From Ectobius pallidus (lineage: Eukaryota > Arthropoda > Insecta > Blattodea > Ectobiidae), in NCBI GenBank assembly GCA_964059195.1, contig CAXKWD010000005.1:154967265-155031264 (forward strand): a DNA stretch of 64,000 nucleotides, in the 5' to 3' direction. The position numbers were made by a program, and so were the translations under genes. This document shows, one piece after another, positions 1 through 64,000 of the stretch (positions are counted from its first letter, which is position 1; each line of letters starts with the position of its first letter). The notes below the pieces were generated by a model. The model did not search any database. It worked only from the letters and a program-made list of their open reading frames with translations, and had not been told where the DNA came from.

Positions 1-2766
1 TAGCCTTCTCGGAATTCTGGGTGCATTTTTCGAAATTTTCAAAGGGGTTAGCCTTCTCGGAATTCTGGGTGCATTTTTCGAAATTTTCAAAGGGGTTAGC
101 CTTCTCGGAATTCTGGGTGCATTTTTCGAAATTTTCATAGGGGTTAGCCTTCTCGGAATTCTGGGTGCATTTTTCGAAATTTTCAAAGGGGTTAGCCTTC
201 TCGGAATTCTGGGTGCATTTTTCGAAATTTTCAAAGGGGTTAGCCTTCTCGGAATTCTGGGTGCATTTTTCGAAATTTTCAAAAGGGTTAGCCTTCTCGG
301 AATTCTGGGTGCATTTTTCGAAATTTTCAAAGGGGTTAGCCTTCTCGGAATTCTGGGTGCATTTTTCGAAATTTTCAAAGGAGTTAGCCTTCTCGGAATT
401 CTGGGTGCATTTTTCGAATTTTTCAAAGGGGTTTGCCTTCTCGGAATTCTGGGTGCATTTTTCGAAATTTTCAAAGGGGTTAGCCTTCTCGGAATTCTGG
501 GTGCATTTTTCGAAATTTTCAAAGGGGTTAGCCTTCTCGGAATTCTGGGTGCATTTTTCGAAATTTTCAAAGGGGTTAGCCTTCTCGGAATTCTGGGTGC
601 ATTTTTCGAAATTTTCAAATGGGTTAGCCTTCTCGGAATTCTGGGTGCATTTTTCGAAATTTTCAAAGGGGTTAGCCTTCTCGGAATTCTGGGTGCATTT
701 TTCGAAATTTTCAAAGGGGTTAGCCTTCTCGGAATTCTGGGTGCATTTTTCGAAATTTTCAAAGGGGTTAGCCTTCTCGGAATTCTGGGTGCATTTTTCG
801 AAATTTTCAAAGGGGTTAGCCTTCTCGGAATTCTGGGTGCAATTTTAGAAATTTTCAAAGGGGTTAGCCTTCTCGGAATTCTGGGTGCATTTTTCGAAAT
901 TTTCAAAGGGGTTAGCCTTCTCGGAATTCTGGGTGCATTTTTCGAAATTTTCAAAGGGGTTAGCCTTCTCGGAATTCTGGGTGCATTTTTCGGAAATTTT
1001 CAAAGGGGTTAGCTTTCTCGGAATTCTGGGTGCATTTTCGAAATTTTCAAAGGGGTTAGCCTTCTCGGAATTCTGGGTGCATTTTTCGAAATTTTCAAAG
1101 GGTTAGCCTTCTCGGAATTCTGGGTGCATTTTTCGAAATTTTCAAAGGGGTTAGCCTTCTCGGAATTCTGGGTGCATTTTTCGAAATTTTCAAAGGGGTT
1201 AGCTTTCCCGGAATTCTGGGTGCATTTTTCGAAATTTTCAAAGGGGTTAGCCTTCTCCGAATTCTGGGTGCATTTTTCGAAATTTTCAAAGGGGTTAGCC
1301 TTCTCGGAATTATGGGTGCATTTTTCGAAATTTTCAAAGGGGTTAGCCTTCTCGGAATTCTGGGTGCATTTTTCGAAATTTTCAAAGGGGTTAGCCTTCT
1401 CTGAATTCTCGGTGCATTTTTCGAAATTTTCAAAGGGGTTAGCCTTCTCGGAATTCTGGGTGCATTTTTCGAAATTTTCAAAGGGGTTAGCCCTCTCGGA
1501 ATTCTGGGTGCATTTTTCGAAATTTCCAAGGGGTTAGCCCTCTCGGAATTCTTGGTGCATTTTTGAAGTTTTCAAAGGGGTTAGCCTTCTCGGAATTCTG
1601 GGTGCATTTTTCGAAATTTTCAAAGGGGTTAGCCTTCTCGGAATTCTGGGTGCATTTTTCGAAATTTTCAAAGGGGTTAGCCTTCTCGGAATTCTGGGTG
1701 CATTTTTCGAAATTTTCAAAGGGGTTAGCCTTCTCGGAATTCTGGGTGCATTTTCGAAATTTTCAAAGGGGTTAGCCTTCTCGGAATTCTGGGTGCATTT
1801 TTCGAAATTTTCAAAGGGGTTAGCCTTCTCGGAATTCTGGGTGCATTTTTCGAAATTTTCAAAGGGGTTAGCCTTCTCGGAATTCTGGGTGCATTTTTCG
1901 AAATTTTCAAAGGGGTTAGCCTTCTCGGAATTCTGGGTGCATTTTTCGAAATTTTCAAAGGGGTTAGCCTTCTCGGAATTCTGGGTGCATTTTTCGAAAT
2001 TTTCAAAGGGGTTAGCCTTCTCGGAATTCTGGGTGCATTTTTCGAAATTTTCAAAGGGGTTAGCCTTCTCGGAATTCTGGGTGCATTTTTCGAAATTTTC
2101 AAAGGGGTTTGCCTTCTCGGAATTCTGGGTGCATTTTTCGAAATTTTCAAAGGGGTTAGCCTTCTCGGAATTCTGGGTGCATTTTTCGAAATTTTCAAAG
2201 GGGTTAGCTTTCTCGGAATTCTGGGTGCATTTTCGAAATTTTCAAAGGGGTTAGCCTTCTCGGAATTCTGGGTGCATTTTTCGAAATTTTCAAAGGGGTT
2301 AGCCTTCTCGGAATTCTGGGTGCATTTTTCGAAATTTTCAAAGGGGTTAGCCTTCTCGGAATTCTGGGTGCATTTTTCGAAATTTTCAAAGGGGTTAGCT
2401 TTCCCGGAATTCTGGGTGCATTTTTCGAAATTTTCAAAGGGGTTAGCCTTCTCCGAATTCTGGGTGCATTTTTCGAAATTTTCAAAGGGGTTAGCCTTCT
2501 CGGAATTATGGGTGCATTTTTCGAAATTTTCAAAGGGGTTAGCCTTCTCGGAATTCTGGGTGCATTTTTCGAAATTTTCAAAGGGGTTAGCCTTCTCGGA
2601 ATTCTGGGTGCATTTTTCGAAATTTTCAAAGGGGTTAGCCTTCTCGGAATTCTGGGTGCATTTTTCGAAATTTTCAAAGGGGTTAGCCCTCTCGGAATTC
2701 TGGGTGCATTTTTCGAAATTTCCAAGGGGTTAGCCCTCTCGGAATTCTTGGTGCATTTTTGAAATT
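1..2766. repeat. Higher-order repeat of about 1.2 kb inside the left array
   Basis: Diagnostic variants recur in the same order about 1196 bp apart. These are the tract AATTTCCAAGGGG followed by CCCTCTCGG and CTTGGTGC (near 1521 and 2717), the CTCCGAATTC variant (near 1255 and 2451) and the GAATTATGGG variant (near 1308 and 2505). The unit is about 25 monomers, and two copies can be recognised. Confidence 0.75.
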
Positions 2767-4906
2767 TTCAAAGGGGTTAGCCTTCTCGGAATTCTGGGTG
2801 CATTTTTCGAAATTTTCAAAGGGGTTAGCCTTCTCGGAATTCTGGGTGCATTTTTCGAAATTTTCAAAGGGGTTAGCCTTCTCGGAATTCTGGGTGCATT
2901 TTTCGAAATTTTCAAAGGGGTTAGCCTTCTCGGAATTCTGGGTGCATTTTTCGAAATTTTCAAAGGGGTTAGCCTTCTCGGAATTCTGGGTGCATTTTTC
3001 GAAATTTTCAAAGGGGTTAGCCTTCTCGGAATTCTGGGTGCATTTTTCGAAATTTTCAAAGGGGTTAGCCTTCTCGGAATTCTGGGTGCATTTTTCGAAA
3101 TTTTCAAAGGGGTTAGCCTTCTCGGAATTCTGGGTGCATTTTTCGAAATTTTCAAAGGGGTTAGCCTTCTCGGAATTCTGGGTGCATTTTTCGAATTTTC
3201 AAAGGGGTTAGCCTTCTCGGAATTCTGGGTGCGTTTTTTCGAAATTTTCAAAGGGGTTAGCCTTCTCGGAATTCTGGGTGCATTTTTCGAAATTTTCAAA
3301 GGGGTTAGCCTTCTCGGAATTCTGGGTGCATTTTTCGAAATTTTCAAAGGGGTTAGCCTTCTCGGAATTCTGGGTGCATTTTTCGAAATTTTCAAAGGGG
3401 TTAGCCTTCTCGGAATTCTGGGTGCATTTTTCGAAATTTTCAAAGGGGTTAGCCTTCTCGGAAATCTGGGTGCATTTTTCGAAATTTTCAAAGGGGTTAG
3501 CCTTCTCGGAATTCTGGGTGCATTTTTCGAAATTTTCAAAGGGGTTAGCCTTCTCGGAATTCTGGGTGCATTTTTCGAAATTTTCAAAGGGGTTAGCCTT
3601 CTCGGAATTCTGGGTGCATTTTTCGAAATTTTCAAAGGGGTTAGCCTTCTCGGAATTCTGGGTGCATTTTTCGAAATTTTCAAAGGGGTTAGCCTTCTCG
3701 GAATTCTGGGTGCATTTTTCGAAATTTTCAAAGGGGTTAGCCTTCTCGGAATTCTGGGTGCATTTTTCGAAATTTTCAAAGGGGTTAGCCTTCTCGGAAT
3801 TCTGGGTGCATTTTTCGAAATTTTCAAAGGGTTAGCCTTCTCGGAATTCTGGGTGAATTTTTCGAAGTTTTCAAAGGGGTTACCCTTCTCGGAATTCTGG
3901 GTGCATTTTTCGAATTTTTCAAAGGAGTTAGCCTTCTCGGAATTCTGGGTGCATTTTTCGAATTTTTCAAAGGGGTTAGCCTTCTCGGAATTCTGAGTGC
4001 ATTTTTCGAATTTTTCAAAGGGGTTAGCCTTCTCGGAATTCTGGGTGCATTTTTCGAAATTTTCAAAGGGGTTAGCCTTCTCGGAATTCTGGGTGCATTT
4101 TTCGAAATTTTCAAAGGGGTTAGCCTTCTCGGAATTCTGGGTGCATTTTTCGAAATTTTCAAAGGGGTTAGCCTTCTCGGAATTCTGGGTGCATTTTTCG
4201 AAATTTTCAAAGGGGTTAGCCTTCTCGGAATTCTGAGTGCATTTTTCGAAACTTTCAAAGGGGTTAGACTTCTCGGAATTCTGGGTGCATTTTTCGAAAT
4301 TTTCAAAGGGGTTAGCCTTCTCGGAATTCTGGGTGCATTTTTCGAAATTTTCAAAGGGGTTAGCCTTCTCGGAATTCTGGGTGCATTTTTCGAAATTTTC
4401 AAAGGGGTTAGCCTCTCGGAATTCTGGGTGCATTTTTCGAAATTTTCAAAGGGGTTAGCTTCTCGGAATTCTGGGTGCATTTTTCGAAATTTTCAAAGGG
4501 GTTAGCCTTCTCGGAATTCTGGGTGCATTTTTCGAAATTTTCAAAGGGGTTAGCCTTCTCGGAATTCTGGGTGCATTTTTCGAAATTTTCAAAGGGGTTA
4601 GCCTTCTCGGAATTCTGGGTGCATTTTTCGAAATTTTCAAAGGGGTTAGCTTTCTCGGAATTCTGGGTGCATTTTCGAAATTTTCAAAGGGGTTAGCCTT
4701 CTCGGAATTCTGGGTGCATTTTTCGAAATTTTCAAAGGGGTTAGCCTTCTCGGAATTCTGGGTGCATTTTTCGAAATTTTCAAAGGGGTTAGCCTTCTCG
4801 GAATTCTGGGTGCATTTTTCGAAATTTTCAAAGGGGTTAGCCTTCTCGGAATTCTGGGTGCATTTTTCGAAATTTTCAAAGGGGTTAGCCTTCTCGGAAT
4901 TCTGGG
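1..4906. repeat. 48-bp satellite array, left block (about 102 monomers)
   Basis: This is a head-to-tail array of a 48-bp monomer. Each monomer contains GGGTTAGCCTTCTC, an EcoRI site (GAATTC), GGGTGCATTTTTC and TTCGAA. Most monomers are identical; variants are single substitutions or 1-bp indels. The array starts before the window and runs into an N gap, so neither edge is seen. Because 48 is divisible by three and the unit lacks stops in two frames per strand, long phantom ORFs arise (16-residue repeats HFSKFSKGLAFSEFWV, GAFFEIFKGVSLLGIL, KISKNAPRIPRRLTPL, ENFEKCTQNSEKANPF). There is no sign that any is a real gene. Confidence 0.98.
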
Positions 4907-5106
4907 NNNNNNNNNNNNNNNNNNNNNNNNNNNNNNNNNNNNNNNNNNNNNNNNNNNNNNNNNNNNNNNNNNNNNNNNNNNNNNNNNNNNNNNNNNNNNN
5001 NNNNNNNNNNNNNNNNNNNNNNNNNNNNNNNNNNNNNNNNNNNNNNNNNNNNNNNNNNNNNNNNNNNNNNNNNNNNNNNNNNNNNNNNNNNNNNNNNNNN
5101 NNNNNN
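4907..5106. other. Assembly gap (200 N)
   Basis: Exactly 200 N. Satellite lies on its left and unique-looking sequence on its right. The real end of the left array is not represented, and the round number suggests a placeholder gap of unknown length. Confidence 0.99.
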
Positions 5107-5391
5107 GAAGGGATAAAGGGCTTTGCTGAAAGGAGGATGTCAAGTGACATTTTTAAATGAATGTCAGTTAAATATCTAAGCAGGCTTGATGATATTCAAA
5201 ATATCTGCCAATTTCTTGAGGTGCATTTTTCAGCCGTTTAGGAGGTACCAAATGTGTCGCATCGACCAATGCAGGATCCTGAGTTAAAATCCACCTTTTA
5301 AAGCAGGCCACTGGCAGAGTTTTGTCTAATTTTGAAAGGCTAGCTCAAACCATTGACCTATAATGAAAATAAAAAAATCGCCACATATCGC
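5107..5391. other. Unannotated spacer between gap and first transposon
   Basis: AT-rich sequence with no coding frame, terminal repeat or tRNA-like motif that I can recognise. Confidence 0.5.
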
Positions 5392-5651
5392 TAGGGATGG
5401 TAGATTTCAGCAACTAAAAAATAATAACTTAGCATTTTAAAAATAAAATTTAGCATTCAATATAAAAAATATCATTAAAATTTAGCATTTTGTAGTGATT
5501 TGGGATGAAAAAATGTTCTTGAGTTTTGTCCATTCTGTAGTGATGTTAATCTTAACGATGTATATAGAGCGTAAAGCTTTTACACTGGAACTCACTACTG
5601 TGGTATTTTGTTACCTGTTGGAGTGCTTTCAACCGCATGGAGCGGCCATCT

Positions 5652-6157
5652 TCAGCAACTGACTCCCATGATGCTATCGTTGTGGTTGGGAAGACATTTT
5701 TGGATGACTGTGTCATAGAGCGCATGCGATTTGAATTGTAATAGTTCGTTTAGGATGTTGGTGTTGTCTTGTGCGGTGTGTTTGTATATTTCATATTGTT
5801 CGAGTGTGTTGAGTGTGTGACCTTTGTGGTTAATGTGTAGGATTTCCATGTCTGTATTGATGTCTGCATATTCGTGTCCTGTGTTTATTATATGGCTTGC
5901 ATAGGCAGAGTCTGTGTTTTGTTTGAGAGCTCGTATGTGTTCTGTGTATCGTGTTTTGAAACTTCGGCCTGTTTGTCCTATGTAGAATTTTGGGCAGTTG
6001 TTGCATTTTAGTTTGTAAACTCCTGGGTTACTGTATTTGTCTCTGTGTTGTTTGTTGTCTGTAGGTTGTATTTTGTTGATTGTTTTGTTCTTTGTTTTGA
6101 ATGCCATTTTATATCCTTGTTTTCTGAACTGTTGGGCGATTTTCTGTGTATGTGTGT
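5652..6157 (-). pseudogene. GIY-YIG endonuclease domain, C-terminal part of a Penelope-like polyprotein
   Basis: From the Met at 6107 the frame gives 151 codons to a TGA at 5652-5654, and it stays open upstream to about 6157. The bases before the Met read IAQQFRKQGYK, so the Met is internal rather than a true start. The core reads GVYKLKC followed by KFYIGQTGRSF, the GIY-YIG signature: the GVY and YIG strands, and the Arg of TGRSFKTRY. A His and Glu follow (YTEHIRAL). The cysteines of KCNNC precede YIGQT, as in many eukaryotic retroelement GIY-YIG domains. The reverse transcriptase half is missing, so this is a 5'-truncated copy. The domain call is strong; activity is unlikely. Confidence 0.8.
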
Positions 6158-6411
6158 AAGGTCACACACTCAACACACTCGAACAATATGAAATATACAA
6201 ACACACGGCACAAGACAACACCAACATCCTAAACGAACAATTACAATTCAAATAGCACAGGCTCTACGACACAGTCATCCAAAAATGTCTTCCTAACCAC
6301 AATGATAGCATCATGGGAGTCAGTTGCTGAAGATGGCCGCTACATGTGGTTGAAAACGCTCCAACAGGAAACAAAATACCACAGTAGTGAGTTCCAGTGT
6401 AAAAGCTTTAC
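6158..6411 (+). repeat. Inverted copy of the Penelope-like 3' end (fold-back arm)
   Basis: Reverse-complement match to 5571-5824 at the same length. The plus strand carries a decayed copy of the nuclease tail: LNTLEQYEIYKH is still readable, then an in-frame TAG appears after the QLQFK-like stretch. About 14 differences separate the arms. Confidence 0.85.
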
Positions 6412-6663
6412 AAAAAAATTTTATTATTGGAAAATTAAGTTTTACAGATTAGTGGGTTATCAAGTGCATTTTATTGATTTTCCAGTTACAGTAATTTCAA
6501 GCATATAAGTAGGCATAAAGCAACATAAACTTGTAGTGAAATTATAAACACTAATGCACACGTCAAAATGTATGCACTGCTGACTCGTAATTGCCTACAT
6601 GCATTTAAAATCAGCATTCAGCACACACAGTAAAAATTTAACATTGAAGCAATTTCAATAATA

Positions 6664-7295
6664 CAGTGAAACCTCTCTATAATGGAGACGTACAGGACCG
6701 TAAAAATCGTCCGTTATAGAGGAGTGTCCGCTCTAGAGAGGTTAAAAAATTCTGGCATAAAATAATCTACAGTACTTACATGAGATTGTTATACAGTAGA
6801 TGAAAATCTCTTTAGTTTACACTAATCCATTACACAGATATGCTATACTGTAGGCCTACATACCCTGTATTGCGAGAATCCCGAACAGTATACTGTAGTC
6901 CACTTTAGGCCTACCATCAAAATTAAAACCACACTTTTTGCAATGGAATACGCCTACACAATTGTAGTTCTGAGTGTATTAGTCGTGCGCACTATTAACA
7001 TGTGAAAAAATCTTTAATGTTTGTTTGTTTTGTACACTTCGGTTTCGCGTCAAAACTAAGTCAACAGGAGAAGAAAAGAAGTTCAGTACAGTATACTGTA
7101 GATATATGATTTTCTCGTCAAGTGTCCTTTAAGAGAGGTTTGAAGAGGCTTTTTAAGTGGATTTTTTGTGTCTGTGTCCGTAATATAGGGTGTCCGTCTT
7201 AGAGGGGTTAATTATTATGAAGTTTCATTATAGTGACCTAGGGACCAGAAAAATCATCCGTAAAGAAGGGGTGTCCGTTAAGAGAGGTTTCACTG
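6664..7295. mobile_element. Tigger/pogo-like MITE (632 bp)
   Basis: The ends read CAGTGAAACCTCTCTATAA on the left and, reversed, CAGTGAAACCTCTCTTAA on the right, flanked by TA duplications (6662-6663 and 7296-7297). CAGTG(A/G)AACCTC ends with TA target sites are typical of the pogo/Tigger branch of Tc1/mariner. Subterminal GTGTCCGT...AGAGAGGTT motifs recur several times inside. No transposase frame is present. Confidence 0.8.
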
Positions 7296-7833
7296 TACTC
7301 TCTCTTAACCTATTTCGACTATCTATAACAATTGAATTGTATTTTGTGAAAAAGCATTATACATCCACGCTATTGGTAGGTGACCAAATTACCTGAGTAG
7401 CTGCTTTGGCAAAGAGCGGAAACTTTATTTGCATTCCTAACAAAATTTTCAGTCAGTCAACCTCTTAATTGTCTGTTATACTGGTTATCAAAGGTTTGTG
7501 AAATTAATCATAACCACATAAGAAACTTAATAATTATGGAATATGGAATTCTTCTCTTCATATCGAACACTGTCTTAGGATTTATGGTACTCATCTGACC
7601 AGCTGCTGTTGTATTAAAGCACTCGTTAACAGCTTGATAAAATTGATTTGTTTCATTTCCTCTCATATTATTTACATAAATGACCCTTACATTGCATTTA
7701 TTTTGCAGAAATACATACATTTTCGCATTTTATTTCGAATTGGAAAAACACAGTAATAGACTTCATTTTGACAGCATTCGGGGACATTTAGCATTTATCA
7801 CGATTGCAAAAATCTATCATCCCTACAAATCGC

Positions 7834-8704
7834 TATGAGTCTTAATTCTTGACTGCTGCCGCTAAAATCAGTAAACTTGATATCTATCTGCAACTCACGA
7901 TGATTTAGTGGTACACTAACAAACTGTGTCGGTTGAAGCAACCACATTCTTATTTCTAATTTTGCAAAGAACAGTAATTCCCTTTCCTATTAAATAAAAT
8001 AAAGTATTTGTTAACTTTTTCTTACTGATCTTTTATCTCCGTCAAGCAGCATCTTTATTTTTTGTAACTAATTAAAAGGCTTCAGTTTTATGCATAAAGA
8101 ATATATTATATTACACACGTGAGATAAAATAGGACTTCATTGTGAACAGTGAACTCTCATTTCTGTTATAACTTTTTAAAAATTTGGTTCTGCATATTTT
8201 TTTTTTTTACAATTTTACAAGTAGCTTGCCGTCCAAGTTGAGCGTCTGTCTCTTGGTTCATTTTTTACCTGGAGCAATGATGAAAAATATCACTCACAGA
8301 GCTATGTAGGTGGGTAATGGGCCGTGAACTCCTGGGGGTCCAGGTATCTCCTGTTTGGAAAACCAACAGGTCTCAATGAACAGGTATGAAGGGGATATAG
8401 GTGAAGATTGGATGGAAGTAATTAAGAGATTGAGGAGTGATAAATCGACCATTATGTTTCCCCCACCAAGGAGGTTGAAAGGACTATTGAATTTGGAGTC
8501 CCAAATGAATGGATCAATAAGTATGCTCGATGTACAACGTTTATGATCGATAGTTATCAACCAATGGGTGGTGTGGAAGATTCCTCGTCTTGTGAGCATT
8601 GTGATTCAGGAGGCACCTGAGGAAGGGTCGAGGGGCGACTCGAAACATTGCGCAGCATTCTTTTAACTATTCACTGTGAGTAAATTAATCTATTGTATTT
8701 TAAC
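7834..8704. other. Intergenic or intronic stretch, no recognised gene
   Basis: No supported gene. Positions 8290-8650 are less AT-rich and have short open frames on both strands. The text around 8600-8660 (CTGAGGAAGGGTCGAGGGGC, then a CGAAAC core) resembles retroelement 3' regions, but I cannot place it in a family. A run of T lies near 8195. Confidence 0.35.
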
Positions 8705-8706
8705 TA

Positions 8707-9276
8707 CCGTATTTTATGGACCATAAGACACTCCAGACCATACGACGCACCTTAATTTTAGGATGGAAATTTAAAGGAAAATGAATTTAATGTGATTCTC
8801 AACGAAATATTTTAAAGGGAATGATATACCGGTACTTCACCACATAAGCAAATTATAACCTTGTACAATGGAATCGGTGTAAATCCCTTCTAACTTAAAC
8901 CCTGCATTGTATGAAAATATCTTCTGTACAGGTGGCATGGCGTAAATTTTAACAACTGAAGAACTGATTTCTCATGAAAGACTGAAAATACTTTTACACC
9001 CTCTAACCCTCAATTCAGCATACGGTAAAAGTAACAGGACAAAACTGTTTAGAGGTAATTGTATTCATTTAAACCATCCGGCGAAGACACTCCTTTTGTA
9101 TAAAAGAACTCAATATTCCTTCATTTTCGCATTGTGTAGCCTATCTGGTTTCCATCTACCCTCATTTTACGATTGCGACAAGTGCAATGATGTGCAATCT
9201 GTGCCATTAGACACACCCAACTTTTAAGGCTCTGTTTTCAAGAAAAAAAGTGCGTCTTATGGTCTGTAAAGTACAG
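8707..9276. mobile_element. TIR element with ACCGTATTTT/CATAAGAC ends (570 bp)
   Basis: The left end reads CCGTATTTTATGGACCATA; the reversed right end reads CTGTACTTTACAGACCATA, both followed by AGAC. TA dinucleotides flank both ends (8705-8706, 9277-9278), suggesting a TA-targeting DNA transposon. No coding capacity is seen. A second, larger element with the same kind of ends lies at 10998-12209. Confidence 0.65.
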
Positions 9277-9279
9277 TAG

Positions 9280-10552
9280 TATATGGGTGATCTTCAAATA
9301 CGGGAAAATTTGGAGTGTGTAAAATCCAAATTTTTTATTTTGTTTAAAAAATCTCAAAAAATTACTAAAATACTTCAGGGGTTACTTGATTATAATATGA
9401 CACCAGCAGAGCTTAAATGTTTATATTTTTATTTATTTTAATTTTTTTAAAGCCATGTGAATGACATCCGTGTATATGTGGGTGGCAGAAGGCCACATTA
9501 ATGACTAACTTTGGCAACAATATGCTTTTGTTTATGTGGTTTCATATTTTTCTCAGTGTGCTTCAGTTGATTTTGCACCAAATTTGCAAATTTGTGTGCA
9601 TACTCCGGAATTAATGTAATTTTAACTAGACTGTGTTTTTATGGTTTGTTTGGGGGGGGGGGGAATCAAGCAGAAATTCACTTAATCAGTTTTAAGATTT
9701 TAAGTACAGGTCACAGACACCGTAGACACAATAGTACCCTACATTTATCATCTACATGACTTGAGAGTCGTCCACATACCCCTTCATGAGGCATGTGGAT
9801 GACGCAAAAATCAGGCATGTGGATGACAAAAAAGGAGTTTTAGTGGTCTCAGCAAGCCATTTCTAAACTCTGTAGGCTCAATTTCAGTCAGGTACTTTGA
9901 ATTGGAAGGTTTATCATAGTGCATAATCAAAATTAATTAATATTCACTTTCTGCCTACTTTCTAGAAGTCATGTTAATGACGGGGAATAAAAACGCTTTC
10001 CTTGAAAATGATGCAAAGTCCTTTGTTAATCCCAAACTGTTTGTAAGCAAGCAAAATTCAACCTTACAATTCAACCACAAGCTGCCCTGTTGGCTTTCTA
10101 CCACTGTTGCCAGTTATACAAATTTCTCATTTCTGCAGATAAAAATTCTATTCTTTTCAGCCATGTGGATGACCAAAAACCCTTGGGACATTCTTTATGC
10201 TTATTAGGTGGGGTGACAATTTTATTTCATTTTATTTTTTAGGGGTTAATATTCTTCACACATTCATACTCATTGGCAGGAAAAAAGTTGAAAAGAAATA
10301 ACATTTTGTTTTGTGGAAAAATGCATTAGAATATACAAAACCGGGGTATGGGATAGGGCATGTGGATGACATTTCATTGAATTAAATTTGATTTTGGAAT
10401 ATCAGAATTTAAAGTTAGTGACATTTCAAAGTGATAGTAGTATGGAAGTAGTAGAAACGAACTTTTATTTTAATTTATTTTTAAAGTTGAATTTGAAGGG
10501 AAATATCACTCCGGAACACAAATTTTCCCGTATTTGAAGACTCACCCATATA
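9280..10552. mobile_element. TIR element rich in ATGTGGATGAC motifs (about 1.27 kb)
   Basis: The left end TATATGGGTGATCTTCAAAT and the reversed right end TATATGGGTGAGTCTTCAAA are inverted repeats of about 33 bp that continue into ACGGGAAAATTTG. The ends lie in TA-rich flanks. The interior carries at least six near-copies of (C)ATGTGGATGAC (near 9453, 9789, 9813, 9969, 10160 and 10358) and one reverse-oriented copy near 9766. No transposase frame is recognised. Confidence 0.65.
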
Positions 10553-10997
10553 TATTGGAATTGCTGTTTTATCGTATTGACAGTCAGTAACTTTGCCTAC
10601 TTTTTCCTGACCTATAGGATTTTCACTGTGTTTTTTAATCTTATTGGCCATTGTTTATTAATGTAGTTTTTCTTTCAAGTTTGTAGGTCTCAAGTGTAAA
10701 AACATCTGTTTCTGTTGGAAGTTTACTTGTTAGAATTTTAACATAGCCCAGCAATTTTAGTACGGTGTTCCTACTTAAGAACGCAATTTTTCTACCAAAT
10801 TTTTTATGTGAGGCAGTTTTTAAGACTTCATTTCAGAGGCCAAAACATGTTTGAAGAACTGTAGACCTGACAGTTTTTTTTGGATATTTACTTGATCTGA
10901 AGTACCAATATATACAGCAAATAGTGGATTAGAAATAAAACTAACCTCTGTATACATTTTCACAGACACACTACATGTAATAAGCAACAGCAAAATA
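10553..10997. other. AT-rich spacer, no recognised feature
   Basis: No coding frame, terminal repeat or RNA motif that I can support. Confidence 0.4.
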
Positions 10998-11079
10998 CCA
11001 TATCTTTCGGATCATAAGACATACTTTTGACCTTGAAAACAGAGCCTTGAAAGTTGGGTGCATCTAATTTTCTGAAGTA

Positions 11080-11550
11080 AAATAACAGTACATTGCGATA
11101 CAAGTGCCGTAAGCGATGCATACGGATTGAGGAAATAGTTTGAAAAAACGAGGCGCTCGCACCGAGTTTTTTCAATTTTCCGAGATCCGTTATGCGGTTA
11201 CGGCACGAGTATTGCATGCTATTTTTTGCATGATGATTATCTATATCAATTTAATTATATTAATTGTGATATTACCTGAAAATATTATGTATCTACATTC
11301 TTGAAGATAGATGTTTATTTCAGAAAGTGATTCGCATGTGTTTGTTGTTATGGGAACCGAATATTTGTCCTGGGGGGGCCTTTTCCATAAAGGCTTGTAT
11401 TATGATGTGCCGTAAGTAAATTCTTCCCGCATGGAAACTCTTACCGCACATAGCAACAAGATTGCATGTGGGAATGTCAACTTACGATCCACGGCAACAA
11501 CATTCGTAAGTAGGCCCTACCACTAATTAGTTAAGTCGTGCAAAAAAAAT
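11080..11550 (+). repeat. Dispersed repeat, copy 1, with internal hairpin
   Basis: Matches 17357-17795 in inverted orientation. Shared landmarks are the GATACAAGTGCCGTAAGCG tract, CGCATGTGTTTGTTGTTATG, a G/C-run GGGGGGCC and CCACTAATTAGTTAAGTC. Positions about 11091-11217 form an imperfect palindrome: GATACAAGTGCCGTAAGCG at one end faces CGGTTACGGCACGAGTATTG at the other. It is probably a MITE family. Confidence 0.65.
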
Positions 11551-11712
11551 AATTAAAGGTAATATTGCCGGTAATACCATAATCATAAACAAAATAGTGT
11601 AACAAGTTAGTTGCAGATCATGGCACAGACTGTACATCAGTGTACTTGTCACAATCGTAAATGAGGGTAGTGGGAAGCCAGGTATACCATGTGAAAAGAA
11701 AGTAATTTTGAG

Positions 11713-11901
11713 TTATATATAATCAATAAGAATATTCATCTTCACACATTTTTTGTAAGTAAAAACTTACCTAAAGGACGATCGTTTCGTTGAGAACAGC
11801 TGATGGTGGTGAGAAGTCTCTCATCAAAACAATTGTCCGTTTGGTAAGTTTTTACTTACAAAAAATGTGTGAAGATGAATATTCTTATTGATTATATATA
11901 A
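11713..11901. repeat. Near-perfect palindrome, foldback MITE (189 bp)
   Basis: The outer 59 bp of each arm are complementary without mismatch by eye, starting TTATATATAATCAATAAG. The inner parts pair with several mismatches around a loop near ACAGCTGATGGTGG. There is no coding content. Confidence 0.85.
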
Positions 11902-12271
11902 TATATACTTCACAATGCTTTCCCGATAAATTTAATAAAAAATAATGTTGGGTTGTTCATACAGAAGATGATGTCTCCGTGGGGTGGTCTAAATGAAGGC
12001 AGTGACCTCTAAACAACCTTGTTCCATTACATTTACGTGATATTGAACCCTGAGAGTTATTTGTATTGTTTCCATTGCAGAAAGTCAAGATTTATATGCA
12101 CTGAACAACGGATTATAGCAATTTTTGTTAAATTTTTTCCCTTAAATTTTCATCTAAAAAGCAAGGTGCTTCTTATGGTCCGGAGTGTCTTATTGTCTGA
12201 AAAATACGGTAATAGATATAAATTACTGGTTAGTGTGAATTGCAGAATGTTACAGTACATTAATTTTGTAG

Positions 12272-12444
12272 GTATGGTGAAGACTTATCAACTGGGCAGA
12301 GATGGGAAATATGGATCCATGATAAAAGTAGCACCTGTAACGACTGAGAAAGAATCAAACGTAAACACTTGCCTCCGAGTTAATGGAACTAGTGGTTCCA
12401 CTGTGCAACCCCAGAGCATATTACCTGATCTGAATGGATTCCAG
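12272..12444 (+). CDS. 26-29-p: 26-29-p exon a (N-terminal extension)
   Basis: The acceptor is TTTTGTAG before 12272; the donor is GTAACA after 12444. The exon starts with the last two bases of a codon and ends on a codon boundary, giving 57 full codons from MVKTYQLGRDGKYGS to SILPDLNGFQ. It belongs to the N-terminal region peculiar to the 26/29 kDa proteinase family, upstream of the inhibitor propeptide. The ATG is probably internal, because the family has about 70 residues before this point, including a signal peptide; the acceptor just upstream supports that. Confidence 0.85.
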
Positions 12445-13039
12445 GTAACATAAACATTTGCTTTTGTTTTCATTTGCTTGTACTGGACTCTCAGTGCTTC
12501 TTGGCGATGGTTTTTGTTATTCCACAATTGCTAATGGAAAAGTAGCCAGTTTGATAGGACTACTGTATTCAGTAGTTATAATATCCTTCAGTTTCTCAAC
12601 TAAGTGCAAATGCCTAACAATAATGTTCAAAAAGTAGTCTATTGCATGAGTGGGTTGGTTTTCTTGCATGGGAAAGTTGTGTCTGGAGAAGCAAAAGAAA
12701 CAGATAAAGAGTTATTTCCTATCTGAATATTTCCCACTTTTCTTAATCAACATGTGTTAAATTTCATTTTGTATTCTAATTTCAATTTAAATTCAAAGTA
12801 GGCCTAGTTGTAAGCAAAGCCAGAGAATCAGTGCTTACCCTCTTTGCACCAGCATTTAATTGCATTATATTCCGTCTACTGCTGCCGTGATATTGCTGAC
12901 ACCAGGTCCAATTCAATGTTTCTCACTTGCATTGAAATTTCCTTGAGATTATCATTCATATTTTCACAAGCTTGTCATATTGTAGCTGTTGCCTGTAGGC
13001 AACATTGCCCAATAGGAAGTATAATTGCTGGGTTATAAG

Positions 13040-14042
13040 TAGGGACCGGATTTTTAGGTTTTTAAAAACACTGTTTTAGGTTTTCCATTAGGTGAAATAG
13101 TTTTTTTTAGGTTTTCTGTCCAAAATATAGTTTTCGGGTAGAATAATTGGTTTAATGAATTTGAATGTGCTACACTGGATTGAATACATAATACTTGTGA
13201 AGTTTAACTTTACAAAATTGACTTAAATTTGTGTAAACTTGCCTTAAGACAATATTATACAATTGATGAAAGAAAGCATAAACAATCAAAAGAAGCAGTG
13301 AAAATAAGATTGCCTCACATTTCCTGGTTACAGTGTATCACTAAATATCTTTCAAGATTCTCAACCATGGGCGCCCATACCCAGGGGCAAGGCCGGGGGG
13401 GGCCCCAGCTCTCAGGGAAAGGAAAAATGTATATTAATATTTATTGTCAGGTGTTTTTCTTTTTTCTTTCTATAGTCAGGACAATTATATATAAGTCAGT
13501 AGAGACATAAAAAGTTTGCAGAAGTTTTACGAAATCGACAACATTGAAGCAGAATCCACAGTGGATTAGAAAAGAGGGTCCAGAATAAAAACTAAACTAA
13601 AGGCAAACAAAAAACAAGCGCTTTAAAACACAGAGATCTTTATCCTTGTTCATGCACGGCAACAATGGTTGTTCTTACGACTATTTTGAAAGGAATGCGC
13701 CGGTACTCTTTTCCTCTCTTGATACTGTCCATCCTTGACGACAATGGGTTGAATGAAACGGTGGTGGTATTAATTTCAACTCGACAAAAATTATTGTCTC
13801 CGCAAAATATCGATTTCTCAACTGACAAACAAAAAAGACCAAAAACGTAGTCTAAATTAGATATTTTAGGTTTTATATCCCGTTTAGGTAGATTTAGGTT
13901 TTTATACCCCATTTAGGTATTTTTAGGTGCCACAGAATTAATGTGGGTGAATCCTATGGACATGAATCGAGAAAGTGTATGCGCGCTTTTTGTTTTGGAA
14001 GCAAGGAAAAAAATAGGTAAAAACCTAAGAATCCGGTCCCTA
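13040..14042. mobile_element. hAT-type element in intron a-b (1003 bp)
   Basis: The inverted ends are nearly perfect: TAGGGACCGGATTTTTAGGT on the left and TAGGGACCGGATTCTTAGGT on the reversed right. Target duplications of 8 bp flank it (GTTATAAG at 13032-13039, GTAATAAG at 14043-14050, one mismatch). Both subterminal regions carry clusters of TTAGGT(T)TT, plausible transposase-binding repeats. A G/C-rich tract lies near 13390. The interior has no clear transposase. Confidence 0.85.
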
Positions 14043-14181
14043 GTAATAAGCATTAGACTTGTGGAATACCATGTTACCTGAGAGCAACATTGCCAATTCA
14101 GTAGGCATAAATTTTCATTTTGTCTGCCATTTAAAGAGTTAAGATGGTATTAATTTTAAATATTAATGATTTACTTTCCAG

Positions 14182-14286
14182 TACCTTGGTGAAGAACCTG
14201 TGAATGGATTGAGCTGTGAAAAGTGGCGTCTAGTAGACACTAAAGGAGACAAAGTCAATAAATACACAATATGGTTACGCTACAAG
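14182..14286 (+). CDS. 26-29-p: 26-29-p exon b (N-terminal extension)
   Basis: The acceptor is TTACTTTCCAG before 14182; the donor is GTATGTC after 14286. It is exactly 35 codons in phase 0, reading YLGEEPVNGLSCEK to KYTIWLRYK. It continues the family-specific N-terminal domain, with a Cys that may pair with one in exon a (my inference). A LINE 3' end lies about 35 bp past the donor. Confidence 0.85.
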
Positions 14287-14748
14287 GTATGTCATTGTAT
14301 CTTCTCTTCTTATCTCTTATATGTATGTATGTATTTATTCAATGCAATTGGGTTATTACCCGGTGGCAGCGATTCCTAATACAACAAAACTACAACTAAA
14401 ACTATAAATATTAACACATTAACGAGTAACATACACATTTCAAGGAACATCACATGAACAAATAACATTACATAAGAAGGTAGACTAGCATTACTTAGTA
14501 CACAAAGACCTTAAGTGATAATTAAATTTCTTCAGGGAGGGGGGGTTTCCCTGAAAAGCTGCTGCAGGCAAATCATTCCATTCCCCAATGGTTCTATTTA
14601 CAAAGGAAAACTTTCCAACATCTGTTCTATACCTTCTACCCTTGATTTTGAGGGAATGGTCACCTCTTCCATAATATGATGGTTTCTCCAGTCTTTTCGC
14701 AACGTCCCTCCGTGCCCTAGAACCAAGATAAGCTTTGTATAATGTACA

Positions 14749-15399
14749 TCTATATTAATAAAAGGAAGTGTCTGTCCTCCGTCTGTCTGTCTTCCGTCTG
14801 TCTGTCCGCGATGCCCAGCGAAATCTACTCAACGCAGAGATCTGAAATTTTATACATAGGCGGACTAAAGGGTCGGAATGTGCACCTCGAAGCCGGAATT
14901 TTAATTTTCGCTTTAGTTCGTGAGTTATGAGTGAAAAACGGGCAGAAAACGTGTATTTTTTGCGATTTCGAAGCATCAGTTTCAGTAATATATTTCAATG
15001 TTAAATCAATTACAGCTGGCTTTGGCTATTTTTGTCATCATACCTCATAGCCTACCTTGGAAATAAAAGCGTCGCGATCGCTTGATTTTTTAAGTCCATC
15101 GTGGACGATTCATTTGTTTAGAGTGTCAAGGCCCGCAGATATATGAAATTTTCAACCTACACGTAAGAAGGATATCAACATAGGCTTAATTATGGTCAAA
15201 CATTGTTCGATTTGAACGAAACTCACTATACAGGGGTTTTCTGAGCCAAGGAACTGGAACCTGAGGTCGCTTTTCCTACCAGGGGACGCTACCTTATCGT
15301 GGAATACACTCCACGTGACTTACGTGTTAATAAATATAATGATTTAACTATTATGCACTTAAGTTTAGAAATAATTATCGCGGGGGAAGCCGCGGGCAT
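14749..15399 (+). mobile_element. Non-autonomous Helitron, first unit of a tandem pair
   Basis: Starts TCTATATTAATAAAAGG directly after an A, as Helitrons do. It contains a CTGTCTGT-rich tract, GCCCAGCGAAATCTACT, CACCTCGAAGCC and GAGTTATGAGTGAAAAAC, shared with the copies at 15400 and 28371. It ends in a GCGGG...CCGCGGGCA hairpin-like tail, without its CTAG. Confidence 0.75.
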
Positions 15400-16027
15400 A
15401 ATAATAAAAGGACGTGTTTGTCTGTCTGTCCGCGATGCCCAGCGAAATCTACTGAACGCAGACATCTGAAATTTTAAACATAGATGGACTGAAAGGTGGG
15501 CGAATGCACCTCGAAGCCGGATTTTTAATTTTAGCTTTCGTTCGCGAGTTATGAGTGAAAAACTGGCAGAAAACGTGATTTTAGCGCTGTCGAAGCATCA
15601 GATTTCTGTAATAGGCCTACATTTCAATGTCAAATCAATTGCATTTGGCTTTGGCTATTTCCGTCATACCGTGGAAATAAAAGCATCGCGATCGCTTGAA
15701 TGTTGTAAGCCCACGCTAGTGAATTTGTTTAGAATGTCAAGGCCCGTAGACATACGAAATCTTCAACCTACACGGAAGAGGGATAATCAACATAGACCTA
15801 AATATGATTAAACATTGTTCGATTTGGACGAAACTCACTATACAGGGATTTTCTGGGTCAAGGAACTCGAATCTGAGATCGCTTTTGCAAGGCGACGCTA
15901 TCTAATCGTGGTAAGTAGTCCACGTGGTTTAGGTGTTAATAAATATAATGTTTTAACTATTAGCCTATGCTCTTAATTTTTTATTTTTGAAATAATTATC
16001 GCGGGCGAAGCCGCGGGCACATGCTAG
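15400..16027 (+). mobile_element. Non-autonomous Helitron, second unit with intact 3' end
   Basis: Same body as the preceding unit. The 3' end has a hairpin (CGCGG-GCGAAG-CCGCG, 16000-16015) and then GGCACATGCTAG with a following T, the classic Helitron terminus. Together the pair sits exactly between A (14748) and T (16028) of the LINE, whose reading frame resumes across the junction. Confidence 0.8.
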
Positions 16028-16435
16028 TAACCTATATATCTTATGCCTGTCTTGCAAGAGTTCCCATCTTACCTCCTGTCCACAATATTTACCTCTTTTT
16101 ATGAATTTTATTGCTCTTTTCTGAATTTTTTCTAGTGAATCTATTTGATTAATTCTATACGGATCCCAGCATGCTACTGAATATTCCATTATTGGCCTTA
16201 CTAGAGAATTGTAGGCTATTTCCCTTGATTTTGCGCTCCCCTTTTTTTAGTACCCTCATTATAAAGTGCAGTGTTTTCCACGCCTTCCTTGACACCACAT
16301 TTATCTGCTCGTCCCAACTCGCATTATTTGCCATATATACTCCCAGATATTTACAGCTCTCCACCTGTGGGATTCGTTCCCTGCCCATGTGATAATTTAA
16401 CCGAATTTTATTCTTGCTTCTACTGAAAACTATTG

Positions 16436-16437
<2 letters not shown>

Positions 16438-16464
<27 letters not shown>
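16438..16464. repeat. (TA)n microsatellite
   Basis: Simple TA run at the truncated end of the LINE and at the edge of the next TIR element. Confidence 0.9.
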
Positions 16465-16467
<3 letters not shown>

Positions 16468-17248
16468 AGAGTAAATGCCGTTTAATGTAATCACGCATAA
16501 TATTATCACTTTCATGAAGTCCCATATATGGATTAATACTCATACTTTGAAAAAATGCTGTTTATTGTGATCAAAGATTTGGTTTAAGTTATCACATTTT
16601 CCTTTTTGCGGGTTTATTTCCATCATTCAAAATTTTGTTTTTGGGAGTTTCATTTCTAATTCAACTGTATTGTGTTGTACTGGAGGTAACAATTCTGTTC
16701 TCAACTCACAGGATGACCAGTTCGAGGGGGTGGGATTATCAAACTTTCTCTTTTAAGCAATAACACATGATTCACCTCACAGTTAAGCTGCAGCTTTTGA
16801 TTTATGAAGATATCAGTGTTGACATGCAAATATGCAATGATGGCTAATGTGAAATGAAAGAAACTTGGAACAGACAGGTGTTAGATGTTTTGCTATGCGA
16901 TGTTCACCACAGATCAGTATAGACTTCCAAAAACACTCACGACTCATAACTGAGAACGAAGTATTGGTTAATGGACTCCTAAAGGAAAGTAAAAGCAATT
17001 AAAAACTTTATTACTGGTTGAAAAAATAGTTTCTTGCAGTCTATTGCTGTATTGGCCTGTATGTGGTTCAGTGATTCACAGTTATGTATTATTTTTGAAA
17101 TAAATATTTTAAATTTTTTTGTAGTGTATTATCTTATATATGAATAAATAACCTTTATTTAATTCCTTCGGCTACTATTATCAATTGGTTAATGTTATCA
17201 GATTAGCTGCATCTTGAAGTGATCACAATGAGCGGCGTGCACTCTATA
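16465..17248. mobile_element. Tigger-like TIR element (about 780 bp)
   Basis: The left end TATAGAGTAAATGCCGTTTA faces the reversed right end TATAGAGTGCACGCCGCTCA; both continue with TGT.ATCAC. The flanks are TA-rich, so exact borders are uncertain. Internal near-copies of the end (TGCTGTTTATTGTGATCA near 16556) occur. No transposase frame is seen. Confidence 0.55.
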
Positions 17249-17356
17249 TATACGTATATATATATATGTTGGTTGATGTTCATTTATGAAGGAATATAAA
17301 CAGTGCTGAAGTTGGGATTTTTTTTTAGGGTAACCCATAAATTTATGTGCTGGTAT

Positions 17357-17795
17357 TTATTTATTTTTTGCATGACTTAACTAATTAGTGGTACTTACGA
17401 ATATTGTTGCCGTGGGTCGTAAGTTGACATTCCCGGACACAATCTTGTTGCTATGGAAACAAAACAAATTTCTGTGTGGTAATTATTTACTTAGGGCACT
17501 AATCATAATACAAGCCTTTATGGACAAGGCCCCCCAGGACAGATATTCGGTTCCCATAACAACAAACACATGCGAATCACTTTCTGAAATATAACATCCA
17601 TCTTCAATAGTGTATATACATAATATTTTCAGCTAATATCTCAATTAATATAAATAATCATCGTGCAAAAAATAGCATGCAATACTCGTAAGTGCATAAT
17701 GGATCTCGGAAATTGAAAAAACTCTTTCCTCGATCCGTATGCACCGCTTACGGCACTTGTATCACAATATATTATTTCCTTTTAAGATACCAAAC
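17357..17795 (-). repeat. Dispersed repeat, copy 2 (inverted relative to 11080-11550)
   Basis: Reverse-complement relative of copy 1 through its whole length, from GACTTAACTAATTAGTGG to CGGCACTTGTATCACAAT. It is visibly diverged by scattered substitutions and small indels. Confidence 0.65.
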
Positions 17796-17934
17796 ATCAT
17801 AGTGAAATTACTTTTTTTTATGAATCACATTGAAATTACATTACAATAACAACTTGCATAAGAAAATTGAATTTGAGTATTATTTATGAGATAAGAGTGT
17901 CTGGTATTACTGTCCATTGTAACATCATCACTAT

Positions 17935-18703
17935 AGGCTAGTTTACATGATGACACTAAGTTTCGTATCTACTTTCATGAAAGTGATTTCATGAAACTAA
18001 TTATAAATTTTTGGGAAAATGGAACTTTACGCTCCATGCGAGTCTCCCACTCCAACTCCTACTGGTGCAAGGGTCTTTTCTATTACATATACGTTTTTTT
18101 TTTTAATTTTATAATTGTGAAATATGTTTGGTACAAGGCTCTTTTTTTATTGTGAAATATTATTACTGGTGTTGAGCAGGTGAGCGGAGAAGAGTGGGAC
18201 GTAAAGTTCCATTATGCCAAATTTTTTTCATAAAAAATAATTCCAGTGAAACTGCATGTTTCACCGTATTTCTGAAGTTCAAGTTGTTTAAATCCCATAT
18301 AAATGTTTGAAACATGTATGAATCCAGGCATTTCACAGTTTTCTCACGTCCCACTTCATTAAAAAAAAAAAAAAAAACATGAACAAGCTAAATAACTTTT
18401 CCAACTTCGGAAGTGTTTGGCACTTGAGAAGTATTCTGTGCTGAAAGTGTATTATAATTGCCATGTCGAAATTTACTAGTGCACTTACATTTTTGTAAAC
18501 ATTCAGCAATAAAAAGAAATGTAACCATAAAATAAACACAAGGAGTGCATATTACTATTATAGTTTTGTGAAAAGTTGGAATCAGCCAAAACTGTGTAGT
18601 GTTGTATCTCATTGTCACCTGTACTTTTCGCGCTTGTGCATTCAAGTAAAAAACATCCGTGAAGCTTAGTTACAAAACCTAGTGTCATCAAGTAAACTAG
18701 CCT
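17935..18703. mobile_element. TIR element (769 bp), family unassigned
   Basis: The inverted ends read AGGCTAGTTTACATGATGAC on the left and AGGCTAGTTTACTTGATGAC on the reversed right, continuing ACTA(A/G)GTTT. A second inner inverted pair (GGAACTTTACG near 18021 and CGTAAAGTTCC near 18199) lies inside. I see no clear target duplication or transposase. Confidence 0.6.
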
Positions 18704-18985
18704 TAACACTTACTTGTTCTGGTGGTCAGTTGAGTAACTTCCAAATTGCTTCATATTGACATTCTGTTACGGCCTGTAGTTTCATTGGTTGATGTTCTCC
18801 CTAAACAAAGCCATGACTTGACATATGGATGTGGATTAAACTTGAGTATAGGAGGGGGGGGGGGGGACAACACTTGATGAAAATAAAACCCACCTGTTTT
18901 TGTCACTTACAAAGCATTCCTTTTCTTCGTCTGAACATCATTCATTTCATAACACTGAACACACATTCACACGTTTGTGCCAATA
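18704..18985. other. Spacer with a G-run
   Basis: No gene seen. A pure G run of about 14 lies near 18856-18869. Confidence 0.4.
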
Positions 18986-19307
18986 CAATAGAGTCGCGAT
19001 AATTCGAGTTAATTGGGGCTGATGGTACCTCGTATTACAAAAAACTCAGATTGCATGGAAAAAAGGAAAATAACGGAATTTTCAGAATTACACTGAATGA
19101 CCGATCGCTGCCTACGTGACCTACAGGACGTTGCCAGTCCATATCCCTCCCACCTTCAATTTCCAACTGCACCTTCCCCAAGCCTCCTTTATATGTTGTC
19201 AACGATAAAGTTACTTTATTTAAAAGCCTTTATGTATGGATTTTTTTTTATTCCCTGCTTTTTGCATCTTGGATAGCACGGAATCTCGGATTATCACGAC
19301 TCTACTG
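18986..19307. mobile_element. Tigger/pogo-like MITE (322 bp)
   Basis: The left end CAATAGAGTCGCGATAATTC and the reversed right end CAGTAGAGTCGTGATAATCC are flanked by TA on both sides (18984-18985, 19308-19309). Confidence 0.7.
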
Positions 19308-19321
19308 TAGTAGGTTTTTAC

Positions 19322-19720
19322 TAGGGATGGGTCGATACCAGACTCGATACCGATACATGATGTTTTCCCTCGATACTCGATACCGTCAAGATTTCCAGTT
19401 TCAATAAATATGTACATTAAAAATTAAAAATTGAGAGAACTGTGTAATACCAACTAAATTAATTGTGTGCATATTTAGTGAGACAAAATTTAATATCACC
19501 AGTAGCCACTTACTTTTAAACTCTACATTAAAACTAAAATTACTTTTTGAAACAGTCCACTTACAAGTTTTTGTTAAAAAATACTAGCATTCTCACTTAA
19601 TTGCAGAAATACCAAAGTATCGAAAAGTACTGAGTGAGTTTTCTGAAGGATCGCTCGATGCCGATACCATGCAAGTATCAAGAGTATCGAGGTATCGAAA
19701 GTATCGAGGACCCATCCCTA
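19322..19720. mobile_element. hAT MITE (399 bp) with perfect 8-bp TSD
   Basis: TAGGGATGGGTC at both ends in inverted orientation. GTTTTTAC is duplicated exactly at 19314-19321 and 19721-19728. Many GTATCGA/TCGATAC motifs are packed at both ends. Confidence 0.9.
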
Positions 19721-19818
19721 GTTTTTACTTTGCTGGAGTGCCATTTCGGCCCAATTTCAGCACTGAGTTTTAAGCTAGGAAATGCTAAAATCTATTTGGT
19801 CTTGATTTTATTTTATAG

Positions 19819-19975
19819 AAGTCACCTAAAGGAGGAATGAAGGACGTTATTCCTGTGAAGTATGAAATGAAAGGTTACAATACCCTTCTGGGCTCACATT
19901 TTGACCATTACTTCCTGATGTATGAGTGGTATAGACCAGATGCACCTAATCCGGACGTCTTCAAGATCGAAAGTA
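19819..19975 (+). CDS. 26-29-p: 26-29-p exon c (N-terminal extension)
   Basis: The acceptor is ATTTTATAG; the donor is GTAAG at 19976. The 157 nt read KSPKGGMKDVIPVKYEMKGY, then the family hallmark NTLLGSHFDHYFLMYEWY, and end in KIES plus one base. That base joins the first two of exon d to make Asn. A perfect-TSD hAT MITE ends about 98 bp upstream. Confidence 0.9.
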
Positions 19976-20729
19976 GTAAGTTACTTTCTTTAGTAAGCCT
20001 ACAACAAAACACTGTTCTCAGGTTTATCGAATTCCTGTTTGGAAGGATTAACATTTAAAGTTGGGAGCATTCCTAAACACAGCGCTGGAATCCATCAGCT
20101 CGTTCTCCTTTCCAGCGCATGATTCATCGCACTTCAAACACTTCCATTGGTCTTTGGGAGTGATGGAAATGCGATTGACCATTGTCGTCTGCTTTTCTGT
20201 TTAGGGAAGTCATAACTCGTAAAACTTAACCTGTACATTATGTCGACACAATGAAGGAAACTGCAATGAGACGGAAGAATCTTCAGATTCAGATAGTGAT
20301 TTTAGCGATAGTGATAGTAACATTGATATTTCATTATGTGAATGATTAATAAAAAATCCCATTTATACAATTGACGACTTCTTTCATTGTAAAGAATTTG
20401 ACATATCAACAACTTTGGATATTTTACTGAATCAAGGTCATTTAATTTAATTTAATCCAATAAGTTTATTTATGATATATTTTGACATATTTTATGCTAA
20501 ATGACAATAAAATATGATATTCACATATGGTACGTGAAAAGCATGCCAAGAATTGGAATTTTCAGTATAATGTTTACATACGGTAATCCATCGGATCGTT
20601 CTTATTTACATCGCTCAACGTACTCATATACCGGTACTCATATGCGGTACTCATATACCGCATATCCTTCGGCTTTAAAAAAGCGCATTTTCTCCGATGA
20701 CTTTAAGAACACTCGCGTTGTGTCAATTA
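19976..20729. other. Intron stretch, no supported gene
   Basis: A short acidic, Ser-rich frame (EESSDSDSDFSDSDSNID) closes at a TGA near 20348. It has no start, domain or splice context, so I do not call it a gene. A small set of (A)TACCGGTACTCATA repeats lies near 20625-20665. Confidence 0.35.
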
Positions 20730-22104
20730 CAGTAAAATACCAGTATAATGAAATTTGGGGAACTTCAGAAATTAATTTGTTACAGTAAAGTTTTGCTGTA
20801 CTGAAATTTTACCAGTTTTTATTGTTCTGGATTTTATTTTTTGAAAAAGTCTAAAATAGTTACCAACAATTGTACAAGAATTTAAAACAATATCTGGCAT
20901 ATTGCTGTTGTGATAGACGATATTGCCTCCACAAGAGTCAAACTGTTGATCTTTGTGTTGCACACCTTACTCTTCCTCCTCCTCATCATCAACATGGATT
21001 TCTATCACTCAAAATTTCTGCCACAATTCTATAATCTATGATTTCTTGTTATACATCACATCACAGTCCACACTGACATAAGTCATTAAGATTCACCCTT
21101 GCAGGACAATTTTACTTTTCACACAAACGCTTCCTGTTCTCTTCTCTTTCTATGTCATCTACCAATTCACTCCAGCTATTCTAAAGCAGTTAGCGATTAT
21201 TATTTCTTCTTTAAGCTATTTCCATTCACCATTCAACACTCAGCATTAATATCTCTCCCTGAGGCAATATTACGCAGCTTACACTAGAAAAAATAAAATT
21301 ATATACAGGCAATTTAGCAAAATTTTAATTTGCTATATTGAAAGTTCTAAATTTGTTAAAATGAAATGTTTTAACACTTTTACTTTCTCGCATATACGTA
21401 GTATAGAGAAAGTATTGTGATCGTGACAAAAAATCGAAGTCGAGATAACACCGGGAGAGTACGTTTCATGAAGCCTAGAAACCGAAAAAAATATTTTTGG
21501 AATGACGTCTGTCCGTCTGTCCGTGGACAAGCACAGCGGACAAACGGTTCATTGTATTTACTTCATTTTTTGAATTAAGGACTTTTTCGAAATTTTGTCG
21601 AACCGCCCAGAAATTTAGTTTTACAACTGAAATATTAAGGGGACTTTTCATGAAACTTTTTTAAAAAATTTGGTTTTTGAAAAAATGGCTCTAACGATTT
21701 TAATAAAAATTTTAAATTGGAAACTCTTATCTGTGACTAATAAAATGGCTATATCCGTATTTCTGCAAAAATGACTTAAGGGGTACTTTACTCGTATCCA
21801 TTTTCAATTTTTCTAGATTATATCCATTACAGTAGGCGATACATGAAAACCTATCACAGTAAAGTTGTAGAAATATTTAAAATGAACATTTTTTGTTTAA
21901 CACATTTCTTTGTACATTTAATATATATCAAGATAAAAACGAAATAAGGACAGCTTAAATGCGAATTTCAGAACATACATGTCAATTAAAATATGAATGA
22001 CATTTTGTTGCCCCTAGTAACAAGAAAACTATAGGCCTAATGTACTTATTGTTGTGAAATGCAATCAGTTTAGCTCAGTCGCAATGAACACACTAAAACC
22101 AATT

Positions 22105-22290
22105 ACAGCGAGGTGGTAGGCCTATGGGCTAACAGGTCCTGAGTTCAAATCAAACCTCGTGGCCGTCCAAATTGACTTGGGTTTTTCATGGTTCCGTCGT
22201 TCGCAAAGGCAAACGCCGGGTTTGTAGGACTTGCTTATTTTCCATAACTCATTGCCGCTATGTCACTGGATATTATAATCGTTTAAACTG
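22105..22290 (+). mobile_element. tRNA-derived SINE-like sequence
   Basis: The GGTCCTGAGTTCAAATC tract resembles a pol III B box with its T-arm. It is followed by CTCGTGGCCGTCC and GGGTTTTTCATGGTTCCG, typical of SINE bodies. The A box is not convincing. Confidence 0.4.
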
Positions 22291-22355
22291 AATATCACAT
22301 AAGAAGACATCACTAAACAATAGAAACATGACGCAAATGAGTTGTTAATATAGAC

Positions 22356-23001
22356 CAGCGTTTCTCAACCTATGGTCCGCAGACATAATTAATTAGAAAA
22401 TATCATAAAGCAAGTGGGAAGTAAAGAAGTAGAAATTTTTCACACAAAATGGACACTAGATGTCAAAGTTTTTAAAATCTTCGAAAATACAGGTCATATT
22501 GCAAGTTTCCTTACTTTTGCAGTTACGAACCACAGTTTCAAACCCCTGATGCACTGACGTCTATGGTTCCCTCTTTCATTCAAAACCCTAAAAAATAAGA
22601 CTTTGTCGGAATTTGTTTTTAGAGGCGCCATGCAGTTTTATTTTCAACAACCTATCTTTGTGAGAAGGGATTTTCATCGCTCGTTTAACTAAAAACATAA
22701 TACAGAAAACAACTTAATGTATCTGCTTATCTTCGACTAAATTTGACTAATATTGAGCCAAAAAACCAGGCACTCTGCAAGAGGCGTCAAGCCAATAGTT
22801 TCATTCCAATTCAATAACTGTGTTTCCGTCGGATTAAAAAAAAAGTATTTCGTTATAACGACCTATAATTTAATACCCCAAATATTAAGAATATAGGCCT
22901 ACATATAGCCTACTTTTAAAAATGGGATATAAAATTAGGGGTCCGTAAAGTTTTTTACTCATTTTAGAGGTCCTCAGGTTCAAAAAGGTTAAGAAACGCT
23001 G
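22356..23001 (+). mobile_element. hAT element remnant (Buster/Charlie-like, 646 bp), perfect 8-bp TSD
   Basis: The ends are CAGCGTTTCTCAACCT and, reversed, CAGCGTTTCTTAACCT, the well-known hAT terminus. ATATAGAC is duplicated exactly (22348-22355, 23002-23009). The plus strand keeps a trace of the transposase C-terminus. Confidence 0.9.
22640..22795 (+). pseudogene. hAT transposase C-terminal (dimerisation) remnant
   Basis: NVSAYLRLNLTNIEPK followed by QALCK is readable from about 22716. It corresponds to the conserved end of ZBED/Buster-like hAT transposases. Upstream pieces fall in other frames and contain stops, so the copy is dead. Confidence 0.6.
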
Positions 23002-23099
23002 ATATAGACTAATGTTTCACGCAAACATACTAAACACGTGGTATGACATACATGCAGTTAAAGCGTGCAATATAACCTAAGTAGTAGTAGTAGTGGTGG

Positions 23100-23548
23100 C
23101 GAAATTCAAATATAAGTCGCCCCTTAAGCTTCCCCATTCGATATTCACATTTGCACGGACAGTGTGATGTATTTTGTTTCTGAGTGAAGCAGAGTGACCA
23201 ACTGCCCTTTTATACTGTTGCATATAGCTAAATAATGCATAACACTAACCACATAGTTAAGTGCGCGAAGCGGAGGCGGCAGCCGTAGCGAAGCGCCCTT
23301 GCATTCTCGAATAATGTATGATACACTGTTTGTAGGTTTCGAAAATGTGGCATATTAAATCTCCCGCAAGGTTTGTCAGCCTGCCACCTCTCGTCTAGCG
23401 GTAAGACGTCATACCTCCAACGTCCAATCACGAGTTTCTTCATAATACTAGGACAGAAGAATTCGCTAGATCGTGGTATAAAAGAAACTGCATCGGTGAA
23501 GATAGGTTGGGTGGGACCGATTTATCCCAAGGTGCGACTTATATTTAA
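23100..23548. mobile_element. Possible MITE between GTA-repeat tracts
   Basis: CAAATATAAGTCGCCCCTT at the left faces AAGGTGCGACTTATATTTAA at the right. Both sides are flanked by (GTA)n tracts (about 23083-23096 and 23557-23575), which may be a duplicated target. Confidence 0.5.
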
Positions 23549-23607
23549 ATTTTCCCGTAGTAGTAGTAGTAGTAGCCTACTAATAATATGCAGTTTTATT
23601 GTCATTG

Positions 23608-23655
<48 letters not shown>

Positions 23656-23668
23656 GTTATTATTATTA

Positions 23669-23750
<82 letters not shown>
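23608..23750. repeat. (ATT)n microsatellite
   Basis: About 143 bp of ATT repeat with two GTT interruptions. The Tyr-rich and Ile-rich frames through it are artefacts. Confidence 0.98.
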
Positions 23751-23751
<1 letters not shown>

Positions 23752-23984
23752 TCACGGTAAAAGCATCGAACATAAAGATCGGAACTGATGCTTTCCGTTC
23801 TATAGACCGTCCCAACCTTAAAAGACAGTATTGGTCTTATGCAGCGCACTGATGCCAGATCTACTCACATTACAAGGCCCGGCACATGATGTGAAAAAGC
23901 TCTTAAACCTCGTGAAAACATCGAAATTTGTTTCTTGTACATAATAATTAATGTAAATCATGCCCTGCAGATAGAACGACGGCA

Positions 23985-24770
23985 CACCCTTCTTCCCTTA
24001 TTTTCAACCCCCATGAGTAATATTTTCTCTATAGGCCCACAAATCTACATTTTCTGACCAATGTCTACAAAATGTTACACGTGTACCCTGTGGAATCAAG
24101 TAAAAATTCTACGAGACAATCATTCTCGAAAAAAAACACCCCTTGCGAAATTTTCAATCCCTACTTTGTGATCTTTTTACTAGTCTACATTGTTTGAACG
24201 ATTTTTACCAAACTTTACACACAGACCCTATAAAAACAAGAGAAAAATTAGGCGAAGTTAATTTTGGAAGAAGCCATCCTTTAAATGTTTCTACCCCTAT
24301 TACACCACCAAAATTTAGATCTACATTCTTGACGTGTTTTTAACAGACTTTGTACACATAACGTATAGAATCAGGAGAAAATGGTAGGAAAACTAATTTT
24401 GGAACAAACCACATTTTAGATCTTTCACCCCTATTTTGTGATATATATTTATCTACATCCTTTGACCAATTTTATCAGACTTTATACCAAGAGCCTATTG
24501 AATCAAGAGAAATTTTTACCCAAAGTTTATTTGGATGAAACCACTCCTTAAATGTTGCAACCCCTATTATATAAATGTTATTTAAATCTAAATTCTCTGA
24601 TCAATTTTTGCCAGACTTTACACAGAGCTAACAGAACCAGGAGAAAAACTTAGGTAAAACTAAATTTGGGGGAAAAAAAGTCCCTTAAATGTTTTAATCC
24701 CTATTAAATGACGTTTAAATCTACATTCTTTTGGCTCATTTTACGACTTGACACACAGAAAAGAAAGACT
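23985..24770 (+). repeat. Degenerate tandem repeat, period about 135 bp, six copies
   Basis: The anchor ATCTACATTCT recurs near 24045, 24185, 24321, 24453, 24588 (as CTAAATT) and 24721, intervals of 132-140 bp. Each unit also has a CAACCCCTATT tract, a TTTACCA.ACTTTACACA tract, ATCAAGAGAAAA and a TTAATTTTGG block. Copies are strongly diverged, so the array is old. Confidence 0.8.
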
Positions 24771-25011
24771 AATAGGAATTTCTGTCTCTTCTTACCTCAA
24801 CCCCATCCTCCATGGTCTTTAGAAGTAATAGGGTCCTTGAGTGTGACAAGTTGTGCTTTCTCTAGGGCCTAAATTTTTAAAATTAAAGGGGCTTCCTCCA
24901 AAATTGACTTCGAAGTACAAGTAAAATACGAAACCAGGTGACGCCGGGTCCTTTAAGCTAATAATTTATAAATGTTAAATTTCATTTCGATAATATTATT
25001 TTTCATCATTA

Positions 25012-25075
25012 TTATTATTATTATCATTATTTGTATTATTATTGATATTATTATTACTATTATTGTGTTATAATT
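25012..25075. repeat. Imperfect (ATT)n tract
   Basis: Interrupted ATT repeats. Confidence 0.85.
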
Positions 25076-25146
25076 TTCAAGAATATAATTATAAAGGGAA
25101 GTAATAGTTAAAATACATTACATGCCTTTAGGCCTGTTCACTATCC

Positions 25147-25362
25147 TCAGGGAGTAGTATTATTCCTTCTCAGAGGGCCTTTCGTTTTTTCTTTTATAAT
25201 TCTATACAGTAAACTTTCTGGACACCCGGTAGCTTCTGCTATCTCTTTAATTGCCTGGGTAACGTTCATTTTCTTCAAGAAATAATTAAGTATATTTAAT
25301 ACTATAATTCGCTCTTTACTGCGCAATTTGTCAACACTAAGATTTCTAGTTCCTCTATTCAT
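25147..25362 (-). pseudogene. Small HTH-like fragment, possibly DNA-transposase N-terminus
   Basis: A 71-codon minus-strand frame. VLNILNYFLKKMN, then VTQAIKEIAEATGCPESLLY and RIIKEK resemble the helix-turn-helix start of some eukaryotic transposases (AxATGxSxxxVxRIxKE pattern). The catalytic part is absent. It may instead be a chance frame. Confidence 0.4.
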
Positions 25363-26384
25363 AATTAATATAAAATATTACTTAATATAAAATTTAATTT
25401 TAAAAAACACAAGAACCACTTCACATCAAAGTTAAACTTCACTACACAGCTACTATATAACAATGAGCTCTGAAGAAGACACGATAGTCTTAGAAACATC
25501 TGAGTACACAAAATCTCAAAGCAACCCAGTCATGAGGGCGAGAATGCTGAGCTCGGGAAAACTGTGATAATTTATTAATGCTACATGATAGAGAGCTCTG
25601 GTTTGTTTTAAATACTTTTTCAGACATCTATAAACATTTCTTCTCGCTTAGTCACCAACGTAAAGTCAATACCAAAGTATGTTACTCACTACCTAACTTT
25701 TCTGTGTTGCCGTCCGAGAATTTTCAGGTAGCACTTAATAAAAAAATATATAGCTTTCTTCTTATGTAAAATTTATTGCCGACGGAAAGGGAGTACTTTC
25801 TTTCACCATCAGGCAGTCCAAGAAAAAAATCTTTACTTGTTTTGATTATTAGTTTTCTGTCTATCGCGTGATAAGTTATTAATGTGCAAAAATATTGACT
25901 TCCGCCAAAATAACGTAATTATGAAAAATAGGCCTCATATTAATTATTTATGGCTTTACACTTGACATCATTAGAAAGGGCGGAAAATTCCCTATCAGAC
26001 CACGCAATCACATTATTACATTTATCACTTTGGAAAATGGCAACATTGTCGGGATAGAAAAGGACGAAGCTAATTGCAGAACGTACGAGTGCAAGTGAGA
26101 TGCAAATATTACATTTAACTCAATACTGTCTTTTAAGGCTGGGACGATCTATAGATACTTGTTAGTTTTATGAAAATGTAATAAGTAAAATTTAATTGTC
26201 TCTTTAATTTAATTTTTTCATTGCTAGCCTTTAACACATATATGCGAGAAAGTTTGTGCAACGTATTTTTGCACCATTTATTTAAATAGGGAGAAGGAAA
26301 GGGGCCAGTACATAATTTTGCAATACTGAAAGTTTTGTTATACGGCGTTCATTATACTGGTATTTTAATGTATCCTACCTTCCA

Positions 26385-26575
26385 CTCCGGGTTCGATTCC
26401 CGGCCGGGTCGGGGATTTTTCAGTAGTAAAAAATTCCTTTCCCGGGATCAGGACTGGGAGTGTGTGTGTGTCCTTAGGTTTAAGTAGGTAGGGGACTGGC
26501 GCACCCCGGTAACAAATCCGCTCTGAATATCCCCTTGCGGGATCACCAGGGGTCGCTCGCGAACCTGAGGAATAA
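26385..26575 (+). mobile_element. tRNA-derived SINE fragment
   Basis: GGGTTCGATTCCCGGCC is a near-perfect pol III B box in a T-arm, followed by a SINE-like body and a T run near 26577. The A-box half is missing, so it is 5'-truncated next to the TIR element ending at 26370. Confidence 0.6.
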
Positions 26576-27576
26576 CTTTTTTTTTAATGTTTAGTGAAAT
26601 CAGTGTACATTGAAACTTTGATATTGCACTCTGCATTTTACGCCATGAATTAAACATTCCATAACATAACAGCAATAAAAAAATGTTTGCAATTTTACGA
26701 TATCTGATTTTACAATTTTCCTCAAATTTACATGATAGTTTTTAGTCCCACGTTACATTTAAACCTTGGTTTTAAGCAGGATTATGGTAATCTGTGACTT
26801 ATGGCAAGCTTCTGACCCCACTTCCGTAAAAATTATTGGATAGAAGCATGAATAAACCCCTTGTTCATGTTCAAGCAATTCAGTCTGACATTGTGTGAGG
26901 GTTCTGCAGATGCATTTTGCTGGTCACGTTGGCTCATTCGTAAATCATGCACTGCATTATCAATTTTCAAAGCTCTCAAACAAGCAAATTAAATAGAAAT
27001 TAAAGTATACCAGAATAAAATGATCATTGTCAAGCTATTGGCTCTTTGAGGTTTTTTAGGTCTGGTACTTCAGAATCACTTAAATATTCGGCTTTAACTT
27101 TTCCTGTTTAGATCCAGGTTTTAAATTAAAAGAATTTACAGTTCATTATAAGGCATTGTAGGCATACTACTCTTTTCAATCTCCTGTGTTTTTTAACTGA
27201 GATTATATGGTATGTGCAAGTATTGACTCTGCCATTAATCTTAGTAGAAGTTCTAAATTCATATATTAATATTAACACATTCCACACCATGCCTTTTTCA
27301 GCGTCATCATCCTGTGAACTGGGTGTTTTCTTCTGTTTTTGTGATTTAAAAAAAATATGCAATATATATTAAAAAATAATTAATTACTTAGACATGAAGA
27401 TTGGAACTTCCTCTTTCTAGAAATGATATTCTTTTTTATATTCACTCTGATATAAATATATCACAGTCAGATAAATGGGAGGCTGTTTTGAGGATTTATT
27501 TTTTTCGGAAATAATTTTTTCCAGGTTTAGAGGGTTAAAAACCTATTTATTGCAAAATTACTAACTAAACTTACTG
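26576..27576. other. Intron stretch, nothing recognised
   Basis: AT-rich, with no supported frame, repeat end or RNA motif. Confidence 0.4.
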
Positions 27577-27880
27577 TATGTCAATGAGGTTAAGAGGCAC
27601 TAGGCCAAAAATTGATTCTAGTGTTAAGGCGAGGAGTACCAGAGAACTTACCAATCATTAGAGAGGCTGTTTCCCTCAGTGTCCCTCTGAGTTGATAGGA
27701 GCACAATAAAGATTTTATAATACATAAAAAGTTGATAAATTTTGGGTAAAGTTTATTAACTTTTTATGTATTATAAAATCTTTATTGTGCTCCTATCAAC
27801 TCGGAGGGACACTGAAGGAAACAGCCTCTCTAATGATTGGTAAGTTCTCTGGTACTCCTCGCCTTTACACTTGAATCAAT
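27577..27880. mobile_element. Palindromic insertion with 15-bp direct flanks
   Basis: TAACTAAACTTACTG occurs exactly at 27562-27576 and 27881-27895. Within it, 27611-27880 is a 270-bp inverted repeat with about six mismatches and almost no loop (centre near 27745). The 34 bp from 27577 to 27610 lie outside the palindrome. No coding content. Confidence 0.75.
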
Positions 27881-28307
27881 TAACTAAACTTACTGAAATA
27901 ATACATAATGTAGAATGCTGACAACTTTTTGGTTGCATATTGTCCAGTAATTAACACATGAGTGATATTCTTTGAAACTTTCTGGCATACACAGTCCAAT
28001 TACACTGATTTAAATCTGTCAGTTAAATCACTATCATTTTCACAAGGTAAATCATCTGTGTTGAAATCACGCTATTCTGAATGCTCTAATAATAAGAATC
28101 ATATTTTCCGGGAAGAAATATGTCTTGTGGACACTTTGTCACGGTTGCTATGAAACATACAACCTGCACTGCAATAAGAAGGTCTGTTAGTCTGTTTCAC
28201 TTGCACAAGAACATCCTTTTCTGGAGATTGAAACCCTCATTAATTACAGAGGAAAGAAGCTGGTTTCCGTTGATTTGAAGATACAGTTAGCTTAAAAAAA
28301 AAAATAT

Positions 28308-28325
28308 ATATATATATATTATATT
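28308..28325. repeat. Short (TA)n tract
   Basis: ATATATATAT run before the third Helitron copy. Confidence 0.85.
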
Positions 28326-28370
28326 GTAAAACTAAACTCTGATCTGATCGGTGCTAGCAGAGAAAGGTTT

Positions 28371-28942
28371 GGACTATTATAATAATAAGAGGAAGTGTTT
28401 GTCTGTCTTTCTGTGCACGATGCCCAGCAAAATCTACTGCACGCAGAAATCTTAAATTTTAAATGTAGATGGACTGAAGGGTAGCCGAATGCACCTCGAA
28501 GCTGAATTTTAATTTTCGCTTTCTTTTGCGAGTTATGAGTGAAAAACTGGCAGAAGACGTGAATTTTTTGCACTATCGAAAGCATCAGTCTTGGGTAATA
28601 CATATCAATTGTCAAAACAATTGCAGGTGGCTTTGCCTTTTTTTTTTTGTCATGACTTAAAAACAGAGCTTCATGATTTTTTCAATATATCGCATTGAAT
28701 TATCGGTTGTTTTGATTCTGTGAGCTCACTCTGGTCGATTCGTTTGTTTATAAGTTGATGTCAAATACAGTAGACGCTTCCTAATCGCAGAATGCACTCC
28801 AAAGCTGGATTTTTAGTTGTTTCATTGTAATTATTAATTGTTTAGTTTATGAATGTTTTGCGTGTTAGTATTAATAAATTAATAAATATAACATTTTAAT
28901 TATTTTGCTCTTAATTTTTAATCTTCGAAGGGCACCTGCTAG
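28371..28942 (+). mobile_element. Non-autonomous Helitron, third copy
   Basis: Shares GGAAGTGT.TGTCTGTC, GATGCCCAGCAAAATCTACT, GCACCTCGAAGC and GAGTTATGAGTGAAAAAC with 14749-16027. It ends GGGCACCTGCTAG then T. The 3' hairpin has decayed. It lies about 96 bp upstream of exon d. Confidence 0.75.
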
Positions 28943-29038
28943 TCATTTATGATAGTCTTCAAGGTTTGGAAGGAACTAAGTTGTTCTTTTATCATATTTG
29001 GGATGGTTTTGTATTTTAATTTTTCTCTTTGGTTCCAG

Positions 29039-29231
29039 ATCTCACCTGCACCAGCTTTCCTGGGCCAGGTCATACATATATTGTTACTTTCAACCCAATG
29101 CAAGAATTCATAGACAACTATGAGCATCATGTGGAATCTGAATTTGACTATTTTAAGCACAGGCATAACAAGAATTATGATAATAAGAGTGAACATACTC
29201 GGAGGAAAGAAATTTTCCGACAGAATTACAG
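29039..29231 (+). CDS. 26-29-p: 26-29-p exon d (end of N-terminal domain and I29 propeptide)
   Basis: The acceptor is TTTGGTTCCAG; the donor is GTAATTC. It encodes LTCTSFPGPGHTY, NPMQEFIDNYEHHVESEF, then the start of the inhibitor helix with HFKHRHNKNY-like spacing (FDYFKHRHNKNY). The ERFNIN pattern begins here: Glu and Arg in EHTRR, Phe in KEIF, Asn in RQN; it finishes in exon e. The I29 propeptide blocks the active-site cleft and is removed on activation. Confidence 0.92.
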
Positions 29232-29710
29232 GTAATTCACTGTTATTTGAAACATATATTTTTAACTTACAGTAGAACTGTATGGGTTGTCAGGTCAAAA
29301 CCTACCCTTAAATTTAGACATATGCAAGACGACATAATGCTTATTTTCAAACTCTTTAAAAAAAAAAATTAGTTCTTATTGTAGAACACCAGAAATTAAG
29401 TTCAAATAATGTGCCAGCTTTTGTCAAATACATACGTGGAATAATAGGGTTTTCGTTTTGTGGTTATGTAATGTGTTTGGTATAACCGGTTTTGAATGTG
29501 TATATATATATATTTTTTTTGGATGTATATGTATATCCAGAAATATGCCATCTTGTCCCCTTAAGTGGCAGCACAGGCTGACTGCAGAAATGCAATTGGG
29601 CAACATTTTTCAGCTTTCATTGGTCTGCCTATCAGAACAAGCGAAGGCCAAATCACTTGCCATTTGAAAAACATAATATTATGTCTAAAATGTTATAAAT
29701 TTTCCTTCCA

Positions 29711-29932
29711 GGTTCATAAATTCCAAAAACAGAGCTGTTGTAGGATTTCAAATGGATGTGAATCATTTGACAGACAGAACTGATGATGAACTAAAAGTAC
29801 TGAGAGGAAAGCAGTACACTGAAGGGTACAACGGCGGTGCACCTTTCCCATATAATAATGTTCAGGCTATGGTGAAAGATCTTCCAGGTGACTTGGACTG
29901 GCGAATCTATGGAGCAGTAACACCTGTGAAAG
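29711..29932 (+). CDS. 26-29-p: 26-29-p exon e (propeptide end and mature N-terminus)
   Basis: The acceptor is TTCCTTCCAG; the donor is GTAATTTA. The first base completes Arg. FINSKN supplies the final Ile and Asn of ERFNIN, so all six signature residues are present at standard spacing. VNHLTDRTDDELKVLRG matches the conserved propeptide segment before cleavage. LPGDLDWRIYGAVTPVK is the usual start of the mature papain fold. A hAT-like end starts 8 bp into the intron. Confidence 0.93.
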
Positions 29933-29940
29933 GTAATTTA

Positions 29941-30720
29941 TAGGAGCCTAATTTTTTGGTGAAATAAAATGGCTGTTTTTAGTGTTAACTTCATGGATAT
30001 TTCATAAAATAAGTTATTTAATTAACTGGCTTACTACATTTGTCACTGAAGAATTCTGGGGTGCGCGGGCAAAGACAGTTAAGTCCACTTTCTTGTTACT
30101 GAGAATTAGAGTGACTTAACACACTATACCAGCCCAACATAGCTTTAGAGATGGATAAACCCATGAGGCACACTTCCATAACTACCGTACAATTTTGAAT
30201 ATGACTTACTGGACTTAACACAAATGTAGAGAACATTTTTATCTATAACTCTATGGACATATCTCAATTTTTTAGGATGGTGGACTTTGCCCACGCACCC
30301 CGGAATTTTGCTCCTTTCTTTACTTTAATACCCATGTCATAGCAGTGAGAAATCAACCAATTTTATTAATTGGCAATGAAAATTAATTTAGTTTCAATGT
30401 TGAAAGATAAAACATAATTACAACATGCCTTATGTAGTGATATCTTAAATTTTTGATCATTGTATCTGATTTTTCAATTTACTTCTTAACAGTTCTATTA
30501 TTCATATCACTTTGTCCATTTGGCAGCCTCTAAGAAGGGAAGATTTTGTTAATTAAAAAATAGCCATTTACAAACAGAAGTGTAAATCACATTCTATGAA
30601 ATATGGAATCTTTTGAATACTAGATATCATTGCTATAATCGACCATAACTATCCATAACTTCTTGCCATTTGTAGAGAAGCTCGAAAGAACAGCATGCCA
30701 TTAAGAGGATGAAACATGAG
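29941..30720 (+). mobile_element. hAT-like copy, left end 8 bp after the exon e donor
   Basis: TAGGAGCCTAATTTTTTGGT starts at 29941 and matches the ends of 36912-37730. Internal segments near 30575-30720 (GCCATTTACAAACAGAAGTG, AATCGACCATAA, AGCATGCC) match 37205-37480. The right end was not found. If a normal 8-bp duplication was made it would be GTAATTTA, which includes the splice donor. Confidence 0.55.
30051..30308. mobile_element. MITE with GAATTCTGGGGTGCGCGGGC ends (258 bp)
   Basis: The left GAATTCTGGGGTGCGCGGGC and the reversed right AAATTCCGGGGTGCGTGGGC both continue AAAG. It is nested in the hAT-like copy. Confidence 0.7.
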
Positions 30721-30892
30721 GTTTGTTCCCAAAGCACTCAGAAACCATGAACACGTTGTTCGCTCATGCGCTCTTTCTCCACACGCGTTCCCAAAGCGAG
30801 AATTCCTGATTCTGATTATCTTCTGTTCCGTGTGTTCTCACCGACAGATTATGTACTATAAGAAAAGTTTGCGGGCTCTACTATGAATTATA

Positions 30893-31297
30893 GTCCAGTT
30901 ATTCATTGCATGGCCAGGCGGCTTTCTTTCGTTAGGAGGAAAAGTTTGCCGACAGTTCAACCCATTTCTTTGTTTTTACTGCACCAATCAGCTAGATACC
31001 CCAGCCAATCAAATTCTAAGAATGTCCTGTGTCGATTTTGACAGCTACTCGTCAACTCCGCGTGGAGTGAAATGCGCGGTTGCAAGATCAAGTTACAGTA
31101 AACAATAACACGTTTTAATACATTAAAGCGAGGGAAAAACTGAGGTCAATGATAACAATGAGAGAATATTGCAACGTTGCTTTTGTTTTGGTAAGCGGAA
31201 GCCAAGAGTGATTTATTCAGATCAACTAACATAAAGAAACACCGACTTAATGGTTTATTCCTTTGATGCCGCCTGGTCGAGCAATGAATAACTGGAC
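30893..31297. mobile_element. TIR element with GTCCAGTTATTCATTGC ends (405 bp)
   Basis: GTCCAGTTATTCATTGC at both ends in inverted orientation, followed a few bases in by CCAGGCGGC on both sides. TA flanks both ends. Confidence 0.7.
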
Positions 31298-31330
31298 TAT
31301 ATCAGAGACATGCGCAGTAACCTATTTTCA

Positions 31331-32085
31331 TAGGGCTCAGAGGTTGATGATATGTCATCTCTTTTCTGAGACATAAGTTCGTCTTCCGTCAACATGAACA
31401 ATAATACCTTACTCATATTTTGCATTTTATTTTCTACCAGTCATTTTTAGGAAATTTTCATTCGTTCGTTACATTTTTTCCTATTTTGTCTTCAGAGTGA
31501 ACTTTTCCACCATTGGAATTCACGTATATATCATCAACTTCTGAACCCTAGTGACAGTAAAGTTAGGATTATCACAGCCCCTCCCGAAAATAAATCTTGG
31601 ATACGCCCCTGAAGTAAGGTATTGCTCCTTTTTGTACTTTTCAGAACATTAATTTGCCTCAGGAGCTCTTCATTTTTCTTTCTTTAGTTTCTCTTTTAAA
31701 AAATCCCTTTAGGCAGGCCTACAGGCTGAGGTAGATTTTGAAGTCTTATTGTTTTTCAAACATTCAAATCTCGCATTATATGAGAGCTATCAAGAAACTA
31801 GTTATTGATTTGTAGAGTACTCATAAAGAGCTTTTCAACGATAACCCCACAAGACGTTTCAAAAATTTTGAATTTCCATTCCCCCACTCGTACCCCCAAA
31901 AGGCCCGAATCATTGGTGTCACTGTGAACTCCATAAGGAGTACTCTAATTTATTTAAACAAAGTTTCCCTCTATACTTCATGGGGGCCGAGATATAAATT
32001 TTTCAAAATTTCAACCCCCTCCCCCGACCTTGGGCCAATTTTGCTCATTGAAGAACTTGTCAGAACTACAAATAACATAAAGTTT
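31331..32085 (+). repeat. Segmental duplicate, copy 1 (matches 42028-44110)
   Basis: The run AGGGCTCAGAGGTTGATGAT to CAAATAACATAA matches 42028-42214 plus 43558-44110 with only about eight differences. It lacks the 1.34 kb carrying the R2-like fragment, and has GAATTCACGTATATA in its place. It includes the right end of the hAT element (GATACGCCCCTG) and its AAGTAAGG flank, but not the left end. Confidence 0.85.
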
Positions 32086-32460
32086 GGTTCAAATACCTTC
32101 AAAATTACGGCCGATAGCGTGTAAAGATATAAACTTTTGAACGGGCAGTGGTTTCGTACTTAGGGAGGCATGAAACATAATGATATGAAAGAATTTTTCG
32201 AAAGTCATGACATAATAGCAATCCCAATAGGTGGATTTTTCTTTGAAATCTACCTAAAAGGAAAATGTCTTCATTATATCAGTGCATACAATTTCCTTTA
32301 CATCTGTAAATTGAAAACAATAAACTACAACCTGTGCAAAATTTAACAAACTAGTAGACAGTACCAGACACAAAGTAAATTACAAATTACAAATTTTTCC
32401 TAAGCCATTAAACACCCAAACGTGTAATAGGCCGAGTCAAGTAAATTAAAAACTAAAATA

Positions 32461-32694
32461 TTAAAAATCCACAAGGGAAAGACTACAATTAACAAATTCG
32501 TTCACATTATAAAATGTGTTTTTGAGCAACCAGGTTTCCAATTTCATTTTAAAAACATTAGTGTGCAGCTCTTTTAAATCTTTCGGTAGCTTGTTGTATA
32601 ACAACAGTCCATGTACATAAAAATTTCTATTTGTCTTTGAGAGTCTACAAAAGGGAACATCTAGGTTGTCCTTACATCTGGTATTATGATTGTA
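32461..32694 (-). pseudogene. LINE ORF C-terminal fragment
   Basis: The minus-strand frame reads TRCKDNLDVPFCRL, FYVHGLLLYNKLPKDLKEL, FKMKLETWLLKNTFYNV and ends at TAA (32461-32463). This is the usual C-terminus of I/Jockey-type LINE reverse transcriptase proteins (small Cys-less tail with LYN.LP). Upstream sequence has a stop and shifts frame. Confidence 0.6.
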
Positions 32695-33324
32695 TTACTT
32701 CTACATTTGTAGCATTCTACGTTTTTTCTTATGTACATTATCAATTCCAATATATATAGATTAATCACAGACAATATTCTGTATTTTATAAACAATGGTT
32801 TCGCGCTTTCTGACCAGCACTGCACACATCATTGCTAAGCAATAATAGTATGAGTGAACTGAAACATGTTACTTGGGAACAGACTCCAGCTTAATTCAAG
32901 TAAGTAGTGTTGCTATCTCGTGAGGGGAAAGACGCAAAAATCTCAAGAAATTATATACATAATTAACAGTTTCTCAAAATCGGGTCATTTAGGTTCCTGA
33001 AAAACTTGCTTCGACACTGGGACATATGCTTGAAACTAGAGCTGTGTTTTAGACCTGCCTTGGAAAGATGTGTCTTGGAAAGATGTAATGTCCAGTGGTA
33101 TCGTTTACTATAATTCTAGGGTCTATGTTTTTGGAAATAGTGTTTATTAAAACTCACGGAATAGGTCGTACTAAGTTCTGATGTTTTCGTTAAGTAAGAT
33201 TGTGTTATTTCCTAACAGTCATTTACAATATCTTTTGCCTGGGAGTGCCTTTTTTGCATATTTTTTTCCCCTTAGGTATTGATTGATAGTGTTATATTTT
33301 CTGTCAACAATTTGTAATTAATTA

Positions 33325-34115
33325 CAAAATAAATATATATGTATAAATAAATAAATATATATATAAATAAATATAAATAAATGTATATAAATAAATATAA
33401 ATAAATGTATATATATAAATAAATAAATATATATAAGTAAATATATATAAATAAATATATATAAATAAAGATAAATAAATATATATAAATATAAATATAC
33501 ATATAAATAAATATATAAATAAATATACATAAGTAAATATATATAAATACATACAAATGAATATATATATAAATAAAAATATATAAATAAATATATAAAT
33601 AAAAATATAAAAATAAATATATATATAAATATATAAATAAATGTATACATAAATAAATATGTTTATACATAAATAAATATGTTTATACATAAATAAATAT
33701 GTTTATACATAAATAAATATATATATACATAAATAAATATGTTTATACATAAATAAATATATATATAAATAATATGGGTCATACTCTATGACGACCTACT
33801 ACAACAGCCCCTGCCAAATGGAAGTAGTATTTTTCCTATGCAGATGATGCTCTTCTGCTGGTGAAATCTGATACAGCAGCAAGAGTAGAAAATATATAAA
33901 TAATAATAATATATATATATAAATACAAATAAAACTATATATATGTATATAAAAGAAATATATAGATATATAAATAAATATATATTTATAAATATATAAA
34001 TATATTTATATATAAATAAATATTTATATATATATAAAATTAATAAATATATAAATAAATATATATAAATAAATATTAAAATATATAAAAATTAATAAAT
34101 ATATATAAATAAATA
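33325..34115. repeat. AT-rich microsatellite ((AAATATAT)n-like)
   Basis: Long irregular run of ATAAATA/TATATA units, interrupted by a 130-bp reverse-transcriptase fragment near 33775-33900. The Tyr/Ile-rich frames on the minus strand are artefacts. Confidence 0.95.
33785..33892 (+). pseudogene. LINE reverse transcriptase palm fragment (YADD)
   Basis: SYADDALLLVKSDTAARVE is the catalytic YADD motif with its following strand, typical of LINE RTs. About 35 bases upstream, ILYDDLLQQPLPNG is read in another frame, so there is a 1-bp shift. The fragment is isolated inside the microsatellite. Confidence 0.7.
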
Positions 34116-34565
34116 AAGTTACTTTCAAGTTACTGTCAAGTTACTTACAAGTTACTTACAAGTTACTTTGAAGTTACTTTGAAGTTTGAAGTTACTTTCA
34201 AGTGACTTTCAAGATAATTTCAAGTTACTTTGAAGTTACTTTGAAGTTTGAAGTTACTTTCAAGTGACTTTAAAGTGACTTTAAAGTTACTTTCAAGTTA
34301 CTTTCAAGTTACTTTGAAGTTAATTTGAAGTTAATTTGAAGTTACTTTCAAGTTACTTTCAAGTTAGTTTCAAGTTAGTTTCAAGTTAGTTTCAAGTTAG
34401 TTTCAAGTTACTTTCAAGCTACTTTCAAGTTACCTTCAAGTTACTTTCATGTTACTTTAAGTTACTTTCATGTTACTTTAAGTTACTTTAAGTTACTTTA
34501 AGTTACTTTAAGTTACTTTGAAGTTACTTTGAAGTTACTTTGAAGTTGCTTTGAAGTTACTTCAA

Positions 34566-34852
34566 GTTACTTCGAAGCCATCTTCAAATTCTGGGTACAT
34601 TTTTATTTTTTCAAAGGGGTTAGCCTTCCTCAAATTCTGGGTTCATTTTTCATTTTTTTCAAAGGGGTTAGCCTTCTTCAAATTCTGGGTGCATTTTTCA
34701 TTTTTTTCAAAGGGGTTAGCCTTCTACAAATTCTGGGTGCATTTTTCATTTTTTCAAAGGGGTTAGCCTTCTTCAAATTCTGGGTGCATTTTTCATTTTT
34801 TCAACGGGGTTAGCCTTCTTCAAATTCTGGGTGCATTTTTCATTTTTTCATA
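34566..34852 (+). repeat. Diverged 48-bp satellite block 1 (about 6 units)
   Basis: Units keep GGGGTTAGCCTTCT, AATTCTGGGTGCATTTTTC and TTTTTCAAAGGGG, but replace CGG by TCA and CGAAA by CATTT relative to the main array. Confidence 0.9.
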
Positions 34853-35360
34853 GTTACTTTGAAGATACTTTGAAGATACTGTGAAGTTACTTTCAAGTTA
34901 CTTTGAAGTTACTTTGAAGTTTAAAGTTACTTTGAAATTTGAAGTTACTTTCAAGTTACTTTGAAATTACTTTCAAGTTACTTTCAAGTTACTTTGAAGT
35001 TACTTTGAAGTTACTTTGAAGTTACTTTGAAGTTACTTTGAAGTTACTTTGAAGTTATTTTGAAGTTAGTTTGAAGTTAGTTTGAAGTTAGTTTGAAGTC
35101 ACTTTAGAGTTTGAAGTTACTTTGTATTTACTTTCAAGTTACTTTGTAGTTACTTTCAAGTTACTTTGTAGTTACTTTCAAGTTACCTTGTAGTTACTTT
35201 CAAGTTACCTTGTAGTTATTTTCAACTTACTTTCAAGTTACTTTGAAGTTTCCAGTTACTTTGAAGTTACTTTCAAGTTTCCAGTTACTTTGAAGTTACT
35301 TTCAAGTTACTTTCAAGTTACTTTGATGTTACTTTCAAGTTACTTTGAAGTTACTTTGAA

Positions 35361-35640
35361 GTTAGCCTTCTTCAAATTCTGGGTGCATTTTTCATTTTTT
35401 TTCAAAGGGGTTAGCCTTCTTCAAATTCTGGGTGCATTTTTCATTTTTTCAAAGGGGTTAGCCTTCTTCAAATTCTGGGTACATTTTTCATTTTTTCAAA
35501 GGGATTAGCATTCTTCAAATTCTGGGTGCATTTTTCAATTTTTTCAAAGGGGTTAGCCTTCTACAAATTCTGGGTGCATTTTTCATTTTTTCAAAGGGGT
35601 TAGCCTTCTTCAAATTCTGGGTGCATTTTTCATTTTTTCA
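35361..35640 (+). repeat. Diverged 48-bp satellite block 2 (about 6 units)
   Basis: Same variant as block 1. The entry junction is within the shared GTTA of AAGTTA-C and GGGTTA-G. Confidence 0.9.
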
Positions 35641-36230
35641 TAGTTACTTTGAAGATACTTTGAAGATATTGTGAAGTTACTTTCAAGTTACTTTCAAGTT
35701 ACTTTGAAGTTACTTTCAAGTTACTTTGAAGTTACTTTCAAGTTACTTTCAAGTTACTTTCAAGTTACTTTCAAGTTACTTTCAAGTCACTTTCAAGTTA
35801 CTTTCAAGTTACTTTGAAGTCAATTTGAAGTTAGTTTGAAGTTAGTTTGAAGTTAGTTTGAAGTTAGTTTGAAGTTAGTTTGAAGTTAGTTTGAAGTTAG
35901 TTTGAAGTTAGTTTGAAGTTATTTTGAAGTTACTTTGGAGTTTGAAGTTACTTTGTATTTACTTTCAAGTTCCTTTGTAGTTACTTTCAAGTTACTTTGT
36001 AGTTACTTTCAAGGTACCTTGTAGTTACATTCAAGGTACCTTGTAGTTACTTTCAAGTTACCTTGTAGTTATTTTCAAGTTACTTTGAAGTTACTTTGAA
36101 GTTACTTTGAAGTTACTTTGAAGTTACTTTGAAGTTACTTTGAAGTTACTTTGAAGTTACTTTGAAGTTACTTTGAAGTTACCTTGAAGTTACTTTCAAG
36201 TTACTTTCAGGTTACTTTCAAGTTACTTAT

Positions 36231-36911
36231 CGATTAAACGCAGAAACTATCGATTCCAAATACTTCTAACCGTTCTTAAAGCGCAAAATCACGGATAAGT
36301 TATAGACTGGACGGGCAGTACAGCAAATTCTCAAGCAGTCATGGGTTCACTTTGGGAACAAACCTATTATGCTTTTAAATCATATTTTCATACAGGCTTA
36401 CATTTCTCAATGTTCAGCCTGGAGGGAGCGTATTTCTTGCTTATTTACATTTGCCTAGGTACATTGTTATTTGAGAAGTTAATTTTGAGGAAAATTTTTG
36501 TTAATTTATATGAAGTTCCTCTGGCACCAAAAAAGCCCTTTGCCAAATTTCAAATTGTATCTCTTACTTAATTGGGGAAGACATGGGTTATAGATGCATT
36601 TCTTTTCATCATTTACGAGTGCTGCTGTTCTCCATTTTTCTCAAACCAGATAGTAGGGTCCAGTACCAAGCTCTGTTATTCTGGTGATTGATGGCTATTA
36701 TGTTCACTCTTCTTTTGCTAAACAGTGGACACTTCCCACTTTGCCTTACAAAAACCAGTAGCTAAGCTATATAGCTCCTCACTTTATGATGTCTGTTGTT
36801 TTGTAACAATTCACTACAGCTAAAACACCAAACCTATTACTTTCATACCAACACGACCATCTCACATACTAGAATGTGGAAAAATCTAAGACCCAATTAT
36901 CCTCTCATAAC
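36231..36911. other. Intron stretch, no recognised gene
   Basis: A 76-codon + strand frame at 36341-36571 is hydrophobic in places, but has no homology I recognise and no splice context. I regard it as chance. Confidence 0.35.
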
Positions 36912-37730
36912 TAGGGCCCTGATTTATTGGTGAAATAAAATGGTTGATTTCGGTGGTAACTTCCTTCTATTTCGGTGGGTATTTCGTGAAATAAATTAAC
37001 TTGCTTATACTACATTCGGAACATTGCGCAATGATAAACTTTGCTTCTTTATTTACATGAACTAACACCCCCCCCACCCATTTCTATATTCTTCTGCCCT
37101 TGTAAGAACTGAAGTAACTTCCGATTTAGGCATGATTAGAGTTAGCCTAACATTCAAGTATAATGAAGAGAAATATTATCGTAATTTCTACTAAACACTG
37201 TCAGATAGCCATTTGGAAACAGAAGTGCCAACCATACCACTGAGGATAAAAGACAAAATCTGTTGAATACAAGTAACAAACGTTCTACACTCTTCTGCTG
37301 TAATCGATCATAGGCATCGCTAACTTGGCAAAGACATAGCAGGAAAGGAGTGTAAACAGTACAAACCAGGTCACAGACAATCTTTGCATAAATTCTGCAA
37401 TCTTTGTAATAGGTCACAACTATCAATATATCGGTAAATCTTCAACAGCTACAGAAACAGCAGAAAAAAGCATGCTGCTAAAAAATAAAAAATACAGTAC
37501 ACCAAAACACAATATTGTGCTTTTAAGGCTCATTTTCGTGCTCATTTTTCACTTTACGGACAGAAGGGGCATATTTCGTGCTTATAGACACATTTCGCAG
37601 AATCGAGTAAATTTTGCGGATTCAATTTGGTTCATATTGGTATTTTAAGCACATAAAGGCTAAATATAGCTAAGGAGGTTGTTTTATAAAATTTCGCGCT
37701 TATCGTTGTTACCAAAAAATACGGCTCCTA
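36912..37730. mobile_element. hAT-type element (819 bp)
   Basis: The left TAGGGCCCTGATTTATTGGT and the reversed right TAGGAGCCGTATTTTTTGGT are related. CTCATAAC (36904-36911) and ATCATAAC (37731-37738) are an 8-bp duplication with one mismatch. Related to 29941-30720. Confidence 0.7.
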
Positions 37731-37859
37731 ATCATAACCTTTTAAAATATACATAAAACATGAATACCAAACATTATTTCTCTACAAAAATATTTTATTT
37801 TCTTGGATAAGCGCAGTAATAGAATATACTTACAAAGTGGTCCTGGAATTTGTTTGCAG

Positions 37860-37960
37860 ATCAGTCTGTCTGTGGTTCATGCTGGAGTTTTGGAACCACA
37901 GGGACAATAGAAGGAGCATATTTCTTGAAGCATGGCCGTCAAGTACGACTTTCCCAGCAG
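37860..37960 (+). CDS. 26-29-p: 26-29-p exon f (catalytic cysteine)
   Basis: The acceptor is TTTGTTTGCAG; the donor is GTAATAAA. It encodes DQSVCGSCWSFGTTGTIEGA and then YFLKHG to LSQQ. Gln of DQS is the oxyanion-hole residue. Cys of GSCW is the nucleophile, equivalent to papain Cys25. LSQQ is followed in exon g by ALIDC, the standard LSEQ-LVDC position. Confidence 0.95.
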
Positions 37961-38291
37961 GTAATAAACTCATTCTTGCTAGGTGACTTGATCTTGAAAT
38001 CTTCATGAAATGCAGTAAAATTCTGGCTATCCGAACAATAACCATTTTTTTCAATTCATTAATTCAAGTTAACACCATATTTAATTAGTAGAGGGGAACA
38101 GCCATGAAAAAATTTGTTTTTAAAAGTTCAATATTTTGGTGTTACTATTATTAATTTTGTGGTGTTATTGTTAAAAATTATATACAGGATGTTAATGAAA
38201 AACACCGCAGAGGAGGACACGTACAGCCATTTCATAATTGTGGTATATAAGTCAATAACGGGTCAAGTGCCTAAAAGCTTATTTAGAGATA

Positions 38292-38748
38292 GTTAGGATT
38301 TCTATGACATGTCCTATTTTTCCCCTTTGCATTATTTCAGGTTTCCGACTAATTTAAACCCGATTCCAAGCATCCTGGTAAAAATGGAACGGCTTTTATT
38401 GTGCATATAACTGCATATTTAGGAAATTTTCAACTACTGTAGCATATTTAGTAGGAATATGTATATTTAGGTCATATTTTTGGCATATTTGTATGCATAT
38501 TAAAGAAATTCTGAAGTTTCATATTATATTTTGTAAATTTTGCATAATGATACTTTTGGGGAATTTACAGATATTTTAAATACCGTAATAACATTTTTAA
38601 TAAAATGAATTGTAATGAAACTTAAAACAAATTACACAATGTGTAAGTGGTAAAGTCATATTTTAAATTTTATAGGTCATATTTTAATGTTTTTAGGTCA
38701 TAAATGCATGCATATATCCTATTTTTTAGGTCATAGAAATCCGCCCCC
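38292..38748. mobile_element. hAT-like MITE (457 bp) with perfect 8-bp TSD
   Basis: GGATTTCTATGAC near the left end is inverted as GTCATAGAAATCC at the right. TAGAGATA is duplicated exactly (38284-38291, 38749-38756). TTTAGGTCATATTT and GCATATTTAG motifs repeat inside. Confidence 0.8.
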
Positions 38749-39149
38749 TAGAGATAATCAACAAAACGTCTGACCACCAGCACTTGTGTTCCATATGACT
38801 GCCATCTTCTCGCATCTATAAAAACTGTTTCCTTCTGCTCTGGCACTTGGATCAGAATATATGTTATTGGCTGTGGTATTTACAACAGTATTTCATCAAG
38901 AACTCACATTTTGTATTTTTGGCGCTTGACCCATTATTTACTTACATGCCACAATTACGGGTGAGACATTCTAGCATATTAGGACAACTATTTTGGTTCA
39001 TTACATGTCATAAATAATTAATTAGAACTGGTTCTGCATATTCTGTAAAATCTACCATGCCTTCTCCTTCATATTACTTGGAAAGCATTATTTAAAATTT
39101 GTTTTTCAAAATCTATTATGGGTGGGACATAATTTGGACAATGATTTTA

Positions 39150-40093
39150 TGCCCGGTTGCATAAAAGCTCCAGATATCTTCTAGACAGCTAATGGTTCTA
39201 TACATCTTATATACTCTGTAAACACCTTCCCATTTCCGAAAGCTAAAACGCTCGGTAAATAGCCAATGCCAGATAAATGAGTTGAGCACTTTGTCGATAG
39301 ATGGAGACACGATGAATACTGTAATATCAAATTGGCCGTGATTGAGTAGCACCCAATGGCAGCGCTTCTAGCTATTGTAATCAAAATGGCTGAATTTTCT
39401 GTCTGCTTTTTTGTTGTCTGCTGTTTTGTTGTCTGCTGTTTCTCTGGTAAAATGAATGTAAAACGTGAGAGAAACTTCGGCAATTTCGACTTCGAGACTT
39501 GTGTATTAGAGAAAATGTCACCCATCACAATCTGACAACGTAATGCATAAAAGTAACACATTAAGTTATCTTCTCAGGATGAAGATGACGAGAAAGAAGA
39601 TGATTATGTATTCATATTCGTGCTGTAAAAAGGCAATATTTTCTTCATAAAGCGTTGCACTAGAAAATAAAATTAATATACTTAACTTAGGTACATTTTT
39701 TACGAATCTGAATATCATCATACTTCTCGAAATGATAGCTGTATTTCTGTCAGGGAATATTTATTTCTGTACAGGATGGATACAGTAATAGCCTCGGCTA
39801 TAACAAAGTTCATCTAACTGATAATATACAATTTTTCTAGTATTATGAAATATTTCACACACAAATTAATAACAATGCCAGCTTCATTAATAACGAAACA
39901 TACATCAACATTAATGTATCGTACGTCCGCCATATTGAATGTTTATCTGGAGCTTCGTGAGATATCTAGTGATCTATCTACCGATAATTTATCGAGTGTT
40001 TCATTGAATGGATAACCGTCATCTGACGTTTCAGAAATACTTATCGATGAATTAATGCAATCTAATAGATATCTAACGTTTCAGAAACCCGGC
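39150..40093. mobile_element. Possible PIF/Harbinger-like element (944 bp)
   Basis: The left TGCCCGGTTGCATAAAAGC and the reversed right GGCCGGGTTTCTGAAACG are related, and both lead to AGATATCT.(T)TAGA. TTA flanks both sides (39147-39149, 40094-40096). No transposase is seen. Confidence 0.45.
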
Positions 40094-40096
40094 CTT

Positions 40097-40782
40097 AATG
40101 ATGCAAAACAGAAGTTCATTCGCTGTTCTGCTATTAGTGTTAGAGTCTCAATGTTGTTATTAATGAAGGTATATGAGGGATTAAATAAAAATTATAAACT
40201 GTTTCAAGATTGTCAGAACATTTATTTAACTCTTTTAACAAAACTAGCACCATTACGGGTGGTACAAAAAGTAACTTTTTGCTACTTTACATAGTAATTA
40301 ACCACACATAGTTTTCGAAGTTAATCTTATACCAAATTGTACCTTAAGATGTATATTTTCTCAAATCAAACAGGACATAGCTGACTACTCTTGACTACTT
40401 AGTTTTAGTGAGTGTTAAAATCATACTATAAATGCAAAAAAAAAATTAACTACAATGCATTAAATAAGTAATTGACAAATTTTACACATAAATCAACTTC
40501 AAATACATGTAATTCCTGAATATTCAGTGAACTCTAGGTTTTAGACTTTTATTTGACTTCCCAATTACTTTGAGGGAAAAATTCCCATATTTTATGAAAT
40601 GGCTGCTTACAAACTGTATGGTTTCCACAATCTGAATTATGAATGATTAATTTTAAATGTTCAAGTGAATTTAATTGCTGTAATCCAGAAAGGCATTAAA
40701 TTAGTTTTAATTATATTAAGAGAGAGTAATTACAATCTATTTTGGTAACAATGTTCTTAAATGTTTCATTTATTTTTCATAG
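40097..40782. other. Intron stretch, nothing recognised
   Basis: AT-rich with no supported feature before the exon g acceptor. Confidence 0.4.
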
Positions 40783-40914
40783 GCATTGATTGACTGCAGC
40801 TGGGGTTACGGTAATAACGGTTGTGATGGTGGGGAGGATTTCCGTTCTTATGAATGGATTATGAAGCATGGTGGAATACCTTTGGAGGATGAATATGGAG
40901 GATATTTGGGTCAG
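40783..40914 (+). CDS. 26-29-p: 26-29-p exon g (GCxGG motif region)
   Basis: The acceptor is TTTTTCATAG; the donor is GTATGTT. It is 44 codons in phase 0: ALIDCSWGYGNNGCDGGEDF to EDEYGGYLGQ. GCDGG is the conserved GCxGG turn with a disulfide Cys. This is the last exon seen. The catalytic His and Asn exons would have to lie past the satellite, more than 23 kb downstream. Confidence 0.95.
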
Positions 40915-41085
40915 GTATGTTACAGATTTCTTATAATTTTAGTTTTGCTTTAACACTCACAGTAACAGGATTGTAAAACAAAAACTGGTACACCTTACCG
41001 AACATATGTTCTTTCAACATAATTAACATTATTTACAAATGAAGCTCTTGGAGATCAAAGTGGACATTAATTACTCAAAGTAAGG

Positions 41086-43633
41086 CAGGGGCGTATGCGG
41101 GAGGGGGGGGGGGCTGAGGGGGCTGCAGCCCTCCCCCCCCCCCGAAACGGTAAGGGTATATATACGTGAACAACCACAAAAAGATAAAAAAAATGCAGGT
41201 TCTAAAATATTACAATTTTACAAGAAAATGAACTCAGAAGTGGACAAAAATTACAGGATCCTATAACAAGGCTTACTAGAACATAACTAGCAGATAAAAG
41301 TATAAAAAATTGACCAAGTTTTATAGGAGCACGAAAAAAATTAATTCAGATTTACTTACCACTTCCTTACAGGCATAACATTTTTCTGGTTTCTCTGACG
41401 CCTTTTATTTTTTTTATGCATATAATGAACATATTTTTCTACAAAGTAGACTACTTTTATACAGCTAAAGTTATTATTTTTAATTCAATTAATTTTTATA
41501 TATCGCATATAAAATATCTTGAAATTTGATCAATATTTCATTACATATTTTCTATAATTTTATACCTATGGGTATCATTCTAGTCTACTTTATGCATATA
41601 TGCATGTAAAATTAGTGTAAAAAATTTCAGCCTTCTATCTCTAATGGTTGTGGAGCTACCTAACAATATGTGTGTAAAATAAGAGTTACCGGGAAATTCA
41701 ATGTTAAGTTAATAGTGAATTTCTCATTTGACCTTTCTAAGGGCGTGGCTCAGAGCATGTAAACATATTTAATTAATAATTTCTAAACCTATATAAACTA
41801 TATATCAATGGATGCAGAAAATTCAGCACAATTTTTTAGTGCTATAAACAAAAAAAACATGAATTTCAAAATAATTCACGTACATATACCCTTAAGTCAT
41901 TCTAATATGTTGCACATAAGGGCACTTTAATTTCTCAGAAAGTAGACAGTTCAATTACACATTTTGACTTATAAAAGATGAAATGCGTTATTCTAACGTG
42001 TTCAGTATAATTGTGTGTGATAATTAGGGCTCAGAGGTTGATGATATGTCATCTCTTTTCTGAGACATAAGTTCGTCTTCCGTCAAAATGAACAATAATA
42101 CCTTACTCATATTTTGCATTTTATTTTCTACCAGTCATTTGTAGGAAATTTTCATTCGTTCGTTACATTTTTTCCTATTTTGTCTTCAGAGTGAACTTTT
42201 CCACCATTGTACTCAAAGCAATCTCGTAATTCATTAATATAGTAAACATAGTATTTATTTTAATTTCTTTCTGTCACCACAGATTGCAAAATACAAAGAA
42301 TACCATTGAATTAAACAAACAGGGAAAAACAAACCACAGTAGAAAGATATGTACTACAACAAACTCAACGAACTGAAACAAATTAAAACAGTATGCAAAC
42401 TATGAAACATGAAAACATTAATCCTAGAAACACACTATTAGAAAATGAAATAAAGTACTTGTATGTAGTTTCAGTATAACCTACATTACGTACGAGAGTG
42501 ACCATATAGATGGTTACGCATGATCTGCACAGAGTCCATCAATACGAGCAGACTTATTTCAGAATACAGATGTTTGTGTAGGCAGAACGATCTGCAGAAG
42601 TCCATGAACATCTTGGTGATTGTTCCATGACTACCAATCATCAGTCCAATTACAGATATTTCTTGTATACGGTACTTTTCTTTCAAGTATTGGACCGTGG
42701 GTTCATAAATTTCCTTTTTTTTGCAGTCTCTTCTTGTGGCTGCTCGGAATCCCGTTCAAATCAAACAGTTGGATCAATTATATAACCCAGGTCCTTATTT
42801 CTATCAAGAGCAATGATGTCTATTCTTCTGTTGCTTCCATTATCAGCAACGCAATGGACTTCTTCGTATACTTCAAGCCCTTTTTGTGTCAGGGAGGTAG
42901 CTATTTTGCTCCTAATGCGATGGTGACGAGTGTTCCGCAGGAGTTCACCATGTGGACAGCAGCCTAGAACATGAGCTAATGTTTCTATCTCGCTACAGTG
43001 TCTGCAGCGGTTTCCGTCCAGACTGTGTCCATGGATTGCCCTTACGGGAGCAACATTACCTTGTAGTTTGATGGCATCTCTCCATTCGAAACTGCTAAGG
43101 CATTTTTTAGTTTCAAGCCACCTGTTGGCCAAAGGACACTCTCCATACAGTACAACGCCTTTTCCGTGAGTTCTTAATTGACACCATTTCTTAAATTCCT
43201 GATTTTGCAGATAGCCTCTTATGTCAGGTGTTTTATCTTTCACCATTTCTTTATCAATTTCTAGTACCTCCAAACATCGCAACTTGTCAGCACACAGATC
43301 TCTGGTGGCATCGACATACTCATTGTTGGCACTTTTCAGGATTCTACATGCGTTAAATTGCTGAAGTGGGGCCTCCCATTGTCTCAAATAACTTACTTAA
43401 AATATTGTCCTTTGTTTATTATTGAATTAATATGCTACTGTATATTCCCTTTTTTAGATATATATTTAGAAATATTGTCATATTTAAAATTTTTCATGTC
43501 ATATTTTCAGAAATTTAAGGTAATTTATATGTCATTTTTAGGCGTTTTTAGATCATCAACTTCTGAACCCTAGTGACAGTAAAGTTAGGATTATCACAGC
43601 TCCTCCCGAAAATAAATCTTGGATACGCCCCTG
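41086..43633. mobile_element. hAT element (2548 bp) with perfect 8-bp TSD
   Basis: CAGGGGCGTAT at the left and, reversed, CAGGGGCGTAT at the right. AAGTAAGG is duplicated exactly (41078-41085, 43634-43641). A GGGAGGGGGG...CCCCCCCC fold lies at the left end (41099-41143). No hAT transposase is visible; the inside holds an R2-like LINE fragment. Confidence 0.9.
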
Positions 43634-44110
43634 AAGTAAGGTATTGCTCCTTTTTGTACTTTTCAGAACATTAATTTGCCTCAGGAGCTCTTCATTTTTC
43701 TTTCTTTAGTTTCTCTTTTAAAAAATCCCTTTAGGCAGGCCTACAGGCTGAGGTAGATTTTGAAGTCTTATTGTTTTTCAAACATTCAAATCTCGCATTA
43801 TATGAGAGCTATCGAGAAACTAGTTATTGATTTGTAGAGTACTCATAAAGAGCTTTTCAACGATAACCCCACAAGACGTTTCAAAAATTTCGAATTTCCA
43901 TTCCCCCACTCGTACCCCCAAAACTCCGAATCATTGGTGTCACTGTGAACTCCATAAGGAGTACTCTAATTTATTTAAACAAAGTTTCCCTCTATACTTC
44001 ATGGGGGCCGACATATAAATTTTTCAAAATTTCAACCCCCTCCCCCGACCTTGGGCCAATTTTGCTCATTGAAGAACTTGTCAGAACTATTGGGCCTACA
44101 AATAACATAA
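42028..44110 (+). repeat. Segmental duplicate, copy 2 (donor-like), abutting the satellite
   Basis: Matches 31331-32085 in two pieces (42028-42214 and 43558-44110), separated by 1.34 kb with the R2-like fragment. It contains the hAT right end and at least 470 bp of its flank. It ends at the start of the satellite. Confidence 0.85.
42486..43387 (-). pseudogene. R2-like LINE C-terminus (CCHC knuckle and restriction-like endonuclease)
   Basis: A 208-codon minus-strand frame (43387-42761) contains CRHCSEIETLAHVLGCC, a CX2CX7HX4C zinc knuckle, then RHHRIRSKIA. EVHCVADNGSNRRIDIIALD with YIIDPTV follows, the D...D pattern of the R2-type restriction-like endonuclease. A TGA replaces the Arg of the expected RFE; after it a 1-bp shift leads to YRIQEISVIGLMIGSHGTIT and ILRNHLY-like RNHLYGH. 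The reverse transcriptase is missing. Dead copy. Confidence 0.75.
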
Positions 44111-44111
44111 C

Positions 44112-47100
44112 AATTCAAAGGAGTTAGCCTTCTCGGAATTCTGGGTGCATTTTTCGAATTTTTCAAAGGGGTTAGCCTTCTCGGAATTCTGGGTGCATTT
44201 TTCGAATTTTACAAAGGGGATAGCCTTCTCGGAATTCTGGGTGCATTATTCGAAATTTTCAAAGGGGTTAGCCTTTTCGGAATTCTGGGTGCATTTTTCG
44301 AAATTTTCAAAGGGGTTAGCCTTCTCGGAATTCTGGGTGCATTTTTCGAAATTTTCAAAGGGGTTAGCCTTCTCGGAATTCTGGGTCCATTTTTCGAAAT
44401 TTTCAAAGGGGTTAGCCTTCTCGGAATTCTGGGTGCATTTTTCGCAATTTTCAAAGGGGTTAGCCTTCTCGGAATTCTGGGTGCATTTTTCGAAATTTTC
44501 AAAGGGGTTAGCTTTCTCGGAATTCTGGGTGCATTTTTCGAAATTTTCAAAGGGGTTAGCCTTCTCCGAATTCTGGGTGCATTTTTCGAAATTTTCAAAG
44601 GGGTTAGCCTTCTCGGAATTATGGGTGCATTTTTCGAAATTTTCAAAGGGGTTAGCCTTCTCGGAATTCTGGGTGCATTTTTCGAAATTTTCAAAGGGGT
44701 TAGCCTTCTCGGAATTCTGGGTGCATTTTTCGAAATTTTCAAACGGGTTAGCCTTCTCGGAATTCTGGGTGCATTTTTCGAAATTTTCAAAGGGGTTAGC
44801 CTTCTCGGAATTCTGGGTGCATTTTTCGAAATTTTCAAAGGGGTTAGCCTTCTCGGAATTCTGGGTGCATTTTTCGAAATTTTCAAAGGGGTTAGCCTTC
44901 TCGGAATTCTGGGTGCATTTTTCGAAATTTTCAAAGGGGTTAGCCTTCTCGGAATTCTGGGTGCATTTTTCGAAATTTTCAAAGGGGTTAGCCTTCTCGG
45001 AATTCTGGGTGCATTTTTCGAAATTTTCATAGGGGTTAGCCTTCTCGGAATTCTGGGTGCATTTTCCGAAATTTTCAAAGGGGTTAGCCTTCTCGGAATT
45101 CTGGGTGCATTTTTCGCAATTTTCAAAGGGGTTAGCCTTCTCGGAATTCTGGGTGCATTTTTCGAAATTTTCAAAGGGGTTAGCCTTCTCGGAATTCTGG
45201 GTGCATTTTTCGAAATTTTCAAAGGGGTTAGCCTTCTCGGAATTCTGGGTGCATTTTTCGAAATTTTCAAAGGGGTTAGCCTTCTCGGAATTCTGGGTGC
45301 ATTTTTCGAAATTTTCAAAAGGGTTAGCCTTCTCGGAATTCTGGGTGCATTTTTCGAAATTTTCAAAGGGGTTAGCCTTCTCGGAATTCTGGGTGCATTT
45401 TTCGAAATTTTCAAAGGGGTTAGCCTTCTCGGAATTCTGGGTGCATTTTTCGAAATTTTCTAAGGGGTTAGCCTTCTCGGAATTCTGGGTGCATTTTTCG
45501 AAATTTTCAAAGGGGTTAGCCTTCTCGGAATTCTGGGTGCATTTTTCGAAATTTTCAAAGGGGTTAGCCTTCTCGGAATTCTGGGTGCATTTTTCGAAAT
45601 TTTCAAAGGGGTTTAGCCTTCTCGGAATTCTGGGTGCATTTTTCGAAATTTTCAAAGGGGTTAGCCTTCTCGGAAATCTGGGTGCATTTTTCGAAATTTT
45701 CAAAGGGGTTAGCCTTCTCGCAATTCTGGGTGCATTTTTCGAAATTTTCAAAGGGGTTAGCCTTCTCGGAATTCTGGGTGCATTTTTCGAAATTTTGAAA
45801 GGGGTTAGCCTTCTCGGAATTCTGGGTGCGTTTTTCGAAATTTTCAAAGGGGTTAGCCTTCTCGGAAATCTGGGTGCTTTTTTCGAAATTTTCAAAGGGG
45901 TTAGCCTTCTCGCAATTCTGGGTGCATTTTTCGAAATTTTCAAAGGGGTTAGCCTTCTCGGAATTCTGGGTGCATTTTTCGAAATTTTCAAAGGGGTTAG
46001 CCTTCTCGGAATTCTGGGTGCATTTTTCGAAATTTTCAAAGGGGTTAGCCTTCTCGGAATTCAGGGTGCATTTTTCGAAATTTTCAAAGGGGTTAGCCTT
46101 CTCGGAATTCTGGGTGCATTTTTCGAAATTTTCAAAGGGGTTAGCCTTCTCGGAATTCTGGGTGCATTTTTCGAAATTTTCTAAGGGGTTAGCCTTCTCG
46201 GAATTCTGGGTGCATTTTTCGAAATTTTCAAAGGGGTTAGCCTTCTCGGAATTCTGGGTGCATTTTTCGAAATTTTCAAAGGGGTTAGCCTTCTCGGAAT
46301 TCTGGGTGCAATTTTTCGAAATTTTCAAAAGGGTTAGCCTTCTCGGAATTCTGGGTGCATTTTTCGAAATTTTCAAAGGGGTTAGCCTTCTCGGAATTCT
46401 GGGTGCATTTTTCGAAATTTTCAAAGGGCTTAGCCTTCTCGGAATTCTGGGTGCATTTTTCGAAATTTTCAAAGGGGTTAGCCTTCTCGGAATTCTGGGT
46501 GCATTTTTCGAAATTTTCAAAGGGGTTAGCCTTCTCGGAATTCTGGGTGCATTTTTCGAAATTTTCATAGGGGTTAGCCTTCTCGGAATTCTGGGTGCAT
46601 TTTTCGAAATTTTCAAAGGGGTTAGCCTTCTCGGAATTCTGGGTGCATTTTTCGAAATTTTCAAAGGGGTTAGCCTTCTCGGAATTCTGGGTGCATTTTT
46701 CGAAATTTTCAAAGGGGTTAGCCTTCTCGGAATTCTGGGTGCATTTTTCGAAATTTTCAAAGGGGTTAGCCTTCTCGGAATTCTGGGTGCATTTTTCGAA
46801 ATTTTCAAAGGGGTTAGCCTTCTCGGAATTCTGGGTGCATTTTTCGAAATTTTCAAAGGGGTTAGCCTTCTCGGAATTCTGGGTGCATTTTTCGAAATTT
46901 TCAAAGGGGTTAGCCTTCTCGGAATTCTGGGTGCATTTTTCGAAATTTTCAATGGGGTTAGCCTTCTCGGAATTCTGGGTGCTTTTTCGAAATTTTCAAA
47001 GGGGTTAGCCTTCTCGGAATTCTGGGTGCATTTTTCGAAATTTTCAAAGGGGTTAGCCTTCTCGGAATTCTGGGTGCATTTTTCGAAATTTTCAAAGGGG

Positions 47101-50100
47101 TTAGCCTTCTCGGAATTCTGGGTGCATTTTTCGAAATTTTCAAAGGGGTTAGCCTTCTCGGAATTCTGGGTGCATTTTTCGAAATTTTCAAAGGGGTTAG
47201 CCTTCTCGGAAATCTGGGTGCATTTTTCGAAATTTTCAAAGGGGTTAGCCTTCTCGCAATTCTGGGTGCATTTTTCGAAATTGTCAAAGGGGTTAGCCTT
47301 CTCGGAATTCTGGGTGCATTTTTCGAAATTTTCAAAGGGGTTAGCCTTCTCGGAATTCTGGGTGCATTTTTCGAAATTTTCAAAGGGGTTAGCCTTCTCG
47401 GAATTCTGGGTGCATTTTTCGAAATTTTCAAAGGGGTTAGCCTTCTCGGAAATCTGGGTGCATTTTTCGAAATTTTCAAAGGGGTTAGCCTTCTAGCAAT
47501 TCTGGCTGCATTTTTCGAAATTTTCAAAGGGGTTAGCCTTCTCGGAATTCTGGGTGCATTTTTCGAAATTTTCAAAGGGGTTAGCCTTCTCGGAATTCTG
47601 GGTGCATTTTTCGAAATTTTCAAAGGGGTTAGCCTTCTCGGAATTCTGGGTGCATTTTTCGAAATTTTCAAAGGGGTTAGCCTTCTCGGAATTCTGGGTG
47701 CATTTTTCGAAATTTTCAAAGGGGTTAGCCTTCTCGGAATTCTGGGTGCATTTTCGAAATTTTCAAAGGGGTTAGCCTTCTCGAAATTCTGGGTGCATTT
47801 TTCGAAATTTTCAAAGGGGTTAGCCTTCTCGGAATTCTGGGTGCATTTTTCGAAATTTTCAAAGGGGTTAGCCTTCTCGGAATTCTGGGTGCATTTTTCG
47901 AAATTTTCAAAGGGGTTAGCCTTCTCGGAATTCTGGGTGCATTTTTCGAAATTTTCAAAGGGGTTAGCCTTCTCGCAATTCTGGGTGCATTTTTCGAAAT
48001 TTTCAAAGGGGTTAGCCTTCTCGGAATTCTGGGTGCATTTTTCGAAATTTTCAAAGGGGTTAGCCTTCTCGGAATTCTGGGTGCATTTTTCGATATTTTC
48101 AAAGGGGTTAGCCTTCTCGGAATTCTGGGTGCATTTTTCGAAATTTTCAAAGGGGTTAGCCTTCTCGGAATTCTGGGTGCATTTTTCGAATTTTTCAAAG
48201 GGGTTAGCCTTCTCGGAATTCTGGGTGCATTTTTCGAATTTTTCAAAGGGGTTAGCCTTCTCGGAATTCTGGGTGCATTTTTCGAAATTTTCAAAGGGGT
48301 TAGCCTTCTCGGAATTCTGGGTGCATTTTTCGAAATTTTCAATGGGGTTAGCCTTCTCGGAATTCTGGGTGCATTTTTCGAAATTTTCAAAGGGGTTAGC
48401 CTTCTCGGAATTCTGGGTGCATTTTTCGAAATTTTCAAAGGGGTTAGCCTTCTCGGAATTCTGGGTGCATTTTTCGAAATTTTCAAAGGGGTTAGCCTTC
48501 TCGGAATTCTGGGTGCATTTTTCGAAATTTTCAAAGGGGTTAGCCTTCTGGGAATTCTGGGTGCATTTTTCGAAATTTTCAAAGGGGTTAGCCTTCTCGG
48601 AATTTTGGGTGCATTTTTCGAAATTTTCAAAGGGGTTAGCCTTCTCGGAATTCTAGGTGCATTTTTCGAAATTTTCAAAGGGGTTAGCCTTCTCGGAATG
48701 CTGGGTGCATTTTTCGAAATTTTCAAAGGGGTTAGCGTTCTCGGAATTCTGGGTGCATTTTTCGAAATTTTCAAAGGGGTTAGCCTTCTCGGAATTCTGG
48801 GTGCATTTTTCGAAATTTTCAAAGGGGTTAGCCTTCTCGGAATTCTGGGTGCATTTTTCGAAATTTTCAAAGGGGTTAGCCTTCTCGGAATTCTGGGTGC
48901 ATTTTTCGAAATTTTCAAAGGGGTTAGCCTTCTCGGAATTCTGGGTGCATTTTTCGAAATTTTCAAAGGGGTTAGCCTTCTCGGAATTCTGGGTGCATTT
49001 TTCGAAATTTTCAAAGGGGTTAGCCTTCTCGGAATTCTGGGTGCATTTTTCGAAATTTTCAAAGGGGTTAGCCTTCTCGGAATTCTGGGTGCATTTTTCG
49101 AAATTTTCAAAGGGGTTAGCCTTCTCGGAATTCTGGGTGCATTTTTCGAAATTTTCAAAGGGGTTAGCCTTCTCGGAATTCTGGGTGCATTTTTCGAAAT
49201 TTTCAAAGGGGTTAGCCTTCTCGGAATTCTGGGTGCATTTTTCGAAATTTTCAAAGGGGTTAGCCTTCTCGGAATTCTGGGTGCATTTTTCGAAATTTTC
49301 AAAGGGGTTAACCTTCTCGGAATTCTGGGTGCATTTTTCGAAATTTTCAAAGGGGTTAGCCTTCTCGGAATTCTGGGTGCATTTTTCGAAATTTTCAAAG
49401 GGGTTAGCCTTCTCGGAATTCTGGGTGCATTTTTCGAAATTTTCAAAGGGGTTAGCCTTCTCGGAATTCTGGGTGCATTTTTCGAAATTTTCAAAGGGGT
49501 TAGCCTTCTCGGAATTCTGGGTGCATTTTTCGAAATTTTCAAAGGGGTTAGCCTTCTCGGAATTCTGGGTGCATTTTTCGAAATTTTCAAAGGGGTTAGC
49601 CTCGGAATTCTGGGTGCATTTTTCGAAATTTTCAAAGGGGTTAGCCTTCTCGGAATTCTGGGTGCATTTTTCGAAATTTTCAAAGGGGTTAGCCTTCTCG
49701 GAATTCTGGGTGCATTTTTCGAAATTTTCAAAGGGGTTAGCCTTCTCGGAATTCTGGGTGCATTTTTCGAAATTTTCAAAGGGGTTAGCCTTCTCGGAAA
49801 TCTGGGTGCATTTTTCGAAATTTTCAAAGGGGTTAGCCTTCTCGCAATCCTGGCTGCATTTTTCGAAATTTTCAAAGGGGTTAGCCTTCTCGGAATCCTG
49901 GGTGCATTTTTCGATATTTTCAAAGGGGTTAGCCTTCTCGGAATTCTGGGTGCATTTTTCGAAATTTTCAAAGGGGTTAGCCTTCTCGGAATTCTGGGTG
50001 CATTTTTCGAAATTTTCAAAGGGGTTAGCCTTCTCGGAATTCAGGGTGCATTTTTCGAAATTTTCAAAGGGGTTAGCCTTCTCGGAATTCTGGGTGCATT

Positions 50101-53100
50101 TTTCGAAATTTTCAAAGGGGTTAGCCTTCTCGGAATTCTGGGTGCATTTTTCGAATTTTTCAAAGGGGTTAGCCTTCTCGGAATTCTGGGTGCATTTTTC
50201 GAAATTTTCAAAGGGGTTAGCCTTCTCGGAATTCTGGGTGCATTTTTCGAAATTTTCAAAGGGGTTAGCCTTCTCGGAATTCTGGGTGCATTTTTCGAAA
50301 TTTTCAAAGGGGTTAGCCTTCTCGGAATTCTGGGTGCATTTTTCGAAATTTTCAAAGGGGTTAGCCTTCTCGGAATGCTGGGTGCATTTTTCGAAATTTT
50401 CAAAGGGGTTAGCCTTCTCGGAATTCTGGGTGCATTTTTCGAAATTTTCAAAGGGGTTAGCCTTCTCGGAATTCTGGGTGCATTTTTCGAAATTTTCAAA
50501 GGGGTTAGCCTTCTCGGAATTCTGGGTGCATTTTTCGAAATTTTCAAAGGGGTTAGCCTTCTCGGAATTCTGGGTGCATTTTTCGAAATTTTCAAAGGGG
50601 TTAGCCTTCTCGGAATTCTGGGTGCATTTTTCGAAATTTTCAAAGGAGTTAGCCTTCTCGGAATTCTGGGTGCATTTTTCGAAATTTTCAAAGGGGTTAG
50701 CCTTCTCGGAATTCTGGGTGCATTTTTCGAAATTTTCAAAGGGGTTAGCCTTCTCGGAATTCTGGGTGCATTTTTCGAAATTTTCAAAGGGGTTAGCCTT
50801 CTCGGAATTCTGGGTGCATTTTTCGAAATTTTCAAAGGGGTTAGCCTTCTCGGAATTCTGGGTGCATTTTTCGAAATTTTCAAAGGGGTTAGCCTTCTCG
50901 GAATTCTGGGTGCATTTTTCGAAATTTTCAAAGGGGTTAGCCTTCTCGGAATTCTGGGTGCATTTTTCGAAATTTTCAAAGGGGTTAGCCTTCTCGGAAT
51001 TCTGGGTGCATTTTTCGAAATTTTCAAAGGGGTTAGCCTTCTCGGAATTCTGGGTGCATTTTTCGAAATTTTCAAAGGGGTTAGCCTTCTCGGAATTCTG
51101 GGTGCATTTTTCGAAATTTTCAAAGGGGTTAGCCTTCTCGGAATTCTGGGTGCATTTTTCGAAATTTTCAAAGGGGTTAGCCTTCTCGGAATTGTGGGTG
51201 CATTTTTCGAAATTTTCAAAGGGGTTAGCCTTCTCGGAAATCTGGGTGCATTTTTCGAAATTTTCAAAGGGGTTAGCCTTCTCGGAATTCTGGGTGCATT
51301 TTTCGAAATTTTCAAAGGGGTTAGCCTTCTCGGAATTCTGGGTGCATTTTTCGAAATTTTCAAAGGGGTTAGCCTTCTCGGAATTCTGGGTGCATTTTTC
51401 GAAATTTTCGAAGGGGTTAGCCTTCTCGGAATTCTGGGTGCATTTTTCGATATTTTCAAAGGGGTTAGCCTTCTCGGAATTCTGGGTGCATTTTTCGAAA
51501 TTTTCAAAGGGGTTAGCCTTCTCGGAATTCTGGGTGCATTTTTCGAATTTTTCAAAGGGGTTAGCCTTCTCGGAATTCTGGGTGCATTTTTCGAATTTTT
51601 CAAAGGGGTTAGCCTTCTCGGAATTCTGGGTGCATTTTTCGAAATTTTCAAAGGGGTTAGCCTTCTCGGAATTCTGGGTGCATTTTTCGAAATTTTCAAA
51701 GGGGTTAGCCTTCTCGGAATTCTGGGTGCATTTTTCGAAATTTTCAAAGGGGTTAGCCTTCTCGGAATTCTGGGTGCATTTTTCGAAATTTTCAAAGGGG
51801 TTAGCCTTCTCGGAATTCTGGGTGCATTTTTCTAAATTTTCAAAGGGGTTAGCCTTCTCGGAATTCTGGGTGCATTTTTCGAAATTTTCAAAGGGGTTAG
51901 CCTTCTCGGAATTCTGGGTGCATTTTTCGAAATTTTCAAAGGGGTTAGCCTTCTCGGAATTCTGGGTGCATTTTTCGAAATTTTCAAAGGGGTTAGCCTT
52001 CTCGGAATTCTGGGTGCATTTTTCGAAATTTTCAAAGGGGTTAGCCTTCTCGGAATTCTGGGTGCATTTTTCGAAATTTTCAAAGGGGTTAGCCTTCTCG
52101 GAATGCTGGGTGCATTTTTCGAAATTTTCAAAGGGGTTAGCCTTCTGGGAATTCTTAGTGCATTTTTCGAAATTTTCAAAGGGGTTAGCCTTCTCGGAAT
52201 TCTGGGTGCATTTTTCGAAATTTTCAAAGGGGTTAGCCTTCTCGGAATTCTGGGTGCATTTTTCGAAATTTTCAAAGGGGTTAGCCTTCTCGGAATTCTG
52301 GGTGCATTTTTCGAAATTTTCAAAGGGGTTAGCCTTCTCGGAATTCTGAGTGCATTTTTCGAAATTTTCAAAGGGGTTAGACTTCTCGGAATTCTGGGTG
52401 CATTTTTCGAAATTTTCAAAGGGGTTAGCCTTTTCGGAATTCTGGGTGCATTTTTCGAAATTTTCAAAGGGGTTAGCCATCTCGGAATTCTGGGTGCATT
52501 TTTCGAAATTTTCAAAGGGGTTAGCCTTCTCGGAATTCTGGGTGCATTTTTCGAAATTTTCAAAGGGGTTAGCCTTCTCGGAATTCTGGGTGCATTTTTC
52601 GAAATTTTCAAAGGGGTTAGCCTTCTCGGAATTCTGAGTGCATTTTTCGAAATTTTCAAAGGGGTTAGCCTTCTCGGAATTCTGGGTGCATTTTTCGAAA
52701 TTTTCAAAGGGGTTAGCCTTCTCGGAATTCTGGGTGCATTTTTCGAAATTTTCAAAGGGGTTAGCCTTCTCGGAATTCTGGGTGCATTTTTCGAAATTTT
52801 CAAAGGGGTTAGCCTTCCCGGAATTCTGGGTGCATTTTTCGAGATTTTCAAAGGGGTTAGCCTTCTCGGAATTCTGGGTGCATTTTTCGAAATTTTCAAA
52901 GGGGTTAGCCTTCTCGGAATTCTGGGTGCATTTTTCGAAATTTTCAAAGGGGTTAGCCTTCTCGGAATTCTGGGTGCATTTTTCGAAATTTTCAAAGGGG
53001 TTAGCCTTCTCGGAATTGTGGGTGCATTTTTCGAAATTTTCAAAGGGGTTAGCCTTCTCGGAAATCTGGGTGCATTTTTCGAAATTTTCAAAGGGGTTAG

Positions 53101-56100
53101 CCTTCTCGGAATTCTGGGTGCATTTTTCGAAATTTTCAAAGGGGTTAGCCTTCTCGGAATTCTGGGTGCATTTTTCGAAATTTTCAAAGGGGTTAGCCTT
53201 CTCGGAATTCTGGGTGCATTTTTCGAATTTTTCAAAGGGGTTAGCCTTCTCGGAATTCTGGGTGCATTTTTCGAAATTTTCAAAGGGGTTAGCCTTCTCG
53301 GAATTCTGGGTGCATTTTTCGAAATTTTCAAAGGGGTTAGCCTTCTCGGAATTCTGGGTGCATTTTTCGAAATTTTCAAAGGGGTTAGCCTTCTCGGAAT
53401 TCTGGGTGCATTTTTCGAAATTTTCAAAGGGGTTAGCCTTCTCGGAATTCTGGGTGCATTTTTCGAAATTTTCAAAGGGGTTAGCCTTCTCGGAATTCTG
53501 GGTGCATTTTTCGAAATTTTCAAAGGGGTTAGCCTTCTCGGAATTGTGGGTGCATTTTCGAAATTTTCAAAGGGGTTAGCCTTCTCGGAATTGTGGGTGC
53601 ATTTTTCGAAATTTTCAAAGGGGTTAGCCTTCTCGGAATTCTGGGTGCATTTTTCGAAATTTTCAAAGGGGTTAGCCTTCTCGGAATTCTGGGTGCATTT
53701 TTCGAAATTTTCAAAGGGGTTAGCCTTCTCGGAATTCTGGGTGCATTTTTCGAAATTTTCAAAGGGGTTAGCCTTCTCGGAATTCTGGGTGCATTTTTCG
53801 AAATTTTCAAAGGGGTTAGCCTTCTCGGAATTCTGGGTGCATTTTTCGAAATTTTCAAAGGGGTTAGCCTTCTCGGAATTCTGGGTGCATTTTTCGAAAT
53901 TTTCAAAGGGGTTAGCCTTCTCGGAATTCTGGGTGCATTTTTCGAAATTTTCAAAGGGGTTAGCCTTCTCGGAATTCTGGGTGCATTTTTCGAAATTTTC
54001 AAAGGGGTTAGCCTTCTCGGAATTCTGGGTGCATTTTTCGAAATTTTCAAAGGGGTTAGCCTTCTCGGAATTCTGGGTGCATTTTTCGAAATTTTCAAAG
54101 GGGTTAGCCTTCTCGCAATCCTGGCTGCATTTTTCGAAATTTTCAAAGGGGTTAGCCTTCTCGGAATCCTGGGTGCATTTTTCGAAATTTTCAAAGGGGT
54201 TAGCCTTCTCGGAATTCTGGGTGCATTTTTCGAAATTTTCAAAGGGGTTAGCCTTCTCGGAATTCTGGGTGCATTTTTCGAAATTTTCAAAGGGGTTAGC
54301 CTTCTCGGAATTCTGGGTGCATTTTTCGAAATTTTCAAAGGGGTTAGCCTTCTCGGAATTCTGGGTGCATTTTTCGAAATTTTCAAAGGGGTTAGCCTTC
54401 TCGGAATTCTGGGTGCATTTTTCGAAATTTTCAAAGGGGTTAGCCTTCTCGGAATTCTGGGTGCATTTTTCGAAATTTTCAAAGGGGTTAGCCTTCTCGG
54501 AATTCTGGGTGCATTTTTCGAAATTTTCAAAGGGGTTAGCCTTCTCGCAATCCTGGCTGCATTTTTCGAAATTTTCAAAGGGGTTAGCCTTCTCGGAATC
54601 CTGGGTGCATTTTTCGAAATTTTCAAAGGGGTTAGCCTTCTCGGAATTCTGGGTGCATTTTTCGAAATTTTCAAAGGGGTTAGCCTTCTCGGAATTCTGG
54701 GTGCATTTTTCGAAATTTTCAAAGGGGTTAGCCTTCTCGGAATTCTGGGTGCATTTTTCGAAATTTTCAAAGGGGTTAGCCTTCTCGGAATTCTGGGTGC
54801 ATTTTTCGAAATTTTCAAAGGGGTTAGCCTTCTCGGAATTCTGGGTGAAATTTTCAAAGGGGTTAGCCTTCTCGGAATTCTGGGTGCATTTTTCGAAATT
54901 TTCAAAGGGGTTAGCCTTCTCGGAATTCTGGGTGCATTTTTCGAAATTTTCAAAGGGGTTAGCCTTCTCGGAATTCTGGGTGCATTTTTCGAAATTTTCA
55001 AAGGGGTTAGCCTTCTCGGAATTCTGGGTGCATTTTTCGAAATTTTCAAAGGGGTTAGCCTTCTCGGAATTCTGGGTGCATTTTTCGAAATTTTCAAAGG
55101 GGTTAGCCTTCTCGGAATTCTGGGTGCATTTTTCGAAATTTTCAAAGGGGTTAGCCTTCTCGGAATTCTGGGTGCATTTTTCGAAATTTTCAAAGGGGTT
55201 AGCCTTCTCGGAATTCTGGGTGCATTTTTCGAAATTTTCAAAGGGGTTAGCCTTCTCGGAATTCGGGGTGCATTTTTCGAAATTTTCAAAGGGGTTAGCC
55301 TCGGAATTCTGGGTGCATTTTTCGAAATTTTCAAAGGGGTTAGCCTTCTCGGAATTCTGGGTGCATTTTTCGAAATTTTCAAAGGGGTTAGCCTTCTCGG
55401 AATTCTGGGTGCATTTTTCGAAATTTTCAAAGGGGTTAGCCTTCTCGGAATTCTGGGTGCATTTTTCGAAATTTTCAAAGGGGTTAGCCTTTTCGGAATT
55501 CTGGGTGCATTTTTCGAAATTTTCAAAGGGGTTAGCCTTCTCGGAATTCTGGGTGCATTTTTCGAAATTTTCAAATGGGTTAGCCTTCTCGGAATTCTGG
55601 GTGCATTTTTCGAAATTTTCAAAGGGGTTAGCCTTCTCGGAATTCTGGGTGCATTTTTCGAAATTTTCAAAGGGGTTAGCCTTCTCGGAATTCTGGGTGC
55701 ATTTTTCGAAATTTTCAAAGGGGTTAGCCTTCTCGGAATTCTGGGTGCATTTTTCGAAATTTTCAAAGGGGTTAGCCTTCTCGGAATTCTGGGTGCATTT
55801 TTCGAAATTTTCAAAGGGGTTAGCCTTCTCGGAATTGTGGGTGCATTTTTCGAAATTTTCAAAGGGTTTAGCCTTCTCGGAATTCTGGGTGCATTTTTCG
55901 AAATTTTCAAAGGGGTTAGCCTTCTCGGAATTCTGGGTGCATTTTTCGAAATTTTCAAAGGGGTTAGCCTTCTCGGAATTCTGGGTGCATTTTTCGAAAT
56001 TTTCAAAGGGGTTAGCCTTCTCGGAATTGTGGGTGCATTTTTCGAAATTTTCAAAGGGGTTAGCCTTCTCGGAAATCTGGGTGCATTTTTCGAAATTTTC

Positions 56101-59100
56101 AAAGGGGTTAGCCTTCTCGGAATTCTGGGTGCATTTTTCGATATTTTCAAAGGGGTTAGCCTTCTCGGAATTCTGGGTGCATTTTTCGAAATTTTCAAAG
56201 GGGTTAGCCTTCTCGGAATTCTGGGTGCATTTTTCGAATTTTTCAAAGGGGTTAGCCTTCTCGGAATTCTGGGTGCATTTTTCGAATTTTTCAAAGGGGT
56301 TAGCCTTCTCGGAATTCTGGGTGCATTTTTCGAAATTTTCAAAGGGGTTAGCCTTCTCGGAATTCTGGGTGCATTTTTCGAAATTTTCAAAGGGGTTAGC
56401 CTTCTCGGAATTCTGGGTGCATTTTTCGAAATTTTCAAAGGGGTTAGCCTTCTCGGAATTCTGGGTGCATTTTTCGAAATTTTCAAAGGGGTTAGCCTTC
56501 TCGGAATTCTGGGTGCATTTTTCTAAATTTTCAAAGGGGTTAGCCTTCTCGGAATTCTGGGTGCATTTTTCGAAATTTTCAAAGGGGTTAGCCTTCTCGG
56601 AATTCTGGGTGCATTTTTCGAAATTTTCAAAGGGGTTAGCCTTCTCGGAATTCTGGGTGCATTTTTCGAAATTTTCAAAGGGGTTAGCCTTCTCGGAATT
56701 CTGGGTGCATTTTTCGAAATTTTCAAAGGGGTTAGCCTTCTCGGAATTCTGGGTGCATTTTTCGAAATTTTCAAAGGGGTTAGCCTTCTCGGAATGCTGG
56801 GTGCATTTTTCGAAATTTTCAAAGGGGTTAGCCTTCTGGGAATTCTTAGTGCATTTTTCGAAATTTTCAAAGGGGTTAGCCTTCTCGGAATTCTGGGTGC
56901 ATTTTTCGAAATTTTCAAAGGGGTTAGCCTTCTCGGAATTCTGGGTGCATTTTTCGAAATTTTCAAAGGGGTTAGCCTTCTCGGAATTCTGGGTGCATTT
57001 TTCGAAATTTTCAAAGGGGTTAGCCTTCTCGGAATTCTGAGTGCATTTTTCGAAATTTTCAAAGGGGTTAGACTTCTCGGAATTCTGGGTGCATTTTTCG
57101 AAATTTTCAAAGGGGTTAGCCTTTTCGGAATTCTGGGTGCATTTTTCGAAATTTTCAAAGGGGTTAGCCATCTCGGAATTCTGGGTGCATTTTTCGAAAT
57201 TTTCAAAGGGGTTAGCCTTCTCGGAATTCTGGGTGCATTTTTCGAAATTTTCAAAGGGGTTAGCCTTCTCGGAATTCTGGGTGCATTTTTCGAAATTTTC
57301 AAAGGGGTTAGCCTTCTCGGAATTCTGAGTGCATTTTTCGAAATTTTCAAAGGGGTTAGCCTTCTCGGAATTCTGGGTGCATTTTTCGAAATTTTCAAAG
57401 GGGTTAGCCTTCTCGGAATTCTGGGTGCATTTTTCGAAATTTTCAAAGGGGTTAGCCTTCTCGGAATTCTGGGTGCATTTTTCGAAATTTTCAAAGGGGT
57501 TAGCCTTCCCGGAATTCTGGGTGCATTTTTCGAGATTTTCAAAGGGGTTAGCCTTCTCGGAATTCTGGGTGCATTTTTCGAAATTTTCAAAGGGGTTAGC
57601 CTTCTCGGAATTCTGGGTGCATTTTTCGAAATTTTCAAAGGGGTTAGCCTTCTCGGAATTCTGGGTGCATTTTTCGAAATTTTCAAAGGGGTTAGCCTTC
57701 TCGGAATTGTGGGTGCATTTTTCGAAATTTTCAAAGGGGTTAGCCTTCTCGGAAATCTGGGTGCATTTTTCGAAATTTTCAAAGGGGTTAGCCTTCTCGG
57801 AATTCTGGGTGCATTTTTCGAAATTTTCAAAGGGGTTAGCCTTCTCGGAATTCTGGGTGCATTTTTCGAAATTTTCAAAGGGGTTAGCCTTCTCGGAATT
57901 CTGGGTGCATTTTTCGAATTTTTCAAAGGGGTTAGCCTTCTCGGAATTCTGGGTGCATTTTTCGAAATTTTCAAAGGGGTTAGCCTTCTCGGAATTCTGG
58001 GTGCATTTTTCGAAATTTTCAAAGGGGTTAGCCTTCTCGGAATTCTGGGTGCATTTTTCGAAATTTTCAAAGGGGTTAGCCTTCTCGGAATTCTGGGTGC
58101 ATTTTTCGAAATTTTCAAAGGGGTTAGCCTTCTCGGAATTCTGGGTGCATTTTTCGAAATTTTCAAAGGGGTTAGCCTTCTCGGAATTCTGGGTGCATTT
58201 TTCGAAATTTTCAAAGGGGTTAGCTTTCTCGGAATTGTGGGTGCATTTTTCGAAATTTTCAAAGGGGTTAGCCTTCTCGGAATTGTGGGTGCATTTTTCG
58301 AAATTTTCAAAGGGGTTAGCCTTCTCGGAATTCTGGGTGCATTTTTCGAAATTTTCAAAGGGGTTAGCCTTCTCGGAATTCTGGGTGCATTTTTCGAAAT
58401 TTTCAAAGGGGTTAGCCTTCTCGGAATTCTGGGTGCATTTTTCGAAATTTTCAAAGGGGTTAGCCTTCTCGGAATTCTGGGTGCATTTTTCGAAATTTTC
58501 AAAGGGGTTAGCCTTCTCGGAATTCTGGGTGCATTTTTCGAAATTTTCAAAGGGGTTAGCCTTCTCGGAATTCTGGGTGCATTTTTCGAAATTTTCAAAG
58601 GGGTTAGCCTTCTCGGAATTCTGGGTGCATTTTTCGAAATTTTCAAAGGGGTTAGCCTTCTCGGAATTCTGGGTGCATTTTTCGAAATTTTCAAAGGGGT
58701 TAGCCTTCTCGGAATTCTGGGTGCATTTTTCGAAATTTTCAAAGGGGTTAGCCTTCTCGGAATTCTGGGTGCATTTTTCGAAATTTTCAAAGGGGTTAGC
58801 CTTCTCGCAATCCTGGCTGCATTTTTCGAAATTTTCAAAGGGGTTAGCCTTCTCGGAATCCTGGGTGCATTTTTCGAAATTTTCAAAGGGGTTAGCCTTC
58901 TCGGAATTCTGGGTGCATTTTTCGAAATTTTCAAAGGGGTTAGCCTTCTCGGAATTCTGGGTGCATTTTTCGAAATTTTCAAAGGGGTTAGCCTTCTCGG
59001 AATTCTGGGTGCATTTTTCGAAATTTTCAAAGGGGTTAGCCTTCTCGGAATTCTGGGTGCATTTTTCGAAATTTTCAAAGGGGTTAGCCTTCTCGGAATT

Positions 59101-62100
59101 CTGGGTGAAATTTTCAAAGGGGTTAGCCTTCTCGGAATTCTGGGTGCATTTTTCGAAATTTTCAAAGGGGTTAGCCTTCTCGGAATTCTGGGTGCATTTT
59201 TCGAAATTTTCAAAGGGGTTAGCCTTCTCGGAATTCTGGGTGCATTTTTCGAAATTTTCAAAGGGGTTAGCCTTCTCGGAATTCTGGGTGCATTTTTCGA
59301 AATTTTCAAAGGGGTTAGCCTTCTCGGAATTCTGGGTGCATTTTTCGAAATTTTCAAAGGGGTTAGCCTTCTCGGAATTCTGGGTGCATTTTTCGAAATT
59401 TTCAAAGGGGTTAGCCTTCTCGGAATTCTGGGTGCATTTTTCGAAATTTTCAAAGGGGTTAGCCTTCTCGGAATTCTGGGTGCATTTTTCGAAATTTTCA
59501 AAGGGGTTAGCCTTCTCGGAATTCGGGGTGCATTTTTCGAAATTTTCAAAGGGGTTAGCCTCGGAATTCTGGGTGCATTTTTCGAAATTTTCAAAGGGGT
59601 TAGCCTTCTCGGAATTCTGGGTGCATTTTTCGAAATTTTCAAAGGGGTTAGCCTTCTCGGAATTCTGGGTGCATTTTTCGAAATTTTCAAAGGGGTTAGC
59701 CTTCTCGGAATTCTGGGTGCATTTTTCGAAATTTTCAAAGGGGTTAGCCTTTTCGGAATTCTGGGTGCATTTTTCGAAATTTTCAAAGGGGTTAGCCTTC
59801 TCGGAATTCTGGGTGCATTTTTCGAAATTTTCAAATGGGTTAGCCTTCTCGGAATTCTGGGTGCATTTTTCGAAATTTTCAAAGGGGTTAGCCTTCTCGG
59901 AATTCTGGGTGCATTTTTCGAAATTTTCAAAGGGGTTAGCCTTCTCGGAATTCTGGGTGCATTTTTCGAAATTTTCAAAGGGGTTAGCCTTCTCGGAATT
60001 CTGGGTGCATTTTTCGAAATTTTCAAAGGGGTTAGCCTTCTCGGAATTGTGGGTGCATTTTTCGAAATTTTCAAAGGGTTTAGCCTTCTCGGAATTCTGG
60101 GTGCATTTTTCGAAATTTTCAAAGGGGTTAGCCTTCTCGGAATTCTGGGTGCATTTTTCGAAATTTTCAAAGGGGTTAGCCTTCTCGGAATTCTGGGTGC
60201 ATTTTTCGAAATTTTCAAAGGGGTTAGCCTTCTCGGAATTGTGGGTGCATTTTTCGAAATTTTCAAAGGGGTTAGCCTTCTCGGAAATCTGGGTGCATTT
60301 TTCGAAATTTTCAAAGGGGTTAGCCTTCTCGGAAATCTGGGTGCATTTTTCGAAATTTTCAAAGGGGTTAGCCTTCTCGCAATCCTGGCTGCATTTTTCG
60401 AAATTTTCAAAGGGGTTAGCCTTCTCGGAATCCTGGGTGCATTTTTCGAAATTTTAAAGGGGTTAGCCTTCTCGGAATTCTGGGTGCATTTTTCGATATT
60501 TTCAAAGGGGTTAGCCTTCTCGGAATTCTGGGTGCATTTTTCGAAATTTTCAAAGGGGTTAGCCTTCTCGGAATTCTGGGTGCATTTTTCGAAATTTTCA
60601 AAGGGGTTAGCCTTCTCGGAATTCTGGGTGCATTTTTCGAAATTTTCAAAGGGGTTAGCCTTCTCGGAATTCTGGGTGCATTTTTCGAAATTTTCAAAGG
60701 GGTTAGCCTTCTCGGAAATCTGGGTGCATTTTTCGAAATTTTCAAAGGGGTTAGCCTTCTCGGAAATCTGGGTGCATTTTTCGAAATTTTCAAAGGGGTT
60801 AGCCTTCTCGCAATCCTGGCTGCATTTTTCGAAATTTTCAGAGGGGTTAGCCTTCTCGGAATCCTGGGTGCATTTTTCGAAATTTTCAAAGGGGTTAGCC
60901 TTCTCGGAATCCTGGGTGCATTTTTCGAAATTTTCAAAGGGGTTAGCCTTCTCGGAATTCTGGGTGCATTTTTCGAAATTTTCAAAGGGGTTAGCCTTCT
61001 CGGAATTCTGGGTGCATTTTTCGATATTTTCAAAGGGGTTAGCCTTCTCGGAATTCTGGGTGCATTTTTGGAAATTTTCAAAGGGGTTAGCCTTCTCGGA
61101 ATTCTGGGTGCATTTTTCGAAATTTTCTAAGGGGTTAGCCTTCTCGGAATTCTGGGTGCATTTTTCGAAATTTTCAAAGGGGTTAGCCTTCTCGGAATTC
61201 TGGGTGCATTTTTCGACATTTTCAAAGGGATTAGCCTTCTCGGAATTCTGGGTGCATTTTTCGAAATTTTCAAAGGGGTTAGCCTTCTCGGAATTCTGGG
61301 TGCATTTTTCGAAATTTTCAAAGGGGTTAGCCTTCTCGGAATTCTGGGTGCATTTTTCGAAATTTTCAAAGGGGTTAGCCTTCTCGGAATTCTGGGTGCA
61401 TTTTTCTAAATTTTCAAAGGAGTTAGCCTTCTCGGAATTCTGGGTGCATTTTTCGAAATTTTCAAAGGGGTTAGCCTTCTCGGAATTCTGGGTGCATTTT
61501 TCGAAATTTTCAAAGGGGTTAGCCTTCTCGGAATTCTGGGTGCATTTTTCGAAATTTTCAAAGGGGTTAGCCTTCTCGGAATTCTGGGTGCATTTTTCGA
61601 AATTTTCAAAGGGGTTAGCCTTCTCGGAATTCTGGGTGCATTTTTCGAAATTTTCAAAGGGGTTAGCCTTCTCGGAATGCTGGGTGCATTTTTCGAAATT
61701 TTCAAAGGGGTTAGCCTTCTGGGAATTCTTAGTGCATTTTTCGAAATTTTCAAAGGGGTTAGCCTTCTCGGAATTCTGGGTGCATTTTTCGAAATTTTCA
61801 AAGGGGTTAGCCTTCTCGGAATTCTGGGTGCATTTTTCGAAATTTTCAAAGGGGTTAGCCTTCTCGGAATTCTGGGTGCATTTTTCGAAATTTTCAAAGG
61901 GGTTAGCCTTCTCGGAATTCTGAGTGCATTTTTCGAAATTTTCAAAGGGGTTAGACTTCTCGGAATTCTGGGTGCATTTTTCGAAATTTTCAAAGGGGTT
62001 AGCCTTTTCGGAATTCTGGGTGCATTTTTCGAAATTTTCAAAGGGGTTAGCCATCTCGGAATTCTGGGTGCATTTTTCGAAATTTTCAAAGGGGTTAGCC

Positions 62101-64000
62101 TTCTCGGAATTCTGGGTGCATTTTTCGAAATTTTCAAAGGGGTTAGCCTTCTCGGAATTCTGGGTGCATTTTTCGAAATTTTCAAAGGGGTTAGCCTTCT
62201 CGGAATTCTGAGTGCATTTTTCGAAATTTTCAAAGGGGTTAGCCTTCTCGGAATTCTGGGTGCATTTTTCGAAATTTTCAAAGGGGTTAGCCTTCTCGGA
62301 ATTCTGGGTGCATTTTTCGAAATTTTCAAAGGGGTTAGCCTTCTCGGAATTCTGGGTGCATTTTTCGAAATTTTCAAAGGGGTTAGCCTTCCCGGAATTC
62401 TGGGTGCATTTTTCGAGATTTTCAAAGGGGTTAGCCTTCTCGGAATTCTGGGTGCATTTTTCGAAATTTTCAAAGGGGTTAGCCTTCTCGGAATTCTGGG
62501 TGCATTTTTCGAAATTTTCAAAGGGGTTAGCCTTCTCGGAATTCTGGGTGCATTTTTCGAAATTTTCAAAGGGGTTAGCCTTCTCGGAATTGTGGGTGCA
62601 TTTTTCGAAATTTTCAAAGGGGTTAGCCTTCTCGGAAATCTGGGTGCATTTTTCGAAATTTTCAAAGGGGTTAGCCTTCTCGGAATTCTGGGTGCATTTT
62701 TCGAAATTTTCAAAGGGGTTAGCCTTCTCGGAATTCTGGGTGCATTTTTCGAAATTTTCAAAGGGGTTAGCCTTCTCGGAATTCTGGGTGCATTTTTCGA
62801 ATTTTTCAAAGGGGTTAGCCTTCTCGGAATTCTGGGTGCATTTTTCGAAATTTTCAAAGGGGTTAGCCTTCTCGGAATTCTGGGTGCATTTTTCGAAATT
62901 TTCAAAGGGGTTAGCCTTCTCGGAATTCTGGGTGCATTTTTCGAAATTTTCAAAGGGGTTAGCCTTCTCGGAATTCTGGGTGCATTTTTCGAAATTTTCA
63001 AAGGGGTTAGCCTTCTCGGAATTCTGGGTGCATTTTTCGAAATTTTCAAAGGGGTTAGCCTTCTCGGAATTCTGGGTGCATTTTTCGAAATTTTCAAAGG
63101 GGTTAGCCTTCTCGGAATTGTGGGTGCATTTTTCGAAATTTTCAAAGGGGTTAGCCTTCTCGGAATTCTGGGTGCATTTTTCGAAATTTTCAAAGGGGTT
63201 AGCCTTCTCGGAATTCTGGGTGCATTTTTCGAAATTTTCAAAGGGGTTAGCCTTCTCGGAATTCTGGGTGCATTTTTCGAAATTTTCAAAGGGGTTAGCC
63301 TTCTCGGAATTCTGGGTGCATTTTTCGAAATTTTCAAAGGGGTTAGCCTTCTCGGAATTCTGGGTGCATTTTTCGAAATTTTCAAAGGGGTTAGCCTTCT
63401 CGGAATTCTGGGTGCATTTTTCGAAATTTTCAAAGGGGTTAGCCTTCTCGGAATTCTGGGTGCATTTTTCGAAATTTTCAAAGGGGTTAGCCTTCTCGGA
63501 ATTCTGGGTGCATTTTTCGAAATTTTCAAAGGGGTTAGCCTTCTCGGAATTCTGGGTGCATTTTTCGAAATTTTCAAAGGGGTTAGCCTTCTCGCAATCC
63601 TGGCTGCATTTTTCGAAATTTTCAAAGGGGTTAGCCTTCTCGGAATCCTGGGTGCATTTTTCGAAATTTTCAAAGGGGTTAGCCTTCTCGGAATTCTGGG
63701 TGCATTTTTCGAAATTTTCAAAGGGGTTAGCCTTCTCGGAATTCTGGGTGCATTTTTCGAAATTTTCAAAGGGGTTAGCCTTCTCGGAATTCTGGGTGCA
63801 TTTTTCGAAATTTTCAAAGGGGTTAGCCTTCTCGGAATTCTGGGTGCATTTTTCGAAATTTTCAAAGGGGTTAGCCTTCTCGGAATTCTGGGTGAAATTT
63901 TCAAAGGGGTTAGCCTTCTCGGAATTCTGGGTGCATTTTTCGAAATTTTCAAAGGGGTTAGCCTTCTCGGAATTCTGGGTGCATTTTTCGAAATTTTCAA
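44112..64000. repeat. 48-bp satellite array, right block (about 414 monomers)
   Basis: Same monomer, orientation and phase of GTTAGCC...AAAGGG as the left block, continuing past the window. Monomer variants include CGCAATCCTGGCTGC, GGAAATCTGGG, AATTGTGGG, a 6-bp-shortened GCCTCGGAATTC and a shortened GGGTGAAATTTTC. Open frames of up to 1843 codons on both strands are repeat artefacts. If the protease gene continues, this array lies in its intron. Confidence 0.98.
52101..64000. repeat. Higher-order repeats of about 4.3-4.9 kb inside the right array
   Basis: The pair GGAATGCTGGG then CTTCTGGGAATTCTTAGTGC recurs at 52101, 56792 and 61677. GTTAGACTTCTCGG after TTCTGAGTGC recurs next to each. The short monomer GGGTGAAATTTTC recurs near 54847, 59107 and 63893. 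Copies differ by blocks of 9-13 monomers; for example a 432-bp unit bounded by CTCGCAATCCTGGCTGC is doubled at 54115/54546 and at 60379/60811. Confidence 0.9.

What the first reader, a model, noticed from the sequence alone, without database searches (positions are those of the whole stretch)
1..64000. A conserved protease gene is sandwiched between two blocks of one satellite
Seven intact exons of 26-29-p (12272-40914) lie between arrays of the same 48-bp satellite in the same orientation. The family's 5' exons and its catalytic His/Asn exons are not seen between the arrays. Either the gene has giant satellite-filled introns (the last one at least 23 kb, with at least 19.9 kb of satellite), as known for some Drosophila Y-linked fertility genes, or the array has broken it, or the assembly joined the wrong pieces.
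Basis: partly seen in the sequence, partly recalled or inferred. Interest (0 to 1): 0.85.

Follow-up and report, generated by a model that had tools for sequence, protein, structure and literature searches.

The report
Satellite-filled intron, gene block duplicated
A cockroach protease gene looks trapped between two satellite blocks, but the genome sequence around it indicates that the gene is whole, that one large intron is filled with satellite DNA, and that the second block is most likely the same intron seen again because the assembly placed both parental copies of the locus end to end.

Summary
Seven intact 26-29-p exons (a-g, 12272-40914) lie between same-orientation 48-bp arrays, but a 200-N gap (4907-5106) separates the left array from the gene. 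The window is C5:154967265-155031264 of a 2.12-Gb genome, probably Ectobius pallidus haplotype 2. There exons a-g occur twice in tandem; the 5' exon once, upstream of the first copy (U); the two 3' exons with catalytic His and Asn once, downstream of the window copy (W) and its array. The left block is therefore the end of U's g-h intron array. U and W differ at 2 of 1082 exonic but 274 of 26001 aligned noncoding bases (1.05%), within the heterozygosity range implied by published k-mer completeness (0.66-1.25%). Best reading: a false haplotypic exon gain at the gap. The gene is not broken. Its g-h intron is 61,762 bp in W and about 93% satellite: 33 kb of 48-bp repeat, 6.8 kb of 11-bp repeat, 17.8 kb of inverted 48-bp repeat, without N. 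A true in-gene tandem duplication is not excluded; haplotype 1 or read depth would decide.

The parts
1..4906 (+). 48-bp satellite: the last 4.9 kb of the g-h intron array of the upstream copy U (array C5:154923440-154972170, 48.7 kb, cut by the gap)
4907..5106 (.). 200-N scaffold gap, the only run of 5 or more N in C5:154870001-155081264
5107..5180 (.). first 74 bp of the next sequence piece; no counterpart in U, and a 103-base query starting with it has one match in the genome
5181..44113 (+). copy W of the duplicated block, collinear with U (C5:154886268-154923439)
12272..12444 (+). 26-29-p exon a
14182..14286 (+). 26-29-p exon b
19819..19975 (+). 26-29-p exon c
29039..29231 (+). 26-29-p exon d (start of I29 propeptide)
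29712..29932 (+). 26-29-p exon e (end of I29, start of mature protease)
37860..37960 (+). 26-29-p exon f (catalytic Cys, CGSCWSF)
40783..40914 (+). 26-29-p exon g
31331..32088 (+). dispersed repeat element, copy 1 (intron e-f); matched by BLAST to 32068, to about 32088 by eye
34116..36228 (+). composite array in intron e-f: 11-bp repeat (AAGTTACTTTC) with two short arrays of a 47-bp relative of the 48-bp satellite
42025..44113 (+). same element, copy 2 (98.5-98.9% identical to copy 1), with a 1.3-kb insertion; the array starts where the two copies stop matching
44114..64000 (+). 48-bp satellite filling intron g-h; continues to about C5:155044463, then 6.8 kb of 11-bp repeat, then about 17.8 kb of inverted 48-bp array, then exon h at C5:155069941

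Best explanation
The window holds the middle exons of one complete, probably working 26-29-p (C1A cathepsin) gene of a cockroach. The intron between exons g and h is filled with satellite: 48-bp array, 11-bp array, inverted 48-bp array. Shown: exons a-g exist twice on C5; between exon g of the first copy and the second copy lie about 52 kb, nearly all satellite, and a 200-N gap; the 5' exon and the 3' exons exist once each, outside the pair; the g-h intron of copy W is contiguous. Inferred: U and W are the two parental haplotypes of one locus. The assembler lost haplotype U inside its satellite and began haplotype W in intron 1; Hi-C scaffolding placed the two pieces head to tail. The satellite block left of the gene is then the allelic g-h intron seen a second time. 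The real gene would have one a-g set, a first intron of about 5.8 kb and a g-h intron of about 62 kb (W) or at least 51.9 kb (U), spliced out of a normal mRNA.
For: Own-genome search finds exons a-g twice each and the 5' exon, h and i once each. The only N run in 211 kb lies between the copies. Noncoding divergence 1.05% (274/26001) lies within the heterozygosity implied by the published k-mer completeness (0.66-1.25%, k 40-21). Divergence is a mosaic: 2.4-6.9% over window 5-18 kb, 0.7-1.4% over 18-28 kb, 0.3-0.4% over 28-44 kb, as recombining haplotypes give. Both copies are constrained: 2 differences in 1082 exonic bp against 15.5 expected from local noncoding rates, P 2.6e-5; exons a+b 1 against 12.1, P 7e-5. 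Splicing g to the second a gives a stop after two codons, so both sets cannot be read through in one mRNA. False exon gain with a gap between copies is a documented assembly error (PMC9516828, passages). In the probable source assembly 57 haplotypic duplications were corrected in curation (PMC11754957). The 10-exon joined frame is open, 539 aa, with full-length Peptidase_C1 and I29.
Against: Copy W carries 74 bp at its left edge that were not found in U or elsewhere in the genome, so homology stops just short of the contig edge. Past the array edge the U and W arrays share no ordered variant words and differ in length, more difference than the 0.3% flank divergence suggests, although 21 single monomer variants are shared. 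The mosaic divergence could also come from gene conversion between true tandem copies, and constraint on both copies would also be seen if both were used. The probable source was assembled with Hi-C phasing and curated for duplicates, which should have removed such cases. No reads or haplotype-1 sequence could be examined. The species identity rests on matching totals (2,124.62 against 2,124.67 Mb; 410 contigs against 414 scaffolds), not on a sequence match.
Confidence: 0.83

Rival explanations
1. True internal tandem duplication: about 88 kb of the gene (intron 1 part, exons a-g, satellite) is duplicated on one chromosome, giving two alternative seven-exon cassettes between shared first and last exons. 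Only one cassette can be used per mRNA.
For: Same scaffold, same strand, in order; both cassettes intact and constrained; a 74-bp unmatched stretch at the junction could be a breakpoint remnant; satellites favour unequal exchange (general knowledge).
Against: The breakpoint would have to coincide with the only scaffold gap in 211 kb; divergence equals expected heterozygosity and is a mosaic; g-to-a splicing is out of frame; a redundant cassette should have relaxed constraint, which is not seen.
Confidence: 0.13
2. The array has broken the gene, so that the window copy is a stranded pseudogene fragment and the working gene is elsewhere.
For: In the window alone the gene lacks its ends.
Against: The missing exons lie on the same scaffold in order and phase; the other 18 of 35 matches of the search are at 57% identity or less and are taken to be other cathepsins or chance (only the C7 one was read); exons show purifying selection.
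Confidence: 0.02
3. The g-h satellite, including its inverted half, is a misjoin of unrelated satellite contigs, so the giant intron is not real either (not exclusive of the readings above).
For: Satellite arrays are error-prone; the same 48/11-bp junction also occurs at three places on C3.
Against: No N run from window 5107 to C5:155081264; U independently shows at least 48.7 kb of the same array at the same edge with nearly the same first variants; the two inverted halves share ordered variants but are not the exact mirror a read artefact would give.
Confidence: 0.05

Closest known systems
False exon gain by heterotype (haplotypic) duplication, as defined in PMC9516828 (passages read)
   Same: Part of one gene's exons duplicated on the same scaffold with a gap between copies, copies differing by about the heterozygosity
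   Different: Half read depth and haplotype-specific k-mers, the other defining signs, could not be tested; here a satellite intron is the likely cause of the break
Satellite-filled giant introns of Drosophila Y fertility genes kl-3, kl-5, ks-1 (PMC9031259 and PMC6508621, passages)
   Same: Protein-coding gene with an intron made mostly of tandem satellite
   Different: 62 kb, not megabases; 48-bp and 11-bp units with an inverted half, not simple 5-7-bp repeats; a protease gene on a 187-Mb scaffold, linkage and expression unknown
TCAST1 satellite elements in introns of Tribolium genes (PMC4537270, passages)
   Same: Abundant satellite family also present inside introns of an insect's genes
   Different: TCAST1 insertions are single repeats or short arrays; here about 1,065 monomers in one intron (691 + 374)

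Membership tests
26-29-p / C1A papain family | Catalytic Cys, His, Asn in a full Peptidase_C1 domain | tested here: met
   Peptidase_C1 238.3 bits, profile 1-219 of 220; Cys in exon f (CGSCWSF), His and Asn in exon i; which residues are catalytic is recalled, from no call
26-29-p / C1A papain family | I29 propeptide and long N-terminal region shared with insect 26-29-p | tested here: met
   I29 52.0 bits; 412 of 539 aligned residues identical to Periplaneta P0008, 383 of 466 to Blattella P0081
26-29-p / C1A papain family | Signal peptide exon | tested here: inconclusive
   Ab initio candidate only, C5:154877019-154877079, MKDIRLRLLYLVLLPFILEC with GTAAGT donor in matching phase, the better of 2 candidates in about 14 kb scanned
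False haplotypic duplication | Gap between the two copies on one scaffold | tested here: met
   200 N at 4907-5106, only N run in 211 kb
False haplotypic duplication | Copies differ by about the individual's heterozygosity | tested here: met
   1.05% noncoding against 0.66-1.25% implied; conditional on the species identification
False haplotypic duplication | Half read depth and one-copy k-mers over both copies | not testable with these tools
   no reads held
False haplotypic duplication | Homology runs to the contig edge | tested here: inconclusive
   stops 74 bp short; those 74 bp were found nowhere else
Gene with satellite-filled giant intron | Exons on both sides of the array on one gapless sequence, in phase, same strand | tested here: met
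   exon g C5:155008047-155008178, exon h C5:155069941-155070130, no N run between
Gene with satellite-filled giant intron | Array is transcribed and spliced out | not testable with these tools
   no RNA data held
Drosophila Y-loop genes | Megabase-sized satellite introns | tested here: not met
   intron is 62 kb
Drosophila Y-loop genes | Y linkage and spermatocyte expression | not tested
   no linkage or expression data were looked at

The most novel reading that the evidence does not exclude
Because the g-h intron carries about 33 kb of the satellite in one orientation and about 17.8 kb of it inverted, every 26-29-p pre-mRNA could fold into a satellite double strand many kilobases long. The gene would then act as a hairpin source of satellite siRNAs for a family with over 137,000 exact copies of two 29-mers in the genome, tying satellite control to expression of an immune protease.
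Probability: 0.07. Interest if true: 0.75.

Novelty: new member of a known kind. Interest (0 to 1): 0.36.

Why it matters
It shows how a satellite-filled intron can make an assembly report a duplicated set of exons, so that a gene appears gained, broken or sandwiched. It also offers, if U and W are alleles, both alleles of one intronic satellite side by side: flanks 0.3% different, array interiors with no shared monomer order, a direct view of how fast a satellite turns over inside a working gene. The inverted arms make a clear, testable prediction of intronic double-stranded RNA.

Tried and rejected
A broken gene was rejected once searches found the missing exons in order and phase. A second complete gene elsewhere was sought and not found. 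A palindromic-read artefact for the inverted half was considered; the arms are not exact mirrors, so it is unlikely. A mobile origin of the whole array was considered: the 48/11-bp junction recurs on C3, but no element ends were looked for beyond the window. Exact matches to a 36-base satellite string were absent from viral contigs and genome contigs, collections that by their description hold no insects. A stretch at 36249-36500 that looks like exon f in places was judged chance by eye and not tested. Monomer splitting by fixed steps failed (lost register near 55 kb); its numbers were dropped and replaced. The small alignment returned nothing and was redone. A search for the element/array junction string did not complete. 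The divergence count left out one collinear 235-bp row at 90.2% identity (window 8472-8706), the composite array at 34.0-36.3 kb, gap columns and copy-specific insertions; with that row the figure would be about 1.1%. The heterozygosity estimate ignores structural differences and the k used by the authors is not known to me, so I give a range. Array boundaries in the length sums were set by eye.
Full report
OBSERVATION. Two arrays of one 48-bp unit in the same orientation (1-4906 and 44114-64000) flank seven exons of 26-29-p (12272-40914). All 14 splice boundaries of these exons follow GT-AG, the phases fit, and the joined frame of 360 codons has no stop.

WHERE IT LIES. The window is G000:C5:154967265-155031264 in a genome of 2,124,618,226 bases in 410 contigs. 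The best named protein relatives are cockroach and termite 26-29-p proteins (best 120 of 1026 listed); in end-to-end alignment Blattella, whose model lacks a part, has 383 of 466 aligned residues identical and Periplaneta 412 of 539. The published Ectobius pallidus haplotype 2 has 2,124.67 Mb in 414 scaffolds (PMC11754957, part 1 of 4 of the text and passages read). The near match of totals makes this the likely source; I did not confirm it by sequence.

THE MISSING EXONS. A search of the whole genome with the full-length Periplaneta protein gave 35 matches. Of these, 14 are exons a-g, each twice, in order and on the same strand of C5: copy U at 154890252-154920243 and copy W, the window's. 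The 5' exon appears once, at 154884320-154884484, upstream of U. The two 3' exons appear once, h at 155069941-155070130 and i at 155074050-155074234, downstream of W. The other 18 matches, at 57% identity or less, are taken to be other cathepsins or chance; only the one on C7 was read. Joined through W the ten exons give 539 codons and a stop, with full-length Peptidase_C1 (238.3 bits) and I29 (52.0 bits) domains. A signal-peptide exon was only guessed, at 154877019-154877079.

THE DUPLICATION. Fetched sequence from 154870001 to 155081264 contains one N run, the 200 N. U and W are collinear from window 5181 to the array start. Exons differ at 2 of 1082 bases, one silent (codon 67 of the joined frame) and one changing Ser to Gly or the reverse (codon 268). 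Aligned noncoding blocks differ at 274 of 26,001 bases, 1.05%. Left out of that count are one collinear 235-bp row at 90.2% identity (window 8472-8706), the composite array at 34.0-36.3 kb, gap columns and copy-specific insertions. Divergence is 2.4-6.9% in window 5-18 kb, 0.7-1.4% in 18-28 kb and 0.3-0.4% in 28-44 kb. Insertions of about 0.9 to 3.2 kb are specific to one copy. From the local noncoding rates 15.5 exonic differences would be expected and 2 are seen (Poisson P 2.6e-5); in exons a and b 12.1 against 1 (P 7e-5). Both copies have therefore been under selection since they parted. A transcript splicing g to the second a would meet a stop after two codons.

READING. Two alleles fit these facts best. 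The published per-haplotype and combined k-mer completeness (80.46%, 80.66%, 99.26%) implies a heterozygosity of 0.66-1.25% for k of 40 to 21, which includes the 1.05% seen. PMC9516828 (passages) names gaps between copies on the same scaffold as a mark of false duplication and defines false exon gain within one gene. In the probable source assembly 57 haplotypic duplications were corrected by curation. The satellite explains why the U piece stops: it ends inside the array. Against this: the first 74 bp of W (5107-5180) match nothing in U, and a 103-base query starting with them has one match in the genome (that search skips very common words); the assembly was Hi-C phased and curated; and gene conversion between true tandem copies could also give a mosaic. 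I hold 0.83 for false duplication and 0.13 for a true internal tandem duplication.

THE INTRON. Whatever the duplication is, the intron between g and h in copy W is 61,762 bp without an N run. It holds about 33.1 kb of the 48-bp satellite in plus orientation (691 monomers), 6.8 kb of an 11-bp repeat in four blocks of alternating orientation, and about 17.8 kb of the 48-bp satellite inverted (374 monomers). The 48-bp arrays are 82% of the intron; with the 11-bp repeat, 93% (my sum). The 48/11-bp boundary is the same on both sides for 61 bases into the 11-bp repeat and 5 into the 48-bp repeat, so the structure looks like an inverted duplication; the arms are not exact mirrors. In U the same array runs 48.7 kb before the gap. 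U and W start with nearly the same order of monomer variants, W having one extra monomer and a few changed ones. Words of four or six monomers shared by the U and W plus arrays lie only at that edge, and no word of eight is shared, whereas the two inverted halves of W share seven. Single variants are shared more widely: 21 non-consensus monomer types, covering 167 of 387 such monomers in U and 84 of 246 in W plus. If U and W are alleles, array interiors are rearranged far faster than their flanks, which are 99.84% identical over the 3.2 kb before the array.

THE SATELLITE FAMILY. The window's variant of a 29-base probe (T at unit position 22) has 3,542 plus 4,211 exact copies in the genome, of which 1,485 lie in this gene region (U 715, W plus 503, W minus 267). 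The C variant has 63,905 plus 65,828. So the gene carries a locally homogenised minority variant of a large dispersed family. Five stretches sampled on C1 (L001, L003, L006, L044, L045) have C-type consensus units, and L044 flips orientation without an 11-bp spacer. The 48/11-bp junction string occurs at five places, three on C3 and the two here. Two of the three C3 loci alternate 48-bp and 11-bp blocks; the third has one 48-bp block between an 11-bp array and a 16-bp repeat. The short decayed array in intron e-f of this gene also alternates the two. The two satellites thus travel or arise together; how is not shown.

KNOWN KINDS. Satellite-filled introns are known from Drosophila Y fertility genes (PMC9031259, PMC6508621, passages) and short satellite elements in introns from Tribolium (PMC4537270, passages). 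In two listings of the open-access library (12 and 10 papers listed of 125 and 35 found) I saw no title on a satellite-filled intron in a cockroach; this is not a full search. 26-29-p is described as a circulating cysteine cathepsin that processes Persephone upon infection in Drosophila (PMC10270351, passages).

VERDICT. The sandwich is most likely an assembly effect at a scaffold gap; the satellite-filled intron is real at the level of contiguous assembly. Transcription and splicing across it are inferred, not shown.

Noticed in passing
window 34116-36228: Old composite array in intron e-f: 11-bp repeat (AAGTTACTTTC) interleaved with two short arrays of a 47-bp relative of the 48-bp satellite, 87-90% alike
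   Followed up: partly
C3:28346312, C3:28353212, C3:34369896 (L046-L048): The same 48-bp/11-bp satellite boundary as in the 26-29-p intron recurs here; L046 and L047 alternate 48-bp and 11-bp blocks, L048 passes into a 16-bp repeat
   Followed up: partly
C1:148865001-148875000 (L044): 48-bp array of the C22 variant flips orientation at about 148869682 with no spacer, and back near the end of the stretch
   Followed up: no
window 5571-6411: GIY-YIG-like reading frame (weak Pfam match, 16.5 bits, below cut-off; Penelope-like by recall) within a 254-bp inverted repeat, 94% complementary, partly absent from copy U
   Followed up: no
window 42761-43396, minus strand: 211-aa open frame resembling the C-terminal end of a non-LTR reverse transcriptase (by eye; no Pfam match), inside the insertion in element copy 2
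   Followed up: no
C7:97003546-97007472 (L009): Uninterrupted 337-aa cathepsin L-like open frame, possibly an intronless copy
   Followed up: no
U and W+ arrays, C5:154923440-154972170 and 155011378-155044463: Array interiors share no ordered variant words although the 3.2 kb before them are 99.84% identical
   Followed up: yes
window 27610-27881: Near-perfect 134-bp palindrome (96% complementary, 4 bp between the arms), perhaps a fold-back element
   Followed up: no
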